DNA of 64,000 nucleotides, taken from positions 26,534,545 to 26,598,544 of the forward strand of contig OZ018411.1 in NCBI GenBank assembly GCA_963969595.1, written 5' to 3'. The notes beneath the pieces are model-generated. The model searched no databases. It saw only the letters and a program-made list of their open reading frames with translations, and was not told the origin of the DNA. This stretch comes from Neckera pumila (Eukaryota > Streptophyta > Bryopsida > Hypnales > Neckeraceae). Below are positions 1 through 64,000 of the stretch, one piece after another; within the stretch, counting starts at the first letter, position 1, and the number at the start of each line of letters is the position of its first letter. The position numbers and the translations under genes are program-made.

Positions 1-829
1 TGATGTGCTTGCCAAAGTGGCACATTATATGTGTTTTGGCACATGCAAGCTCACATGTTGTATTTTAGGTTCTTGCATGGTGTATGTTTTATGTGAGAAA
101 AGTAACTACCTCAGGTGGTGACCAACAATTGAGCCACATCTTCAAAACAACAAGGGTTCATTGGGTTTACAACACTATAATGAAGCTTTGCTCAATTTCA
201 AAATATCCTAAATTTAGCAAAAGGTTAGATGGAAGGATTTCAGGGCGGTGATTGAGGGTAGGAATTTTTTGCAGAAACGTGTCTTGAAGTTTTGACTATC
301 CAAATCTTTAGCTTGTAAATGGCGTGTATTCATGAACTGCAGGGAGTGGTTTTTTGGCAATGTGCTTGTGTTCCTAAACACAACTTTAACCTCTCAGTCT
401 TTTGCACAATCTTCGGTTTTTGCACTCTTTTGTAGTTTTGGACTTCCTGATATGCTTTTGTGTTAGTATTGAATTATAGTAGTGCTTGTGTGTTGGTATG
501 GAATTGTAGTATTGCATGTGTGTTATATATTGGTATGCTTCGTCACTTCTATTCCAGTTATGCACTTTTTGTATGTTACTTGAATAGCTTGCATGTTATT
601 TGAATAGTTTTGATGTTCTTGTGTGCTAATTCAATAGCTTGTGTGTTACTTGAATTGGTTGTATGATAATTCAACTTCTGTGTTAGTTCAATTGATTGTG
701 TGTTATTTGTATTAGTTGTATGTCAGTTGTGTTAGTTGTATGTTATTAGAATAGTTTGTATGTAATCTAAATTGGTGTTTTGTTAGACCTGCTGCAAATA
801 TTATTCTGGTCTTCGAATGGAACCCTAGA
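1..829. repeat. AT-rich sequence with degenerate TGTGTTAGTT/GAAT repeats
   Basis: From about 430 to 785 the sequence repeats variants of TGTGTTAGT, TTGAATAG and TTGTATGTTA at irregular spacing, like a decayed minisatellite. The first 430 bases show nothing recognisable. Confidence 0.45.
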
Positions 830-1030
830 ATGTGACCCTAAAATCGCAAACACCTTGAACCCTATCCTATATCCTGAATCCTACTCTATACTCTGAACCC
901 TACCCTGTACCCTGAACCCTATTCTATACCCTGTACCCATCCCTATATCTTGAACTCTACCCTAAACCCTGAATCGTATCCTATAACCTAAATCCTACCC
1001 TATACCCTTAACCATACCCTAAACCCTATT
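830..1030. repeat. Degenerate telomere-like interstitial repeat
   Basis: Dense array of CCCTA-containing words: CCCTAAA, CCCTATA, CCCTGTA, CCCTGAA and CCTATCCTATA, close to the plant telomere unit CCCTAAA but with many substitutions. About 20 units occur in about 190 bp, ending in ACCCTAAACCC near 1017-1027. Confidence 0.6.
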
Positions 1031-1246
1031 GCAAAGTAAGACAAGTATTGTTGCTTTGAATTTTTTCCAAAAAAAATAGGGTACTATAAATTGGATTAGC
1101 TTTTAACTTTAATGAAATATAGGGTATAGTAGAATGGCAAAATTGCACTTTTTTTAAAGTGATAGGGCCTATTTAATATGCAAATTTAGAAATAATACCC
1201 CCCTTTATAATAGGTGGTTATCATAGGTGTATACAAAAAAAACAAA

Positions 1247-2144
1247 GTAAGTGCCACCCCCGAGCCTTTTTTCTGCCAAAAACACCCAAAACTACCAATT
1301 TTTTAGCAAAGAGTGAAAAAAAATTAAAAATATTTTTTTTGCACATCTAACCATATGTTCTTATACCTAATTAGTATGAAAATGTGTGGAATTTTTTTTT
1401 AGAATTTTTGACCGCACAGATTGCAAGATATCTGCGTTTAAAGTGAAAAAAACAAACTTTTCAGCACATTGTGGGATTGGATTTTTTGACTTTGAACATT
1501 TTTAATTTAAAATTTTTACACTACAGAGTTTGAGCTTTAAATGTTTATAGTGGAGAATTGAGTTGAAAATCTACAACAAAAAAGAAAATCCAAGAAAACT
1601 TAATTGTCATTATTGAAAAAATTGTTAAGTAGAAGTAGGTACGAGATAGAAGGAAAATCTAAAACATTCATATATTTTAGATAGAATTAAAATGCACTAA
1701 TCCCAATGGTCAGATTGTTCTAGCAAGTAAACTTAACCATGAAAAAAAAAAATGGATCCTTCAAGTTATTTTTTCAAGAAGATGCTCTAATTGCCCGAAA
1801 AACAAGAATGTCCATAACTTTCTCATAACAAATCCAAATGAAATGAATCAAAGCTTTTTAGATAGAAAAAAATATAATCTATGAGAAAAAAAAAATACTA
1901 AAAAATAAAAAAAATAAAAAAGTGCAAATTTTTTTTGTTGCCCACCTTCCCCTGTTTTGAGCTTATTTGATCATAACTCTTGTTCCCAGGCAACAATTGT
2001 GAAAAAAATGATATTCCCATGAAGCTAATCAGATTTTCTACCTCCCGAAAAAGTTTCAAAAAATTAGGAGAAAATTTCAGAATGTAGGTACCTGCCCGAA
2101 AACACATATGTCCCCCAAAGGGACAACGGGCTTTTAGGGGTTAA
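1247..2144 (-). mobile_element. TTAA element 1 (subfamily A/B, B-end left)
   Basis: Right end is intact (GGGACAACGGGCTTTTAGGGGTTAA, read here in two parts: GGGACAACGGGC then TTTTAGGGGTTAA). The left end is decayed (TAAGTGCCACCCCCGAGCC) but continues into the family sequence CTTTTTTCTGCCAAAAA. The interior contains TTGTTAAGTAGAAGTAGG at 1622, the uninterrupted form of the site filled by element 3. No coding capacity. Confidence 0.75.
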
Positions 2145-3016
2145 GAGCATTGCCACCATTTCGTAGGAAAGCATGTGAACTCTGGAGTATTGACTTCGTG
2201 GATTTAAATCATTTTTGGTGTATTCTTAGTCCCCCACTCTTCTGTGCCATTGAACCACGGCATGCTCTATTTGCAGCTATTGTTCATGCACGTGTCGTCT
2301 TGGCGGGCCATGTTGTCAAAAAGCTGATAGCTATTCCTTGAGGATATCCCAAAATAATAGCTCAGTACAAGAAATGACATAGGAAGATGGCATGCCAAAC
2401 CATTTTTTTCAATGGCTCGGCCTAGATTTCACTATCCTCGAGTCCACAATGGGGGATGACATCACTCCCGAGCTCATCAACCACCTTACCGAGCCGATAT
2501 TTTGCAAAACAGTGGCGATGCTCTAATACAATAGTACGGATTTCTAGGGTACCCAGAGAATGTGCAATTAGGGACTTTGGTGCGTGACTGCGTGTTAGAG
2601 CATGGCCACCGTGGGATGCCCAAATTCCCACAGTGAAGCCAATTTGGCAAGCTACTAAAACTGATAGAGTCCAGTGAATACTACACGCCACACCGTAGGC
2701 CGGTCTAGACGAGTCATGGCTCCCAAATGCATTGAATTCCGATTTGCTTTTGACGAGCAAAGTGCACAATGCAATGATGAGCAAAGTGCTTTTGAACACA
2801 ACGATAAATAAAATTGAATGCAAATTGCTCTGACTTCAGTCAACACCGGGTCCCAAAGAAATTCTCCATCTACACCAACCAATGATACCCCGCCCAAAAT
2901 CTAACGAGCCCGGTGCTTGGGAAAGCACGCCCCGTGCCACAGTGGAGACTATTTTGCCGCCCGGCCCCTGCCAAACCTGCTCCAGCCAGGTGTAGCAAGT
3001 GACGGTGGGCATGCTC
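2145..3016. mobile_element. PIF/Harbinger-like non-autonomous element
   Basis: Inverted ends GAGCATTGCCACC and GGTGGGCATGCTC match those of the elements at 5189 and 12956. It abuts the TTAA end of element 1 on the left and TTAACCCCTAAATG on the right, so it lies at or in a TTAA-element terminus. The exact 3-bp duplication is ambiguous (TAA left, TTA right). Open frames inside are short and unrecognisable. Confidence 0.6.
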
Positions 3017-3168
3017 TTAACCCCTAAATGCCTGAGGCACCCAAATGTGATATTTGCTGGAGTGAATGAGTATGAAATTGGTTAGGCAATTATTGTACAC
3101 CTCCCTACAAAAAAGGTTGATGCCCCCCTTTTGCACCCTTCAGCTTTTTTGACATTACTTTGAACATA

Positions 3169-3284
3169 CATTAGAAGAGATTTGAGGGCACTAGAGGGCC
3201 GTTTCAGGCCCGTTCCTAATGCTGTCCCGATTTTGTGAATAGTTGGTATGGGCTGTTAGAATTTTTTTTTCAAAAAAATAAATA

Positions 3285-3353
<69 letters not shown>

Positions 3354-3520
3354 TTGCCCAAAATATCATTCTAAGCAATTTTTTTTTTTTTTTTCGAAAA
3401 TGACATGGCACTCTCTCGACCACATCAGCCCAGCAGCTTTTCTGCGTTCCACAGCGTAGGAACACTGCGGGAATGCAGGATAAGTTGCGGGCTCTTGGAG
3501 GCCTCAAATCTCTTCTAATG
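3169..3520. mobile_element. CATTAGA-type MITE, copy 1, nested in the foldback
   Basis: 19-bp perfect inverted ends CATTAGAAGAGATTTGAGG. The right arm of the host foldback gives the empty site (GAACATAATTGACA) with no visible target duplication. Internal sequence GGGCCGTTTCAGGCCCGTTC and GACATGGCAC recur in copies 2 and 3. Confidence 0.8.
3284..3353. repeat. (AAT)n microsatellite
   Basis: About 23 uninterrupted AAT units inside MITE copy 1. The long antisense tyrosine-run frame over it is an artefact of the repeat. Confidence 0.95.
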
Positions 3521-4385
3521 ATTGACATTTCTTATTTTTGTCAATCAACATTTGTGTCTAACCCAATCTCCCTCAAGTATACCAAATTTTCAATTTCAAA
3601 AAACCAAAACTCCATTTTTGGTGAATTTTTTAAATTTTTTTCACGGTTTTACATGAAAATTCATAGAAAAATATTAATGATGAATTTTTTTAATTTAATT
3701 GCGGAAATACATAGGAAACATCCAAATGCACATCTTTTCTTCAACAAGCATCTCCAAAAAAGTTTCACAATTATCATGGCAGAAGTTACAATGGAGGCGT
3801 GAATAGTGCTCAAAATTTTGAAAATTCATATCTCTTTATTGTAATTAGATTTTGTTTTTTTTCCTTCACGCTGTAACTAATTTTACACATTTGAGCATGA
3901 TGGTACAATTACTTTATCAAAATCTAATTACAATAAAGAGATATGAATTTTCAAAATTTTGAGCACTATTCACGCCTCCACTGTAACTTCTGCCATGATA
4001 ATTGTAAAACTTTTTTGGAGATGCTTGTTGAAGGAAAGATGTGCGTTTGGATGTTTCCCACGTATCTCCACAATTAAATTAAAAAAATTCATCATTAATA
4101 TTTTTCTATGAATTTTTATGTAAAACTGCGAAAAAAAATTTAAAAATTCACCAAAAATGGAGTTTTGATTTTTTCAAATTGAAAATTTAGTATACTTGAG
4201 GGAGATTGGGTTCGACACAAATGTTGATTGACAAAAACAAGAAATGTCAATTATGTTCAAAGTAATGTCAAAAAAGCTGAAGGGTGCAAAAGGGGGGCGT
4301 CAACCTTTCTTGTAGGGGGGTGTACTGTACTGAACCCAGGCTTGCCAGCCTTTTCTTAACGGCTCCTCCAATTTGAAGGATAAGT

Positions 4386-4474
4386 TATCTGTTTTCTTTT
4401 TTCTTCTTCCTTTCTTTTTTCTTTTTTCTTTCTTTTTTCTTTTTTCTTTCTTTTTTCTTTTTTCTTTCTTTTTT
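4386..4474. repeat. Polypyrimidine minisatellite, 18-bp period
   Basis: Pure T/C tract in which CTTTC recurs at 4410, 4428, 4446 and 4464, a period of exactly 18 bp. Such homopyrimidine mirror-like tracts can form triplex DNA. It lies just outside the foldback element. Confidence 0.85.
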
Positions 4475-5184
4475 GGACGCATATAAAGGACCGACTGTTT
4501 TCTGTTTTTGAGTGAGTGACATTTTTTGTGTACAGGACAGAAAGTTACTTTTGAGTGAGAAAGTGCGTTGCATTCCCCTGGCAAAGATTTTTGCATGGCA
4601 GCCAGATTGTCAATACTGTAATAAGAAATTAAAAAACAAAATAGAATTCCTACTGCAGTTGTCAGTTTTGGTAACGTACATCATAACTTCGAAAAAGGGG
4701 GGAAACGTTCGGAATTTCGGCACACAAGTAACAGGTTATATAACTTACTTCATTTGGGTCCAAGAAAAAACTTTTAAAAATGCCGAATCCCAACCCAAGG
4801 TCGGTGACAATAAAAATGATCTCACTTCCTGCAAATAGTGGGGGAGGCAGTAGGGCAAGTATCTAGCTGTTTAAAAATAGAGAAGCTCCATCCAGCACCT
4901 TTTCCTCCCACGAATCAAGCTAGAATTTTGAAGAAGATTTGGACGAATTGAAGGACGTTTTTTTCTTTTCTTTTTCCTTTTCAATTTGCCATATTGAGTT
5001 ACTAAACAAGACAGTACTTTCTGGCTTTCTGCAACACTGAACAGAAAAACACGGCTATTTTTTATCCTTTTTCCCAGGCCGTTCTCGGCTGGGAGCTTGT
5101 AATTTTATTTTCTTGCAGTAAAGGCACCCTTTACTTGTGTCAAAAAAAGAAAAACACTGCTATTTCGCACCTACCTTACCACGG
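4475..5184. other. Spacer, nothing recognised
   Basis: Low-copy AT-rich sequence. A 108-codon frame at 4512-4838 has no recognisable domain and overlaps the repeat edge. Confidence 0.3.
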
Positions 5185-5188
5185 TTAA

Positions 5189-5552
5189 GAGCATCCCCAC
5201 CCGGCTTGCAAAATGCAAGCCAGGTTGCAAGCCTGGCAGTCCATTTTGGTCCATTTTGCAAGCCGGGGGAGAAGGGTCGCCCCACCCGTGGCCTCTTAAG
5301 AGGCCATTGCCATCCAATGAACTACGTCCACATTCACAGATCATGTCCTTGCTTTTGGGGAAAGTGGAAAAGTGTTTGTCTCATGCGGTTTGCAAGCCAC
5401 CCTTTGGCTTGCAAAAGAGCCCGGTTTTGCAAGCCACTGGCGACTTTTGGCTTGGCCTCTTAACAAGTTCATCCATTATGCAAGACGGGTGGGGCAATTT
5501 TGCAAGCCTCTCTTAACAAGTCATCCAATATGCAAGACGGGTGGGGATGCTC
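5189..5552. mobile_element. PIF/Harbinger-like MITE with TAA duplication
   Basis: 364-bp element with inverted ends GAGCATCCCCACCCG and CGGGTGGGGATGCTC, flanked by TAA at 5186-5188 and 5553-5555. This is the 3-bp target duplication typical of PIF/Harbinger elements. Its interior (many TTGCAAGCC words) aligns in reverse with the larger element at 12956-14255 and preserves the empty site for TTAA element 7 at 5459-5463. Confidence 0.85.
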
Positions 5553-5674
5553 TAAGTTGCCTCACCGACCTCCCCTCACTGGTGGATTGAGTTAAGGATA
5601 TTGGTAGCTGCCCTATCCACCAGCAAAACATGTTCCCCAATTAGGTACTGTGATCGCTCCCCTCATTGGTCATA

Positions 5675-5869
5675 CAATAGAACCTCTCTTAGTGCATAGT
5701 ATTGGGATTAAGAGAGGTTTATGGAGTTGGAGAGGTTTTGAACTCTGGTTAATGTGGCCACTCACTATGGGGCCTTCCAATTACTATTCACGAATAAATG
5801 TTTTAAAGTACGACCTCTCTTACTGCATATTACGCAATAAGAGAGTATGCACAAAGAGAGGTTCTATTG
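5675..5869. mobile_element. Emigrant/pogo-like MITE with TA duplication
   Basis: 195-bp element with inverted ends CAATAGAACCTCTCTT and AAGAGAGGTTCTATTG between TA dinucleotides at 5673-5674 and 5870-5871. The ends resemble the Arabidopsis Emigrant consensus (CAGTARAACCTCT...) as I recall it. The motif AAGAGAGGTT recurs internally. Confidence 0.75.
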
Positions 5870-5960
5870 TATTGACCTAGTCAGGGCAATCTTTGCTTGT
5901 TTTAGTGGATTGTAGTGTCACAACGTCACATGGGTTGAATTAATGAGAATTCAAGTTTCC

Positions 5961-7799
5961 TTAACCCCTATAGGCCCAAAGCCCTCTTTCCATCAAAAAC
6001 CACTCAAAACTGCCATTTCTATAGCAAAGAGCAAAAAAAAATTTAATGTGTTTTTTGCATATTTAACAGTAGGATCTTGTGTTACACTAGTGTAAGAATG
6101 TGTGGAAGAAATTTTAGAAACTTTGACCGTGTAGATTGCAAGATATTTGCATTTAAAGTGAAGGAATCAAGTTCTTTTGCACCTTGTTCAACTACATCCT
6201 TTGGCTTTGAACCTTTCTAACTTAAATTTTTTGCTCTAATGATTTTGAATTTCTAATTTTGTATGATGAAGAATTGAGTTGGGGATCTAGGAAAAAAATT
6301 CAAAAAAAAAGCACTTAATTTTCACTCATTAAAAATTTGTTAACCCCCATTGACCAAGGCCTTTTTTCTGCCAAAAAGCTCTCAAAACTGCCATTTCTAG
6401 AGCAAAGAGTAAAAAAATTTAAAAACTGTTTTTTTTGCACATCTAACCATAGGATCTTATACCTAACTAGTATAAGAATGTGTGGAAAAAATTTCAGAAT
6501 TTTTGACTGCACAGATTGCAAGATATCTGCGTTTAAAATATAAAAAAAACAAGTTTTTCAGCACATTGCGGGACCAGATTTTTTGACTTTAAACATTATT
6601 AATTTAAAATTTTTGCACTATAGAGTTTTGAGCTTCAGATCTTTACAGTGGAGAATTGAGTTGAGAATCTAGGAAAAAAAATTCAAAAAAACTTAATTAT
6701 CATTCTTAAAAAAATTGTTAAATAGAAGTAGGTACAAGATAGAAGGAGAATCTAAAATATTCTTATATTTTAGATGGAATTAAAATGCACTAATCCCAAT
6801 GGTGAGATTTTTCTAGCAAGTAAACTAAACCATTACAAAAAAGAAAAATTGAAAAATTACAAAAACGGCATTCCGAACAAATCCTACAAGTTATTTTTTT
6901 CAAGAAGATGCTCTAATTGTCCAAAAAACAAGAATGTCTATAACTTCCTCATAACAAATCCAAATGAAATGAATCAAAGCTTTCCAAATAGACAAAAATA
7001 TAATCTATGAGAAAAAAATATTTAAAAAGAAAATTCAAAATTTGGAATTTTTTTTTTGCTGTCCCCCCTCCCTACGCATTCCAAGAAATTGCGTAACTTC
7101 TCGCTTGAACGATTTCAAATTTTTTTTTCTGCCACATACCTCTCTCAATTCTTCATGTTCACAAAAGTTTCAAAAAATCAAGAGAAAATTTCAGCCCGTA
7201 GGTACCTGCCCAAAATCCCATTTGTTCCCCGAAGGGACAATGGTCCTTTAGAGGTTAAGTAGAAGTAGGTTCAAGATTGAAGGAAAAATGAAATCATTAA
7301 TAGCTCTAAGATAGGGTTGAAATATACTAATCTCAATGGTGAGATTGTTCTAGCAAGAAATCTTAACCTTGTGCAGTTTTTTTTTTAAATTGTCAAAATT
7401 GAGCTCAGAAGTGAATCCTACAAGTTATTTTTTCAAGAAGATGCTCTAATTGCCCGAAAAATAAGATTGTCCATAACCCTTGCGTAACAAATCCAAATGA
7501 AATAAATCAAAGCTTCCCATGTAGATAAAAATAAAATCTATATGAAACAAATTTAAAAAAAAATTAATATACAGTTTTTGTGAGGGTTTTTTTTGGCCTA
7601 CCGAACTAAAATTTGGAGTTTTTCTGCCATAACTTTTGCTACCGAGCACCGATTGAATAGAAATTACATTTTTGGAAAGCTAATGTGATTCTCTATTTTC
7701 ACCAAAAAATTCAAAAGATTACAACAAATATTGAGGCCGTAGGAGCTTGCCCGAAATCCATTTTGTCCCTCGAGGGGACAATGGGCCTTTAGGGGTTAA
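5961..7799 (-). mobile_element. TTAA element 2 (A/B subfamily), interrupted by element 3
   Basis: Ends TTAACCCCTATAGGCCC at 5961 and GGGCCTTTAGGGGTTAA at 7799. Element 3 splits it at an internal TTAA. Left part is 5961-6343 and right part resumes at 7255. Unsplit length would be about 924 bp, the family size. Confidence 0.85.
6340..7258 (-). mobile_element. TTAA element 3, nested in element 2
   Basis: 919 bp, from TTAACCCCCATTGACC to GGTCCTTTAGAGGTTAA. Host sequence reads AATTTG-TTAA on the left and TTAA-GTAGAAGTAGG on the right. Uninterrupted relatives (for example element 1 near 1622) have one TTAA at that point, so the TTAA was duplicated on insertion. Confidence 0.88.
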
Positions 7800-8088
7800 T
7801 TTTGGAAAGATGAGATCTAGCATGAAGGTGTTTTGCCAAAATTGATCCCATTTTTGGATCAAGAGGTGTGATGTCATTTATATAATCATCATAAAAGTGA
7901 TCCATTGACTACTTTTTGACCTTTATAGAGCATTTTAGGAAAAACCCATTTTCAGAAAATTTGAGGCTTCTAGAGGGCCAGTCCACAATCCTCCAGGGTT
8001 CTCAAAGTTTTGTTTTTTTCCTATACCTGTTTGACTTCTGTCGGTTTGTCAAATGACTATCACTGGTTTGAAATCCAAATACAAGTGT
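7800..8088. repeat. Copy 1 of an old dispersed repeat (GGATCAA... family)
   Basis: Contains TTTTTGGATCAAGAGGTG, AAAGTGATCCATTGACTA and CTTTTTGACCTTTATAGAGC in the same order as copies near 29900, 38340, 49460 and 58650. Strongly diverged; boundaries unclear. Confidence 0.5.
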
Positions 8089-9005
8089 TTAACTCCTAAA
8101 GGACCAATATGCGTTTTTTGGCAACATAGAAATTTTGGGCAGGTATGTGTGACTTGAGAGTTGCATATTTTGGGCTGAAGTTTTTATAGAAGGTGGGGAC
8201 AAGGAATATCTTTCATATGCACCAAATTTCATGACATTTGGAAATACGAGTCAAAAGTTATGGCCTAATATGTTGTTTGTTTCTCAACTCGGGTAGTCCA
8301 GGTTGATAAAAAATAAAAATAAAACTTTAAAACTGATTTATTAGATTTATACATATATGGAAAGCTTTGGATTATTCTATTTTGATCAATGAGTCAAACA
8401 TTACAAGGATTTTTAGTTTGCGGGAAGTTATGGATTGTCTATTCTAAACTAAACTTTGAAGTCGTTTATTTCACTCAATTTTCAATATTTTTCAAAAAAA
8501 AAAAATTGTCTGATGTAGATTTTTTATTAAAACATTCCAACCATTGGAATTGGCATTTTTCAATTTCATAATCAACTTCTTAACAGTTTAGTGTTTGAAC
8601 CATTATCTACTTCTTTCTGCTTACTATTTTTTCCTATATGTTGTACAATTCCAAATAATCTGAAATTTTTCAAGCATGTAGCCAACTTGCCCTGAAGAAT
8701 GAATCTAAAGAAGCACAACTATTTCAGACTTTTTTTCATAATAATCTGACCTTGTGAAGTGCAACTGCCTGGTTTTTTGCAAGGCCAAAAAATGGACTTT
8801 TGCTACTCCAAACGCTAATAACTTCCAATCTACATGATGAAAATTTTTGAAATTTTTTCCACACATTCTCAAACCAGAATACTATAAGATCCTATAGTTA
8901 TATGTGTCCAAAAATGATATTTTTAAAAAATTTGGTACTTGTCCTAGAAATGGCAATTTTGGAGCTTTTTTGGTGAGAACGTAGTCAAGGAACTTTAGGG
9001 TTTAA
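8089..9005 (+). mobile_element. TTAA element 4 (subfamily C)
   Basis: 917 bp from TTAACTCCTAAAGGACC to ACTTTAGGGTTTAA. The interior differs from subfamily A/B (GGCAACATAGAAATTTTGGG near the left end) but recurs in elements 6, 12, 17, 18 and 22. Confidence 0.85.
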
Positions 9006-9204
9006 TAATTAGGATTAAGGTATTCTAATTCACTTTAACCTTGATTTTTAAATAACTTAAACTCAGATGCACCTTGCTCACTAAATAAGCTGGGGAAAAC
9101 AAGCAAACGTCCAAAATATTCCATTGACCATCTAACTCCAATTTTTTTTTATTGGCAGTGTGAAACACTTATTTCATGGACATTTGGTGAGACTGAAGAT
9201 GAAA

Positions 9205-10740
9205 AAAGAAGCGCTTTATACAAGTTGAGTAGTAATAAAGAACACAGTCTATGTGGGATATGTAAATTAGGCTTAATAGGAGCTTAGCCACTCATAGAAT
9301 TTAAGTCAAATGCAGGAATTGGGTTAAAAATTAAATTTCAGACCTCATTTAGGCATAGTAGAATAACTATTTTGAAAAAACTTTGAACTAAAAAACAGTT
9401 GAGGAATTAGCTAAATTTTATCTCCCAAAATTAGTTTGAGGTTTAAAACCTCCAACTAAAAGTTATGAACAAAATTTAGAGAAGGTGTTTGAAATGTCAA
9501 AAAAACTGTCCCATTCAACCCTTCTTTAAAATTTGTCTATAACTTTTGGTTGGAGTCTCAAAACTGCAAACGGATTTTTGGAGGTAAAAGTTAGCTTAAC
9601 CCCTAAAGGACCATTGTTGGTTCGGCGGATATTTGGGATTTTGGGCAGGTACCTAAGGGCTGAATTCTTGTCCTAGTTTTTTGAAACTTTTCTTGAAGTT
9701 AGAAAAAATGATAAGCTTTGTGGGAATATATATTATTTTCAATCGATGCTTGGAAACAAAAGTTATGCCCAAATAAGCTCAAAACAAAAGAGAGGGGGCA
9801 GCAAATTTTGCAAAATTTTAAAAAGAAAATTTGAATTTTTTTTTCCACACGTAATACTTTTGTCTATCCAGAAAGCTTTGATTCATTCCCTTTGGATTTG
9901 TTATGAGAAAGTTATAGACAATCTAATTTTTCAGGCACTTAGAGCATCTTTCTAAAAAAATAAGTTGTAGGATTCATTTCTGAATGCCAATTTACAATTT
10001 TTCAAGAAAAAAGTACCACATGGCTTAGTTTTTCTTTTGAACAATCTCACCAGTGGAATTAGTGCATTTTAATTCTACATAAAAGATATTAATATTTTTG
10101 ATTTTCCTTCTATCACGTACCTATTTTTATTTAATAACTTTTTTAATTATGAAAATTAAGTTTTTTGATTTGATTTTTTTTGCTAGATTGTCAACTCAAT
10201 TCTCCACAATGAAGATTTAAATCTCAAAACTCCATAGTGCAAAAATTTAAAGTTAAAAACGTTCAAAGTCAAAAAATCTAGTCCCACAATGTACTTAAAA
10301 ACTTGTTTTTTTCACCTTAAACACAGATATCTTGCAATCTGTGCAGTCAAAATTTTTGAAATTTTTTCCACACATTTTCATACTAGTTAGGTATAAGTTC
10401 CTATGGTTGGATGTGAAAAAAAAATAATTTTCAAATTTTTTTTTACTCTTTGCTATAGAAATGGCAGTTTTGATTGTTTTTTGGCAAAAAAATGGCCGTG
10501 GTCCTTTAGGGGTTACGTACCCCAACCTTTTTTAGTTCAAGGTTTTACAAAAATAGTAATTCAACTATGCCTAAATGAGATTTGAAATTCGGCTTTTAAC
10601 ACAATTCTTGCATTTCGCTTAACTATGAGCGGTTGAGTTCCTATAATCCTAATTTATATATTTTGTATGGATTGCTTGACCTACTACTACCCAACGTGTA
10701 TAAATGACTTCTTCAAACATCCTAAACTAAGTGGCTTCAG
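9205..10740. mobile_element. Degenerate foldback element carrying TTAA element 5
   Basis: Left arm about 9205-9500 pairs in reverse with 9505-9595 and, beyond element 5, with 10517-10740. Matching words include CTCATTTAGGCATAGT and CATAGTTGAATTACTA. The axis is near 9502. It has about 75% arm identity by eye, so it is old. Confidence 0.65.
9596..10516 (+). mobile_element. TTAA element 5 (A/B subfamily), nested in a foldback
   Basis: 921 bp from TTAACCCCTAAAGGACC to GGTCCTTTAGGGGTTAC; the right TTAA has one substitution. It interrupts the right arm of the foldback at 9205-10740; the left arm is continuous at the matching point. Confidence 0.83.
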
Positions 10741-10872
10741 AAGCTAGTTGGAAAACTTAAGAGTTTTCTAATTAGTTTGGCAACTAGCTTGAAAATTCAC
10801 TTCATAGTGCTTTATTTTATTGGATTTGATCATTTTCTAATTAATCACCATGTATGCTCACGTGGCTGATTT

Positions 10873-11795
10873 TTAACCCCTAAAGTTCCATGATTACGTT
10901 TTCACCAAAAATGCTCAAAAATTGTCATTTTTAGAATAGGTATCAAAGTTTTGAATTTTTTTTTTATATATATAACAATAGGATCTTATAGTATGCTGAC
11001 TTGAAAACATGTGGCAAAAATTTCAGAATTTTTCCGCAACGTGGATTGCAAGATATAAGCATTCAAATTCATTAAAACCATTTTTTTGGCCCTGCAAAAA
11101 TAGGGCAGCTGCACTTCACAAGCTCACTTTTCTATGAACAAATGTCCAAAATGGTGGTGCTTCTTTGGATTCATTTTCCTAGACAAGTTGGCCACATGTT
11201 TGAAATATTTCACATCATTTGGAATTGTACAACATATACAAAAAAAATAGTAAGTAGATAGTAGTAGAGAATGATTCAAAATACTAAATTGTTAAGAATT
11301 TAATTATGGATTTGAAAAATGCCAATCCCAATGGTTGCAATGTTGTAATTTACATTATTCATCTTATGTTTGTTTTCTAAAAAAAAATACTGAAAATTGA
11401 ATAAGATAAAAGGACTTCTAAGTTTAATTAGAATAGAGAATCCAAAATTGCCCGCAAACAAAAAACCCTCATAACTTTTGTCTCATTGATCAAAATGGAA
11501 TGATTAAAAGCTTTCTATGTATATATAATTCTAAAAAATCAATTTCAGTTTTTTTTTTTAAAGTGTTTTTTCCTAATCTGCCCAAACGTCCCAATTACGA
11601 AAAAAAGTAACATATTAGGTCATAACTTTTGACTTGTATTTGTAAATGTCATGAAATTTAGTGCATATGAAAGATATTTTTTGCCTCCATCTTCAAATAA
11701 AATTTGGGTCAAAAATATGGAAATTCTCTAGTCACACATATCCATCCAAAAAAATTTTGTAGCCCAAAACCGTATGCTGGTTCTTTAGAGGTTAA
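10873..11795 (-). mobile_element. TTAA element 6 (subfamily C)
   Basis: 923 bp from TTAACCCCTAAAGTTCC to GGTTCTTTAGAGGTTAA. Opposite orientation to element 4. A 91-codon antisense frame at its right edge has no recognisable content. Confidence 0.85.
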
Positions 11796-12950
11796 ACAAA
11801 CTTCTACTACACCCTCATTACTGGAGTCCTGATGTCTTTTGCAAAAATCACACACTCTAACTATACACATCTGATGAAATTCATAGGCTCTTGGGACTAC
11901 ATAATATAATCTACTTTGGAATCTCCAAAGCCTTGCATTCACAAAAGCTAATGTGTTTAAGGTAGGAAACCCAATTTGTGCCACTATTTTTCAAGCCTTA
12001 CTATATGATTTTCAAATGCAATCTTTGGGTACATAGTAGCCAAAATGCAATGCATATAGTCATATGGTGCAAGTAGAGTATATAAAAAAACCCAGTATAT
12101 CATTGAAATTCCATCTTGACCTATTCATACAATCATGGAAAAATTGGGCGGGCCATTTGTATGTGTTTATTCAACAAGAATAAATAAAAACAAAAGTTCT
12201 CTCAAGATTCTTGAAATTTCAAGCACATTTCAAAGAAAAAGCTAGAAACAAACACAATTGATTTCCTACTTTAGTTTAAAAGAATTAAGAGCATGTTGCC
12301 ATTAGAGGCCCGGACCTCCAGCCAGTGAATGCCCGGGGCTAAACCTCAGATTGGAGGTGAACAATTCAACTGGTACTTGGCATTGCGCAGTAGATGGATG
12401 GAAATGGAAGCACAAAGATGTAGCAACTCATGTAGCTGAACTTTATCACGGCATGCATTAGTTTTTTTTTTTCTATAAGGTAGTATGTTCTTAAAGCGAC
12501 CATTTAAGCCTACCTAACTCATCATTGACAATAGAACATACTTCAAGCAACATGTTAGTCCTTCCTAGATAGGGGTCGCAATTAGAACACGGTTGGTTTT
12601 AGGTGTAGTTACCTTAGTTAAAAAGAAAGGGGCCTCCGGTCGACCCTTTAGCCCCTCCATGTTTGCATTCCCAATTTTCAAGGACCGTAGGCTGGAAGGC
12701 TGTCCAGATGCCCAGTAGGATCCTTGCAGTCAATGGTGTCTTCCTAGACGGCTAGTTCCAGACCTCCGATAGCCCAATGGCAACTGGCTCTAAGAAGGGA
12801 ACCGTCAAGTTGGAAGACCTTGCCACTCAATCTTGAAAATCCCACGTTGTTTAGAAGTCCCAAATTGGAAAATATCAGTGAACATGTGCATCACCATGTC
12901 CCTATTCAAATTGCAAGTTGGGAAGTGCATAGAAACAGATTCTTAGAGCA
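11796..12950. other. Unassigned low-copy sequence
   Basis: Mixed base composition, no convincing frame. TTAAGAGCATGTTGCC at about 12285-12300 looks like one Harbinger-type end without a visible partner. 12600-12800 is locally GC-richer. Confidence 0.3.
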
Positions 12951-12955
12951 TCCCC

Positions 12956-14255
12956 ACTCGTCTTGTAAAACGGATGACATGTTGCCACCGGCTTGCAAAA
13001 TTGGCCCACCTTGTCTTGCATAATGGATGAATTTATTAACCCCTAAAGGACCATTGTCCCTTTGGGGGACAAATGCATTTTTGGGCAGGTACCTACAGGC
13101 TGAAATTTTCTTTGGATTTTTTGAAATTTTTTTTCGAGGTAGAAAATCTGATTAGCTTTGTGGTAATATAATTTTTTTCATAATCGGTGCCCGGGAACAA
13201 AAGTTATGACCAAATAAGCTCAAAATAGGGGACAACGGGCAGCCCGGGCAGCAAAAAAAAAATGGACAAAAATTTGAATTTAAATATATATATTTTTTTT
13301 CTCATAGATTATATTTTTGCCTATTTGGGAAGCTTTGATTCATTTCATTTGGATTTGTTATGAGAAAGTTATGGACATTCTTGTTTTTCGGGCAATTAGA
13401 GCATCTTCTTGAAAAAAATAACTTCTAGGATGCATTTCTGAATGCAATTTTTCAAATTTTTCATTTTTATTTTTTTTCCATGGTTTATATTACTTGTTAG
13501 AACAATCTCACCATCGGGATTTTTGCATTTTAATTCCATTCAAAATATATGAATATTTTAGATTTTCCTTTTATCTCGTATCTACTTCTATTTAACAATT
13601 TTTTAAAGAAGGAATATTAAGTTTTTTTGAACTTTTTTTTTTTTCCTAGACTCTCAACTCAATTCCCCACTACAAACATTTAAAGCTCAAAACTCTATAG
13701 TGCAAAAGTTTTAAGTTAAAAATGTTCAAAGTAAAAAAATCTAGTCCCACAATGTGCTGAAAAATTTGTTTTTTTCACTTTAAACGCAGATATCTTGCAA
13801 TCTGTGCGGTCAAAAATTCTGAAATTTTTTCCACACACTCTTATACTAGTTAGGTGTAAGATCCTACGGTTAGATGTGAAAGAAAAACATTTTTCAAATC
13901 TTTTAACTTTTTACAATAGAAATGGCAGCTTTGAGTGTTTTTTGGCAGGAAAAGGGCCTCGGTCCTTTAGGGGTTAAGAGGCTGGTCCAAAAGCCTCCAG
14001 TGGCTTGCAAAACCGGGCTCTTTTGCAAGCCAAAGTGCAGCTTGCAAATTGCATTAGACAAGCACCTTTTGCACTTTCCCAATAAATATGGACTTGATGA
14101 GTGAATGTGGACGTAGCTCATTGGAGTGATTTATTACCTCTTAATGATGACCTCTTAATAGGTTGTGGGCACGGTGATCCTTCTTCCTTGGCTTGTAAAA
14201 TGGATTGATGGGCTTGCAAAACGGCTTGCATTTTTCCAATCTGGTTGGGATGCTC
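12956..14255. mobile_element. PIF/Harbinger-like element with TTA duplication, split by TTAA element 7
   Basis: Ends GAGCATCCCCACTCG and GGTTGGGATGCTC flanked by TTA at 12953-12955 and 14256-14258. Without the inserted element 7 it is about 360 bp, the size of the copy at 5189-5552, to which it aligns in reverse along its whole length. Confidence 0.82.
13036..13977 (+). mobile_element. TTAA element 7, nested in a Harbinger-like element
   Basis: 942 bp, both ends intact: TTAACCCCTAAAGGACC and GGTCCTTTAGGGGTTAA. Host flanks read ATGGATGAATTTA-TTAA and TTAA-GAGGCTGG. The related element at 5189-5552 reads (reverse strand) ATGGATGAACTTGTTAAGAG with one TTAA, a direct empty-site comparison. Confidence 0.92.
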
Positions 14256-14509
14256 TTAGGCTGCAAAGTCAAGATATTATTGACTTTTGCATGCCCTGGC
14301 TACACAAACTTTGGGCAAGCAACAAAACCCATACCTTCTTTCAAGAGGGTTTTTGGTTTCCCTTTGGATTGCCCATGCCCACTATTGTAAAAAGGGTGGG
14401 CTTCCATGTGAACATCGGGCGGGTGAAGCCCACCGATAGTCGGTTAGATGAGAGTTTCAGAAAAACGGGACTCCCCATCTATGCGAGTGACTGTCGTTTC
14501 TTATGATGG

Positions 14510-15133
14510 GTTAATACGGAGTCCCTCCAGAGCCAAATCCGTGGAACAGGCCCAGCCTTCCGTGTACCCAGCAGCCAGACGGACGAGCGACTGATGAGTG
14601 CGTGTTTTTATCGATGCTCCCGAAGTGGCCATCGAGTGCCTACTTTCCCAGCAAAGGCACCACTTTTGCCTCTTTGGGGCACCCCGAGCTAACTAATAAA
14701 AGCCCGCAGCAGCACGAATGATAAGTTCACGGTTCCAGCATACAAGACACACCAGTGAGCAGATGAAGAAAGGCCTCATTAATGGGAGGAAGCCCGGAAT
14801 AGGCACAGCGTCTCTGTCCCTCCATCTTCCTGCATTGTAGTAGTGTCGTCTGTCCTTGTGTCGGACCGGCGCGGTTGTTCCCACTTGCGTTGCTTGTCAT
14901 TACAACTGCCTGGCTTCGTTCACAAGCATGCGCACAAAGCCCCCCGCTTTTAATTTCCCGGACTCATCATTAGCCCCGTCAGTCGAAGTGGAGGCTGCGT
15001 GTGTTTCTCGCGCCTTGTTGACTTGCCTGCAACGATTCGTCGCGGGTCAACTCGTGTTTCATGAAACCAGCCACTTGCTCCGGTTTGTTGTCCACAGTGC
15101 TCGGGGGGAAGGTTCCGTGAGCTCCTGGGGTAC
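14510..15133. other. Upstream region of the MYB gene, no gene seen
   Basis: GC-richer, apparently single-copy sequence between the repeat block and the candidate TATA box. Open frames on both strands overlap one another and show no recognisable domain. It most likely holds promoter sequence. Confidence 0.4.
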
Positions 15134-15140
15134 TATAAAG
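15134..15140 (+). promoter_or_regulatory. Candidate TATA box of the MYB gene
   Basis: TATAAAG in a GC-rich context about 415 bp upstream of the chosen start codon. The distance leaves room for a long 5' leader. Position and sequence fit a plant TATA box, but no transcript evidence is available. Confidence 0.4.
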
Positions 15141-15178
15141 CTGGCGCCGTTGCAGGTTTTCGTCTTGACGGTGCTGGC

Positions 15179-15253
15179 ATGGACGCTGTAAGTCAGTTGC
15201 TTGCAAGCAAGCGAGATGGCTTGTTCATGATTGCTGTGCGTGGCGTCTGTTAA
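15179..15253 (+). other. Upstream ORF (24 codons) or 5'-UTR exon end in the MYB leader
   Basis: An ATG at 15179 opens a 24-codon frame ending at TAA 15251-15253. Nine bases into it lies a consensus splice donor, GTAAGT at 15188. A candidate acceptor (ACTACTGCAG) ends at 15530, just upstream of the main start. Either the leader carries a translated uORF, or a 5'-UTR intron of about 343 bp removes most of it, leaving ATG GAC GCT TGG TAG. Both options suggest translational control; neither is proven. Confidence 0.35.
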
Positions 15254-15553
15254 GGTCAAACCGTTTTCGAGTACGTCTGTGCTGACTTGCTAGCTAGAGC
15301 TGTACGTCAAGAGTTTTGATCAGGTGCTTATACTATTAAACTACTTAGGAATGTATAGAATGCAGTAAGATTGAGGGAGACTGAAGGACATATTGATGTC
15401 TTGGACCCATACATGATATCCGACTTCTGCAATGTGTTTCTGATTTCTGCACGTTTTTCCGAGATTAGTGGAGATTGATGTGTTGGTGGACTGAGGGGGA
15501 AGGCTGAGAGGGGGAGTATAACTACTGCAGTGGTAGTAGCTAGAAGAAGCACG

Positions 15554-16840
15554 ATGTGCTTGCATTTCGCAGAAGAGGAAACGAAGAGAATGCGAATTCA
15601 TCCGTATGAGTTTCACCACTCGGAACGCTTGATGCCCAGCGTCTACAAAACCAGTAGTTCCTTGTCTGATCTTTCTCCTGCTGGCGTAACCTCGTCGTCG
15701 ACTTCGGCAGACACGGACGGTGAGGGCACGTGGAATTCGGGGTGCGATGGGGGCATGCCTGTAGCGATTCCAGTTCCATTCCAAGCGGTTATGGCTCCGG
15801 AAGAAGGGAAGGTGTGGTGGACCATGCGTTGCGATCCAGCGTACCAGTCAGAGGCCGAAGAGCAAGGCTGTAGTAATGACGAGATGATGAAGGAGTCGAC
15901 GAGCGAGGAGATGGAACCTCATTTCATGAAGTCGTCGCTTGGAAGTAGCGCAACCAAGTTGTGTCCTCGTGGTCACTGGCGTCCCGCCGAAGACGAGAAG
16001 CTGCGGGAGCTCGTATCCCATTACGGACCCCAGAATTGGAATCTCATTGCGGAGAAGCTGCGCGGCCGATCAGGTAGTGCAACTGTTACGGGATTCTGAA
16101 CCGCAGCTGATCATGCTTTCAAGCAAGGGTGGTTACGAATATGAGAATTGTGAGGTGCTTTGTGTGCGTGTCTGACGATCTTGACGACGGGTGATGTTTC
16201 AGGCAAGAGCTGCAGATTGCGCTGGTTCAACCAGCTCGACCCGCGCATCAACCGGCGCCCGTTCACGGAGGACGAAGAGGACCGTCTGCTGGCCGCGCAT
16301 CGCTTCCACGGCAACAAGTGGGCCATGATCGCGCGCCTCTTCCCGGGCCGCACCGACAACGCCGTCAAGAACCACTGGCACGTGGTCATGGCGCGGAAGT
16401 ACCGCGAGCGCTCGCGCTCCAGCGCCGGACGTCGCAGGGCGTCGCAAACCCCGCGTCCTCGCGCGACCTCGAGCATCACAAACCATTGTGAGGATACTCA
16501 CAGCCTCCGGTCTCCGCAGCCCCCGCCATCCCCGAGCTTTGACATCGTCACAGATTCTCCTCAGGTGCGGCACAACCACTGGGCCCCCTCCCTCATCAAT
16601 CCCTTTGCCAGTACTGTGCTCGACGCCAGAAGTTTCCTTGCTTCTAGCTGCAGAGCTGGGCTTCTGTTGCAGCAGCAAAGGCAGTTTGAGGGTTTGCCAG
16701 CCTTTATGGAGGAGCTTAGTGAGAGTCCCGAGCAGAGAGTTTCGTACTGTGGTGACCAAAGTCACCAAACACTACAACAGTCGGAAGATACTGCGACCGC
16801 TACTCCTTTCATTGATTTTCTCGGAGTTGGCGCAATTTGA
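15554..16840 (+). CDS. R2R3-MYB transcription factor, subgroup 21-like (join 15554-16073, 16203-16840)
   Basis: Nuclear DNA-binding regulator of 385 residues in two exons. Seen: repeat R2 with tryptophans at 142, 162 and 181, then R3 with Phe194 replacing the first tryptophan and W213 and W232 following. Spacing is 18-19 residues, as expected for MYB helices. The exons join in phase 1 inside a glycine codon (GRSG/KSC). The protein ends in [10 protein letters not shown], which matches my memory of the C-terminal motif of the MYB52/54/56/69/105/110/117 group. Known members act in secondary wall formation, organ boundaries and seed or flowering traits; the role here is unknown. The first 136 residues are Ser/Glu-rich without a recognised domain. 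The first ATG in frame after the upstream stops is 15554; another lies at 15590 and cannot be excluded. GC content is far above the surrounding sequence. The family call is secure; the subgroup is likely. Confidence 0.93.
16074..16202 (+). other. Intron 1 of the MYB gene
   Basis: 129-bp phase-1 intron with GT donor (GATCAG/GTAGTG) and AG acceptor (TGTTTCAG/GCAAG). Removing it joins the two halves of R2 exactly at the conserved [11 protein letters not shown] sequence. Reading through instead gives a stop at 16097-16099 and loses the end of R2 and all of R3, so the intron is required. This position is, as I recall, the common first-intron site of subgroup 21 MYB genes. Confidence 0.92.
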
Positions 16841-19100
16841 GATGGCTCAAACTACGCTGAGCTTGTTTACAGAGGGGAAGTTGAACCCTATTACCTTGCT
16901 TATTCAATTTCAGACCGAGAATTTACGTACCCTTGCTGAGATTTCAATAGTTGGAGGGACACTGGACGCTGGCTGTGAAGTTTGGGTAGTAGGAGAGAAA
17001 GGCTGCGTCCCTGCTTCACATGGCGAGTGGGATGCATTTAATTTCAATGCGTGCATCTTAGGAACCAGTGAGGAGCTCATCTTCAGCAAGAAATTCCTTC
17101 TTTTTCGGCAGGTTTCGGCTTTCGGTTTTTGTCCTCCAATTTTGATCTCGGGGGGATTATTAAAAGGTTATGTACTCCGGGTGTGTTCATAGTTCACTGT
17201 ACCTTTGCGGGCTCGGGCATTTTTCCAGCGACTCTTATATTTGGCGAAAGAGGCCGTTGTTGAAGATTAGTTCTTTTGAGCACTGCATCACTGCGTGTCC
17301 AACAGCTTTGTAAACATATGTACTTCTCTGTACATTGGTAGATTGTAGCGAATCTTGATCATGAGGCTAATAATTACTGTTCGGCATATTTTAGAATGCA
17401 TGTAGACAGACAGACAGACAGATCAATTGGTAATGTACGATTGCACAAGATCTTGACGAAGCGAAGCTTCAATGGTGTGGATTAACGAGAGTCATCAGTT
17501 CAATGACATCAGTTGGGCCGAGAAAATCGCTCAGCCCTGTCTTTTGAGATACCAATTGCAATAACAAAAGCACACATACTTGTACTTGCTCAGGATCTGC
17601 TTTGCTCATTGTTGTTTGATCGCCATACTTCTGATTTACGCTGCAATCATGTCGAAATATCTTTAATGCAGCTTGTGATTTAATGCATTGATGCTTGCTT
17701 GTTTGTGCCCTGGTCATTTTGCGGTAGGGGATGTCAAAGCTTGTGATTTGTACTGCGAGATTTCACTCGAGGTTTCATTTCCAATTTGGCCTCACGCAAT
17801 TATGAGCCCAAAATCTTGACTCAGGGTTTTCCAAGTCTTGGAACAGAATCGCCTCCATTTTCGACTCAAAAGCTGCACTCCGTCTGACACACATCTTGAA
17901 AACTTACCACTGTTAGTTTGGTAACAAGAAATGTTCTGTCTTGCAATCAAGCACTCACGTCGTGTAGGTGGCGTAAGTTTCACTTTTGCAGCTTCTCCAA
18001 TCCCCAATCACTGCGTACAGAGTGGGTGCGGCCATTGCGGTCAGACTGATGACTGTCTGGTGTGCACTTTTTACCTTGCCCTCCCCTGAGGTGGTTGAAA
18101 AATCTGGAAATTTTTTTTCCACACAAGGGAAAAATGTAAGAGAAGGATACAGCACCAAAATTATGTTTTCCGAACAGAGTATGAATTTCTTTAAATTTTT
18201 TGAAGTGTGGCAGGTCAAAAGAGTCACGAGATCTTCCAAAACCAACGTAAAGTGCACGTGCAATGATCATCTTCCCTCAAATAATGTACAGTGGGACACC
18301 TCCACCCGAGGGCCGTCCACTTTGTGACACACACTCATGACACACACTGGAGCTAGCGTGAGGGGCCATGCGTGAGGGATAATGGAGCGCCGAGAAGTAA
18401 TGGAAGCATTCCATTGCGCTAAGTTGTCGGTAGTTAGCGCGGCTGCCCGCGGAGGGTGGCCGTTCCGGACATTATTATTTCTAATGTTAGGATTGCTTGA
18501 CCCTGTCGTTAATAAGAAGTGTCGTCCCTTGCAATTGGGAACCCGAAATTATGCAGAAAAGGGAGCCAACCGCCCAGAGCTTACGAATTTGGAGGAGAAA
18601 ACAAAAGAAGTTATGATACCAGAAGAGAATGATCACTCTGCAGGAAATTGCTGTTCCAATGTCGCTTTCTCTCTCTGCATGAGCTCTTTGGCTCTATCCA
18701 ACAGGAAAAGGCTCATTGTGGTTTTACTCACAAGGAACTCTGAATTAATGTCTGTCTGCATTTTAAAGCTAAATTCGTCATTTCTGTGCGGGTCTCTGTC
18801 TCTGTGGCTGTCTGTCTGTCACCGTGGGAAGTGATGAGGCGGGTAGAAGGAAGCAATCAATCACCATTGTTCACTGCCCCTGAAGGCCATCCTTTTCCTC
18901 TCCTTCAAGCTAGTCAGAGAAAGCTGCAGCAGGGCAGGTCTGGGAAAAAGGGGAAGAAGAAGAAGAGTGGTCCTGACTCAATCCATGACTGACCAGTGCC
19001 GTCGACGTGTGTTTGCCGTGAACTTGAACCTGAACCTGCCACTAATCAGTTACCACTTACCAGCCGAATTGCGGGAAGGGTCAAACTGAAGGCCCCTAGC
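16841..19100. other. MYB 3' flank and unassigned low-copy sequence
   Basis: The MYB 3' untranslated region must start at 16841; I cannot place a poly(A) signal with confidence. A short (GACA)n run lies near 17407-17422. A 150-codon frame at 18382-18834 and a 102-codon antisense frame at 17955-18263 show no recognisable domain or motif, so I do not call genes. The stretch carries none of the repeat families found on either side. Confidence 0.4.
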
Positions 19101-19326
19101 TTTGGGCTATAGGAAGTTAAGGGAGGAGGTCCATAAAGCGCCCACTTAAAAACTGAAACTGAATTTCGGGGAGGTGAAACTTCGTGAAATATTTTTCAGT
19201 AAATTTTCCTTCAAAGACAAATGAAATTGGCATCCAAAGCGAAGTTGTTTCATATTTTTTTGGAGCTTTGTGGAATTAGTTATGAATTTTTGAAGTCCAA
19301 ATTTTTGATGCTGCAAAGGACTCTAA

Positions 19327-19421
19327 AATCACCCACCGCCTCAAATGTTCACTACTTGTACATTGCCAAAAACAAAATGTACAAGCAGTGAACATTGAGG
19401 AGGTGGGCGATTTTAAGAGCC
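19327..19421. repeat. Short hairpin next to TTAA element 8
   Basis: CTCTAAAATCACCCACC...TGTTCACTACTTGTACATT pairs with AATGTACAAGCAGTGAACA...GGTGGGCGATTTTAAGAG. Stem of about 42 bp with few mismatches and a loop of about 12 bp. Could be a small foldback MITE or a small-RNA precursor. Confidence 0.75.
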
Positions 19422-19428
19422 CAAGCGG

Positions 19429-20361
19429 TTGATCTCTAAAGTCCCAAGGTCATTTTTCTGTCAAAACCCACTCAAAATTGCCATTTTGGCTGCGTTCACC
19501 CAAGAACACAAAAAAAAATATTTTCTTAGAATCTAACCATAGGATCTTGTACTTCACTTGTCAAAGATCATGTGGTAAAAATTTCATGAAGTTTGACCGT
19601 ATGGATTGGAAGATATTAGCATTCAAAGTTGAAAAAGAAAGTTTTTTTGAATTTTTGACCTGCAATTTCAGATGACTTTGACCGCCATTTGTGGAAATTT
19701 TTTGCACTACAGACTTTGAATTTAAAACTTTTTATGTTGAAGATGTAAGTTGAAATTCTACCAAAAAAAATTCAGAAAACATACACGTGAATTTTCATTC
19801 TTTAAATAATTGTTAAGTAGAAATAGGCCCAAGATTGAAAAAAAACTAAATCGTTAGTAGCGCTTAGATGGGATTGAAATGCAATAATTCCAATGGTGAT
19901 ATTGTTTTATCAAGCAAACAAAACATTCTCCAAAAGAAAATAGTAAAAAATTGTGACAATTGCATTCAAAAATGAATCCTACAAGTTATTTTTTCAAAAA
20001 GATGCTTAGATTACCCAAAAAACAAGATTGTCCATAACTTGCTCATTATTAGTCCAAATAAAATGAATCAAAGCTTTACATGTAGACAAAAATATAAAGT
20101 TTCAGAGAAAAAGAAAATGAAAATTTATTTTGACTTTTTGCAAAAAAGATTGTGCTACCCGCCGAGTTCAGTTTGAGGCTTTTTGTGGTATAACTTTTGC
20201 TCCCGGGCACCAATTGAAATAAAAATTATATTCCCACAAGGCTAATCAGTTTTTCTATCTTATGGAAAAGTTTCAAAAAGTTTCACTAAAAATTGAGCCC
20301 GTAGGTACCTGCCCGAAATCTGATTTGTCCCCCGAGGGGACAATGGTCCTTTAGGGGGTAA
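19429..20361 (-). mobile_element. TTAA element 8 (A2 subfamily)
   Basis: 933 bp, from TTGATCTCTAAAGTCCC to GGTCCTTTAGGGGGTAA; both terminal tetranucleotides have decayed by one base. The interior (TGCGTTCACC, GACCGTATGGATTGGAAG) defines a sub-branch shared with elements 11 and 23. Confidence 0.82.
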
Positions 20362-21818
20362 GAACCTCCTCTACCTTATGCCGCAGTTGCACACTCCTAC
20401 GTCACCATCCACTTGTCCAACAATCATGATAGATGGTAAGTTAGTTGGGTGGTCGATCACTCGTTTGCGAGTCTGCACAGATGAGTGCACGGTTGAATTG
20501 CACGGCTGCACACTTTAACAAAATTTGGACATGATCGGTAAGTATTGTACTGTCGAGCATTTGTCTCGTCTCTAGCTCAACTGTTAGTTCTGTGGCGATT
20601 CTTATCTCAGAGCAAGTCTTCAAAATAACGAGACTGGTTCCACTGGACTGGCCTTGCAATTGTGCACTAGGATTCGCAAAAGGATTGGATACGCGTGTTG
20701 GCATTCCACTCTCATTCCACAACACAAGTGCCTTTCTACCTAAGCAGGTAGAGTGTTACTACACAACAGTGAACAAGCCAGACTAATATTTTCCACACTG
20801 GGAAATTATGGAGGACCTTAATGTTAAAAAAAATGGGGAGGGAGGGTTCCTTTTTTTTCTCGAGTTGGGTCAGGCTAGCTTCAAGCATTGGGACTCGTTC
20901 CTGTGATTGTTTTAGTCAGTCGCAATGCAGTAATCAAATCCAGAAGCACATGCATCTTTCTCTTGGGCAGCGCAAGTCCTAATTCCACAGTGCCATTGAT
21001 TAGACATGTCTAACACATCTACTATAGTATATATATATGCCCACAAAGTGCCTACAAAGTCACAATTTCATCCATCTCAAGGATGGTCGCATTTCCATCC
21101 ATTCTTTTTCATTCTTTTCATCCTTGTTTCCGAGTCCAAAGTAGGAGAGCCGGTTGCTGCACGCCACGCCAACGCTTGACTGATGTTGCCAAATTTGCAA
21201 CTGAGTGGGTGTCCTTGTTGGGTATAATTCCACGTTTTGGCTGAAGAGCCAAGCTTATCATTGCTTTAGGTAGGATAGAGGGATTGGAGTTGGACTAGCT
21301 GCCAAAGCAGTTGCTGTTGTGGGTCTCTCTTTTAGGGTCGTGTGACGACATGGGACAACTAACATAACCGGGGCCACCAGGCATTATACAGTATAAGCAA
21401 CACCTAGAAATCAGTGCATGGAAAATCAGTGTTGGGGGATGGGATGGGTTCCGTTGAAAAGGTATAAGATGCCTTCTTCTTTGTTTTCTTCATTAGATGA
21501 GCTTCAGTTGTGTTGATTAGATGAGCTTCAGTCTGATTTACACACTTTATAGACCACTTCCAATGGTATAAAACAACAATTCTATTAATTAAGCCCCGTA
21601 CGAGAGCTAGGTTCTACAATTGTGTAAGGTTGCGCCCCTATGTAATGATCTATTGGTATTATATAACAATGCCTTGGCACTTACTATGTAGAAGCCACAT
21701 GTCCTTATAATGTCATTATCTTAAGAAATACATGTTCAACAGAGCCCAAGCCCCAAACTCAAGAGAGAAGCACCAACCCCAATTCAACTCTTCCCTTTTA
21801 CTGTAAGAAAAAAAGAAA
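20362..21818. other. Low-copy spacer, nothing recognised
   Basis: Slightly GC-richer than the repeats around it. Two overlapping frames on opposite strands at 20441-20786 have no domain. An ATATATAT run lies near 21027-21037. Confidence 0.3.
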
Positions 21819-21940
21819 TTAACCCCTAAAGGACCAAACACCATTTTTTGGCAATATAATGATTTTGGGTAGCTCACTACAAATGAAGTTTTTATTTTTT
21901 CTTTGGACATTCCACACAACCATGTGCCCGAGGAGTAGCA

Positions 21941-23782
21941 TTAACCCCTAAAGGACCATTGTCCCTTTGAGGGACAAATGGGATTTCGGGTAGGTACCTA
22001 CGGGCTGAATTTTTGTCATGATTTTTTGAAACTTTTTTTGGAGATAGAAAAATTGACAAGCTCCGTGGGAATAAAAGTTTTTTTTCTATTGATGCCTAGG
22101 AACAAAAGTTATGCCCAAATAAGCTCAAAACAAGGGAGAGGGGGCAGCAAAAAAGTTTTGCAAAAAGTTTAACCCCTAAAGTCCCATTGTCCCCTCGGGG
22201 GACAAATCAGATTTCAGGCAGGTACCTACGAGCTGAATTTTTGTTTTGATTTTTTGAAACTTTTTGTGAAGATAGAAAAATTGCTAAGCTTCGTGGGAAT
22301 ATAATTTTTTTCCAATTGGTGCCCGGGAGCAAAAGTTATACCACAAAAAGCCTCAAACCAAACTCGGCGGGCAGCAAAATTTTTTTGGCAAAAAGTCAAT
22401 TTTTTTTTTCTCTTTCTCTGAAAGAATATATTTTTGTCTAAATCTGAAGCTTTGACTCATTCCATTTGGATTTATTATGAGAAAGTTATGGACAATCTTA
22501 GTTTTTGGGCATTTAGAGCATCTTCCTAAAAAAAATAACTTGTAGGATTCATTTTTGAATGCAATTTTCACAATTTTTCACAATTTTTTTTTTGAGAATG
22601 TTGTGTTTGCTTGATAAAACAATATCACCGTTGGGATTATTGTATTTCAATCCCATCTAAGAGCTATTAACGATTTAGTGTTTTTTTCAATCTTGGACCT
22701 ATGTCTACTTAACAATTTTTTAAAGAATGAAGATCAAGTGTTTTTTCTTTGAAATTTTTTTCCTAGATTCTCAACTCACATCTTCAACATAAATTTTTTT
22801 TAATTCAAAGTCTATAGTACAAAAGTTTTCCACAAATGGGGGTCAAAGTCATCTGAAATTACAGGCCACAGTTCAAAAAAGCTTCTATTTCCAACTTTAA
22901 ATGCTAATATCATCCAATCTATACGGTCAAACTTCATGAAATCTTTACCACATGATTTTTAACAAGTGAAGTACAAGATCCTACGGTTAGATTCTAAAAA
23001 AATGATTTTTTTTGTGTTCTTGGATGAACGCAGCAAAAATGGCAGTTTTGAGCGTTTTTTGACAGAAAAATGGCCTTGTGACTTTAGGGGTTAATTTTTA
23101 AAAAAAAATATCCTTTTGTCTATTTGGAAAGCTTTGATTCATTTCATTTGGATTTTTTTATGAGAAAGTTATGGACAATCTTGTTTTTCAGGCAATTAGA
23201 GCATCTTTTTGAAAAAAATAATTTGTAGGATTCATTTTGGAATGCAACTTTTGCAATTTTTCAAAAAAAAAAGTTCCACATGGTTTAGTTTTCTTGCTAG
23301 AACAATCTCACCATTGGGATTAGTGCATTTTAATTCCATATAAAAGATATTAATACTTTAGGTTTTCCTTCTATCTTGTAACAATCCTACTTCTACTTAA
23401 CAATTTTTTTAAGAATGAAAAATTAAGTTTTTTTGAATTTCTTTTTGTTTCCTAGACTCTCAACTCAATTCTCCACTACAAAGATTTAAAGCTCAAAACT
23501 CTGTAGTGCAAAAATTTAAGTTAAAAATGTTCAAAGTCAAAAAATCTAGTTCCGCAATGTGCTGAAAAATGTGTTTTTTTCACTTCAAACGCAGATATCT
23601 TGCAATCTGTGCAATCAAAAATTCTGAAATTTTTTCCATGCATTCTCATACTAGTTAGGTATAAGATCCTGTGGTTAGATGTGCAAATATAACAATTTTC
23701 AATTTGTTTTACTCTTTGCTCTAGAAATGGCAGTTTTGAGAGTTTTTTGGCAGAAAAAGGGCCTTGGTTCTTTAGGGGTTAA
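21941..23782 (+). mobile_element. TTAA element 10, nested in 9 and hosting 11
   Basis: Ends TTAACCCCTAAAGGACC at 21941 and GGTTCTTTAGGGGTTAA at 23782. Net length without element 11 is about 920 bp. Host flanks GGAGTAGCA-TTAA and TTAA-GGTCCAAC match one TTAA in the opposite arm of element 9. Confidence 0.88.
22169..23094 (+). mobile_element. TTAA element 11 (A2), innermost of a triple nest
   Basis: 926 bp from TTAACCCCTAAAGTCCC to GACTTTAGGGGTTAA. It interrupts element 10 after GCAAAAAG; the host resumes with TTAATTTTTAAAAAAA. Related elements read through this A/T-rich position. Confidence 0.87.
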
Positions 23783-24301
23783 GGTCCAACAATTTTCATA
23801 ACTTTTGACTACATGGCTAAAAAGTTATGGCATGATATGTAGTTTTTGTTACTCGGCAGGCAGCCTGGGCAATTTAGTCTCTGGACTTCATACCTGGCTA
23901 CCTACAAACTAGAATCCCTCATAACTGTCACCTCATTAAACAAAATGGAGTGATTCAAAATTCTTAATGTCTAAATAAATCTTAAGAACCAATTTCAATT
24001 TTTCATTTAAAAAAAGAATAATTTTTTGAAGAAGTTTTTTGAGCTACCTGGGCTGCCCGTTGATTAATAAAAACTACATGTAATGCCGTAACTTTTTAAC
24101 CGTGTAGTCAAAAGTTATGAAAATTGTTGGACCTTAAAGCTACTCCTTGGGCACATGTTGTGTGAATTTCCAAATAAAAAAAATAAAAACTCCGTTTGCA
24201 GTGAATTGCCCAAAATTGCTATGTTGCCAAAAAACGATGTTTGGTCCTTTAGGGGTTAATATGCCATTGTTATAGACCCCAAAATTAATGTTTTAGATTT
24301 C

Positions 24302-25996
24302 TTAACTCCTAAAGGACCAACATGCATTTTTTGGCTATATAGAATTTTTGGGCAGGTACGTGTGATTAAAGATTTCTATGTTTTTGGCGCAAATTTTAAC
24401 TTCTAAAGGACCATTGTCCCTTTGGAGGACAAATGCAATTTTGGGCAGGTACCTATGGGCTAAATTTTTTTCTTGATTTTTTAAAACTTTTTTTGAAGAT
24501 AGAAAAACTGATAAGCTTTGTGAAAGTATAATTTTTTTTAGTTGGTGCCCAAGAACAAAATTTTTTTTGCAAAAATGTGAGTTAAACTTTTTTTTTCTCA
24601 TAGATTATATTTTTGTCTATTTAGAAAGCTTTAATTTATGTCATTTGGATTTGTTATGAGAAGTTTATGGACAATCTTGTTTTTTGGGCAATTAGAGCAT
24701 CTTCTTGAAAAAATAACTTGTAGGATTCGATTCTGAATCCAATTTTTGCAATTTACAGAAAGAAGTTCTACATGGTTTAATTTTCTTTCTAGAACAATCT
24801 CACCATTGAGATTAGTGCATTTTAATTCCATCTAAAAGATATTAATATTTTAGATTTTCCTTCTATCTTGTACCTACTTCTACTTAACAATCTTTTTGAA
24901 TTTCTTTTCCCTTTAGCTTTCAACTCAATATTCCACTATAAAGATGTAAAACTCAAAACTCTATAAAGCAAAAAATTTAAGTTAAAAATGTTCAAAGTCA
25001 AAAATTATAGTCCCGCAATGTGCTAAATACTTGTTTTTTTCACTTTAAACGCAAATATCTTGCAATCGATCTGTGCGGTCAAAAATTCTGACATTTTTTC
25101 CACACGTTCTCATACTAGTTAGGTGTAAGATCCTACAGTTAGATGTGCAAAAAAAACAATTTTCCATTTTTTTTACTCTTGGCTATAAAAATGGCAGTTT
25201 TGAGTGGTTTTTTGGCAGAAAAAAGGCCTTCATCTTTAGGGGTTTATAAAAGGTAGGGACAAGGAATATCTTTCATATGCACTAAATTTTATAACATTTG
25301 GAAATATGAATCAAAAGTTATGGCCTAATATGTTATTTTTTTGGTAAATGGACAATCCGGGCAGATCAGAAAAAAACGCATCAATGAGTCAAAAGTTATG
25401 AGGATTTTTTGTTTGAAGGCAGTTATGGATTTTCTACTCTAAAATGAACTTTGAAGTCCTTTATCTTACTCAATTTTCAATATTTATTGAAAAAAATAAA
25501 ATCATGGGATGTAGAATGTTTATTACAAAATTACAAACATTGGAATTGACATTCTTCAATTCTATAATTAAATTCTTAAGTATTTAAATCATTCTCTACT
25601 ATTGTCTACTTACGATTTTTTCCCTATATGTTGTACAATTCCAAATGATGTGAAATATTTCAAGTATGTTTCCAACTTGTCTAGAAAAAAGAATCCAAAG
25701 AAGCACCACCATTTTGAACATTTTTTCATAGAAAACTGAGCTTGTGAAGTGCAATTGCCCTGTTTTTTGCAGGGCCATAAAAATGATTTCAGTGAATTTG
25801 AATGCTTATATCTTGCAATCCATGCGGTGGAAATTTCTGAAATTTTCTTCACATGTTCTCAAGTCATCATCATACTACAAGATCCTACGGTTAGACTTGT
25901 CTCAATATTTTTTTTTTAAAATTTGGTGCTTGTTCTATAAATGACAGTTTTTGAGCGTTTTTAGAGAAAACATAGCCATGGAACTTTAGGGGTTCA
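24302..25996 (+). mobile_element. TTAA element 12 (subfamily C), split by element 13
   Basis: Left end TTAACTCCTAAAGGACC; right end AACTTTAGGGGTTCA with a decayed TTAA. The interruption occurs where other C copies read AAATTTTAATAGAAGGTGG, which contains a TTAA. Confidence 0.8.
24396..25246 (+). mobile_element. TTAA element 13 (A/B), nested in element 12
   Basis: About 851 bp from TTAACTTCTAAAGGACC to ATCTTTAGGGGTTTA; the right tetranucleotide has changed. Somewhat shorter than family size, with small internal deletions. Confidence 0.78.
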
Positions 25997-26463
25997 GTGA
26001 AATTGCAAGGATAATGGCCTTAATTCCTAAATATTTACAATCATGGAATGGATTTTTAAGGAATTTAGGCAAATTCCTAGATCATTGCAAGAAAGGCTGT
26101 GCAATTTTTGTAGCATTTTGCACAATACTCATTTTTTTTCCGAGTACTTTATAATGAGAAAAACAATTTTTTTTAAATGTGAAAAATATGTTTAATGTAT
26201 TCACTTTAAGAACAAGATACCCTAGGAAGGAAAAACATAGAAAAATTCTTTAAATAGGAGAACTAGAATAGTGCAAAATCTCATGAAAATAGATACTTTC
26301 ACTGTAGTTTCACATTTTAATTTGTCAAAAATAGGAAAAACAATTTTTCTTAAAACTAAATATTGAACATTTGGAAAGAGTTGATGATGATGATATTTCA
26401 CCAAAAGAATGATCTTCAATGTTCAAAAATTGCACGCAATGGGAGTGTTGTTGTCACTCATGT
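25997..26463. repeat. Fragment related to the 26.5-27.1 kb foldback
   Basis: CATTGCAAGAAAGGCTG followed by TAGCATTTTGCACAATACTC at 26076-26135 recurs near 26892-26945. No gene seen. Confidence 0.45.
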
Positions 26464-27110
26464 GGGGGTCATTGCAAGAAAAGGCGGTCCTATTTCTGAT
26501 CACATTGAGGGCCCCCTTTCTTGTTATTTGCTATAAATTTTGAAAGCACAAGTCCAATGAACATGAAATTTTTAATGGAGATGTCAAACTTTACGGTGAT
26601 CAGATTCCACATTTTTAAGAAATTAAAAAATAAATCATTTTGTATTTAAAAATCATTTTGTATTTAAAAATCATTTTGTATTTAAAAATCATTTTGTATT
26701 TAAAAATCATTTTGTATTTAAAAATCATTTTTGTTACTTTGTCACAAAATTAGGCTTAAGATTTTTTACTACTTTAAGAGCCTCCAAATTTAATGATCTG
26801 GAGCTAAAATTTTCATGGTCTATTTTTATAGTAGGAAAGCATATTTACACCAAAGAAAATTTGAACATATATTGTTTTATGTCCTCCGCGCGTCATTGCA
26901 AAAAGGGCATTCATTTTCCATAGCATTTTCCACAATACTCAAAATGATATCATTTTAAAAAATAAGGGATCTGATTACTATCAAGCTAGACATATTCAAT
27001 AAAAATTTCATGTTCATTGGACTTGTGCTTCAAAAATTATAGCGAATGACAAGAGAGTCACTCTCATTTGGATTTAAAATAGGACCAATCTTTCTTGCAA
27101 TGGCCCTCCT
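26464..27110. mobile_element. Foldback element with arms of about 160 bp
   Basis: GTCATTGCAAGAAAAGGC at 26467 and CACAAGTCCAATGAACATGA near 26549 reappear reverse-complemented at 27085-27105 and 27008-27030. The loop holds an 18-bp minisatellite. No coding frame. Confidence 0.75.
26634..26729. repeat. 18-bp minisatellite in the foldback loop
   Basis: Five tandem near-identical copies of AAATCATTTTGTATTTAA plus a partial sixth. Confidence 0.92.
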
Positions 27111-27569
27111 GTGATATCAAAATTTATTGTAATTCTTTGATACTTCTTGTGGAGGTTAGGGAGTGTTTTAGCTTTATGGGAATATAATTTTTATATCAAT
27201 TGGTGCTTGGGATAAAAAGTTTTGCCTTCCTAAGCTCAAAATGCTCAACTTTGAATAACATTAAAAAGATGCAAAATTTTTTTGGCACTTCCAAGCGACT
27301 AAAACCACTCCCTTGATGCATTTAGCCCGCATGGATATACAAAGGAATAACCCTAGTGACTCGAGGCAAGACATTGAATGGATACACCAATACAGGGGCT
27401 ATCCGTGGTCACACAAAATTCAAATATTTGTTTTTTTTTTGTTTTTCTAGATCATTTAGTTGCAAATTCGTGTAACAAAATTCAATGCGTGATGTTGTAT
27501 ATGCTCTATATCTATGATAGATTTTGAGGTTGATCTCAAAAATGCATATGAAAAAATCCAAACTGTCAA
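27111..27569. other. AT-rich spacer, nothing recognised
   Basis: 27130-27260 carries weak A-type similarity (GCTTTATGGGAATATAATTT), probably a remnant of a TTAA element. No gene. Confidence 0.3.
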
Positions 27570-28517
27570 TTAACCCCTAAAGGACCAAACACCATTTTTT
27601 GGCAACGTAGCAATTTTGGGCAGCTCACTGCCTCACTACAAATGGAAATTTCAATTTTTTTCCTTGAAATTTTCATACAAGATGTGCCCAAGGAGTAGCT
27701 TTAAGGCCCAACAATTTTCATAACTTTTGACTTTATGGATAAGAAGTTATTGCATGATATGTAATTTTCCGCGTTTGGCAGGCAGTCCGGTCGGCTCAAA
27801 AAAATTCTTTAAAAAATTCTTTTTTGAAAAAGTAAAATTTGAAATTGGTTTTATAGATTTATATATACTTGGAAAGCTTTGAATCATTCCATTTGGATTA
27901 ACAAGTCAAAAGTTATGAGGAGTTTTAGTTTGAGGGTATTTATTGAATCTCTACTCTAAAATAAACTTTGAAGTCCTTTATCTAACTCAATTTTCAATAT
28001 TTTTGAAAGAAATAAAAAATATTGGGTGTATATTTTTTATTACAACATTACAACCTTTTGAATTGGTATTTTCCAATTCCATAATTAAATTCTTGACAAT
28101 TTAGTATTTTGAGTCATTCTCTACCTCTTCCTACTTACTATTTTTTCCTGTATGTTGTACTATTCCAAATGATCTAAAAATTTTCAAGCGTATAGCCAAC
28201 TTGCCTAGAAAAATGAATCCAAAGAGTAACCAGCATTTGGGACATTTTTTCATACAAATGTGACCTTATGAAGGGCAGCTGCCCGGATTTTTGCAGTGAT
28301 TAAAATAGAATTTTTGTCAATTCAAACACTATTATCGTGCAATCTACATGGTGGAAAATTCTGAATTTTTTCCATGTCTTCTTAAACTAGTGTACTACAA
28401 GATCCTACAGTTACATATGTTCAAAAATGTTCTTTTTCTAAAATTTGGTACTTGTATTAAAAATGGCAGTTTGGAGCGGTTTTGGTGAAAACATAGTCAA
28501 AAGCCTTTAGGGGTTAA
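27570..28517 (+). mobile_element. TTAA element 14 (D left end, C body)
   Basis: 948 bp from TTAACCCCTAAAGGACC to GCCTTTAGGGGTTAA. The first 250 bp match subfamily D; the remainder matches subfamily C, so it is mosaic. Its uninterrupted GTAGC-TTTAAGGCCCAAC near 27697 is another empty form of the element-10 site. Confidence 0.85.
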
Positions 28518-29136
28518 TGAATTTGTCAATTTTTTGGACTGAATGTGGACTCCTTCATCAATTGTAGCCATGTGTGCTAGTAATTGTGTTATTTTAGTCA
28601 TTCAACCCTAAATACATGAACAAAATTCATTGTTTAAATATGGATGTTTTTGCACATGATTTGGTTCAACTATTCAAGGCCCTAAAAACCAAATGCATCA
28701 CCTTTGCCCTCACGTTTAAGAGTGAAAATGATAGATGAAAAAGTATCATGCTTTAGATATAATTGTTTGTTTAAGTGACTTTCAATCCAAATCCTAAACT
28801 CTAAAAGCACATATACATAATACATTTAATCCATATACAAAAAAGCATTCAAATATGTCCATCAACATGCATGTAAGTTCATCAGTATTCATCCATGTTC
28901 ATCTACCTTCATCCATCTTCATCCATCTTCATCCATCTTCATCCATCTTCATCTACCTTCAGCCTCATTAATTTTTTTATCCAATACCATCATGTTTTTA
29001 TTGACATAAAATCTTATAAATCTCATAAATATAAGCGTTTATTGTTGAAAATTTTCTTACATTCTTTCTGCCTCCCTTCAAAATCTGAACACTCATTGTT
29101 TGTTGTTCATTGCTTGTCATTCACGTTCTAGCATTC
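28518..29136. other. AT-rich spacer with minisatellite
   Basis: Nothing but the TTCATCCATC array listed separately; short frames only. Confidence 0.3.
28878..28958. repeat. TTCATCCATC minisatellite
   Basis: 10-bp unit TTCATCCATC repeated about four times exactly, with degenerate copies (TTCATCTACC, TTCATCCATG) on both sides. Confidence 0.9.
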
Positions 29137-29712
29137 TTGCTAAAGGACTAAGGCATATTTTAGCGCACAAATTGTTAAAGTTTTTCATTTGAGGGGGCAA
29201 TGAAGAAAAAAATGAGAAAAATAATTTTTTTGGGAAATTCAACCATACAAATTTGTACTAAACTACAATGGAAATGTATGGATAAAAATTTAGAAACTTT
29301 GACCACATAGATTGAAAGATTATAACATTTGAAGTTAAAAGAATTGACCCTCACCTAACAAGGTCAACAAACTTTCACTCCTCCTAAAGTAAATTTTTGC
29401 ACTACACATGATTATCTTTTTGATGGTTGCATCCTATTTTGTATTAGTTACATACCTGCCAAATTTTAGAAGTAGAAGAGGAATTTTGCACACGCTATTA
29501 GAAGTTGCCTAAACTACTCCAAAAATTAAAGGCAACATAACTTTTGATCTTTGCATCCAATTAGACAAACAATCACTGATATTCCCACCAAAGAGGTACA
29601 TATTCACACTTTTTATCAAAATTTCTTGAACATTAACCCAAGTCACTTTATGTGTAACTACTCAAGATTTTTTTGCAGAATTGAAATAATTACTTGGTCC
29701 TTTAGGAGTTAA
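29137..29712 (-). mobile_element. TTAA element 15, diverged and shortened
   Basis: Right end GGTCCTTTAGGAGTTAA is clear; the left end (GCTAAAGGACTAAGGC) is decayed. The interior GACCACATAGATTGAAAG aligns with the conserved B-side sequence of the family. Confidence 0.65.
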
Positions 29713-30020
29713 GTGGAGATGTTTTTATAAAGTTGTCAAAAATGAAAAATATGAATTTATTTTATTTATTTATTTTTCTAAATTTTAGAAACTAAAATGT
29801 CTAATGAATATATTTAAAAATATTGTCTTTCTTAGTTCTCCTTAAAAGTCTAAACCTTCACCATGTTTTTCCAACTTCACTCTAAAAAAATAAGGCCTAT
29901 AACCACTTTATAAAAATTGATCAGATCAATGCATTTTTTATTTGTATAGTAATTTTCAAAGTTATTTATCGGCCACGTTTTGGGCTCAGCATCCTTCCAA
30001 AGTTTAAAAAAAAATTCTAA
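29713..30020. repeat. Copy 2 of the old dispersed repeat
   Basis: TTGATCAGATCAATGCATT and GGCTCAGCATCCTTCC follow the order seen in the copies near 7850 and 58700. No gene. Confidence 0.4.
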
Positions 30021-30959
30021 TTAACTCCTAAAGGACCAAATGTTCATTCAAGGAACAATTGGAATTCAATAGGTGATGATGAAGTGAAACTAAATAAATG
30101 TTTCTAAAAATTTGACACAAGATGTAGACATTCATCCCATTTGTTGGAATGTATAAATTATTTTGATGAGATTCCCAAATCAAAAGTAATGTTGCCCAAA
30201 AATCTAGTCAATTTGTGCAATTTTGGCATCTTTTGCAAAATTCTTCATCTACTTTTGAAATTTGGCATGTATATATCTAATATAATACAATATAAAATTG
30301 TGAGAAAAAAAGACTTGCGTGCAAAAAAACTCATTTCAAGAGGAATAAAAATTGTACTACCGGTAACCTTGTTGGGCAAGTTTGAAAAAACAAACATTCT
30401 CATTTAACTACAAATACAATTATTCTAAAATTTGTACTCTCAAAATTCTAGGAATTTTTTCAAAAATTTGATGTTCATCTTTAAATTTTGACCATCTAGA
30501 TTTCAAACAAAAAAAATTCTTGTTGCACAAGAAGTCATAAAAAACAATGACTAGTTACTTGACTTCCTTGTATTGTAGGATAATTTTGAATAAGGTAGCT
30601 CCTTTATTTGCTTTGGGGATTTTGCATGAGTGTACTAAACAAGATTTAGTTCTTGATAATGTAGAAATTCAGTTTTTATAGAGCAAAAAATTCACTTTAA
30701 GAGGGCTTGAAGTCTATTGACCCCATATGGTAGGAATGAAAAGAATTTTTTTCTTCACTTCAAACATTTTAATCTTTCAATTCACATGGTCAAATAGGAT
30801 GAAATTTTTTTCATACATTTTCATAATATTTGACTACACCTTATATGGCTGAAGTTCCAAAAATAAAATTTCCTTTAAATTTTGGCCAATGTACTAAAAA
30901 ATTGTTGTGTTTTGACAATTTTCTGTTGAAAGATCCCCCCCGGTACTTTTAGGGTTTAA
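30021..30959 (+). mobile_element. TTAA element 16 (subfamily E)
   Basis: 939 bp from TTAACTCCTAAAGGACC to GGTACTTTTAGGGTTTAA. The interior is largely private, shared with the end-less copy at 35390-36255. Confidence 0.75.
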
Positions 30960-31214
30960 AAGTATACTAGACAATATAGATATTTTTGCAATCACCTTTT
31001 TTTCTTTGACAAATATAGATCTACCATTTTACTAGGGCAACAATCCATATAGCATATTAGACTCTTAAGTTTTCCCCATTTGTTATTAAATTTCCTTCCA
31101 AGGTGCCGTAGACAACTAATACCTCAAGTTATTGGAGCAAGCCCATGTTCTATGTAGACTTCAATGTGTGCCAACCTAAAAATACAACATAACAACGGAA
31201 CGCCGTGTACTATG
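30960..31214. other. Spacer, nothing recognised
   Basis: Short AT-rich spacer between elements 16 and 17. Confidence 0.3.
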
Positions 31215-32147
31215 TTAACCCCTAAAGGACCAAGATGCATTTTTTGGCCGTATAGAAATTTTGGGCAGGTACGTGTGACTAGAGATATCTATATTTGAGG
31301 CTGAAATTTTAATAGAAGGTGGGGGCAAGGAATATCTTCATGTGGACCAAGTTTCATGACATTTCAAAATACGAGTCAAAAGTTGTGACCTGATATGTTA
31401 CTTTTTTTCGTAACCGGGCAGTTTGGGCAGATTAGAAAAAATCATTTTTTCTGGAATTTTTTTTTGAAATTGGTTCTCTACTTTTATATATATACTTAAA
31501 ATGCTTTGAGTCACTCCATTTCAATCAATGAGTCAAAAGTTATAAGGGTTTTTGGTTTGCGGGCAGTTATGGATTCTCTACTCTAAAAAAAACTTTAATG
31601 TCGTTTATTTAACTCAATTTTCAATATTTTTGGAAAAAAATAGAATCCTAGGATGTAGATTGATTATTACAACATTACAATCGTTGGGATTGGCATTTTT
31701 AAATTCCATGATTAAATTTTTAACAATTTAGTATTTTGAGTCATTTTCTACTTCTTTCTACTTACTATTTTTTTCCTATATGTTGTACAATTCCAAATGA
31801 TGTGAAATTTTTCATGCATATAGACAACTTGTTTAGGAAACTGAATTCAAAGAAGCACCACCTTTATCGGCATTTTTCCATTGAAAAGTGAGCTTGCAAA
31901 GTGCAGCTGTCCGTTTTTTCGCAGGATTGAAAAAATGGTTTTCAAGACTTTGAATGCTTATATCTTATGATCCACACGGTGGAATTTTCTGAAATTTTTA
32001 CCATATGTTTTCAAAATATCATACTACAAGATCCTATGGTTACATGTGTCAAAAATTGTTTTTTTTCAAAAATTTGGTAGTTGTATTAGAAATGGCAGTT
32101 TTGGAGCGTTTTTGGTGATTACATAGTCATGAAACTTTAGGGGTTAA
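31215..32147 (+). mobile_element. TTAA element 17 (subfamily C)
   Basis: 933 bp, intact ends TTAACCCCTAAAGGACC and ACTTTAGGGGTTAA. Contains AAATTTTAATAGAAGGTGG at 31305, the unfilled form of the site occupied by element 13. Confidence 0.88.
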
Positions 32148-32583
32148 TGGTGCAAGATTGTGTTCTACGTTTATTGATTTGTCTTATTAGTGCATGATCC
32201 AAATGAACTTACATAAGATTATAATATTTTAAAAGGGAAGAATATTTTTACCCAATGTAAGTGTTTTCGTGTTATTCATTTTGAGGAATCATTACAAATA
32301 TAATTGGTAAAAATATACCCTTTTGAAAAGGTTAGAATTGGATATAAGCGCATTTTATGAACATTCTAATATGAAAAATTAGTATATTTGGTGTTGTTCT
32401 TAATTGACTTTGGAACTTAGTCTCAACCAATTGAAAGTGAAATGTTGAAAGAATGTTTGTAGAATGTAAACTCAAGTCCTAATAATTTTTAGAGGATAGT
32501 CGTGCTAATTATCACAACTTGAAAAAGCTAAAAACAAATAAATAATGAGATCATTTGTTTATTATTGTATTAGGATGAAATCA
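32148..32583. other. AT-rich spacer, nothing recognised
   Basis: No coding frame and no similarity to the repeat families described here. Confidence 0.3.
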
Positions 32584-33461
32584 TTAATCCCTAAAGTTCT
32601 ATGACTATGTTTTCACCAAAAACGCTCAAAAATTGCCATTTTTAGTATAAATATCCAATTTTTGAAAAAAAACTTTTTGTGAAGAAATAAAACCATAGGA
32701 TCTTGTATTATGCTGACTTGAGAACATATGGTAAAGATTTCAGAAATTTCCACCGCGTGGATTACAAGATATAAGCATTTAAATTCACTGAAACTGTTTT
32801 TTGGCCCTGCGAAAAACAAGGCAGCTGCACTTTACAAGCTCACTTTTTGATGAAAAAAGGTCCAAAATAATGGTACTTCTTTGGATTCTTTTTCCTAGAC
32901 AAGTTGGCTACATGCTTGAAAATTTTCACTTCATTTGGAATTGTACATATAGGAAAACATATAGGAAAAAATAGTTAGTAGATAGTAGTAGAGAATTATT
33001 CAAAGTACTAAATTGTCAAGAATTTAATTATAGAATTGAAAAATGCCAAGCCCAATGGTTGCAACTTGCAACATTGTAATAAACAATCTACATCCTAGGG
33101 TTTTATTTTTTTCAAAAAAGATTGAAAATTGAGTAAGATAAAGGACTTTAAAGTTTAGTTTAGAGTAGAGAATCCATAATTGCCCGCAAACTATAAATCT
33201 TCATAAGTTTTGACTCATTGATCAAAATGAGTTGTTTTTTTATTTGCCCGAGCTGCCCAGTTATGAAAAAAAAGTAACATATTATGCCATAGCTTTTTAC
33301 TCACATTTCCAAAGGTCATGAATTTTGGTGCATATGAAAGATATTCCTCGCACCCACCTATTGTTAAAATTTCAACCTAAAATATGGAAATCTCTAGTCA
33401 CACATACCTGCCCAAAATTTCTATACAGCCAAAAAACACATGCCGGTCCTTTAGGGGTTAA
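32584..33461 (-). mobile_element. TTAA element 18 (subfamily C)
   Basis: 878 bp from TTAATCCCTAAAGTTCT to GGTCCTTTAGGGGTTAA, inverted relative to element 17 and 437 bp away, so the pair could form a large hairpin. Confidence 0.85.
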
Positions 33462-33582
33462 AAATAGATTCTTGATCTAACTCTCAAGAGCATAAAGTCA
33501 TCTTTTCTTGGAAATTCTTCAAGAATGTTAGATTTTTCATATATCGGAATCTCACATGCAATTCAACAAGCAATATGGGATA

Positions 33583-33684
33583 AATAGAAATTTATATTTA
33601 TCTTCATATTCATATAAGCACATGTGTATATATATATACACACATGTGCTTATATGAATATGAAGATAAATACAAATTTCTATT
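33583..33684. repeat. 102-bp near-perfect palindrome
   Basis: Arms of about 50 bp without a spacer: AATAGAAATTTATATTTATC on the left and its complement ending at 33684 with one visible mismatch. The centre is ATATATAT flanked by CACATGTG. Confidence 0.92.
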
Positions 33685-34339
33685 TCTATTTGATTTGAAG
33701 GGGAGGTGAATTTACTTTTCTTTTTCATCATCCTAATTTTCTAAAGGCAATCGGCCAATATTTTGGAAGGGATGGTGAACTCAAGACCACTTTCTTGAAT
33801 TAATTAACTTCATAAGAATTAGATGTCTAGATTTCAAACAACAAATGAAAGCAAACATGTCCCAAGCACTCAAAATCTTAGTTTTGTCATCCATTCAAAT
33901 GTTTGTATATATTTGTGTTAATTCTTTTACATTTATAAAGTATATATTTTTAGAATTTTGTTTTAAATTTTCATAATTTGAATGGTGAAAGTATCAATGG
34001 AAATTGTGTTAGTCCTCAAAAAATAACTTTTTCAATTAATAAAACAACCCTTCAAACACGACTCAAATAAACAAGTAAAATAAAAACCTTAAAAATTCAT
34101 CATTATTTAGAAATTAACAGTTAAAATTTAATAAACAAAATTCTTATGAAATTACAATTATTCAATCTTTAATCAGTTGTAGAATGAATTTTCAATTTTT
34201 TTATTTAAAAATTTATGGTATATATTAATTAATGAGGTTTATAACCATCATTAAATTATTATTCTATGTTGTATTGTATAATACATCACAACAATTTTGG
34301 AAATGTGCATTAGAAGAAATGAGTTATTTTGAGCATTAA
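33685..34339. other. AT-rich spacer, nothing recognised
   Basis: Very AT-rich, no coding frame. Confidence 0.3.
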
Positions 34340-34407
34340 GGAATAGTATAAGAGTGTGGTGTCAAAGGCCCATATAGACCTTTAGTACCACTCTTTTACA
34401 CTATTCC
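34340..34407. repeat. Short hairpin, small-RNA-precursor-like
   Basis: GGAATAGTATAAGAGTGTGG pairs with CCACTCTTTTACACTATTCC; stem about 29 bp, loop about 9 bp. Pairing continues weakly outward (AATGAG...CTCATT). Confidence 0.65.
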
Positions 34408-35279
34408 TAGGTTTTGGGGGCTCATTCCATGTTTATTTTCCATACTACTTGTGGTCAAGGAGTATTTTAGAGGGGAGTTTTACTTTCCCTGAAGATGATT
34501 TGAGATACGTTATTTTTACCTAATATTCTAATATTGCATATTAAAAATGAAACTTTTTTTTTATAAAAATAATTATTCTTTCAATGTATATATTCTTGTT
34601 ATAATTTTTCTTATACTTTATGCAAGTAGATGAATATATAAATCTTACTCTTATAAATGCACTTCAAATCAAAGAACACACAACCTTATACTTTACATTC
34701 TTGTTTACATAATAAAAAACTTCTACAATGAAAGAAGACAAACATTGAAACATGGCAAGTAAATAGCATCACACTTCCGCAATAAGAGAGTACATTCATT
34801 GAAGTAAGACAATTCAACACGATGCATAAAAGATAGGACACTGAAAAATTACAAGCATCTACAAGAGGCTAGTATTCAATAATGATGCATTTTGGTAAAT
34901 GCATAGTAAAGCATGGAAGAAATAGAAAAAACCGTATATTACAAAATTTACAAGGCACTTGTCAGAACTTACAAATCTATACAATACACATGAACCATCA
35001 AAATTGTAGCAAGTGATAGGGTTCACAATTAATTTATTAAACATTTCAAATTTTCAGGGGCTATATTTGCCATCATATCAACACACATTGTCAGGTAAGG
35101 AAGGTTTTGTTTTAGGGTGGCATCAAGTTTCTAATTGCAATTAAATGTGGCCTAGGATATGAAGGAATTCAATAATCATATGAAGATGTTATCATAAAAA
35201 TAGTACACCATATACATGCATATTTCACATCATATAAAATATGTACAAATGACCAAGTATTAATACTCATAATATACAT

Positions 35280-35358
<79 letters not shown>

Positions 35359-35389
35359 TTGTATACAATATCATATAAGAGATGTAGTC
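34408..35389. other. AT-rich spacer
   Basis: No gene; contains the CA/TA microsatellite listed separately. Confidence 0.3.
35278..35356. repeat. (CA)n(TA)n compound microsatellite
   Basis: About 11 CA units followed by about 28 AT units. Confidence 0.95.
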
Positions 35390-36255
35390 AATACTCAAGT
35401 GAATGAAGAAGTAAAAAATGAATGGATGTTTCTGAAAATTTGACGCAAGATGGAGACTTTTGTTCTGTGGGAATGTAAAAAAAACATTGATTGGATGTCC
35501 AGAGCAAAAATTATGCTATCAACTATCTAAAAAATTTGGGGCAATTTGGGCACTTCGGGCATCTTTTGCTAAACTCTTCATTTATTTTTGAAATTTGGCA
35601 TGTATGTATATAACATGTTGTAATATGAAATTTTTTTGAAACTAATTTTATAGTAAAAATCTCATTCCAAGAAGAGTCAAAACTCTACTGTCTAACCTTA
35701 TTGGGCAAGTTTAGAAAAAAACATTTGTGTAACTACAAACACTATAATATTGATTTTCAAAATTATTGGGTTTTTTTATATAAATTGAAATTTTTGGTCT
35801 CTAAGTTTAGGCATTTTGGATTTCAAGAAAACAAAACTCTTTTTTTTTATCAAGAAGTCACCAAAAAATCACTAACGTCTTGTCAACTCACTTGACCTCC
35901 TTATATTGCAAGGTGATTTAGAATATAATAGACCCTTTGTTGCTTTTAAAGTTTTGCTTGAGTATACCTAACCACATGTAGTACTTGATGATATAGAATT
36001 ACACTTGTATTCCAAGAGAGCTCAAAGTCTATTCACCTCATTTTGTAGGAATGAAAAGAAGTTTGTTTGTTTTTCACTTCAAACATTATAATCTTTTCCA
36101 TCTATATGGTCAAATGGGCTGAGAATTTTTCCACTCATTTTCATAATAGTCTAATAAAATTTTATATGGTTGAAGTTCAAAAAATGGTTTTACTTTCAAT
36201 TTTATCCAATGCACCAACAACTAGCATATTTTGACAATTTCTCATGAGGAACATC
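35390..36255 (+). mobile_element. TTAA-family element 19 (subfamily E), ends lost
   Basis: Interior matches element 16 in order: GTTTCTGAAAATTTGACGCAA, then TGGCATGTATGTATATAA, then TTTTGACAATTTCTCATGA. The terminal TTAACCCC sequences are not recognisable. Confidence 0.6.
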
Positions 36256-38229
36256 TAGTTAATCTTTTATAAGATAATTTCCAAATCAAATGTATGATAA
36301 ATAATTTTGTAAGCTCACATAATTATATATAATTACTTCAAATTTCAAATCCAAATCTTTTACTAATTGACTTCTGTAGTCGTTTGAAGTTTACCCTCCT
36401 AAATTCAATGACAACTCCACCTCCTGTACTCTAAGTGCTTTATGATCTCATGAAAACTTCAAATACTTTAAATCATAATTTTTTGAAAAGCTAATTTGAC
36501 AACACATAACCTCTTCAAATTTCAACTTCATAGCTTTATATTTCATTGTTTATGCCTTGTTGAAATTAAAACTTTTAGATCCAACAATAGCTCTAAATCC
36601 CTATATATCCAAGTCGTAGTGGTCACTTCCTAAATTCAAATTAAGAATTCTATAACTTTATAGAAAAATAACAAATAAACATCCACACCAAATTTCAAAA
36701 CTTGAGATATTTTCTAATCAAACTTTTATGTATGATCTAAATCTTTGCCTTTAAATTGAGTGGCTAGCCATTGAACCTTCTTCACCTCATTAAGCATAAC
36801 TTACAAATACTAACTTCAAATTTGGTGAATCTTATTGAAATTACAAGAAGAAAGAGAACATCCTCTTACAATTTCATTATAATACAAGTCTTACAAAACT
36901 TGTTATTACTTCTCAAACACTCTGCTCACCTATATACTATGAAAGAGACAAAGAAGAAGACTACCTTTTAACCAACCTCTCATGTCCACCTAGGCCAGAA
37001 GATTTCAGCCCATACTCTACCACATGGACCTTTTTCATCCATTGGCTATCCCCTTCTCTTCCATAATTCTATCCATGTCCTTTAAACAAATGTGTAATCC
37101 TCAAAGATTTACAATAAAACAAGTTTCACCTTTTATCTCAACAATCAATTTAATCAAACTCAAATTAAACATGAACTTATTTCAAAGAAAGAAAGAAAAA
37201 AGATAGTGGGACCCAATGGTAATCAAATAGAGGCAAGAAAAACTTCAAAGAAATGAAAATAATTGACCAGTTTCAGAGTTAATTGACAAATGGAGTTTTG
37301 CCACCCTTCTTAGTCTAGGTCAAGGCTTGTTGGGCTCATAGAGCGGCAAAAGTAGCTTGTGACTTTACAATAATAGCAAGAATATGCATAAAAGTTATAC
37401 AATCAACCAACTAATGACACTTCTTGAGCTATGACAAATCTAAGATAGATTAGCAAACTTCAGCATCAAGCGTTCTCCCTACGATCCTTTTTTTTCCTAT
37501 TCATTTTTTCTAAGTGAGCTTAGTTAAAATAAAAAATATAAACAATAATAAACATCTATACATAATGGAGCAATTTACATCACGATAACTTATTCTAAAA
37601 AGCACTAATAAAAATTCCTCCCACCACCTCTACACCTTTTCTAGTTATCAAAAAGACTCATATACTTTAAACTCAACAAAAATATCTAGGGCCTCTTACG
37701 TGTCTGCTAGGAGTAAAAATTGAATTTTTTCAATGCCATCAATGAGTACTTGTGCCTCTTCTCTTTCCATTTAAGACCCTTCTTCCATTCATCTCAAAAA
37801 AACCTCAACTTCATCAAATCAGTTGTGCAAGGAAAGGTGTAAGGATTTGATGAAGACATACCCTAAGATGACTTGATATACTTGTTGAATGTATGCTAGT
37901 TGCAATAATATTCTGTCACAACTTGCTCTAACAACAAAGATAAATTGAAGGCAACCATAGAAGTGTTAGAGACCCAAATAACTAAATGATTATCTTATGT
38001 GAAGATACTTCTAGTGTTAGAAATTTTGTGTATAGGATGCTTCTTGACTCAACTTTTGAATAACACACATCCTATGTTACTTCCACTAATTGAAAAATTC
38101 TCCTATTTGTTTATATCATTTATTACTTATAATGCCATGAATATCTTGTTGATACCTTTTGGTGAAATAAATAGTTTTCAATTTTTTTTGTCCATTTTCT
38201 TATTGGAGTCAATGATTGGACTTACGTAG
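36256..38229. other. AT-rich unassigned region
   Basis: About 2 kb without a recognisable gene. Frames of 60-76 codons (for example 37999-38229, hydrophobic) have the composition of random AT-rich DNA. Confidence 0.35.
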
Positions 38230-39317
38230 TTTCTAACCCTAATATACATTGAGCCCTGAAGTCCTTGGTGCTCAAGTACCTCATTTCTAGTAGTATTGAA
38301 TTATCCTTAATCCTCAACCTTGAAAACACAAGAGCTATCACCAAGGTATCTATGCCAAAAATAATCCAATTTGCGGGCTAGTAGGTGTACACTTCATTTC
38401 TAAATTAATCATGAAAGTCATCTATGGGCCACTTTTTAGCCTCAACATCTATATGGTCCATGTAGTGCAATTGTATATGAATGAATTTTTTGTGTTTATT
38501 TTTCAAGAATGTAATTACATGACTTCATTAAATCATTAAAACTTTAGATTTTTTTTGTGAAAATTTGAAATTACTGTGAATTTTTGAATAGAATATGAAT
38601 TTTTTTTGTATCAAATACAAAAAATGTTTTTAAAATCTGAAAATTTCTCCATATGTGTATATTGGGCCTATAGAGTATGGTACACGTATACCATGTCATT
38701 CTAAAAATTTAACATTCTACAATAATAGTTCCAAATTTCAAGTTGAAATAAAATAATTAAATTTCAAAAATTTCAAAAATTGGAGTACAAACTAGATTTG
38801 ATAAGCTTCATTTTGTAAGTGGTCTTAAATTAAAAAAAACAATTTTGTGGCTTAAATTCAGATTCAGATAAAGGAACTAAAATTATCCAAAGTAATATAT
38901 GATTAGCCACTTTAAGAAAATTCACATCAAATACAAAACATTTTCACAAAAACCAAAATTTAAAGCATAGGTATTTGTTATAGAATATAACATCATGCTG
39001 TATGCCCAAACTACCGTATCATTATAAAATTATAAAATCAACAATCCATAGTCAAAGGGCCAAAGTTCAAATTGCAATAAAATATTGAGTTTTTCAGGAT
39101 TTTCAGCTGGAATAAAAACTATATCTAATAAATGTAATTTCATTAATTAGTCTCAAATTTCAAAAAGTTCATTTTTATGGTTAAAATACACATCAAGAAT
39201 ACAGAAGAAGAAGGGGCCAAAATAAACTATATAAGGGTGATTTGTGGATTAAAGCATCTTTTTCTTTCAAAAAGTCAATCATATAATAGTGAGAGCATCA
39301 AATACTATTCACATAAT
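38230..39317. repeat. Region containing copy 3 of the old dispersed repeat
   Basis: ATCACCAAGGTATCTATG, GAAAGTCATCTATGGGCC and TTTTTAGCCTCAACATCT between 38335 and 38455 parallel the copies near 49460 and 58650. The rest is AT-rich. Confidence 0.5.
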
Positions 39318-40274
39318 CCATGAAGCCCTGAAGTCATTTCTTGCTCAAAAACCACCAAAAATTGCCACTTCTAGTGCATTTAGCCACGTAGACAAAAAAT
39401 TATATATTTTGCAAATCAAAATATAGAATCTTGTATTAGACTTTTAGACAATCATGTGATAATTTATTTGTAAATACTGACTGTAGAGATTGAAAAATAT
39501 TAGCTATAGGAGTAGGAAAAAAAAATCATTTGACCCATTTAAAAATTTCAAATCACTTTGACCACCATTAGTGGATTTTTTTCTTCACTACACTTCTTGA
39601 ATAAAAACATCTAATATATTTTAGACCATGTTAGGCATAACTCCACCAATGTTTAGAAGTAATGAAGATATGGAACACATTCAATAAAATCTTCAATGCC
39701 AATATGTGCCTAGAATTCACACTACACTATACATTTTTGAGAATAATTTTTCCATCACATTGTTTATCAAAACAAGAATCCAACTGGTGGATTGAAAGTG
39801 TCTTTGATTGTTCAAAAACCAAATAATGTGACATTAGAAAAGAAGAAAAACTCTAATTTCTAGTGAATTTAGAAGGCTATTGCAAACGCAAACATTGAAG
39901 TGGGAAAATTATGGGCCCCCTTAATGAATGGCACACTCCATATTCTCCTTTGATTCCCATTTTGTTCTTAATGCTAGTTTTCTTCAATGGATTTCCTATG
40001 AGTCTTCTCCACATCCATAGGAACATGGCTTATTGACATTTTGCGGCATGCTACTTTGAGAATGCCCGCCTACCCCCTCTCTTGCAATGTTGACAAAAAT
40101 GAATATAGTTTATGAATTGAAGTTTGATTCATGTAAAAATTATATACACACAAAGCTCTCAAAGAACTGCATCTCCAGAAAAGTTTTAAAAATCATGACA
40201 AAATTTAAAACTATACGAGCCTATTCCAAAATTAATTTTGTCACCCTTAGAGACAATGGGACTTAGGGGTTAGA
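39318..40274 (-). mobile_element. TTAA element 20, diverged
   Basis: Right end AATGGGACTTAGGGGTTAG and left GCCCTGAAGTCATTTCTTG are decayed. The interior (GACTGTAGAGATTGAAAAAT; TTAGAGACAATGGGA) follows the A-type order. Confidence 0.65.
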
Positions 40275-41012
40275 ATGCATTCAAGAAATTCCCCAAAAAA
40301 ATTTGGATAAATTTTTTTTTTTTTCCAACCTAAAACTTACCCCTCTTGAAATCATCTCCAAAAAACAAAATGTCCTCCGCCGGCGATGTCATTTCATAAT
40401 TTACCCGCCTAAATGCCAAATCAAAGCTTCATATTTTAATGATGACTAAAATTTGAAGTTAAATTAAATCTTATCAAAGTTCTAAATTTGGTATTCTAAA
40501 TAGTTGATTATCTCTTAAAGTTTATTTTAAGCATCAAATTATGTGTTTTTGATTTTTCAACTGAAGATTTTGTACAAAGGTGTCCATTGCAACTTGATTT
40601 TTTGGTGTTAGAGGCTTATGGAGATTTTGAGGGAAAATTACATTTAGAATTCATTGAAAAAACTGCAGAGTAGATTTTGAGAAGCTGAAAATCGATTATG
40701 GTTAAGTATGTTATGACCTTAAGCCTTGTATTTTTCTCTGACTTCAATTTTACATTTAACATGTAAAAATTGGATTGAAAGACTTCAAATTGCTTTGATA
40801 GTGTTAGCACTCTCTTGATCAAACATTATAATTTTCCAATCCACAAGTGAAATTGTTGTGTTTTCTTTTCCTATGTGATCTATAATATATCTAGTTTGAA
40901 TTCATACGGTTATAATTTTTCAAAAATTGAGAAAACTAATCCAAACTTGGATTTTTTGTTTAGTTTTGAGCAAACTCCAAGAAGCTCAAAAGAGGCCTTG
41001 GGCATTTAGGGG
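40275..41012. repeat. Probable remnant of a TTAA element
   Basis: Ends in AGAGGCCTTGGGCATTTAGG followed by GGGGTAA at 41008-41014, resembling a B-end. The left boundary is not found. Confidence 0.4.
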
Positions 41013-41013
41013 G

Positions 41014-41947
41014 GTAAGCATCTCCACTAGTAAGGCTAAAAAATGAGTACGCCAGATTGTCTTTGGCTTTGTCACATTTTGGAGAATGATCATGTTTGGT
41101 TCCGTGGCCTGCACCAGCAAGAGTTTGAAATGGACCATTGACTTGACAAAACCCGCTCTCCAAGGCGTAGAGTTATGAGCCACACTAGGGGCCATAGCGC
41201 AGTTGGGAGTTGTGGCAGTTGCTCAGCCAAAGAAGGCTCCACATTTGCTCCAAACTCGAGCTTAAGGCACCCCCACAACAACTCAGTGAACAAGGGCGTC
41301 AACCAAGGAATTTTTGAGGTTTGGCATCCCTTGTTCAAGTGCCTCTTTATTTTAAAGAGTTGTGGCCCCACAAGGAGACTCACGAAGTGGTCAAAAGTCC
41401 ACTCATAACGACTATTTTAATATTTTGAAGAGAATCTTTGGCACATTTGAAGAAAAAAATTTCATTACATAGGGTCAAATAGACTATTCAAAGGCTTAGT
41501 GAGCTACGACCAAGAGACACTACTTGCCCATGCCCTTGCCACTTTTTGAAGTGGGCGGGTATCATTTTGCACTTGGCGTTCGTGCCATGGGCCATTATTT
41601 CAAGCCCGGCCATGCCCACTGGCCGAGTCAAGGCCTTGCACGAGCCGCCATGGGGTTGCTCTTATACTCGGGACCGCTCACCTTTCCATCTTGTAGCGGG
41701 CGACTATACATATTGTTTCCTGTAGCGACATTGGAAACAACACCAATTTATTCCTCTCTTTACATTTGTACCATGGCACAAGTCAATCATATGAGACATT
41801 GCAACTTGCAATGTGGCAACCAAATTTAGTTGTGGCATGCATTGAAAAACTAACAAGTCTCCAACTAGTGAGACAGAAGAAATCAACCGAGGTCAACAAA
41901 CCTCTTGTTACAAGGACAGTATTATGCGCCTCGGTGGAGATGCTCTC
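41014..41947. mobile_element. Possible old Harbinger-type element
   Basis: AAGCATCTCCACTAGTAAGG at the left and CCTCGGTGGAGATGCTCTCG at the right form imperfect inverted ends like GAGCATCYCCAC of the clear copies. It abuts a TTAA-element end, as the copy at 2145 does. Interior is GC-richer and contains no recognisable gene. Confidence 0.35.
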
Positions 41948-43467
41948 GAAGGTTCGGTTACAACGACTCACATTGAACTGACCTCTTGTAACTTAACTGG
42001 CAAACGAGCTGATTCCAAATGAATGCTGTGCATGAAGAAATTGAGTCAATCTACCGGTACCCAATAGATGCAGTTTCCTACTATCCATCACTTTTTCCGA
42101 TTGCATGCTATGTTTCCAATTATTTGATGTGCTTTCACTTGAACTGCTTCCATTTTTCCTGACTGAGTTCGTCCTATTGTTTGTCCATTTGGTCCACTGC
42201 AAGTTTTGGATTGCAAATCAATTGACATTTCAGGAAAAGAAAGCCACTCAATTGGCTCCATCATCTTCCACTGGACTCCTGGTTCTTTCCATTCATAGCC
42301 GCTGTCTCTTGAATTCGGGACTAACTTACATGGTGGCTTCAAGCTGTTGGCCACAGGGGTCACGCCAAGGTCCATCACTCAGTGCTGGAGCATCCGTCGG
42401 GAGTAAAAGAAATGGAAACTGCAGCTGCAACTGGGCTATGGAAGACGATCGAGATCAAGTGAAACGACAACTCATTGAGGTGCACAACTGGAGAGTACTG
42501 GACTGGATCAAAGTTGGACCATCTCTTGTCAAGAAGTTTCAGGAAGTGAACGTAGACATGATTCATAGTGCAACAAAAACACAAAACTGAGTTTGAATTT
42601 GAATTTGAATTTGAAATTTCAAACAAGCATCAGTGGACAAAGTCCAAAAGTAGATATACTAAAGTTGTAGTGTGTGACATATTACACATTATTAGGGAAA
42701 ATTGAAGAAAAACTAATTGTGATTTGAAAGAGAATTAATTTCAAAGCTAGCCATGACTAGAACTTGGTTTAGTACACCATGAATTAGAGTTACTTTATCT
42801 TTTGTCAAATTTTTTCTTAGAACTCACAAGAAACTTTTTGTGCCGGTCATTACATGTTTGTATACATCACTTTAAATTGTTGTATACAAAAATTGAAGGA
42901 AGTTGACAATAATAGAATTTAAAATGTTAATAATTTGACAAACATGCAAATGATGTTGGTTTTCACAATATTTGAATTGCTTTATGGAATTGAGAGCATG
43001 GGAATTTGCATTAGCAATTGTACAGAGAGTATAGGTTGCAACATGGACCATTGTTACGTCTTAATGCCCTTGCATTTGAAATATTTGTTGAATAGGACAA
43101 TGCATTGAATTTATATTTTAGAATTGTATGATGCATTTTTAGGTTCAATTTTTTGGTACAAAGACTAGAGTTTTTGACGCATGTAACTAATCCAACAAAT
43201 CCCAAGAAAATTAAATTATCATTATGAATATCATCAAAAGTTGAAAATTGCCAAAAATTATACTAACCTTCATAAAATAGACAATTTTTTTACCATATGC
43301 CTTGTAGGATACAAATAAATCAGAATGACTTGTAATAAATGTTGCATTATGGAAAAATCTTGGGTTAGTACTACCACTACTATGAGGGATCTTAAATACT
43401 ACAATGTAGGTTGTTCATTTGTAGCACCACATTTGGACTGACAATGAATACTAAGTATCACTTCACT
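41948..43467. other. Unassigned region with a 161-codon frame
   Basis: The frame at 42105-42590 (+) is the longest outside the two genes but has no recognised motif, no family resemblance and overlapping antisense frames, so it is not called. (TTTGAA)n lies at 42592-42617. Confidence 0.3.
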
Positions 43468-43692
43468 GTAAGATAGACGTGCCCAATATCAATTGTTGAT
43501 CTAATACCACCCAAATGTAGGACCTTCATTGATTGTTGAATGAGAATCTCTAACACAAGTACATGCCTTAACTTCACTTATTGTGAAATTAAGGCATGTA
43601 CTATTACCATAGATTCTCACTCTAGAATCAATGATAGCCCTACATTTGTGTGGTATTAGGTTAATAGTTGGTATTGGGTACGTCTATCTTAC
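43468..43692. repeat. 225-bp foldback hairpin
   Basis: GTAAGATAGACGTGCCCAAT at the left pairs with ATTGGGTACGTCTATCTTAC at the right; inner arms include AAGTACATGCCTTAA with TTAAGGCATGTACT. Loop near 43580. Arm identity about 80% by eye. Confidence 0.85.
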
Positions 43693-44759
43693 CAAGAATT
43701 ACTTTCTATGGACAAAGATTGAGAATTTCACATAAATAAGTGGTTTTGTTTAAAACTATAAATTAAATGGAGAGCATAAGGAAATTCAAATTATAAAATA
43801 ACCATTTTCTTAGAGCAAAGAGGAAGGAAGAGGAAAATTTAAAAAAACTTTCTAAAGTATGAGAAAAATCAATGTGTAGAAGGACCTCTTACCAAATGTC
43901 TATACTACTTGAATATAAATATTAATTAAGGGGATCAAATTTGAAGTGTGTTAAACTTAAATCTGAAAGTTATGGTCAATTTTATATTGGTCATGGAATG
44001 TATGATGCCAAAATAATACAATATTTCTTCTTTGGACCTTTTAGAAGATTATTAAATATTTTACTATGTTAACAATTGCTATTGTATGAACATCTGTAAT
44101 TGCTACCTTATATTGCAATCAAACAAAAATTGAAGAGGCTTTGGATAAAGGAATAAAGCGTATTTCTTTACAAATAGAAGAGAAGCATCTTGAAGTGGAA
44201 AAAATAAGGTAACAGACCTCAAACCAAGCCTAAAAGTTATGTAACACCATTGACATGTAAGAGAAAACAATGTAGAATTCATGCATATACATATAGTTTT
44301 AAATGAAGAAGAATACTAACAAAAACATAGATATTGGAGGTAGATTAAATTAGCTACAAATTTTCAAAGATAATGGTTGTAGAAGTATATATATATAATG
44401 TTGATGAATCCAAACTTTATTTGATATATAGTTGCCCAAGTGGGAGGTCAAATCAACTAGGATTTTCCCAAATTTTTTGTCTTACAAAGCATCTCCTCCA
44501 CTTTATAAATATGCCTATTTATTTTTCAAAATAGTCTCTATGTCTACTTGGTTGTTGTCCTTCTACTACTTACCATTCTAGATACCCTATCTAATCACTT
44601 TTCATCTAAAAATATGATTGGACATTCCATAAGGGGCAGCTCAAGGCATAATTATCTTATTCATTTCAAAATTCATGTGAGCAAAGCATGAGCAATTTAT
44701 AATAGAGTCTCGAGTAGAGTCTCCTTTAAATTAACATTTAATTTATGAATTTGCATTGT
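43693..44759. other. AT-rich spacer, nothing recognised
   Basis: No coding frame and no clear repeat. Confidence 0.3.
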
Positions 44760-45524
44760 TTCCTTAGGAAACAAAATGAAAGTTCAAGCATGCTTCTATA
44801 ATCTCAATTTTTAATGTAATTTTTTAAATTTTTTTGTTAAAATAGAAAAAACACATTAGCTTTGTGAGAAAATAATTTTTATTTCAATGAGTACCATGTA
44901 GCAAAAATTATACCATCCTAAGTATAAATTTCAACTAACCAGGCAACAATAAAATCTACAGGAACTTATATATACACTATATGTATATAAATATTCATAT
45001 ATTCTATTTTTGTCCACATGAATAGATTTGATTAATTCTATTTTGATTAGTGATGTGAAAGCTTTGTTTTGTAGACAATCTTAGCATATTTTTGACAAAA
45101 TAAGATATTGGATTTGTTTTTGAAATTAATGTTCAAAATTTTCCAAAAGTTCCACAAGGTTTAGTATGCTTACCAGAACAATTTCACTATTAGAATTAGC
45201 GTGTTTCATTTCCATTTTAGAAATATTAACAATTATTTTTCTTTCAATTAATATTTAATACTTTTACTTAAACAATCTTTTAAAGAATAAAAATAAAATT
45301 TTTTTAAACCTTTTTTCCTAGACTTTCAATACAAAAAGTTTTAAATTCAAAATTTATAGTTCAAATATTTTAAGCTAAGAAGATTTAAAGTCTCATAGAT
45401 GCAAAAAAATAGTCTTATTCACTTTAAATTCAAAATTCTTGCAATCTACATGATTAAAGTTTGAAATTTCTTCCACACTTTTTAATTATATAAGACTAGT
45501 GCAATAAAAATCTTTAGGGATTAA
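44760..45524 (+). mobile_element. TTAA element 21, diverged
   Basis: Right end ATCTTTAGGGATTAA. The interior follows A-type order (AGCTTTGTGAGAAAATAATT; CCAGAACAATTTCACTATTAG). The left end is not recognisable, so the start is approximate. Confidence 0.6.
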
Positions 45525-45859
45525 ATGACAACCTTTTTTCAAGACCTATTTGATAAAATTGAGATAAACAATAATATATATAATAAAAAAATTGGTGCAA
45601 TTTAAAAAAAAAAAAATTCATGCATGAAAGGATTATGTTAAAATTCCAATTTATTACAATGGATTTAGAATCAATACGTTCAATCGATATAATGAGAAGT
45701 ATTAGGTGGATAACCCCCACAAACCACCACTTTTTGCTATTATGCATAGAAGCTATTATTAGATTGGTCAAATTTTCATATTTCTTGTTGACAAGTAAAG
45801 GAGGTTCCAAACACACCAAAAAATACAACATTTGCAGACTACATCAAAAGTTATGAAGG

Positions 45860-46682
45860 GTCAAAGTATTTTTATGACATTTGGAAATTTCATGACATTT
45901 GGAAATACGAGTCAAAAGTTATGGCCTAATATGTTACTTTTTTTTGTAACCGAGCAGTCTGGGCAGATAAAAAAATATCACTTTTTTCAAAAATAAAAAT
46001 TTGAAATTGGTTTTTTAGATTTATATATACGTGGAAAGCTTTGAATCATTCCATTTCGATCAATGAGTCAAACATTACAAGGATTTTTAGTTTGCTGGTA
46101 GTTATAGATTGTCTATTTTAAAATAAACTTTGAAGTTCTTTATTTCACTCCATTTTTAATATTTTTCAAAAAAAATAAAATTTTAGGATGTAGATTTTTT
46201 ATTACAACATTGCAACCATTGGGATTGGCATTTTTCAATTCCATAATTAACTTCTTAACAATTTAGTATTTTGAACCATTCTCTACTTCTTTCTACTTAC
46301 TATTTTTTTCCTATATGTTGTACAATTCCAAATAATCTGAAATTTTTCAAGCATGTAGCCAACTTGCTCTAGAGAATGATTCCAAAGAAGCACAACCATT
46401 TTAGAATTCTTTTCATAATAATTTGACCTTGTGAAGTGCAGCTGCTTAGTTATTTGCAGGGCCAAAAAAAGGACTTTTGCCACTCCAAATGCTAATATCT
46501 TCCAATCTACACGATGGAAATTTCTGAAATTTTTTCCACACATTCCCAAACCAGAGTACTACAAGATCCTACGGTTACATGTGTCCAAAAATGATATTTT
46601 TCAAAAATTTGGTACTTGTGCTAGAAATGGCAGTGTTGGAGCATTTTTGGTGAGAACATAGTCAAGGAACTTGAGGGGTTAA
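45860..46682 (+). mobile_element. TTAA element 22 (subfamily C), left end missing
   Basis: Body closely matches element 4; right end AACTTGAGGGGTTAA. Begins inside the family at ATTTTTATGACATTTGG, so about 100 bp of the left end is lost. Confidence 0.8.
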
Positions 46683-49300
46683 GGTGAACTTCTATAAGCC
46701 ATTGAAATTGGCGAAGCTCAAGGGTGGTTTTACAGTTGAAAAAACATTTTCTCGTATCAACAAATAAAAACATTCTCAACTACTTCCACTTGACTAAGGA
46801 AAAAACGAGTGGAATAGGATTGCTTCATCAATAAAATCTCAAGTCTCAAGTCTAGTTAATATTCATAATATGCTGCAATTTATTACGTAGTATATAACAG
46901 CCTCACTGGAGGAGTTTTGTCCAGATCGAACATTTGATATACCTTTGAAAACCTACAGACAAGACCTTTCTAACAATTGTAAACCCAACTTGAAGTTCAA
47001 CTGCAATTTTCATTATAGAAAACAACAAAATGGGGGAGCTTTTCTATTGTATTGTAGATAAATCAATTTTCAAAATTAACCTACGAGCAGTCAAATACAA
47101 TTCATTGAAACATGAGCTTCTTGTATTTGTGCTTGCGTAGTTTTCCGGTTTTCAGTTTGACCAAATTGCTACTCTTTCATACGAAGAATCGACAGAAGTT
47201 GTCTCCTAGAATATGCACATTCAAACATAAACAAGCCAATTCACTTCTTCATCTCTTCACTTCAAGCTATGTGTTGAAATTAGAAAAGGACCATCCTTGT
47301 TTGAAGTCCAGTGCAGGTTCAAAAACGTGTCTTCACCCGAGGACAACAGACCAGCGAACAAATGCTCTATGAAGAATCCTAAACCTAACAACCACGCATA
47401 CAACCACGAAGAATCGCACTTTCCCACCTAATTCAGACGTCGAGATGCACACCTTGTCTTCATAGAAAAACTACGGTAATTATCAAGGAGATTCATTTGT
47501 GCCTTGGAGGTACAAGTTTACAAGCTCTTCTGGAAAAGGATAACAACAGAAAAGAGCAAGTTTTAAGAGAGCATTATATGCACAGTTGTACACCACGTAG
47601 AAAGCCAAGCTGCAGCATACCGGTATCACAATATGTGACGTGCAATACCGACAAACGTAGGTGGAAGCCACAAGCCCACAGCTATTTCAAAATAGCATAC
47701 CGGTAATCATTTCTATTCAAGCAATTCAGAAGGGACACATCGAAAATCCCTTGTGAGACGCGTCCCAAAGCCTATGGTCTACTCAAAACTAGGAAGTTAC
47801 CATTCTCTCCGATACAACCTCCTCTGCTGTTTATAATTTGTGAAGGCAAATCATTCATATAGACAAAGAAGTTATTGGGTATAGAAATGCAACATACCTT
47901 AGGTTCCAAGCAGATCGATGCCTTGCAAGGAACGCTACATGGTGTTGCACATTATGGTTCGTTCGGACAAGTTGTTCACCAGAGTCGACGGTCCAGCAAA
48001 TTGGCAACAACAATGATCGTAAACCAGCAACTATTGAAGACCCCAAGAAATGGGTCCAGTATCGGCTCATCCAGCTCCTTTAGTTCTAACTACTAAGGTT
48101 GAGGATACTAGACCATTAATTAGGGACCTGGTCTCGTCTCGTGTACTCATCAACATCACCACTCAGGTGGAGTAAACCTCGTTAATGAGGAAGTGGAGTA
48201 AACCCTAAACCCTAACTTACTTGAATGTCCATAGTCACTGTTCTTAAGAATGGAAACGAGGTTGTCTCCTATCACTTCAGTAGTGATCTGCAACCTTCGG
48301 CTTTGAAATTGCACAAGAAAATCTTACGTAGTGATAACGATATGATGTCAACAGTTTGGTTCTAGTGCCCGAAGTGATCTCCACACAGCTCTCTACCAAT
48401 CTCCCCCAAACCACACGTACTCCTACAATGTTCAATGTGGACACAAAATAGTATTTTCCACCTTTACATCCAGTTATACTAATGCATGTGAACTTCCACA
48501 GTTCCCGAGTTGCAAGAAAGTGACGTAGCGTCCACGAGAAAAGAGAAATACTAACTTCCAACAATTAAAATTGTCATTCACAAGAACAGATATCATACAA
48601 TTGCAGGTCACAACTCATCAATTTAAAGAAACCCGGTGATATAGATGAAACTTCCTAACGAAGAAATTTCAGCAAATTGAAGTCAGACAAGATCAACGAA
48701 GCTCAATGAAAACATTGTAACTCTTTCGAAGCATCAGGGATAGTCACACCTTCTTCACCAAGCAAACTTCTCTGACGAAGTGAGGAAATAGGAGCCAGTG
48801 GGGAGCAGTTCTAGGTGAAGAAGGTGTGACACCCCTTTCTGGTGTGTTGAGCATGGAGAATCAAAAACTACAGAATTGGTTAACCTGCGAGGACAAGATG
48901 TAAGGTTCTAGGACCCAATCAATGGGATTTGGAAAGACGGGTTGATGTTACCACTGCAAGCTGTGTGTGCAGCTTGTGCCATTGCATTAGATAAAAAAAA
49001 ATTGGAGTGAAAGTACGGAGTGACACTAGGTGAAACTCTAGAGCGCCGACCAAAAATTTCGCTCGCAAAACTTCTTCACGCCCATTATTCACCTCTATAG
49101 GAGAATACTGAATGTGCGTGGAGAAAACTTCGTAGACACAATATATTCTACCATGGAGAGCATCCGATAAGCTAATAGAGCGCTGCCACTTCCCCATTCT
49201 TCAAAGAATGCGCATGCAGTGAAGAAGGTGTGACTACCCTTATTGTCCGGATGACCCTCATATGTGTATCCCTCAGTATATTGTCTTGGCATTCCAGCAA
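46683..49300. other. Unassigned low-copy region
   Basis: Moderate GC, no recognisable gene in either strand; all frames under 100 codons. Contains AACCCTAAACCCTAAC at 48201-48216 (telo-box-like) and three copies of GTGAAGAAGGTGTGAC or its complement at 48742, 48815 and 49219. Confidence 0.35.
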
Positions 49301-50989
49301 CTAGGAATATACTAAGATGAACTAGTCAATTGCAACTCTTGTCTCAATGCTACTTTGATGTAGCCATGGGGCACATTCTAGAACAAAAATGTACACATTA
49401 GAAAGATGAGGACAAAATTTGAATTTAGAATGGTTCACCTTAAGCCTAAAAAGAGGAGGCATATCACCAAGGTAGTCAATCAAAAGTGTTATGATTTTTG
49501 GACCAGTGGGTGCATTCTATGTTTCTATAGTAATTACAGTGAAAGTCATCTATTAAACGCTTTTAGTCTTTAGCATGGTTATCTTATTATCAAAATCCCC
49601 CTTTTTAAGAAAAAAGAGGTTGCCCTAGCAAGCATGATCATGTGGTTGACATACTTTGCATGGCACTAAGTTAATCTTTTAACATTTGAATATTTTTTTG
49701 AGTTTCATAAATTTTGACTTATATCTTTGTACAAATATGTTAATTACCTTAATTACCATAATATATGTTATATATTAGTCTTTTAAAGATTGATTATGAG
49801 GATTATGATAACATGTATTTATAATTTTATGAACCAATTTTGTTTTCTTTTAATATTTGTGAATTTCTTACATCTATATACCATAAATCTTTGTATATTT
49901 TGAAAAAAATTGAAAAATCTAATTTCATTACAAATTCATGGCAATTTTAGGAATAAATTGAGCAAGCAAATTGAATTGGATATGAAAGTAAAGAGTCTTA
50001 GTTTGCAAGTAAATAGAATTAGGTTTTGACAAAATGATTCAAAGGCAATTTTTTAATGTTATTCAATGCCTAATTGATGAAATTCTTTGCTATTTATAAT
50101 TACCAATAGTTTCAACAATTGAGCTAAGAGTAATAAAACTATTTTGTAGTAGATGCTTAGAATTGACTTTTACAAGGTAAAATGATATATTTGTAAGAAA
50201 TGTATAAATTATTTTTTTATATTTTAAAATTTATATTTTCAAGTTTATTTAAAATTTAAAGTGTTGTATCAAAATCCCAAATTTTATAGTAGTACTATAA
50301 TTTTAAAACTTTACAAATCCACACCAAAAATGGACTTTCAATTGATAAAAAAGACATTGTATTTATTAAGTACAAAGATTTATGGCAAAAGATTGAGCAT
50401 CGCATTAGAAAAAGATTTTGCTAATAAAAATTACAATCAACTACAATCATATAATTCGGTTTCAAAATTTGAATATTTGTTATAAATTGGAAAACTGGAT
50501 TCATTGTACAAAATTTAAACATATTATAGTACACAAGACAAATTGTCTTCATTTATTGTTTAATTTTGATAAAATCAACAACAATAATTTGATATGTTTT
50601 CATTTAATTGAAACTTGCAATTTTCAATCCACCTTTCAATTCAAGATTGACACATTCTATCTACAAATGATGCACTACGGTGAACACTTAGTAGAAAGAA
50701 TGGAAATACCTTTCAACTCATGCTCCCAAAAAATAATGAATTTATTATTATTTTTATTATTGAGATAGAAATATTAAATTTTGAAGTTTTACTTTAAAAT
50801 TGTACAAAGTTTTGTAGAATATTTCAATTTCTCACACGTAATAGAATGTCAAAAAAATATTTTTCTGCACTTTGTATTACTTTAAACCTTAAACGTCAAA
50901 ACGGATGTTTGGCATCCGATGGATGATAGGGAGTTCTTCTAGTAAGACAAAAGTTCAACTATTCATCCTCAAAATGTTGTTGTGAAAAA
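49301..50989. repeat. AT-rich region with copy 4 of the old dispersed repeat
   Basis: ATCACCAAGGTAGTCAATC, TTTTTGGACCAGTGGGTG and GAAAGTCATCTATTAAACG lie at 49460-49560. The rest is AT-rich without genes. Confidence 0.5.
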
Positions 50990-51234
50990 TATTAGAGGGG
51001 ATTTGGGGCCTTTGGAGGGCCGTTTTAGGCCCGTTCTCCAATCTGGCCTGATTTTGTGAACAATGGTATGGGCTGTCAAAAAATATTTATTAAAAACAAT
51101 TTTTTTTAAATATTAAAAAAAAAATGACGTGGCACATTCTAAGACACATTAGCTAGCTGCTGTAGTTGCATTCCTACAATCTGGGAACGTAGGAGAACTC
51201 ACAATCTTCCAAAGGTTCCAAATCCCTTCCAATG
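50990..51234. mobile_element. CATTAGA-type MITE, copy 2
   Basis: Ends TATTAGAGGGGATTTGGGG and CCAAATCCCTTCCAATG; interior GGGCCGTTTTAGGCCCGTTC and GACGTGGCAC match copy 1. Confidence 0.78.
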
Positions 51235-51300
51235 GAGAGGTCTTCTACAGTGGTTTGACTTCCAATGGAGAGGTCTTCTACAGTGGTTTGACTTCCAATG
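51231..51300. repeat. Tandem duplication, 33-bp unit
   Basis: GGAGAGGTCTTCTACAGTGG followed by TTTGACTTCCAAT occurs twice in tandem, immediately after MITE copy 2. Confidence 0.9.
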
Positions 51301-51399
51301 AATGCTTTTGCAATTTTTTAAGCCAATGATTCACACGGTAAAGAAAAGGGATGACTTCGAGGGTCACCCATTCGTAGAAGGGTTAAGAAGTTTTAGATC

Positions 51400-52114
51400 C
51401 CCTTCCATCATCCAAGCCTCTCAGTGCGGATGAACCATCCATCCATTCATCACAACGATGAAGTCATTCATCCAAATCCCCCCGCGAGTGAGTGTCTGAG
51501 TCGCCCTCTGCGTGGTAGCGTGGCACCAACACAAGACCACTGCAACCCTCCACGAGACCCCCAATTGGATAGAAAGGCAAACCAATGGAGTCCTCATACC
51601 CCCGCCGCTATCCAATTCGTGGTTGCAATCACCTCCCCGTAACAAGCTTACCAGCACAGATGGAACTTTCTTGGTTCACGTCGATATTTGCAAGCTACTG
51701 TGGACCTCAGAATCAAACCCACTTCAGCAAAATATCTCCCGCTCGCTCCAATTTCGAAGGACGGACGAATCCAATTTCAAAAGTCTGAAATTGGGGACAG
51801 GTCATAATCTGACCTATCCGTCATCCGAGTGCCCTAGATTCCAAGGTTGGCCAGTTTGAGCTTACACTTGGAACACTGGGAAGTTGATATCTGCAAACCC
51901 ACAGCGGATTTGGAGTTTGTGGTCACCGGAAGCGCAGGGGATTTGCTGTAACTTAAGCTTTGGGCTTCTGGGCTCGTTTGTTTTCCGCATCCAGGTTTCT
52001 GGGTTTCAGTGTTCCAGGGGCGAGGTGTGAGCGTTCAGCTGAAGAGGAGTTTCAACGGTGGGAGGAAGAATTTTGCAAGTGTTTCGAGGAGGTTCTTCTA
52101 CGGACTTTGATTTG
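51400..52114. promoter_or_regulatory. Probable promoter and leader region of the epoxidase gene
   Basis: GC-richer, low-copy sequence upstream of the epoxidase start, clearly distinct from the AT-rich block before 51.2 kb. Open frames of 60-115 codons overlap in several frames with no domain, as expected for non-coding GC-rich DNA. No convincing TATA box was located. Confidence 0.35.
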
Positions 52115-52709
52115 GTATGCTTGTCTGCTTGTTAAGTCTCTCGTTGCCCTTGTTGAGTGATTGGGATTTGCTTCCTGTGCGGCCTGAGTGCTTTGGTTTT
52201 CTTGTAATGGCAGCTTGCGTAGGCAATTTGTTGGACTTCTTGTGATTGTTTCTTGTTTCTTTGTTTTTTTGAAGTATTAGTGCTAGATTATTTGTTCTTT
52301 TTTTGTTGTCCACGTACACTGAACTGCCGCAATGCCTTTGGGAGGTCATGTACATTCTTTCGACTTGGGTTAGGGTTGAACCCCGTCGGTCATGTGGAAA
52401 GGGAAACTATTGTTTGAGTAGGCTCTGGGTGCAGATCTTTTGAACGAACCGACTTTAATCAACCATGAGCAATCTCACACGCGAGTGTCAAGATGAATTT
52501 TTAATAATATTTGGCTTATTTTCCTGTCCTTAGTTCTTGAATTAAGTTTCCTCGCCATGGAGCATGTCTTTCATTCACGCAGTGCTTACCGGATCTTTTG
52601 AATCTGGAATAAGTCAAGAGGGGCTGTAATTACAGTTCGTCACAGTGCTCTAGCTATGGTTGCTTCAATTTGATCCCCGAATTAAATCTAGGATGTGATA
52701 ATGGTGCAG
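52115..52709 (+). other. Possible 5'-UTR intron of the zeaxanthin epoxidase gene
   Basis: A donor-like GTATGC at 52115 follows GC-richer leader sequence. A T-rich stretch then leads to an acceptor-like GGTGCAG ending at 52709, about 70 bp before the start codon. Splicing would leave a short leader upstream of the ATG. Inferred from splice-site appearance and base composition only. Confidence 0.3.
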
Positions 52710-52777
52710 ATCATAGAGTTCAGAAGAGCGAGGAGAATTGAGCTCTCATTCTAGAGCTGTTCTGAGAGCAAGGAATC

Positions 52778-54808
52778 ATGGTGATAACCTGTGCAATTCC
52801 TGCTGTTGCGGGATTGGTCTCATCCACCGCGCTTCCCAAGTCTGCAGCATCAATCCGATCTTCCGAGTTTCTCGACTCGTCATGGCGGAGGGCAGCTCTG
52901 AGCACCGCCATCGTTGAGCTCAGCGTGCATGGAAGACGAAAACCATCCGGTGTCTGTTTCGCAAGGACGCAAACGGTCGAGGAAGCAAAAGAATTCGAAA
53001 GCCGCACATCGAACGGCAGCGTGAGCACCTCCGAGGCTGCGGAATTGGTGCCACCGAAGACAAGACCCTTGCGAGTTCTTATAGCCGGTGGTGGCATTGG
53101 GGGTCTTGTCCTCGCCCTCGCAGGGAAGAACAGGGGCTTAGACGTGGTGGTCTTCGAGCGAGACATGAGCGCCATCCGAGGAGAAGGCCAGTACCGAGGC
53201 CCCATCCAGATCCAGAGCAACGCCCTTGCAGCTCTTGAAGCGGTGGACCGCGACGCTGCGGAGGAGATTTTGTCGACTGGCTGTGTCACCGGGGACCGCA
53301 TCAACGGCCTCGTGGATGGAATCTCCGGTGAATGGTACTGCAAGTTCGACACCTTCACACCCGCAGCCGAACGAGGACTTCCCGTCACGCGCGTCATTAG
53401 CCGGATGAAGCTCCAGGAGATTCTGTCTAGTGCACTTGGACAAGAGTACATTCAGAATGGCGCCAATGTGGTGGACTTTGTGGACAATGGCAGCGAGGTG
53501 AAGGTGGTGCTGGAGGATGGACGGACGTTTGAAGGGGATGTGCTAGTGGGCGCTGATGGTATCCGCTCGAGAGTGAGGACGAAGTTGCTCGGGAAGACCG
53601 CCACTGTGTATTCGGACTACACTTGCTACACGGGGATCGCTGATTTTGTACCTTGTGATATTGAAACGGTGGGGTACCGCGTCTTTCTTGGCCATAAGCA
53701 GTACTTCGTTTCGTCGGATGTGGGGCAAGGAAAGATGCAATGGTATGCGTTTTACAATGAGGCTGCTGGTGGAGTTGATGCACCTGGTGGAAGAAAAGCA
53801 AGGTTGATGTCGCTGTTTGGACACTGGTCTGATAAAGTGGTGGATCTGCTGGACGCTACTCCAGAGGATCAGATTCTGCGCCGTGATATTTACGATCGTA
53901 TTCCCATTTTGACGTGGAGTAAGGGACGCGTGACGTTGCTCGGAGACTCCGCGCATGCTATGCAGCCGAATTTGGGGCAAGGAGGTTGCATGGCGATTGA
54001 AGACGGGTTTCAGCTTGCTTTGGATCTGTCGAAAGCTGCACAGCTACCGAATGCAAATCTTGTGAAAGTTCTGAAGGCCTATGAGGGGAAAAGGCGGATA
54101 CGCGTTGGGGTGATTCATGGGCTAGCACGAATGGCGGCCATCATGGCCACGACGTACAAGCCGTATCTCGGTGAAGGGTTGGGACCTCTGTCGTTTATTA
54201 AGGAATTGAAGATTCCCCATCCCGGTCGCGTGGGAGGGAGGTTTTTCATTACTATTGGTATGCCTACCATGCTCAGCTGGATTCTTGGTGGAAACAGCTT
54301 CGCATTGGAAGGCCGTGCTCCATACTGTAGTTTGGAAGATAAGGCGCACTCGAACCTGAGGAAGTGGTTTTGGAACGATGACGCGCTGGAGAGAGCTACG
54401 AATGCGGAGTGGTACTTGGTGCCTGCTGCCGAGAGATGTCCCATTGCAGGGGAGGTCACAGAAAGCGGGAAGCCTTTGCTGCGTTTATGTCGGGAGGATG
54501 CGAAGTCCACCGTCGTGGGATGCGTGCCTTGTGAATCAACTGATGGTGGGGTTTTCCACGCTGTGAAGTTGCCAAATGTTGCAGACAATCATGCTAAGCT
54601 TATGTTCGTGGACGGTGCTCTATTTATTACGGATTTGGACAGCAAGACTGGCACGTGGATTACGAGCATTGCAGGTGGGAGGCATAAGCTTACACCGAAA
54701 ATGCCAGCGCGAGTTCGGCCCGAGGATATCATTGAGTTCGGCCCTTCTAAAGAGGCCCAATTCAAGGTGAAGCTACGGAGGCTTCAGGAAGGCCCATCAG
54801 ACTCCTAG
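52778..54808 (+). CDS. ZEP: Zeaxanthin epoxidase, chloroplast precursor, uninterrupted frame
   Basis: FAD- and ferredoxin-dependent monooxygenase that turns zeaxanthin into antheraxanthin and violaxanthin in the plastid. It resets the xanthophyll cycle and supplies abscisic acid precursors. 676 residues, close to the usual 660-670. Seen: Ser/Ala/Arg-rich leader of about 80-95 residues fitting a transit peptide; Rossmann GGGIGG at 104-109 with the closing acidic residue E127; the hallmark QYRGPIQIQSNAL; GADG at 258-261; second FAD motif GDSAHAMQPNLGQGG from 389; and a C-terminal FHA-like domain about 566-640. In the FHA part, R572 is present, but the usual glycine before it is C571 and the expected serine near the NHA motif is A602. 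No intron interrupts the frame, unlike the many-exon angiosperm genes. The start is the first ATG of the frame, in front of the leader. The enzyme call is very secure. Confidence 0.96.
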   Translation: MVITCAIPAVAGLVSSTALPKSAASIRSSEFLDSSWRRAALSTAIVELSVHGRRKPSGVCFARTQTVEEAKEFESRTSNGSVSTSEAAELVPPKTRPLRVLIAGGGIGGLVLALAGKNRGLDVVVFERDMSAIRGEGQYRGPIQIQSNALAALEAVDRDAAEEILSTGCVTGDRINGLVDGISGEWYCKFDTFTPAAERGLPVTRVISRMKLQEILSSALGQEYIQNGANVVDFVDNGSEVKVVLEDGRTFEGDVLVGADGIRSRVRTKLLGKTATVYSDYTCYTGIADFVPCDIETVGYRVFLGHKQYFVSSDVGQGKMQWYAFYNEAAGGVDAPGGRKARLMSLFGHWSDKVVDLLDATPEDQILRRDIYDRIPILTWSKGRVTLLGDSAHAMQPNLGQGGCMAIEDGFQLALDLSKAAQLPNANLVKVLKAYEGKRRIRVGVIHGLARMAAIMATTYKPYLGEGLGPLSFIKELKIPHPGRVGGRFFITIGMPTMLSWILGGNSFALEGRAPYCSLEDKAHSNLRKWFWNDDALERATNAEWYLVPAAERCPIAGEVTESGKPLLRLCREDAKSTVVGCVPCESTDGGVFHAVKLPNVADNHAKLMFVDGALFITDLDSKTGTWITSIAGGRHKLTPKMPARVRPEDIIEFGPSKEAQFKVKLRRLQEGPSDS

Positions 54809-55761
54809 TGAGGAAACAGAAGTATTTGACGACTATTCAATTGCGGTGGGACTCCAGAAACACTACTTGGTACACAGATTTGGACCCACGGATCTTATTA
54901 TTTGTTGAAGTGCAGCTACAAAATCTTGCCACTGTGGCCCTGCAGAATAGGATTACCAATGTATGAAATAGTAGGCAACTGAAGTTTACCCCTTTGTATA
55001 TTATTAGTATGTAATCTGTCCCACCTGCATTTTTATAAACCAGCCCTGAGAAGCGTATTCTATTGAAACAAATTAAGGTCCTTTCTAGCTTCAATAGCTA
55101 CTTAATCCAAATTTTGTGGCTTGATTGAATTGAATTTGATTTAACTGAAAAAAATTAAGTTTAAACACTGTTTGTAATATTAGATATTGTGGATACAATG
55201 GTCAATGTGTTTAAATATATATATATATATATATGATTTGTGACTATCCACTTTGGCCACTTTTGCAAATGTCAAATACCCCTGGTTTTGGTCACTTTGG
55301 AGCAGCGCTTTAGAAGCTTCAAGTTTTTGAATGACAAGCCTTGAATCTAGTTGTAGGTATGTACCTACAAGCATTTGGAGATGTTTATAACATATGTACG
55401 TATAAAATAGGTTTTCTATAACATGAAAAGAGTCTATAACTTAGACACCTATAATCATAGAAGTGTCTATTATATAGACTTTTAGGTTCACAGGCTTATA
55501 GATTCTATGCTCTTATGTTGGCATTCCCCCACCAATATAAATTATTAAACAATGTATTGAAATTTTATTTGCAGTTTAAGCATGCAAATAGATATTTTAC
55601 ACTTACTTGGCTAGCATAGGTGTCATTTGGATTTTATGATAGCTGCAAGCATTTGCTTGTATTTTGTTTAATTTACAAATGTTCATACAATGTATCTAAT
55701 TACTTCTTGGCTTAATGTTTAGAAATGACAAGGACAATATATTTGAATGCAAGCTATTTAC
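54809..55761. other. Epoxidase 3' flank and AT-rich spacer
   Basis: 3' untranslated sequence follows the stop codon and grades into AT-rich spacer. A short (AT)n run lies at 55218-55234. I see no gene and no poly(A) tract or target duplication that would mark the intronless gene as a recent retrocopy. Confidence 0.4.
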
Positions 55762-56688
55762 TTAACCTTTAAAGTCCCAAGGCCATTCTCCTGTCAAAAA
55801 CCATTGAAAACTACCATTTTTGTTGCATTCACCTAAGAAAAAAACAGTAATAATAAATTTAGAACCTAACAGTAGGGGCTTGTACTTCACTTGTTTGAAA
55901 TCATGTGGTAAAAATTTCATGAAGTTTGGCCGTATAAATTGGAAGATTTTTGCATTCAAAGTTGAAAAAGAAATCTTTTTTGAACATTGTCTTGCAATTT
56001 CAGATGGCTTTGACCGTCGTTTTGTGGAAATTGTTTGCATTGTAGACTTTGAAAAAAAAAAAATTTACGTTGAAGAACTGAATGGAAAGTCTTAAGAAAA
56101 AAACTAAAAAGAACACACTTGACTTTCATTTTTTTTTAAATTGTTAAGTAGAAGTAGGTTCAAGATTGGAAAAAAAACGAAATTGTTAATAACTCTAAGA
56201 TGGGATTGAAACACAGTAATCCCAATGGTGAGAATGTTTTAGCAAGAAAACACAACCTTCTCAAAAAACAAATTGTGAAAAATTGTGAAAATTGCATTTA
56301 AAAACGAATCCTACAAGTTATTTTTTCAAGAAGATGCTTAGATTGCCCGAAAAAACAAGATTGTCCTTAACTTTCTCATTCTTAGTCCAAATAGAATGAA
56401 TCAAAGCTTCATATGCACACAAAAATATAATATTTAAATTTTTTTTTTTTTGAGTTTTTGAGTTTTTGCATTTTTTTTTGTATTGCCCGCCGAGTTCAGT
56501 TTTAGGCTTTTTGTGGTATAACTTTTGCTCCCAGTCACCAAATTGAAATAAAAATTATATTCCCACATAGCTAATCAGTTTTTCTATCTTATGAGAAAGT
56601 TCCAAAAAGTTTCATAAAAACCAAGGTCACAGAACCTGCCCAAAATCCAATTTGTCCCCTAATGGAACAATGGGACTTTATGAGTTAA
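55762..56688 (-). mobile_element. TTAA element 23 (A2 subfamily)
   Basis: 927 bp from TTAACCTTTAAAGTCCC to GGGACTTTATGAGTTAA. Interior matches element 8 throughout. Confidence 0.83.
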
Positions 56689-56771
56689 AGGAATTTACTA
56701 CCATTTAAAGATCTTGGAAGTACAATTGTGGTTTCAAAACAATATTTTCTACATATTTGATATAGGAGGTA

Positions 56772-57341
56772 CTCCCTCCGTCCCAAAATGATTGTTCCAT
56801 GAAAAACTTTTCTCAAGAGTAAGGCAAAATTTGAGAATTTGGTAAAGTAATGAATGTAGACATGTAGGTTAATTCTTGATTTGCTCAATGGTTTGCAAAA
56901 ATGGAAATATCAAGTTTAATGTATGAACCACTTAAAGCGAGAAAATTGAGGTTGCAAGTTCACATGAAAAATCACCCTCTGGCTCACAATTTTACTTGGA
57001 AAATGAGTATTGAGCACAACAACTCATTGTTTTTCATCTTGTCTTTGTACTATGTGAAGATTTCGTGACAATAGTTTAGCATTACATTTTTCTTGAGTAT
57101 CTTGTCAGCAGCTTGCTGTGAGCAACTTATGTAATTAAAACTGACTGTTTCAAGAATGGTATCTTTGTGGAGTTGACAATAATTGTTTCATGAATTGTGC
57201 CTCTGTCTAATTAAAACTCTTATTGTAACATACTGACTATTTCATGAATTGCATTTCATATAACTAAATTTGAAGTAGTGGACAATCATTTTTGGACATC
57301 TATTTCTGGAAAGATAGACAATCATTTCGGGACGGAGGGAG
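56772..57341. mobile_element. Stowaway-type MITE (Tc1/mariner) with TA duplication
   Basis: 570 bp between TA at 56770-56771 and 57342-57343. Ends begin CTCCCTCCGTCCC and match for about 24 bp with one difference (CTCCCTCCGTCCC then A/G then AAATGATTGT). This is the classic Stowaway terminus. No transposase frame; the interior repeats variants of TTTCATGAATTG. Confidence 0.92.
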
Positions 57342-57930
57342 TATATGAATTAAGGTATATAATAGTAACAAAAGTATGTTAGTCCCTGCACTTGGTCACA
57401 TTCATGCACTTCTAATTTAGATCATTATTTTACCACCTATATGCCAAAGGAAAAACACAATGGTAACCTATAATGCTTTTTTGAGCATAATAAAGTTTAA
57501 ATGTTAAAACAATTAGCTTCCATTTATAAAGATTTTAATTGTTGAACTATTAATCCAATGATGTATGTCTTGCTATATACAGAGTATTAGTACATATTTC
57601 ATATTATATCATTTTATATAGGATTTTTTACAACCTTTTAAGGATTCACCTTTAATCCCTAAGAGATTTTGCATCCCAAAGAGGGATTATGAATGTGTTC
57701 AAGACCTTATTTCGGGAGCTACATAAAATTGATGAAGTACATTCAAAGATTGAAAAAGAAATTTTTGTCCATTCTTCAACTACATTGTTTACTCAATGCT
57801 TTGTAAATTGTTTGCAAGGTTCTAAATCATTTCATATACGGATATTAGGAATAGAAAACTTGCAAAAATAAAGATCTAATATTCTTTTCATGCCACAATT
57901 TATTTTGTTGAGAAAGCTCAAAACCTATAC
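57342..57930. other. AT-rich spacer, nothing recognised
   Basis: No coding frame with recognisable content. Confidence 0.3.
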
Positions 57931-58201
57931 CATTAGAGGGGATTTGGGGCCTTTGGAAGATTGTTTCAGGGTTGTTCCCATTGCTGCGAACAATCCGAAT
58001 AAATAAAAAATTCAAAAAACTTAAAATTTTTAAGTTTTAATTTTTTTTAAATTAATAAATTTAATACAAAAAAATCAAAAATTTAATTATTTAATAAAAT
58101 CTGATGTGCCATTGTCTCGGCTATGTCAGATTGGAGTTCCTATAGAGTTCCCACAATCTGGGAACTCGTAGTCTTATGGAGGCTCCAAATCCCCTCTAAT
58201 G
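57931..58201. mobile_element. CATTAGA-type MITE, copy 3
   Basis: Inverted ends CATTAGAGGGGATTTGGGG and CCAAATCCCCTCTAATG, about 20 of 21 positions complementary. 271 bp, interior shared with copies 1 and 2. Confidence 0.82.
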
Positions 58202-59143
58202 CCTTTCTATTGTCAAGTATTCTTGGAAGTTGACCACTATAATTTTTTGAAAATATACCAAAAAACGAGTTGAAGGAGAACCCGTACTGAAATTTTCCAT
58301 AGCCATTTTTTGGCATTTGGATGATTTCAAAATAATGTCAATTCATGATGATAAAGGATTTCTCATTCAATTCTTATATTGAGATTCGCTTGAATGGAAG
58401 GTACTTAGATGGTATTGAAAATTCCGTCATTGAGGAATTTGTGACTCTTCAACATAAGACAATGCTCTAAATATGGATTTAAAAAAATCATAAAGCAATA
58501 GTAGAGCCCTACATGCCCTTTTAGCAAAATTAAATGTTTTGAAGGAGTAAAGTGCATTAGTGACAAGAATTGCAATTTGGCTACAAGAAGCTAGAAAAAT
58601 GAATTTCAAATTCATTCATGGCAATTTTATTTAATCCTAGAAGAACACCAACCTATGACCAAGGTAGTCACTAAAAATGATCAAATTTTTGGATCAATAG
58701 ATGCATTCTTCATATCTACAATGATCTAGAAAGTCATCCATCAACCCGACTTTTTGGCCTTAGCATCTTTACTGGTTAACCACAACATTTGTCTGTACCA
58801 ATATAGACATCCTTGTATAATATACTTCAGTCAAGTTCACCAAACTAGTTGACTTCCCCAATATACCAATATATTTGTAATTATGCAAAACTTAACTTCT
58901 TTCATTAAGTTGAAAACACCCAAAACCGTCAAAATAAGCAATTCAAAATAGTTAGAGGCACCTTTTTCTAGGATTTTTTATGAATTTTCAAAGTGGAACT
59001 TTCTAAGCCACTGAAACCTTCACATACCTCTGTTATAATGCTTCAATGCTTAAATTTTAGCATTTCAAAATGAACTTAATTTGTTTCAATCAAGCCAAAT
59101 TGATTAAGTAGCTATTGAAGCTAATAGCCACTTACTCAATTTG
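58202..59143. repeat. Spacer with copy 5 of the old dispersed repeat
   Basis: GACCAAGGTAGTCACTAAAA, TTTTTGGATCAATAGATGC, GAAAGTCATCCATCAACC and TTTTTGGCCTTAGCATCTT at 58660-58770. No gene. Confidence 0.5.
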
Positions 59144-59243
59144 TGAGTAACAAAATGAGAAGAAGAGCTCTTTATAGAATTGAGGTTGTGATAAGGTTTA
59201 CAACCTAATTCCATAAAGAGCTCCTCTTCTCATCTTGTAACTC
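59144..59243. repeat. 100-bp hairpin, small-RNA-precursor-like
   Basis: GAGTAACAAAATGAGAAGAA pairs with TTCTCATCTTGTAACTC. The stem continues through GAGCTCTTTATAGAATT with AATTCCATAAAGAGCTC; about 43 paired positions and a loop of about 12. Confidence 0.8.
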
Positions 59244-60643
59244 ATCAAATGTCAATGAAATTAGTCCTTCACACATCTACCAAAAAAAAATTTGGTGGAT
59301 GATGGTCACTAGATAATTTGGGGACATTTTCTTATTTTGGCACAATTTGGTGTTAAATATAAATTATTAAAAAATATTAAAAAATCAGGACTAAGGTGCA
59401 TTAGAGTACCATACCCTTAATTTTTTTGTCATTTGTTTTTGGTTTTTTAAATATTGCCAAGCATCTGACAATGAAATTGCAAGTGGGCGGGATTAGGAGA
59501 AAAAACAATTCTAAAGCCCCTCCAAAACTAATCTACGGGGTCCTCAGAGGGCTGTGGAATAGCCTTCCAGAGGCCTCATTTTTCCTCTTATGTAGCTCAC
59601 ATGGTAGCATTGTTGGTGTTGGTGGATGGTTGTTTAGTTTTTAATTTAAAAAATTATATACTATAGATTGTTTATTCATTCACCAATCCATGCTAGCATC
59701 CATTCTAATGAGATGATTTTCATTATGGAGGCAAAAAGATGGCAATTTATTATTCTTTACCTAATGCCAATTGAGAAGTTGTGTCCTCATTTCGCTCTAT
59801 ATAGGGTCTCTTTCTCCCATCACAAGATTCATTCAATTCATCTACTAATCCATTCTACTATTTTGGCACCCATTAATGTTATAGAGGTAAAAAAAATGAA
59901 AGCTTCTATTTGATTGTTGATTGAAAAGATATAGCTTCATTGCTCTCTTTCTAGGTTCTCAATTCTACTTTTGGAAGGTCCTTCAATTAAAGCACTCACT
60001 AAAACGTTGGCCTTTTTTTGACACCACTTATTGTGGGATCAAGATAATACGTTCTATCTAGTTTTTTGAGTTCTAGCTATTTCCAAAGATGAACAATACT
60101 TTATGAAAAAACAAGTTATTACATTAGCTACTATATGGACAAGATTTTGAGCATCTTCTTGGATTTTTGCATTTTTTCCTATTTCTAGTTGTCACCCCCA
60201 CCCCACCCCCTTCCACCAACTTTTTATCAAGCAACTTAAGGATTGAGCCCCTTTGAGTGTCACAGGTACAACCTTAAGAAGCAACATAAATTTAAAAAAA
60301 GAATTTGAAAACCACTTCAACATCTAGTCTTGATGTTCACTAGTGTCACACAAGCAAGAATATTGGAGGTTAACCTCTAAGAAAGCTTAGTAGAAATAGA
60401 ATGTATATATAAAACTTCATAGAGTCTAATCCCTCATGGGATTGAATGAAACGTTGCCTGCTTTTTCCCTGCATAACAACAGAATTTCCAAAATGGTAAA
60501 AATTTGGCCATTACCTCATGGTAATGACCAACTTCATGGTTTAGGACTACTTCAAGGTATTTAGGTAATGAATTACCTCATGGTAATGGGGTAAAGAAGA
60601 GATAAAATACCATGTACAATAGAGGTGAGAATATCATGTGAAA

Positions 60644-60689
<46 letters not shown>

Positions 60690-61299
60690 CATTATTGTAC
60701 AATGTATAATATAGTACAATATACACTATATACAGTTATACAATTTAATATTGTACAATATATTGGCATATTCTACAATATACAATACATACTTCTTGTA
60801 TAGATGAAGTATGGAAGTATGTGAAAGAGACCTGTCTATTATACTTCATGGGAGTCTCTCCAAGGACAATGCTTGTGGGATAATGTCCTCAACAAAGTAT
60901 CACATGGTAAAATCACACTTTTTTTGGAAATGCATTAGCATATGGGAAAATACAAGACTTTATTTGTTCATGTGTTTAGTGTTTGTTGAATTTGCACTTT
61001 CTCACATGGTGAATTCATATTACCCTTTCATGAACAATAAAATGAGGGAAATGTAACAAACTTTGCCTTGTGGTGCATCAGATAAAGCTTGCTACCTTTC
61101 CTGTGCTTTTGAGGCAAAATAATGTTTGATTTGAGAAGAATCGAGATATAAGACCTTCATTTTTGCTAACTTTCCATTTCTTCCCATCCCAATAAAAAAA
61201 AATTTGAAACCTTATACACTAAATGCAAAGAACCAAGTGACCAAATTTGTCACATTGCCCTAAGAAAGACAAAATTACCTTTTCAACATACTTGGAAGT
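59244..61299. other. AT-rich spacer
   Basis: Frames of 72-81 codons at 59426, 59668 and 60811 have no recognisable content. ATTACCTCATGGTAATG, itself a near-palindrome, occurs at 60513 and 60572. Confidence 0.3.
60648..60687. repeat. (AT)n microsatellite
   Basis: About 20 uninterrupted AT units. Confidence 0.95.
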
Positions 61300-62880
61300 A
61301 TGTCATCCATTTTGTGTAGCTTCTACAATACGAAGCTCGTGAAAACATTCACAACCCACCTAGTGGAAGCCAACTCTCTTACCAAAGAGTTTAAAAAAAA
61401 TTATCACATCGTTGAAAAATTGACAAAAGTCCCTTTTTCGAATGTACGTCATCCATCCATTCCGTGTAGCTTCCATAGCACTAAGCTCATAATGAAACAT
61501 TCACAATCCACCCAAATGAATGCCAAATGAATGCTAGCTCTCTTAAATATAGGGATTGAAACCATGGTTTTTATTTTGGGCAAAAATTCAAACCATATGA
61601 CGGCATGTTCAAATAGGCATGTTTGGCTTCATCGCTCCAAAAATTGTGCCAATATTGTCAAGGCTTGTGGCAAATACTATTCCAAAAATAACCTTGGTTG
61701 AAACTTGTCACATCACTAAAATATAGACCGTCTAAACTTCTGACAAAACATTCACAATCCACCCATATGGATGCCAACTCTCTTAAGATAGGAACTGAAA
61801 CCAACCATGGTTCTTATTGTGGGCGAAAGTTCAAACTATTTGACATGTTTGAGCCTGTTTGACTTCGTCGCTCCAAAACTGTGCCAATGTTGTGAAGGCT
61901 TGTGTCAAATACTATTCCAAAAATAACCTTGGTTGAAACTTGTCACATCACTAAAATACAAACAGTCTAAGCTCCTAACAAAACATTCATAATCCACCCA
62001 TATGGATGCCACCTCTCTTAAGATAGGGATTGAAACCAACCAGGGTTCTTATTGTGGGCGAAAGTTCAAACTATCTGAAATGTTTGAGCCTGTTTGACTT
62101 CGTCGCTCCAAAACTGTGCCAATGTTGTGAAGGCTTGTGTCAAATACTATTCCAAAAATAACCTTGGTTGAAACTTGTCACATCACTAAAATACAAACAG
62201 TCTAAGCTCCTAACAAAACATTCACAATCCACCCATATGGATGCCAGCTTTCTTAAGATAGGAATTGAAACCAACCAGGGTTCTTATTGTGGGCAAAAGT
62301 TCAAACTATCTGAAATGTTTGAGCATGTTTGACTTTGTCGCTCCAAAATTGTGCCAATGTTGTGAAGGCTTGTGTCAAATACTATTCCAAAAATAACCTT
62401 GGTTGAAACTTGTTACATCACTAAAATACAGACAGTCTAAGCTCCTGATAAAACATTCACAATCCACCCATATGGATGCCAGCTTTCTTAAGATAGGAAT
62501 TGAAACCAACTAGGGTTCTTATTGTGGGTGAAAGTTCAAACTATCTGAAATGTTTGAGCCTGTTTGACTTTGTCACTCCAAAATTGCGCCAATGTTGTGA
62601 AGGCTTGTGTAAATTACTATTCCAAAAATAACCTTGGTTGAAACTTGTCACATCACTAAAATACAGACAGTCTAAGCTCCTGACAAAACATTCACAATCC
62701 ACCCATATGGATGCCGGCTCTCTTAAGATAGGGATTGAAACCAACCAAGGTTCTTATTGTGGGTGAAAGTTCAAATTACAGGACGGGATGTTTGAGCCTG
62801 TTTGACTTTGTCGCCAATGTTAAGAAGGCTTGTGGCAAATACTGTTCCCAAAATAATCCCGGTTGAAACTTGACAGTAAT
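61300..62880. repeat. 235-bp tandem satellite
   Basis: The landmark CATTCACAATCCACCC recurs with its TTCA at 61751, 61986, 62221, 62456 and 62691, exactly 235 bp each time. More diverged, irregular units start at 61348 and 61500. Units contain ATGGATGCCAGC, GGTTCTTATTGTGGG and AATAACCTTGGTTGAAAC. No conserved frame spans units. Confidence 0.95.
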
Positions 62881-64000
62881 TGCTTTCTCAACATTCGTCG
62901 ATGCACAGGACTACCGTCATCCGTCCGCCACAGTTCCAAGCTGATGAAAACTAGCATTCCCACTCCAATCTAGTCTACCTGGTGGATGGATTGCCGGCTC
63001 TCGGCTCCGTCTCTTCCAAAATAGGAGTAAAGTGAGTCAGTTCTTATTATCCCATTTCAAAAGTGCACCGCTTATCCTTGCCCTGCCTGTCATGGTGCCC
63101 AGAAATTCTCCCATTTCCAAAGTGCCCAGGAATTGAGTCGTCCCGGGCTCATCAGTCTCGAATTTGCAGAAAGAGATGCAGATTATGCTCCAAATGAGGA
63201 CTCGTGTGAAACTACTGAGCAGAATGACCGCCGGCTGCTCACGTACCTGTCTTTGGTGACCGAGCTTCCCCGCTTTCTGTTGCCTTCTCATCATGCTACG
63301 GCTGTGGCCTTTTTCTTTTCCTTTCTATTTGGTCACAAGTCGATCCCAACTGAAGGCCGGTGAAGGTGCTGTGGACGGACTTGGGGCTAATAATAATAGC
63401 TACTGTAAGTTAATCAAAAGTTCAAAACCTGGCTTGAATCTCTGTGCCAGCTAGTACCGGTAGTACTGTAGTGCTACCAAGTTAACTTTAGTGTTGGTTC
63501 TTCGGAACAGGACCGAGCTCGTGGTTTGGTGGTTCTCCGCCTGATGAGTTTGTCTGCTGTTCGGATCTTGTCGTGACGGACATGATGTCCAGACTACTAC
63601 AGTAGTGGCTGGCTCTGGACGGAAATGAAAAGCCGAAAAGGATGTGCGGTGGCCTTCATCAGTGGTCGACGACGTGGTGGCTGGCTTTCTGTTACAGTAC
63701 CAGTAAGCCTGGATTGAGGTGCGTCATGTCTGGCGTGGTTTGTCAGGAACAGAACCGCGTCCGTCGGTTGCAATGTACCTAAGTTAATGTCCCTCCTCTG
63801 TTCTTGGAAATTCCTCCTTGATGCTGGGAGATGCTGGGATTGAAGTTGGGGATGACAAAACTGAAGGAATGCCATTTAGGAGCCAGTGGCCTGACTGCAG
63901 GAGTGTTGAGTTGATGTGTCAGGAGGAGGATATTCTCAGTGGGATGGAAGAAACAGTAGCAGGAATGTTCATTATAGGATTTGAGCACCAATTTCCTTGG
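62881..64000. other. GC-richer unassigned sequence, possibly a flank of a gene outside the window
   Basis: Low-copy sequence of gene-island composition. Frames at 63133-63363 (+), 63037-63294 (-) and 63597-63875 (-) have no recognisable domain. It may be promoter or leader DNA of a gene beyond 64000. Confidence 0.35.

Follow-up and report, generated by a model that had tools for sequence, protein, structure and literature searches.

The repeats of about 0.92 kb that crowd this stretch of DNA are gene-less elements which have their ends, their subterminal DNA and their TTAA target duplications in common with full-length piggyBac transposons of the same genome, and which have very probably been multiplied by a transposase of that kind acting in trans. 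The piggyBac superfamily is known mainly from animals, where it is valued as a tool for its scarless excision, and to our knowledge it is apparently a very minor component in flowering plants, while older surveys of piggyBac-like sequences reportedly included plants among the hosts. The window, that is, the whole stretch of 64,000 nucleotides which was analysed (C4:26534545-26598544), belongs to an assembly of 339.5 Mb in 18 contigs.

The terminal motif TTAACCCCTAAAGGACC matches the window 31 times at up to three mismatches, nine of these matches being exact, against an expectation of 0.18 and a maximum of two matches in 100 shuffles of the window. The inverted ends of the elements read TTAA|CCCCTAAAGGACC, and when the core was searched minus its TTAA, this tetranucleotide was found in front of 22 of the 27 matches with up to two mismatches, the other five being preceded by GTAA, TTAC, TGAA and, in two cases, by letters unlike TTAA. 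The inventory of the family covers 17,493 bp in 20 blocks (27% of the window), which we resolve into 18 full or near-full elements, mostly of 0.80-0.95 kb with one of 0.6 kb, and six fragments or degenerate pieces; the reversed-window control for this inventory gave two short matches. Of the 31 terminal-motif matches, 28 fall inside the inventoried blocks. The remaining three, at 3017, 29712 and 30021, are found elsewhere and point to more diverged family members, so that the inventoried length is a lower bound. The sequence-only reading had counted about 23 elements and about 20 kb, and both figures may hold once more diverged copies are counted. The features are the following, with positions in the window:

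1247..2144, minus strand: non-autonomous subfamily A element, inner terminus decayed
5961..7799, minus strand: subfamily A element, 924 bp minus its insert, interrupted by 6344-7258; an example of the TTAA duplication
6340..7258, minus strand: subfamily A element nested in 5961..7799, TTAA on both sides
8089..9005, plus strand: subfamily B element, TTAA to TTAA
9596..10516, plus strand: subfamily A element, outer end exact, other flank GTAA
10873..11795, minus strand: subfamily B element (B type copy), TTAA to TTAA
13036..13977, plus strand: subfamily A type copy, both 17-nt ends exact
19431..20361, minus strand: subfamily A element, on a branch with 22169 and 55762, flanks decayed
21819..24259, plus strand: triple nest, TTAA at each junction
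21819-21940 and 23783-24259: outer layer of the triple nest, a 599-bp element
21941-22168 and 23091-23782: middle layer of the triple nest, an A element
22169..23094, plus strand: innermost A element of the triple nest, TTAA to TTAA
24302..25994, minus strand: subfamily B element split by the A element 24396..25244
24396..25244, plus strand: A element within the B element 24302..25994, right flank TTTA
27570..28517, plus strand: subfamily B-type element, TTAA to TTAA
31215..32147, plus strand: subfamily B element, TTAA to TTAA
32584..33461, minus strand: subfamily B element, TTAA to TTAA
44738..45486, plus strand: degenerate A-related element, about 64% identity
45885..46682, minus strand: subfamily B element, single recognisable end
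55762..56688, minus strand: subfamily A element, diverged furthest among the full copies, with 63-80% identity to other A copies

Alignment of the copies separates two related subfamilies, represented by the type copies 13036-13977 (A) and 10873-11795 (B), both with a TIR of about 14-17 bp and with inner sequence that differs between the two ends; the A copies of the window show 63-87% mutual identity. No stop-free frame of more than 100 codons was found in the 14 window elements checked for coding, and nine transposase frames from the same genome gave no match to the window below E = 1, in agreement with the earlier statement that no copy encodes a transposase. Rfam and tRNA scans of the window were also empty.

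TTAA is the duplicated target of both the short and the full-length elements. When the nested insert 6340-7258 is excised together with one TTAA, a 924-bp element is restored which aligns from one end to the other with other full-length copies of the short family, and a single TTAA stands at the insertion point in all eight other aligned copies. Removal of 22169-23094 leaves a host element of 920 bp, a case which is evidence by length only and no empty-site proof, because the insertion point falls in a poorly alignable A/T-rich stretch. Genome-wide, TTAA precedes 1,879 of the 2,151 exact copies of the 18-nt end CCCCTAAAGGACCATTGT, which by composition would be expected for about 1% of them (our estimate, at 65% A+T). 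A longer target duplication, of the 8-9 bp typical of the hAT or Mutator type, was ruled out, since beyond TTAA the left and right flanks of a copy show no match to each other in the 14 copies compared. It could also be thought that the short elements are Tourist (TTA/TAA) or Stowaway (TA) MITEs for which TTAA is merely a favoured context, these being common plant MITEs with A/T-rich targets according to the available text of PMC10004981, but the target is the four-base TTAA and not TA or TTA/TAA, all four bases being conserved in the genome-wide count; moreover, the insertion point is occupied by just one TTAA in relatives, and the full-length relatives are piggyBac and not mariner or Harbinger elements, and we consider this explanation extremely improbable.

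The search of the genome with PF13843, the profile of the piggyBac transposase family, gave at least 116 matches (the number scored), all above the cut-off, from 872 first-look candidates, distributed over eleven contigs (C1-C11), of which 35, counted by eye, are without internal stops, while the same profile gave zero matches in 14 control genomes. Contamination as the source of these transposases is unlikely, because they lie on eleven contigs and because the window holds plant genes. Twenty of the 116 loci were retrieved, and among them several families have copies which are 96.5-99.5% identical, with one family at 81-95%. The scan of these 20 loci with 1.5 kb of flank revealed no credible ends because the elements are longer, so flanks of 3 kb were taken for five families, whereupon both ends were found in F1, F3 and F4, one end in F2 and no pair in F5. 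The F3 element (C1:22492088-22499387) measures 7,300 bp with the ends CCCCTAAAGGACCAAGGCC and CCCCTAAAGGACCATTGTCCC, the F1 element (C9:13927880-13933513) measures 5,634 bp with CCCCTAAAGTCCC at each end, and F4 (L015) is 5,371 bp long, has ends unlike those of the others (CCCCTTGRGGACT) and is present in copies about 99% identical.

Full-length elements with a PF13843 (DDD) transposase are present between TTAA + CCCCTAAAG ends like those of the short elements. In both F1 and F3 a piggyBac transposase gene lies between TTAA, a TIR matching that of the short elements, and related subterminal DNA; the gene is uninterrupted in F1, and in the F3 copy that was read it is cut short by a stop close to the C-terminus. 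Autonomous copies with a DDD/DDE transposase between the same ends, for which the sequence-only reading had proposed to search the assembly, are therefore present in the same genome. Two more insertions were compared for each of F1, F3 and F4. Identity ends exactly at TTAA in nine of the 12 end windows and within 1-8 nt of it in the remaining three, and in the 8-nt case both copies adjoin the end of another such element. The end windows of these insertions are 96.5-99.8% identical, and since the boundaries recur at other insertions with ends 96-99.8% identical, the full-length elements have likely moved recently. A further F1 copy lies inside an A element; its flanks, once joined, align with the 21941 host at 82% over 558 columns through the junction, and at the position taken by this F1 copy both A6340 and the 21941 host have just one TTAA. 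The recurrence of the boundaries at TTAA, together with these empty-site relatives, establishes that the full-length elements also insert at TTAA.

F2 was dropped as a bounded element, since its right side adjoins a 348-bp satellite and its left identity begins at a GAA repeat; in both of its further windows, identity continues past the end into the satellite. The satellite, which adjoins the F2 right end at L031:361-3000 (C2), has 7.6 copies in 2.6 kb at 96%, and is also the right flank in L050 (C3) and L051 (C5); it thus borders F2 copies on three chromosomes, the junction lying at a TTAA of its unit. Such a junction would result if F2 and the satellite were amplified together, or if F2 inserted repeatedly into one site.

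The connection between the short and the full-length elements goes beyond the terminal repeats. Each of the seven A elements tested has matches to F1, F2 or F3 on its two sides, of 22-97 bp on one and of as much as about 320 alignment columns on the other, the best match being that of A19431 with F2 (80% over 290 columns, E 4e-67). Identity of the A copies to the fetched autonomous ends is 66-80% over the longer matches, and 86-95% over the outermost 36-53 bp, with one case of 100% over 22 bp. As regards subfamily B, two of five elements have matches to full-length elements at each end, the other three have them on a single side or within it, and all of these matches are weak. The short elements are thus non-coding, present in high copy number and share both ends with a transposase-bearing element (7/7 A, 2/5 B), as expected of piggyBac-derived MITEs, and the piggyBac-like lineage proposed from the window alone is supported by full-length PF13843 elements with the same ends. 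Kolobok and Sola3 likewise duplicate TTAA, and the short elements might accordingly belong to one of these superfamilies, the piggyBac elements with similar ends being a coincidence; nevertheless, the piggyBac elements share with the A copies not only TTAA and the TIR but also subterminal sequence at both ends, with E values down to that of the A19431 match, which makes this alternative very improbable. A 19-nt near-palindrome, TTGTCCC-N5-GGGACAA, is situated just inside only one of the two ends in A elements, F1 and F3 (decayed in the A element 9596), and we suggest it as a candidate transposase-binding site.

On the genome-wide scale, the 17-nt end has 12,107 exact occurrences in the 339.5 Mb and none in the reversed control. 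Scaled up very roughly by the share of exact ends in the window (nine of 31), this leads to about 40,000 ends, and hence to about 20,000 elements. The density of exact ends in the window is about four times the genome mean. Eight loci were read outside the window, six of which hold an element of 856-933 bp (79-89% mutual identity), while the far end was not recognised at the other two. Short copies overall are thus 63-89% alike, whereas full-length copies within a family are mostly 96-99.8% alike, and this difference could mean that the short elements are relics of an older burst driven by an extinct relative, the present full-length elements representing a later, non-mobilising wave. Against this, the subterminal DNA shared by short and long elements demonstrates common descent of their ends, and younger short copies may exist, since only eight of the 1,879 loci were read outside the window; we consider the older burst rather unlikely.

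The short elements were most likely mobilised in trans by the lineage of these full-length transposons, as we infer from the common ends; a transposase of this clade, whether or not its own copy survives, would bind the common terminal sequence. By analogy with insect piggyBac, in which the transposase binds the ends, cuts at CCC and inserts into TTAA, it would excise the element at CCC and insert it into TTAA. The 0.92-kb form may have been derived from a longer element through loss of its middle, and it is proposed to have spread because both ends were kept. Because the A copies are 63-87% alike and only 66-80% identical to the autonomous ends over the longer matches, the full-length copies fetched are to be regarded as relatives of the source element rather than as the proven source.

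The transposase itself supports the assignment to piggyBac. P0001, the 567-aa core of the 894-codon F1 frame, matches PF13843 at 1.6e-81, and in phmmer searches it matches piggyBac 6x67 at E 6e-36 and piggyBat 9c0f at E 4e-24. Three of its aspartates, D220, D311 and D429, show no variation among 25 relatives, and the alignment places them opposite D268, D346 and D447 of 6x67, which we take to be the catalytic residues. With the TTAA duplication, a short TIR starting with CCC (CCCCTAAAGGACC / CCCCTAAAGTCCC) and PF13843 between the ends, this aspartate triad gives the elements the characters of piggyBac. A C/H-rich tail is visible in P0001, with no Pfam zinc-ribbon match. Between F1 and F3 the core shows 72.5% identity (dN 0.19; dS 2.7, saturated), a sign of purifying selection, and the N-terminal stretch, which exceeds 300 residues, is diverged and has no Pfam match, shows 41% identity over 279 aligned residues, with conserved blocks.

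In a quick tree of 20 sequences from the genome and the 66 of 120 listed relatives with at least 430 residues, which carries long-branch warnings for L015 and L022, the genome's transposases fall into several separate lineages, with at least six label changes, and those of F1, F2 and F3 group in one lineage, which has 99% SH-aLRT support and also includes one database sequence. Other deep piggyBac lineages of this genome are represented by L015, L022, L013/L020, L014/L018/L026 and L024. Among the best 120 of 319 relatives of P0001, most of which are given without organism, the one entry with a named organism is an insect and no plant is named; among all 52 relatives of the F4 transposase, again mostly without organism, those named are only animals and one fungus, with no plant.

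Compared with the piggyBac element IFP2 of Trichoplusia ni (6x67), the moth element whose TIR, as we take it, also starts with CCC, the present elements likewise have a TTAA target, a short TIR of that kind and a PF13843 DDD transposase, but they differ in their plant host, in their length (5.4-7.3 kb versus about 2.5 kb), in the TIR sequence CCCCTAAAGGACC, and in open frames which, among the fully read elements, reach 894 codons and include the diverged N-terminal stretch. The piggyBat transposase (9c0f), presumably that of a bat element, belongs to the same superfamily and is distant in sequence. The piggyBac-like MITEs described for corals in the available text of PMC2872659 are likewise non-coding and tied to piggyBac-like transposons, their hosts being animals, and for animal piggyBac the accessible part of PMC10813416 gives TTAA plus 5' motifs such as CCCTT. 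As regards plants, a repeat table of the fern Ceratopteris has a line of 1,230 PiggyBac copies amounting to 0.12 Mb (PMC6890710, in the part available), whereas the present genome has bounded full-length elements, target duplications, open transposases and thousands of short relatives. PiggyBac is also named, with no detail in the passages available, among plant DNA transposon or MITE superfamilies (PMC10794571, PMC10004981), the latter including it among those of angiosperm MITEs. In the accessible portions of two further papers, 'piggybacking' has another sense (PMC10619864, on moss) and piggyBac occurs only within a reference title (PMC8232201). The search of the open-access literature, with subscription papers and Repbase outside its scope, found no description of piggyBac in a moss among the papers listed. 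Since reviews and the fern table already list plant PiggyBac, the elements add a new member to a known superfamily, in a host unusual for it, and do not form a superfamily of their own.

The earlier assignment of the window to a plant genome was right and can be narrowed to a likely moss on the matches of zeaxanthin epoxidase. This protein is encoded by the ORF 52766-54808, and within the best 120 of 1,719 matches its nearest ones are 81-95% identical, with Physcomitrium patens (74%) and Sphagnum balticum (75%) ahead of liverworts and vascular plants. The gene is a single uninterrupted ORF of 680 codons here; in most vascular plants it has many introns. At 15479-16840 there is an R2R3-type MYB gene, probably of two exons, with Myb_DNA-binding matches in two adjacent ORFs. 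The window also contains a tandem array at 61620-62814 (235-bp unit, 5.1 copies, 94% matches) and, at 852-1027, a degenerate array (19/57 bp) made up of CCCTGAACCCTA-like units, which may represent a telomere-like repeat in decay.

Taken as a whole, the nucleus of this moss may, as a tentative view which we hold at somewhat less than even chances, harbour a living and diversified piggyBac fauna, with several deep lineages, near-identical copies still jumping in some of them, a plant-specific N-terminal extension and thousands of gene-less followers. If this is true, a land plant would for the first time have a well-documented active piggyBac system of its own. A plant lineage of the superfamily that is native, has moved recently and has matching ends would supply a plant-adapted tool. 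Moreover, it would offer a natural system for asking why piggyBac stands out in this genome when its place in flowering plants is apparently so small, and the short and long elements together constitute a large repeat class for the annotation of moss genomes.
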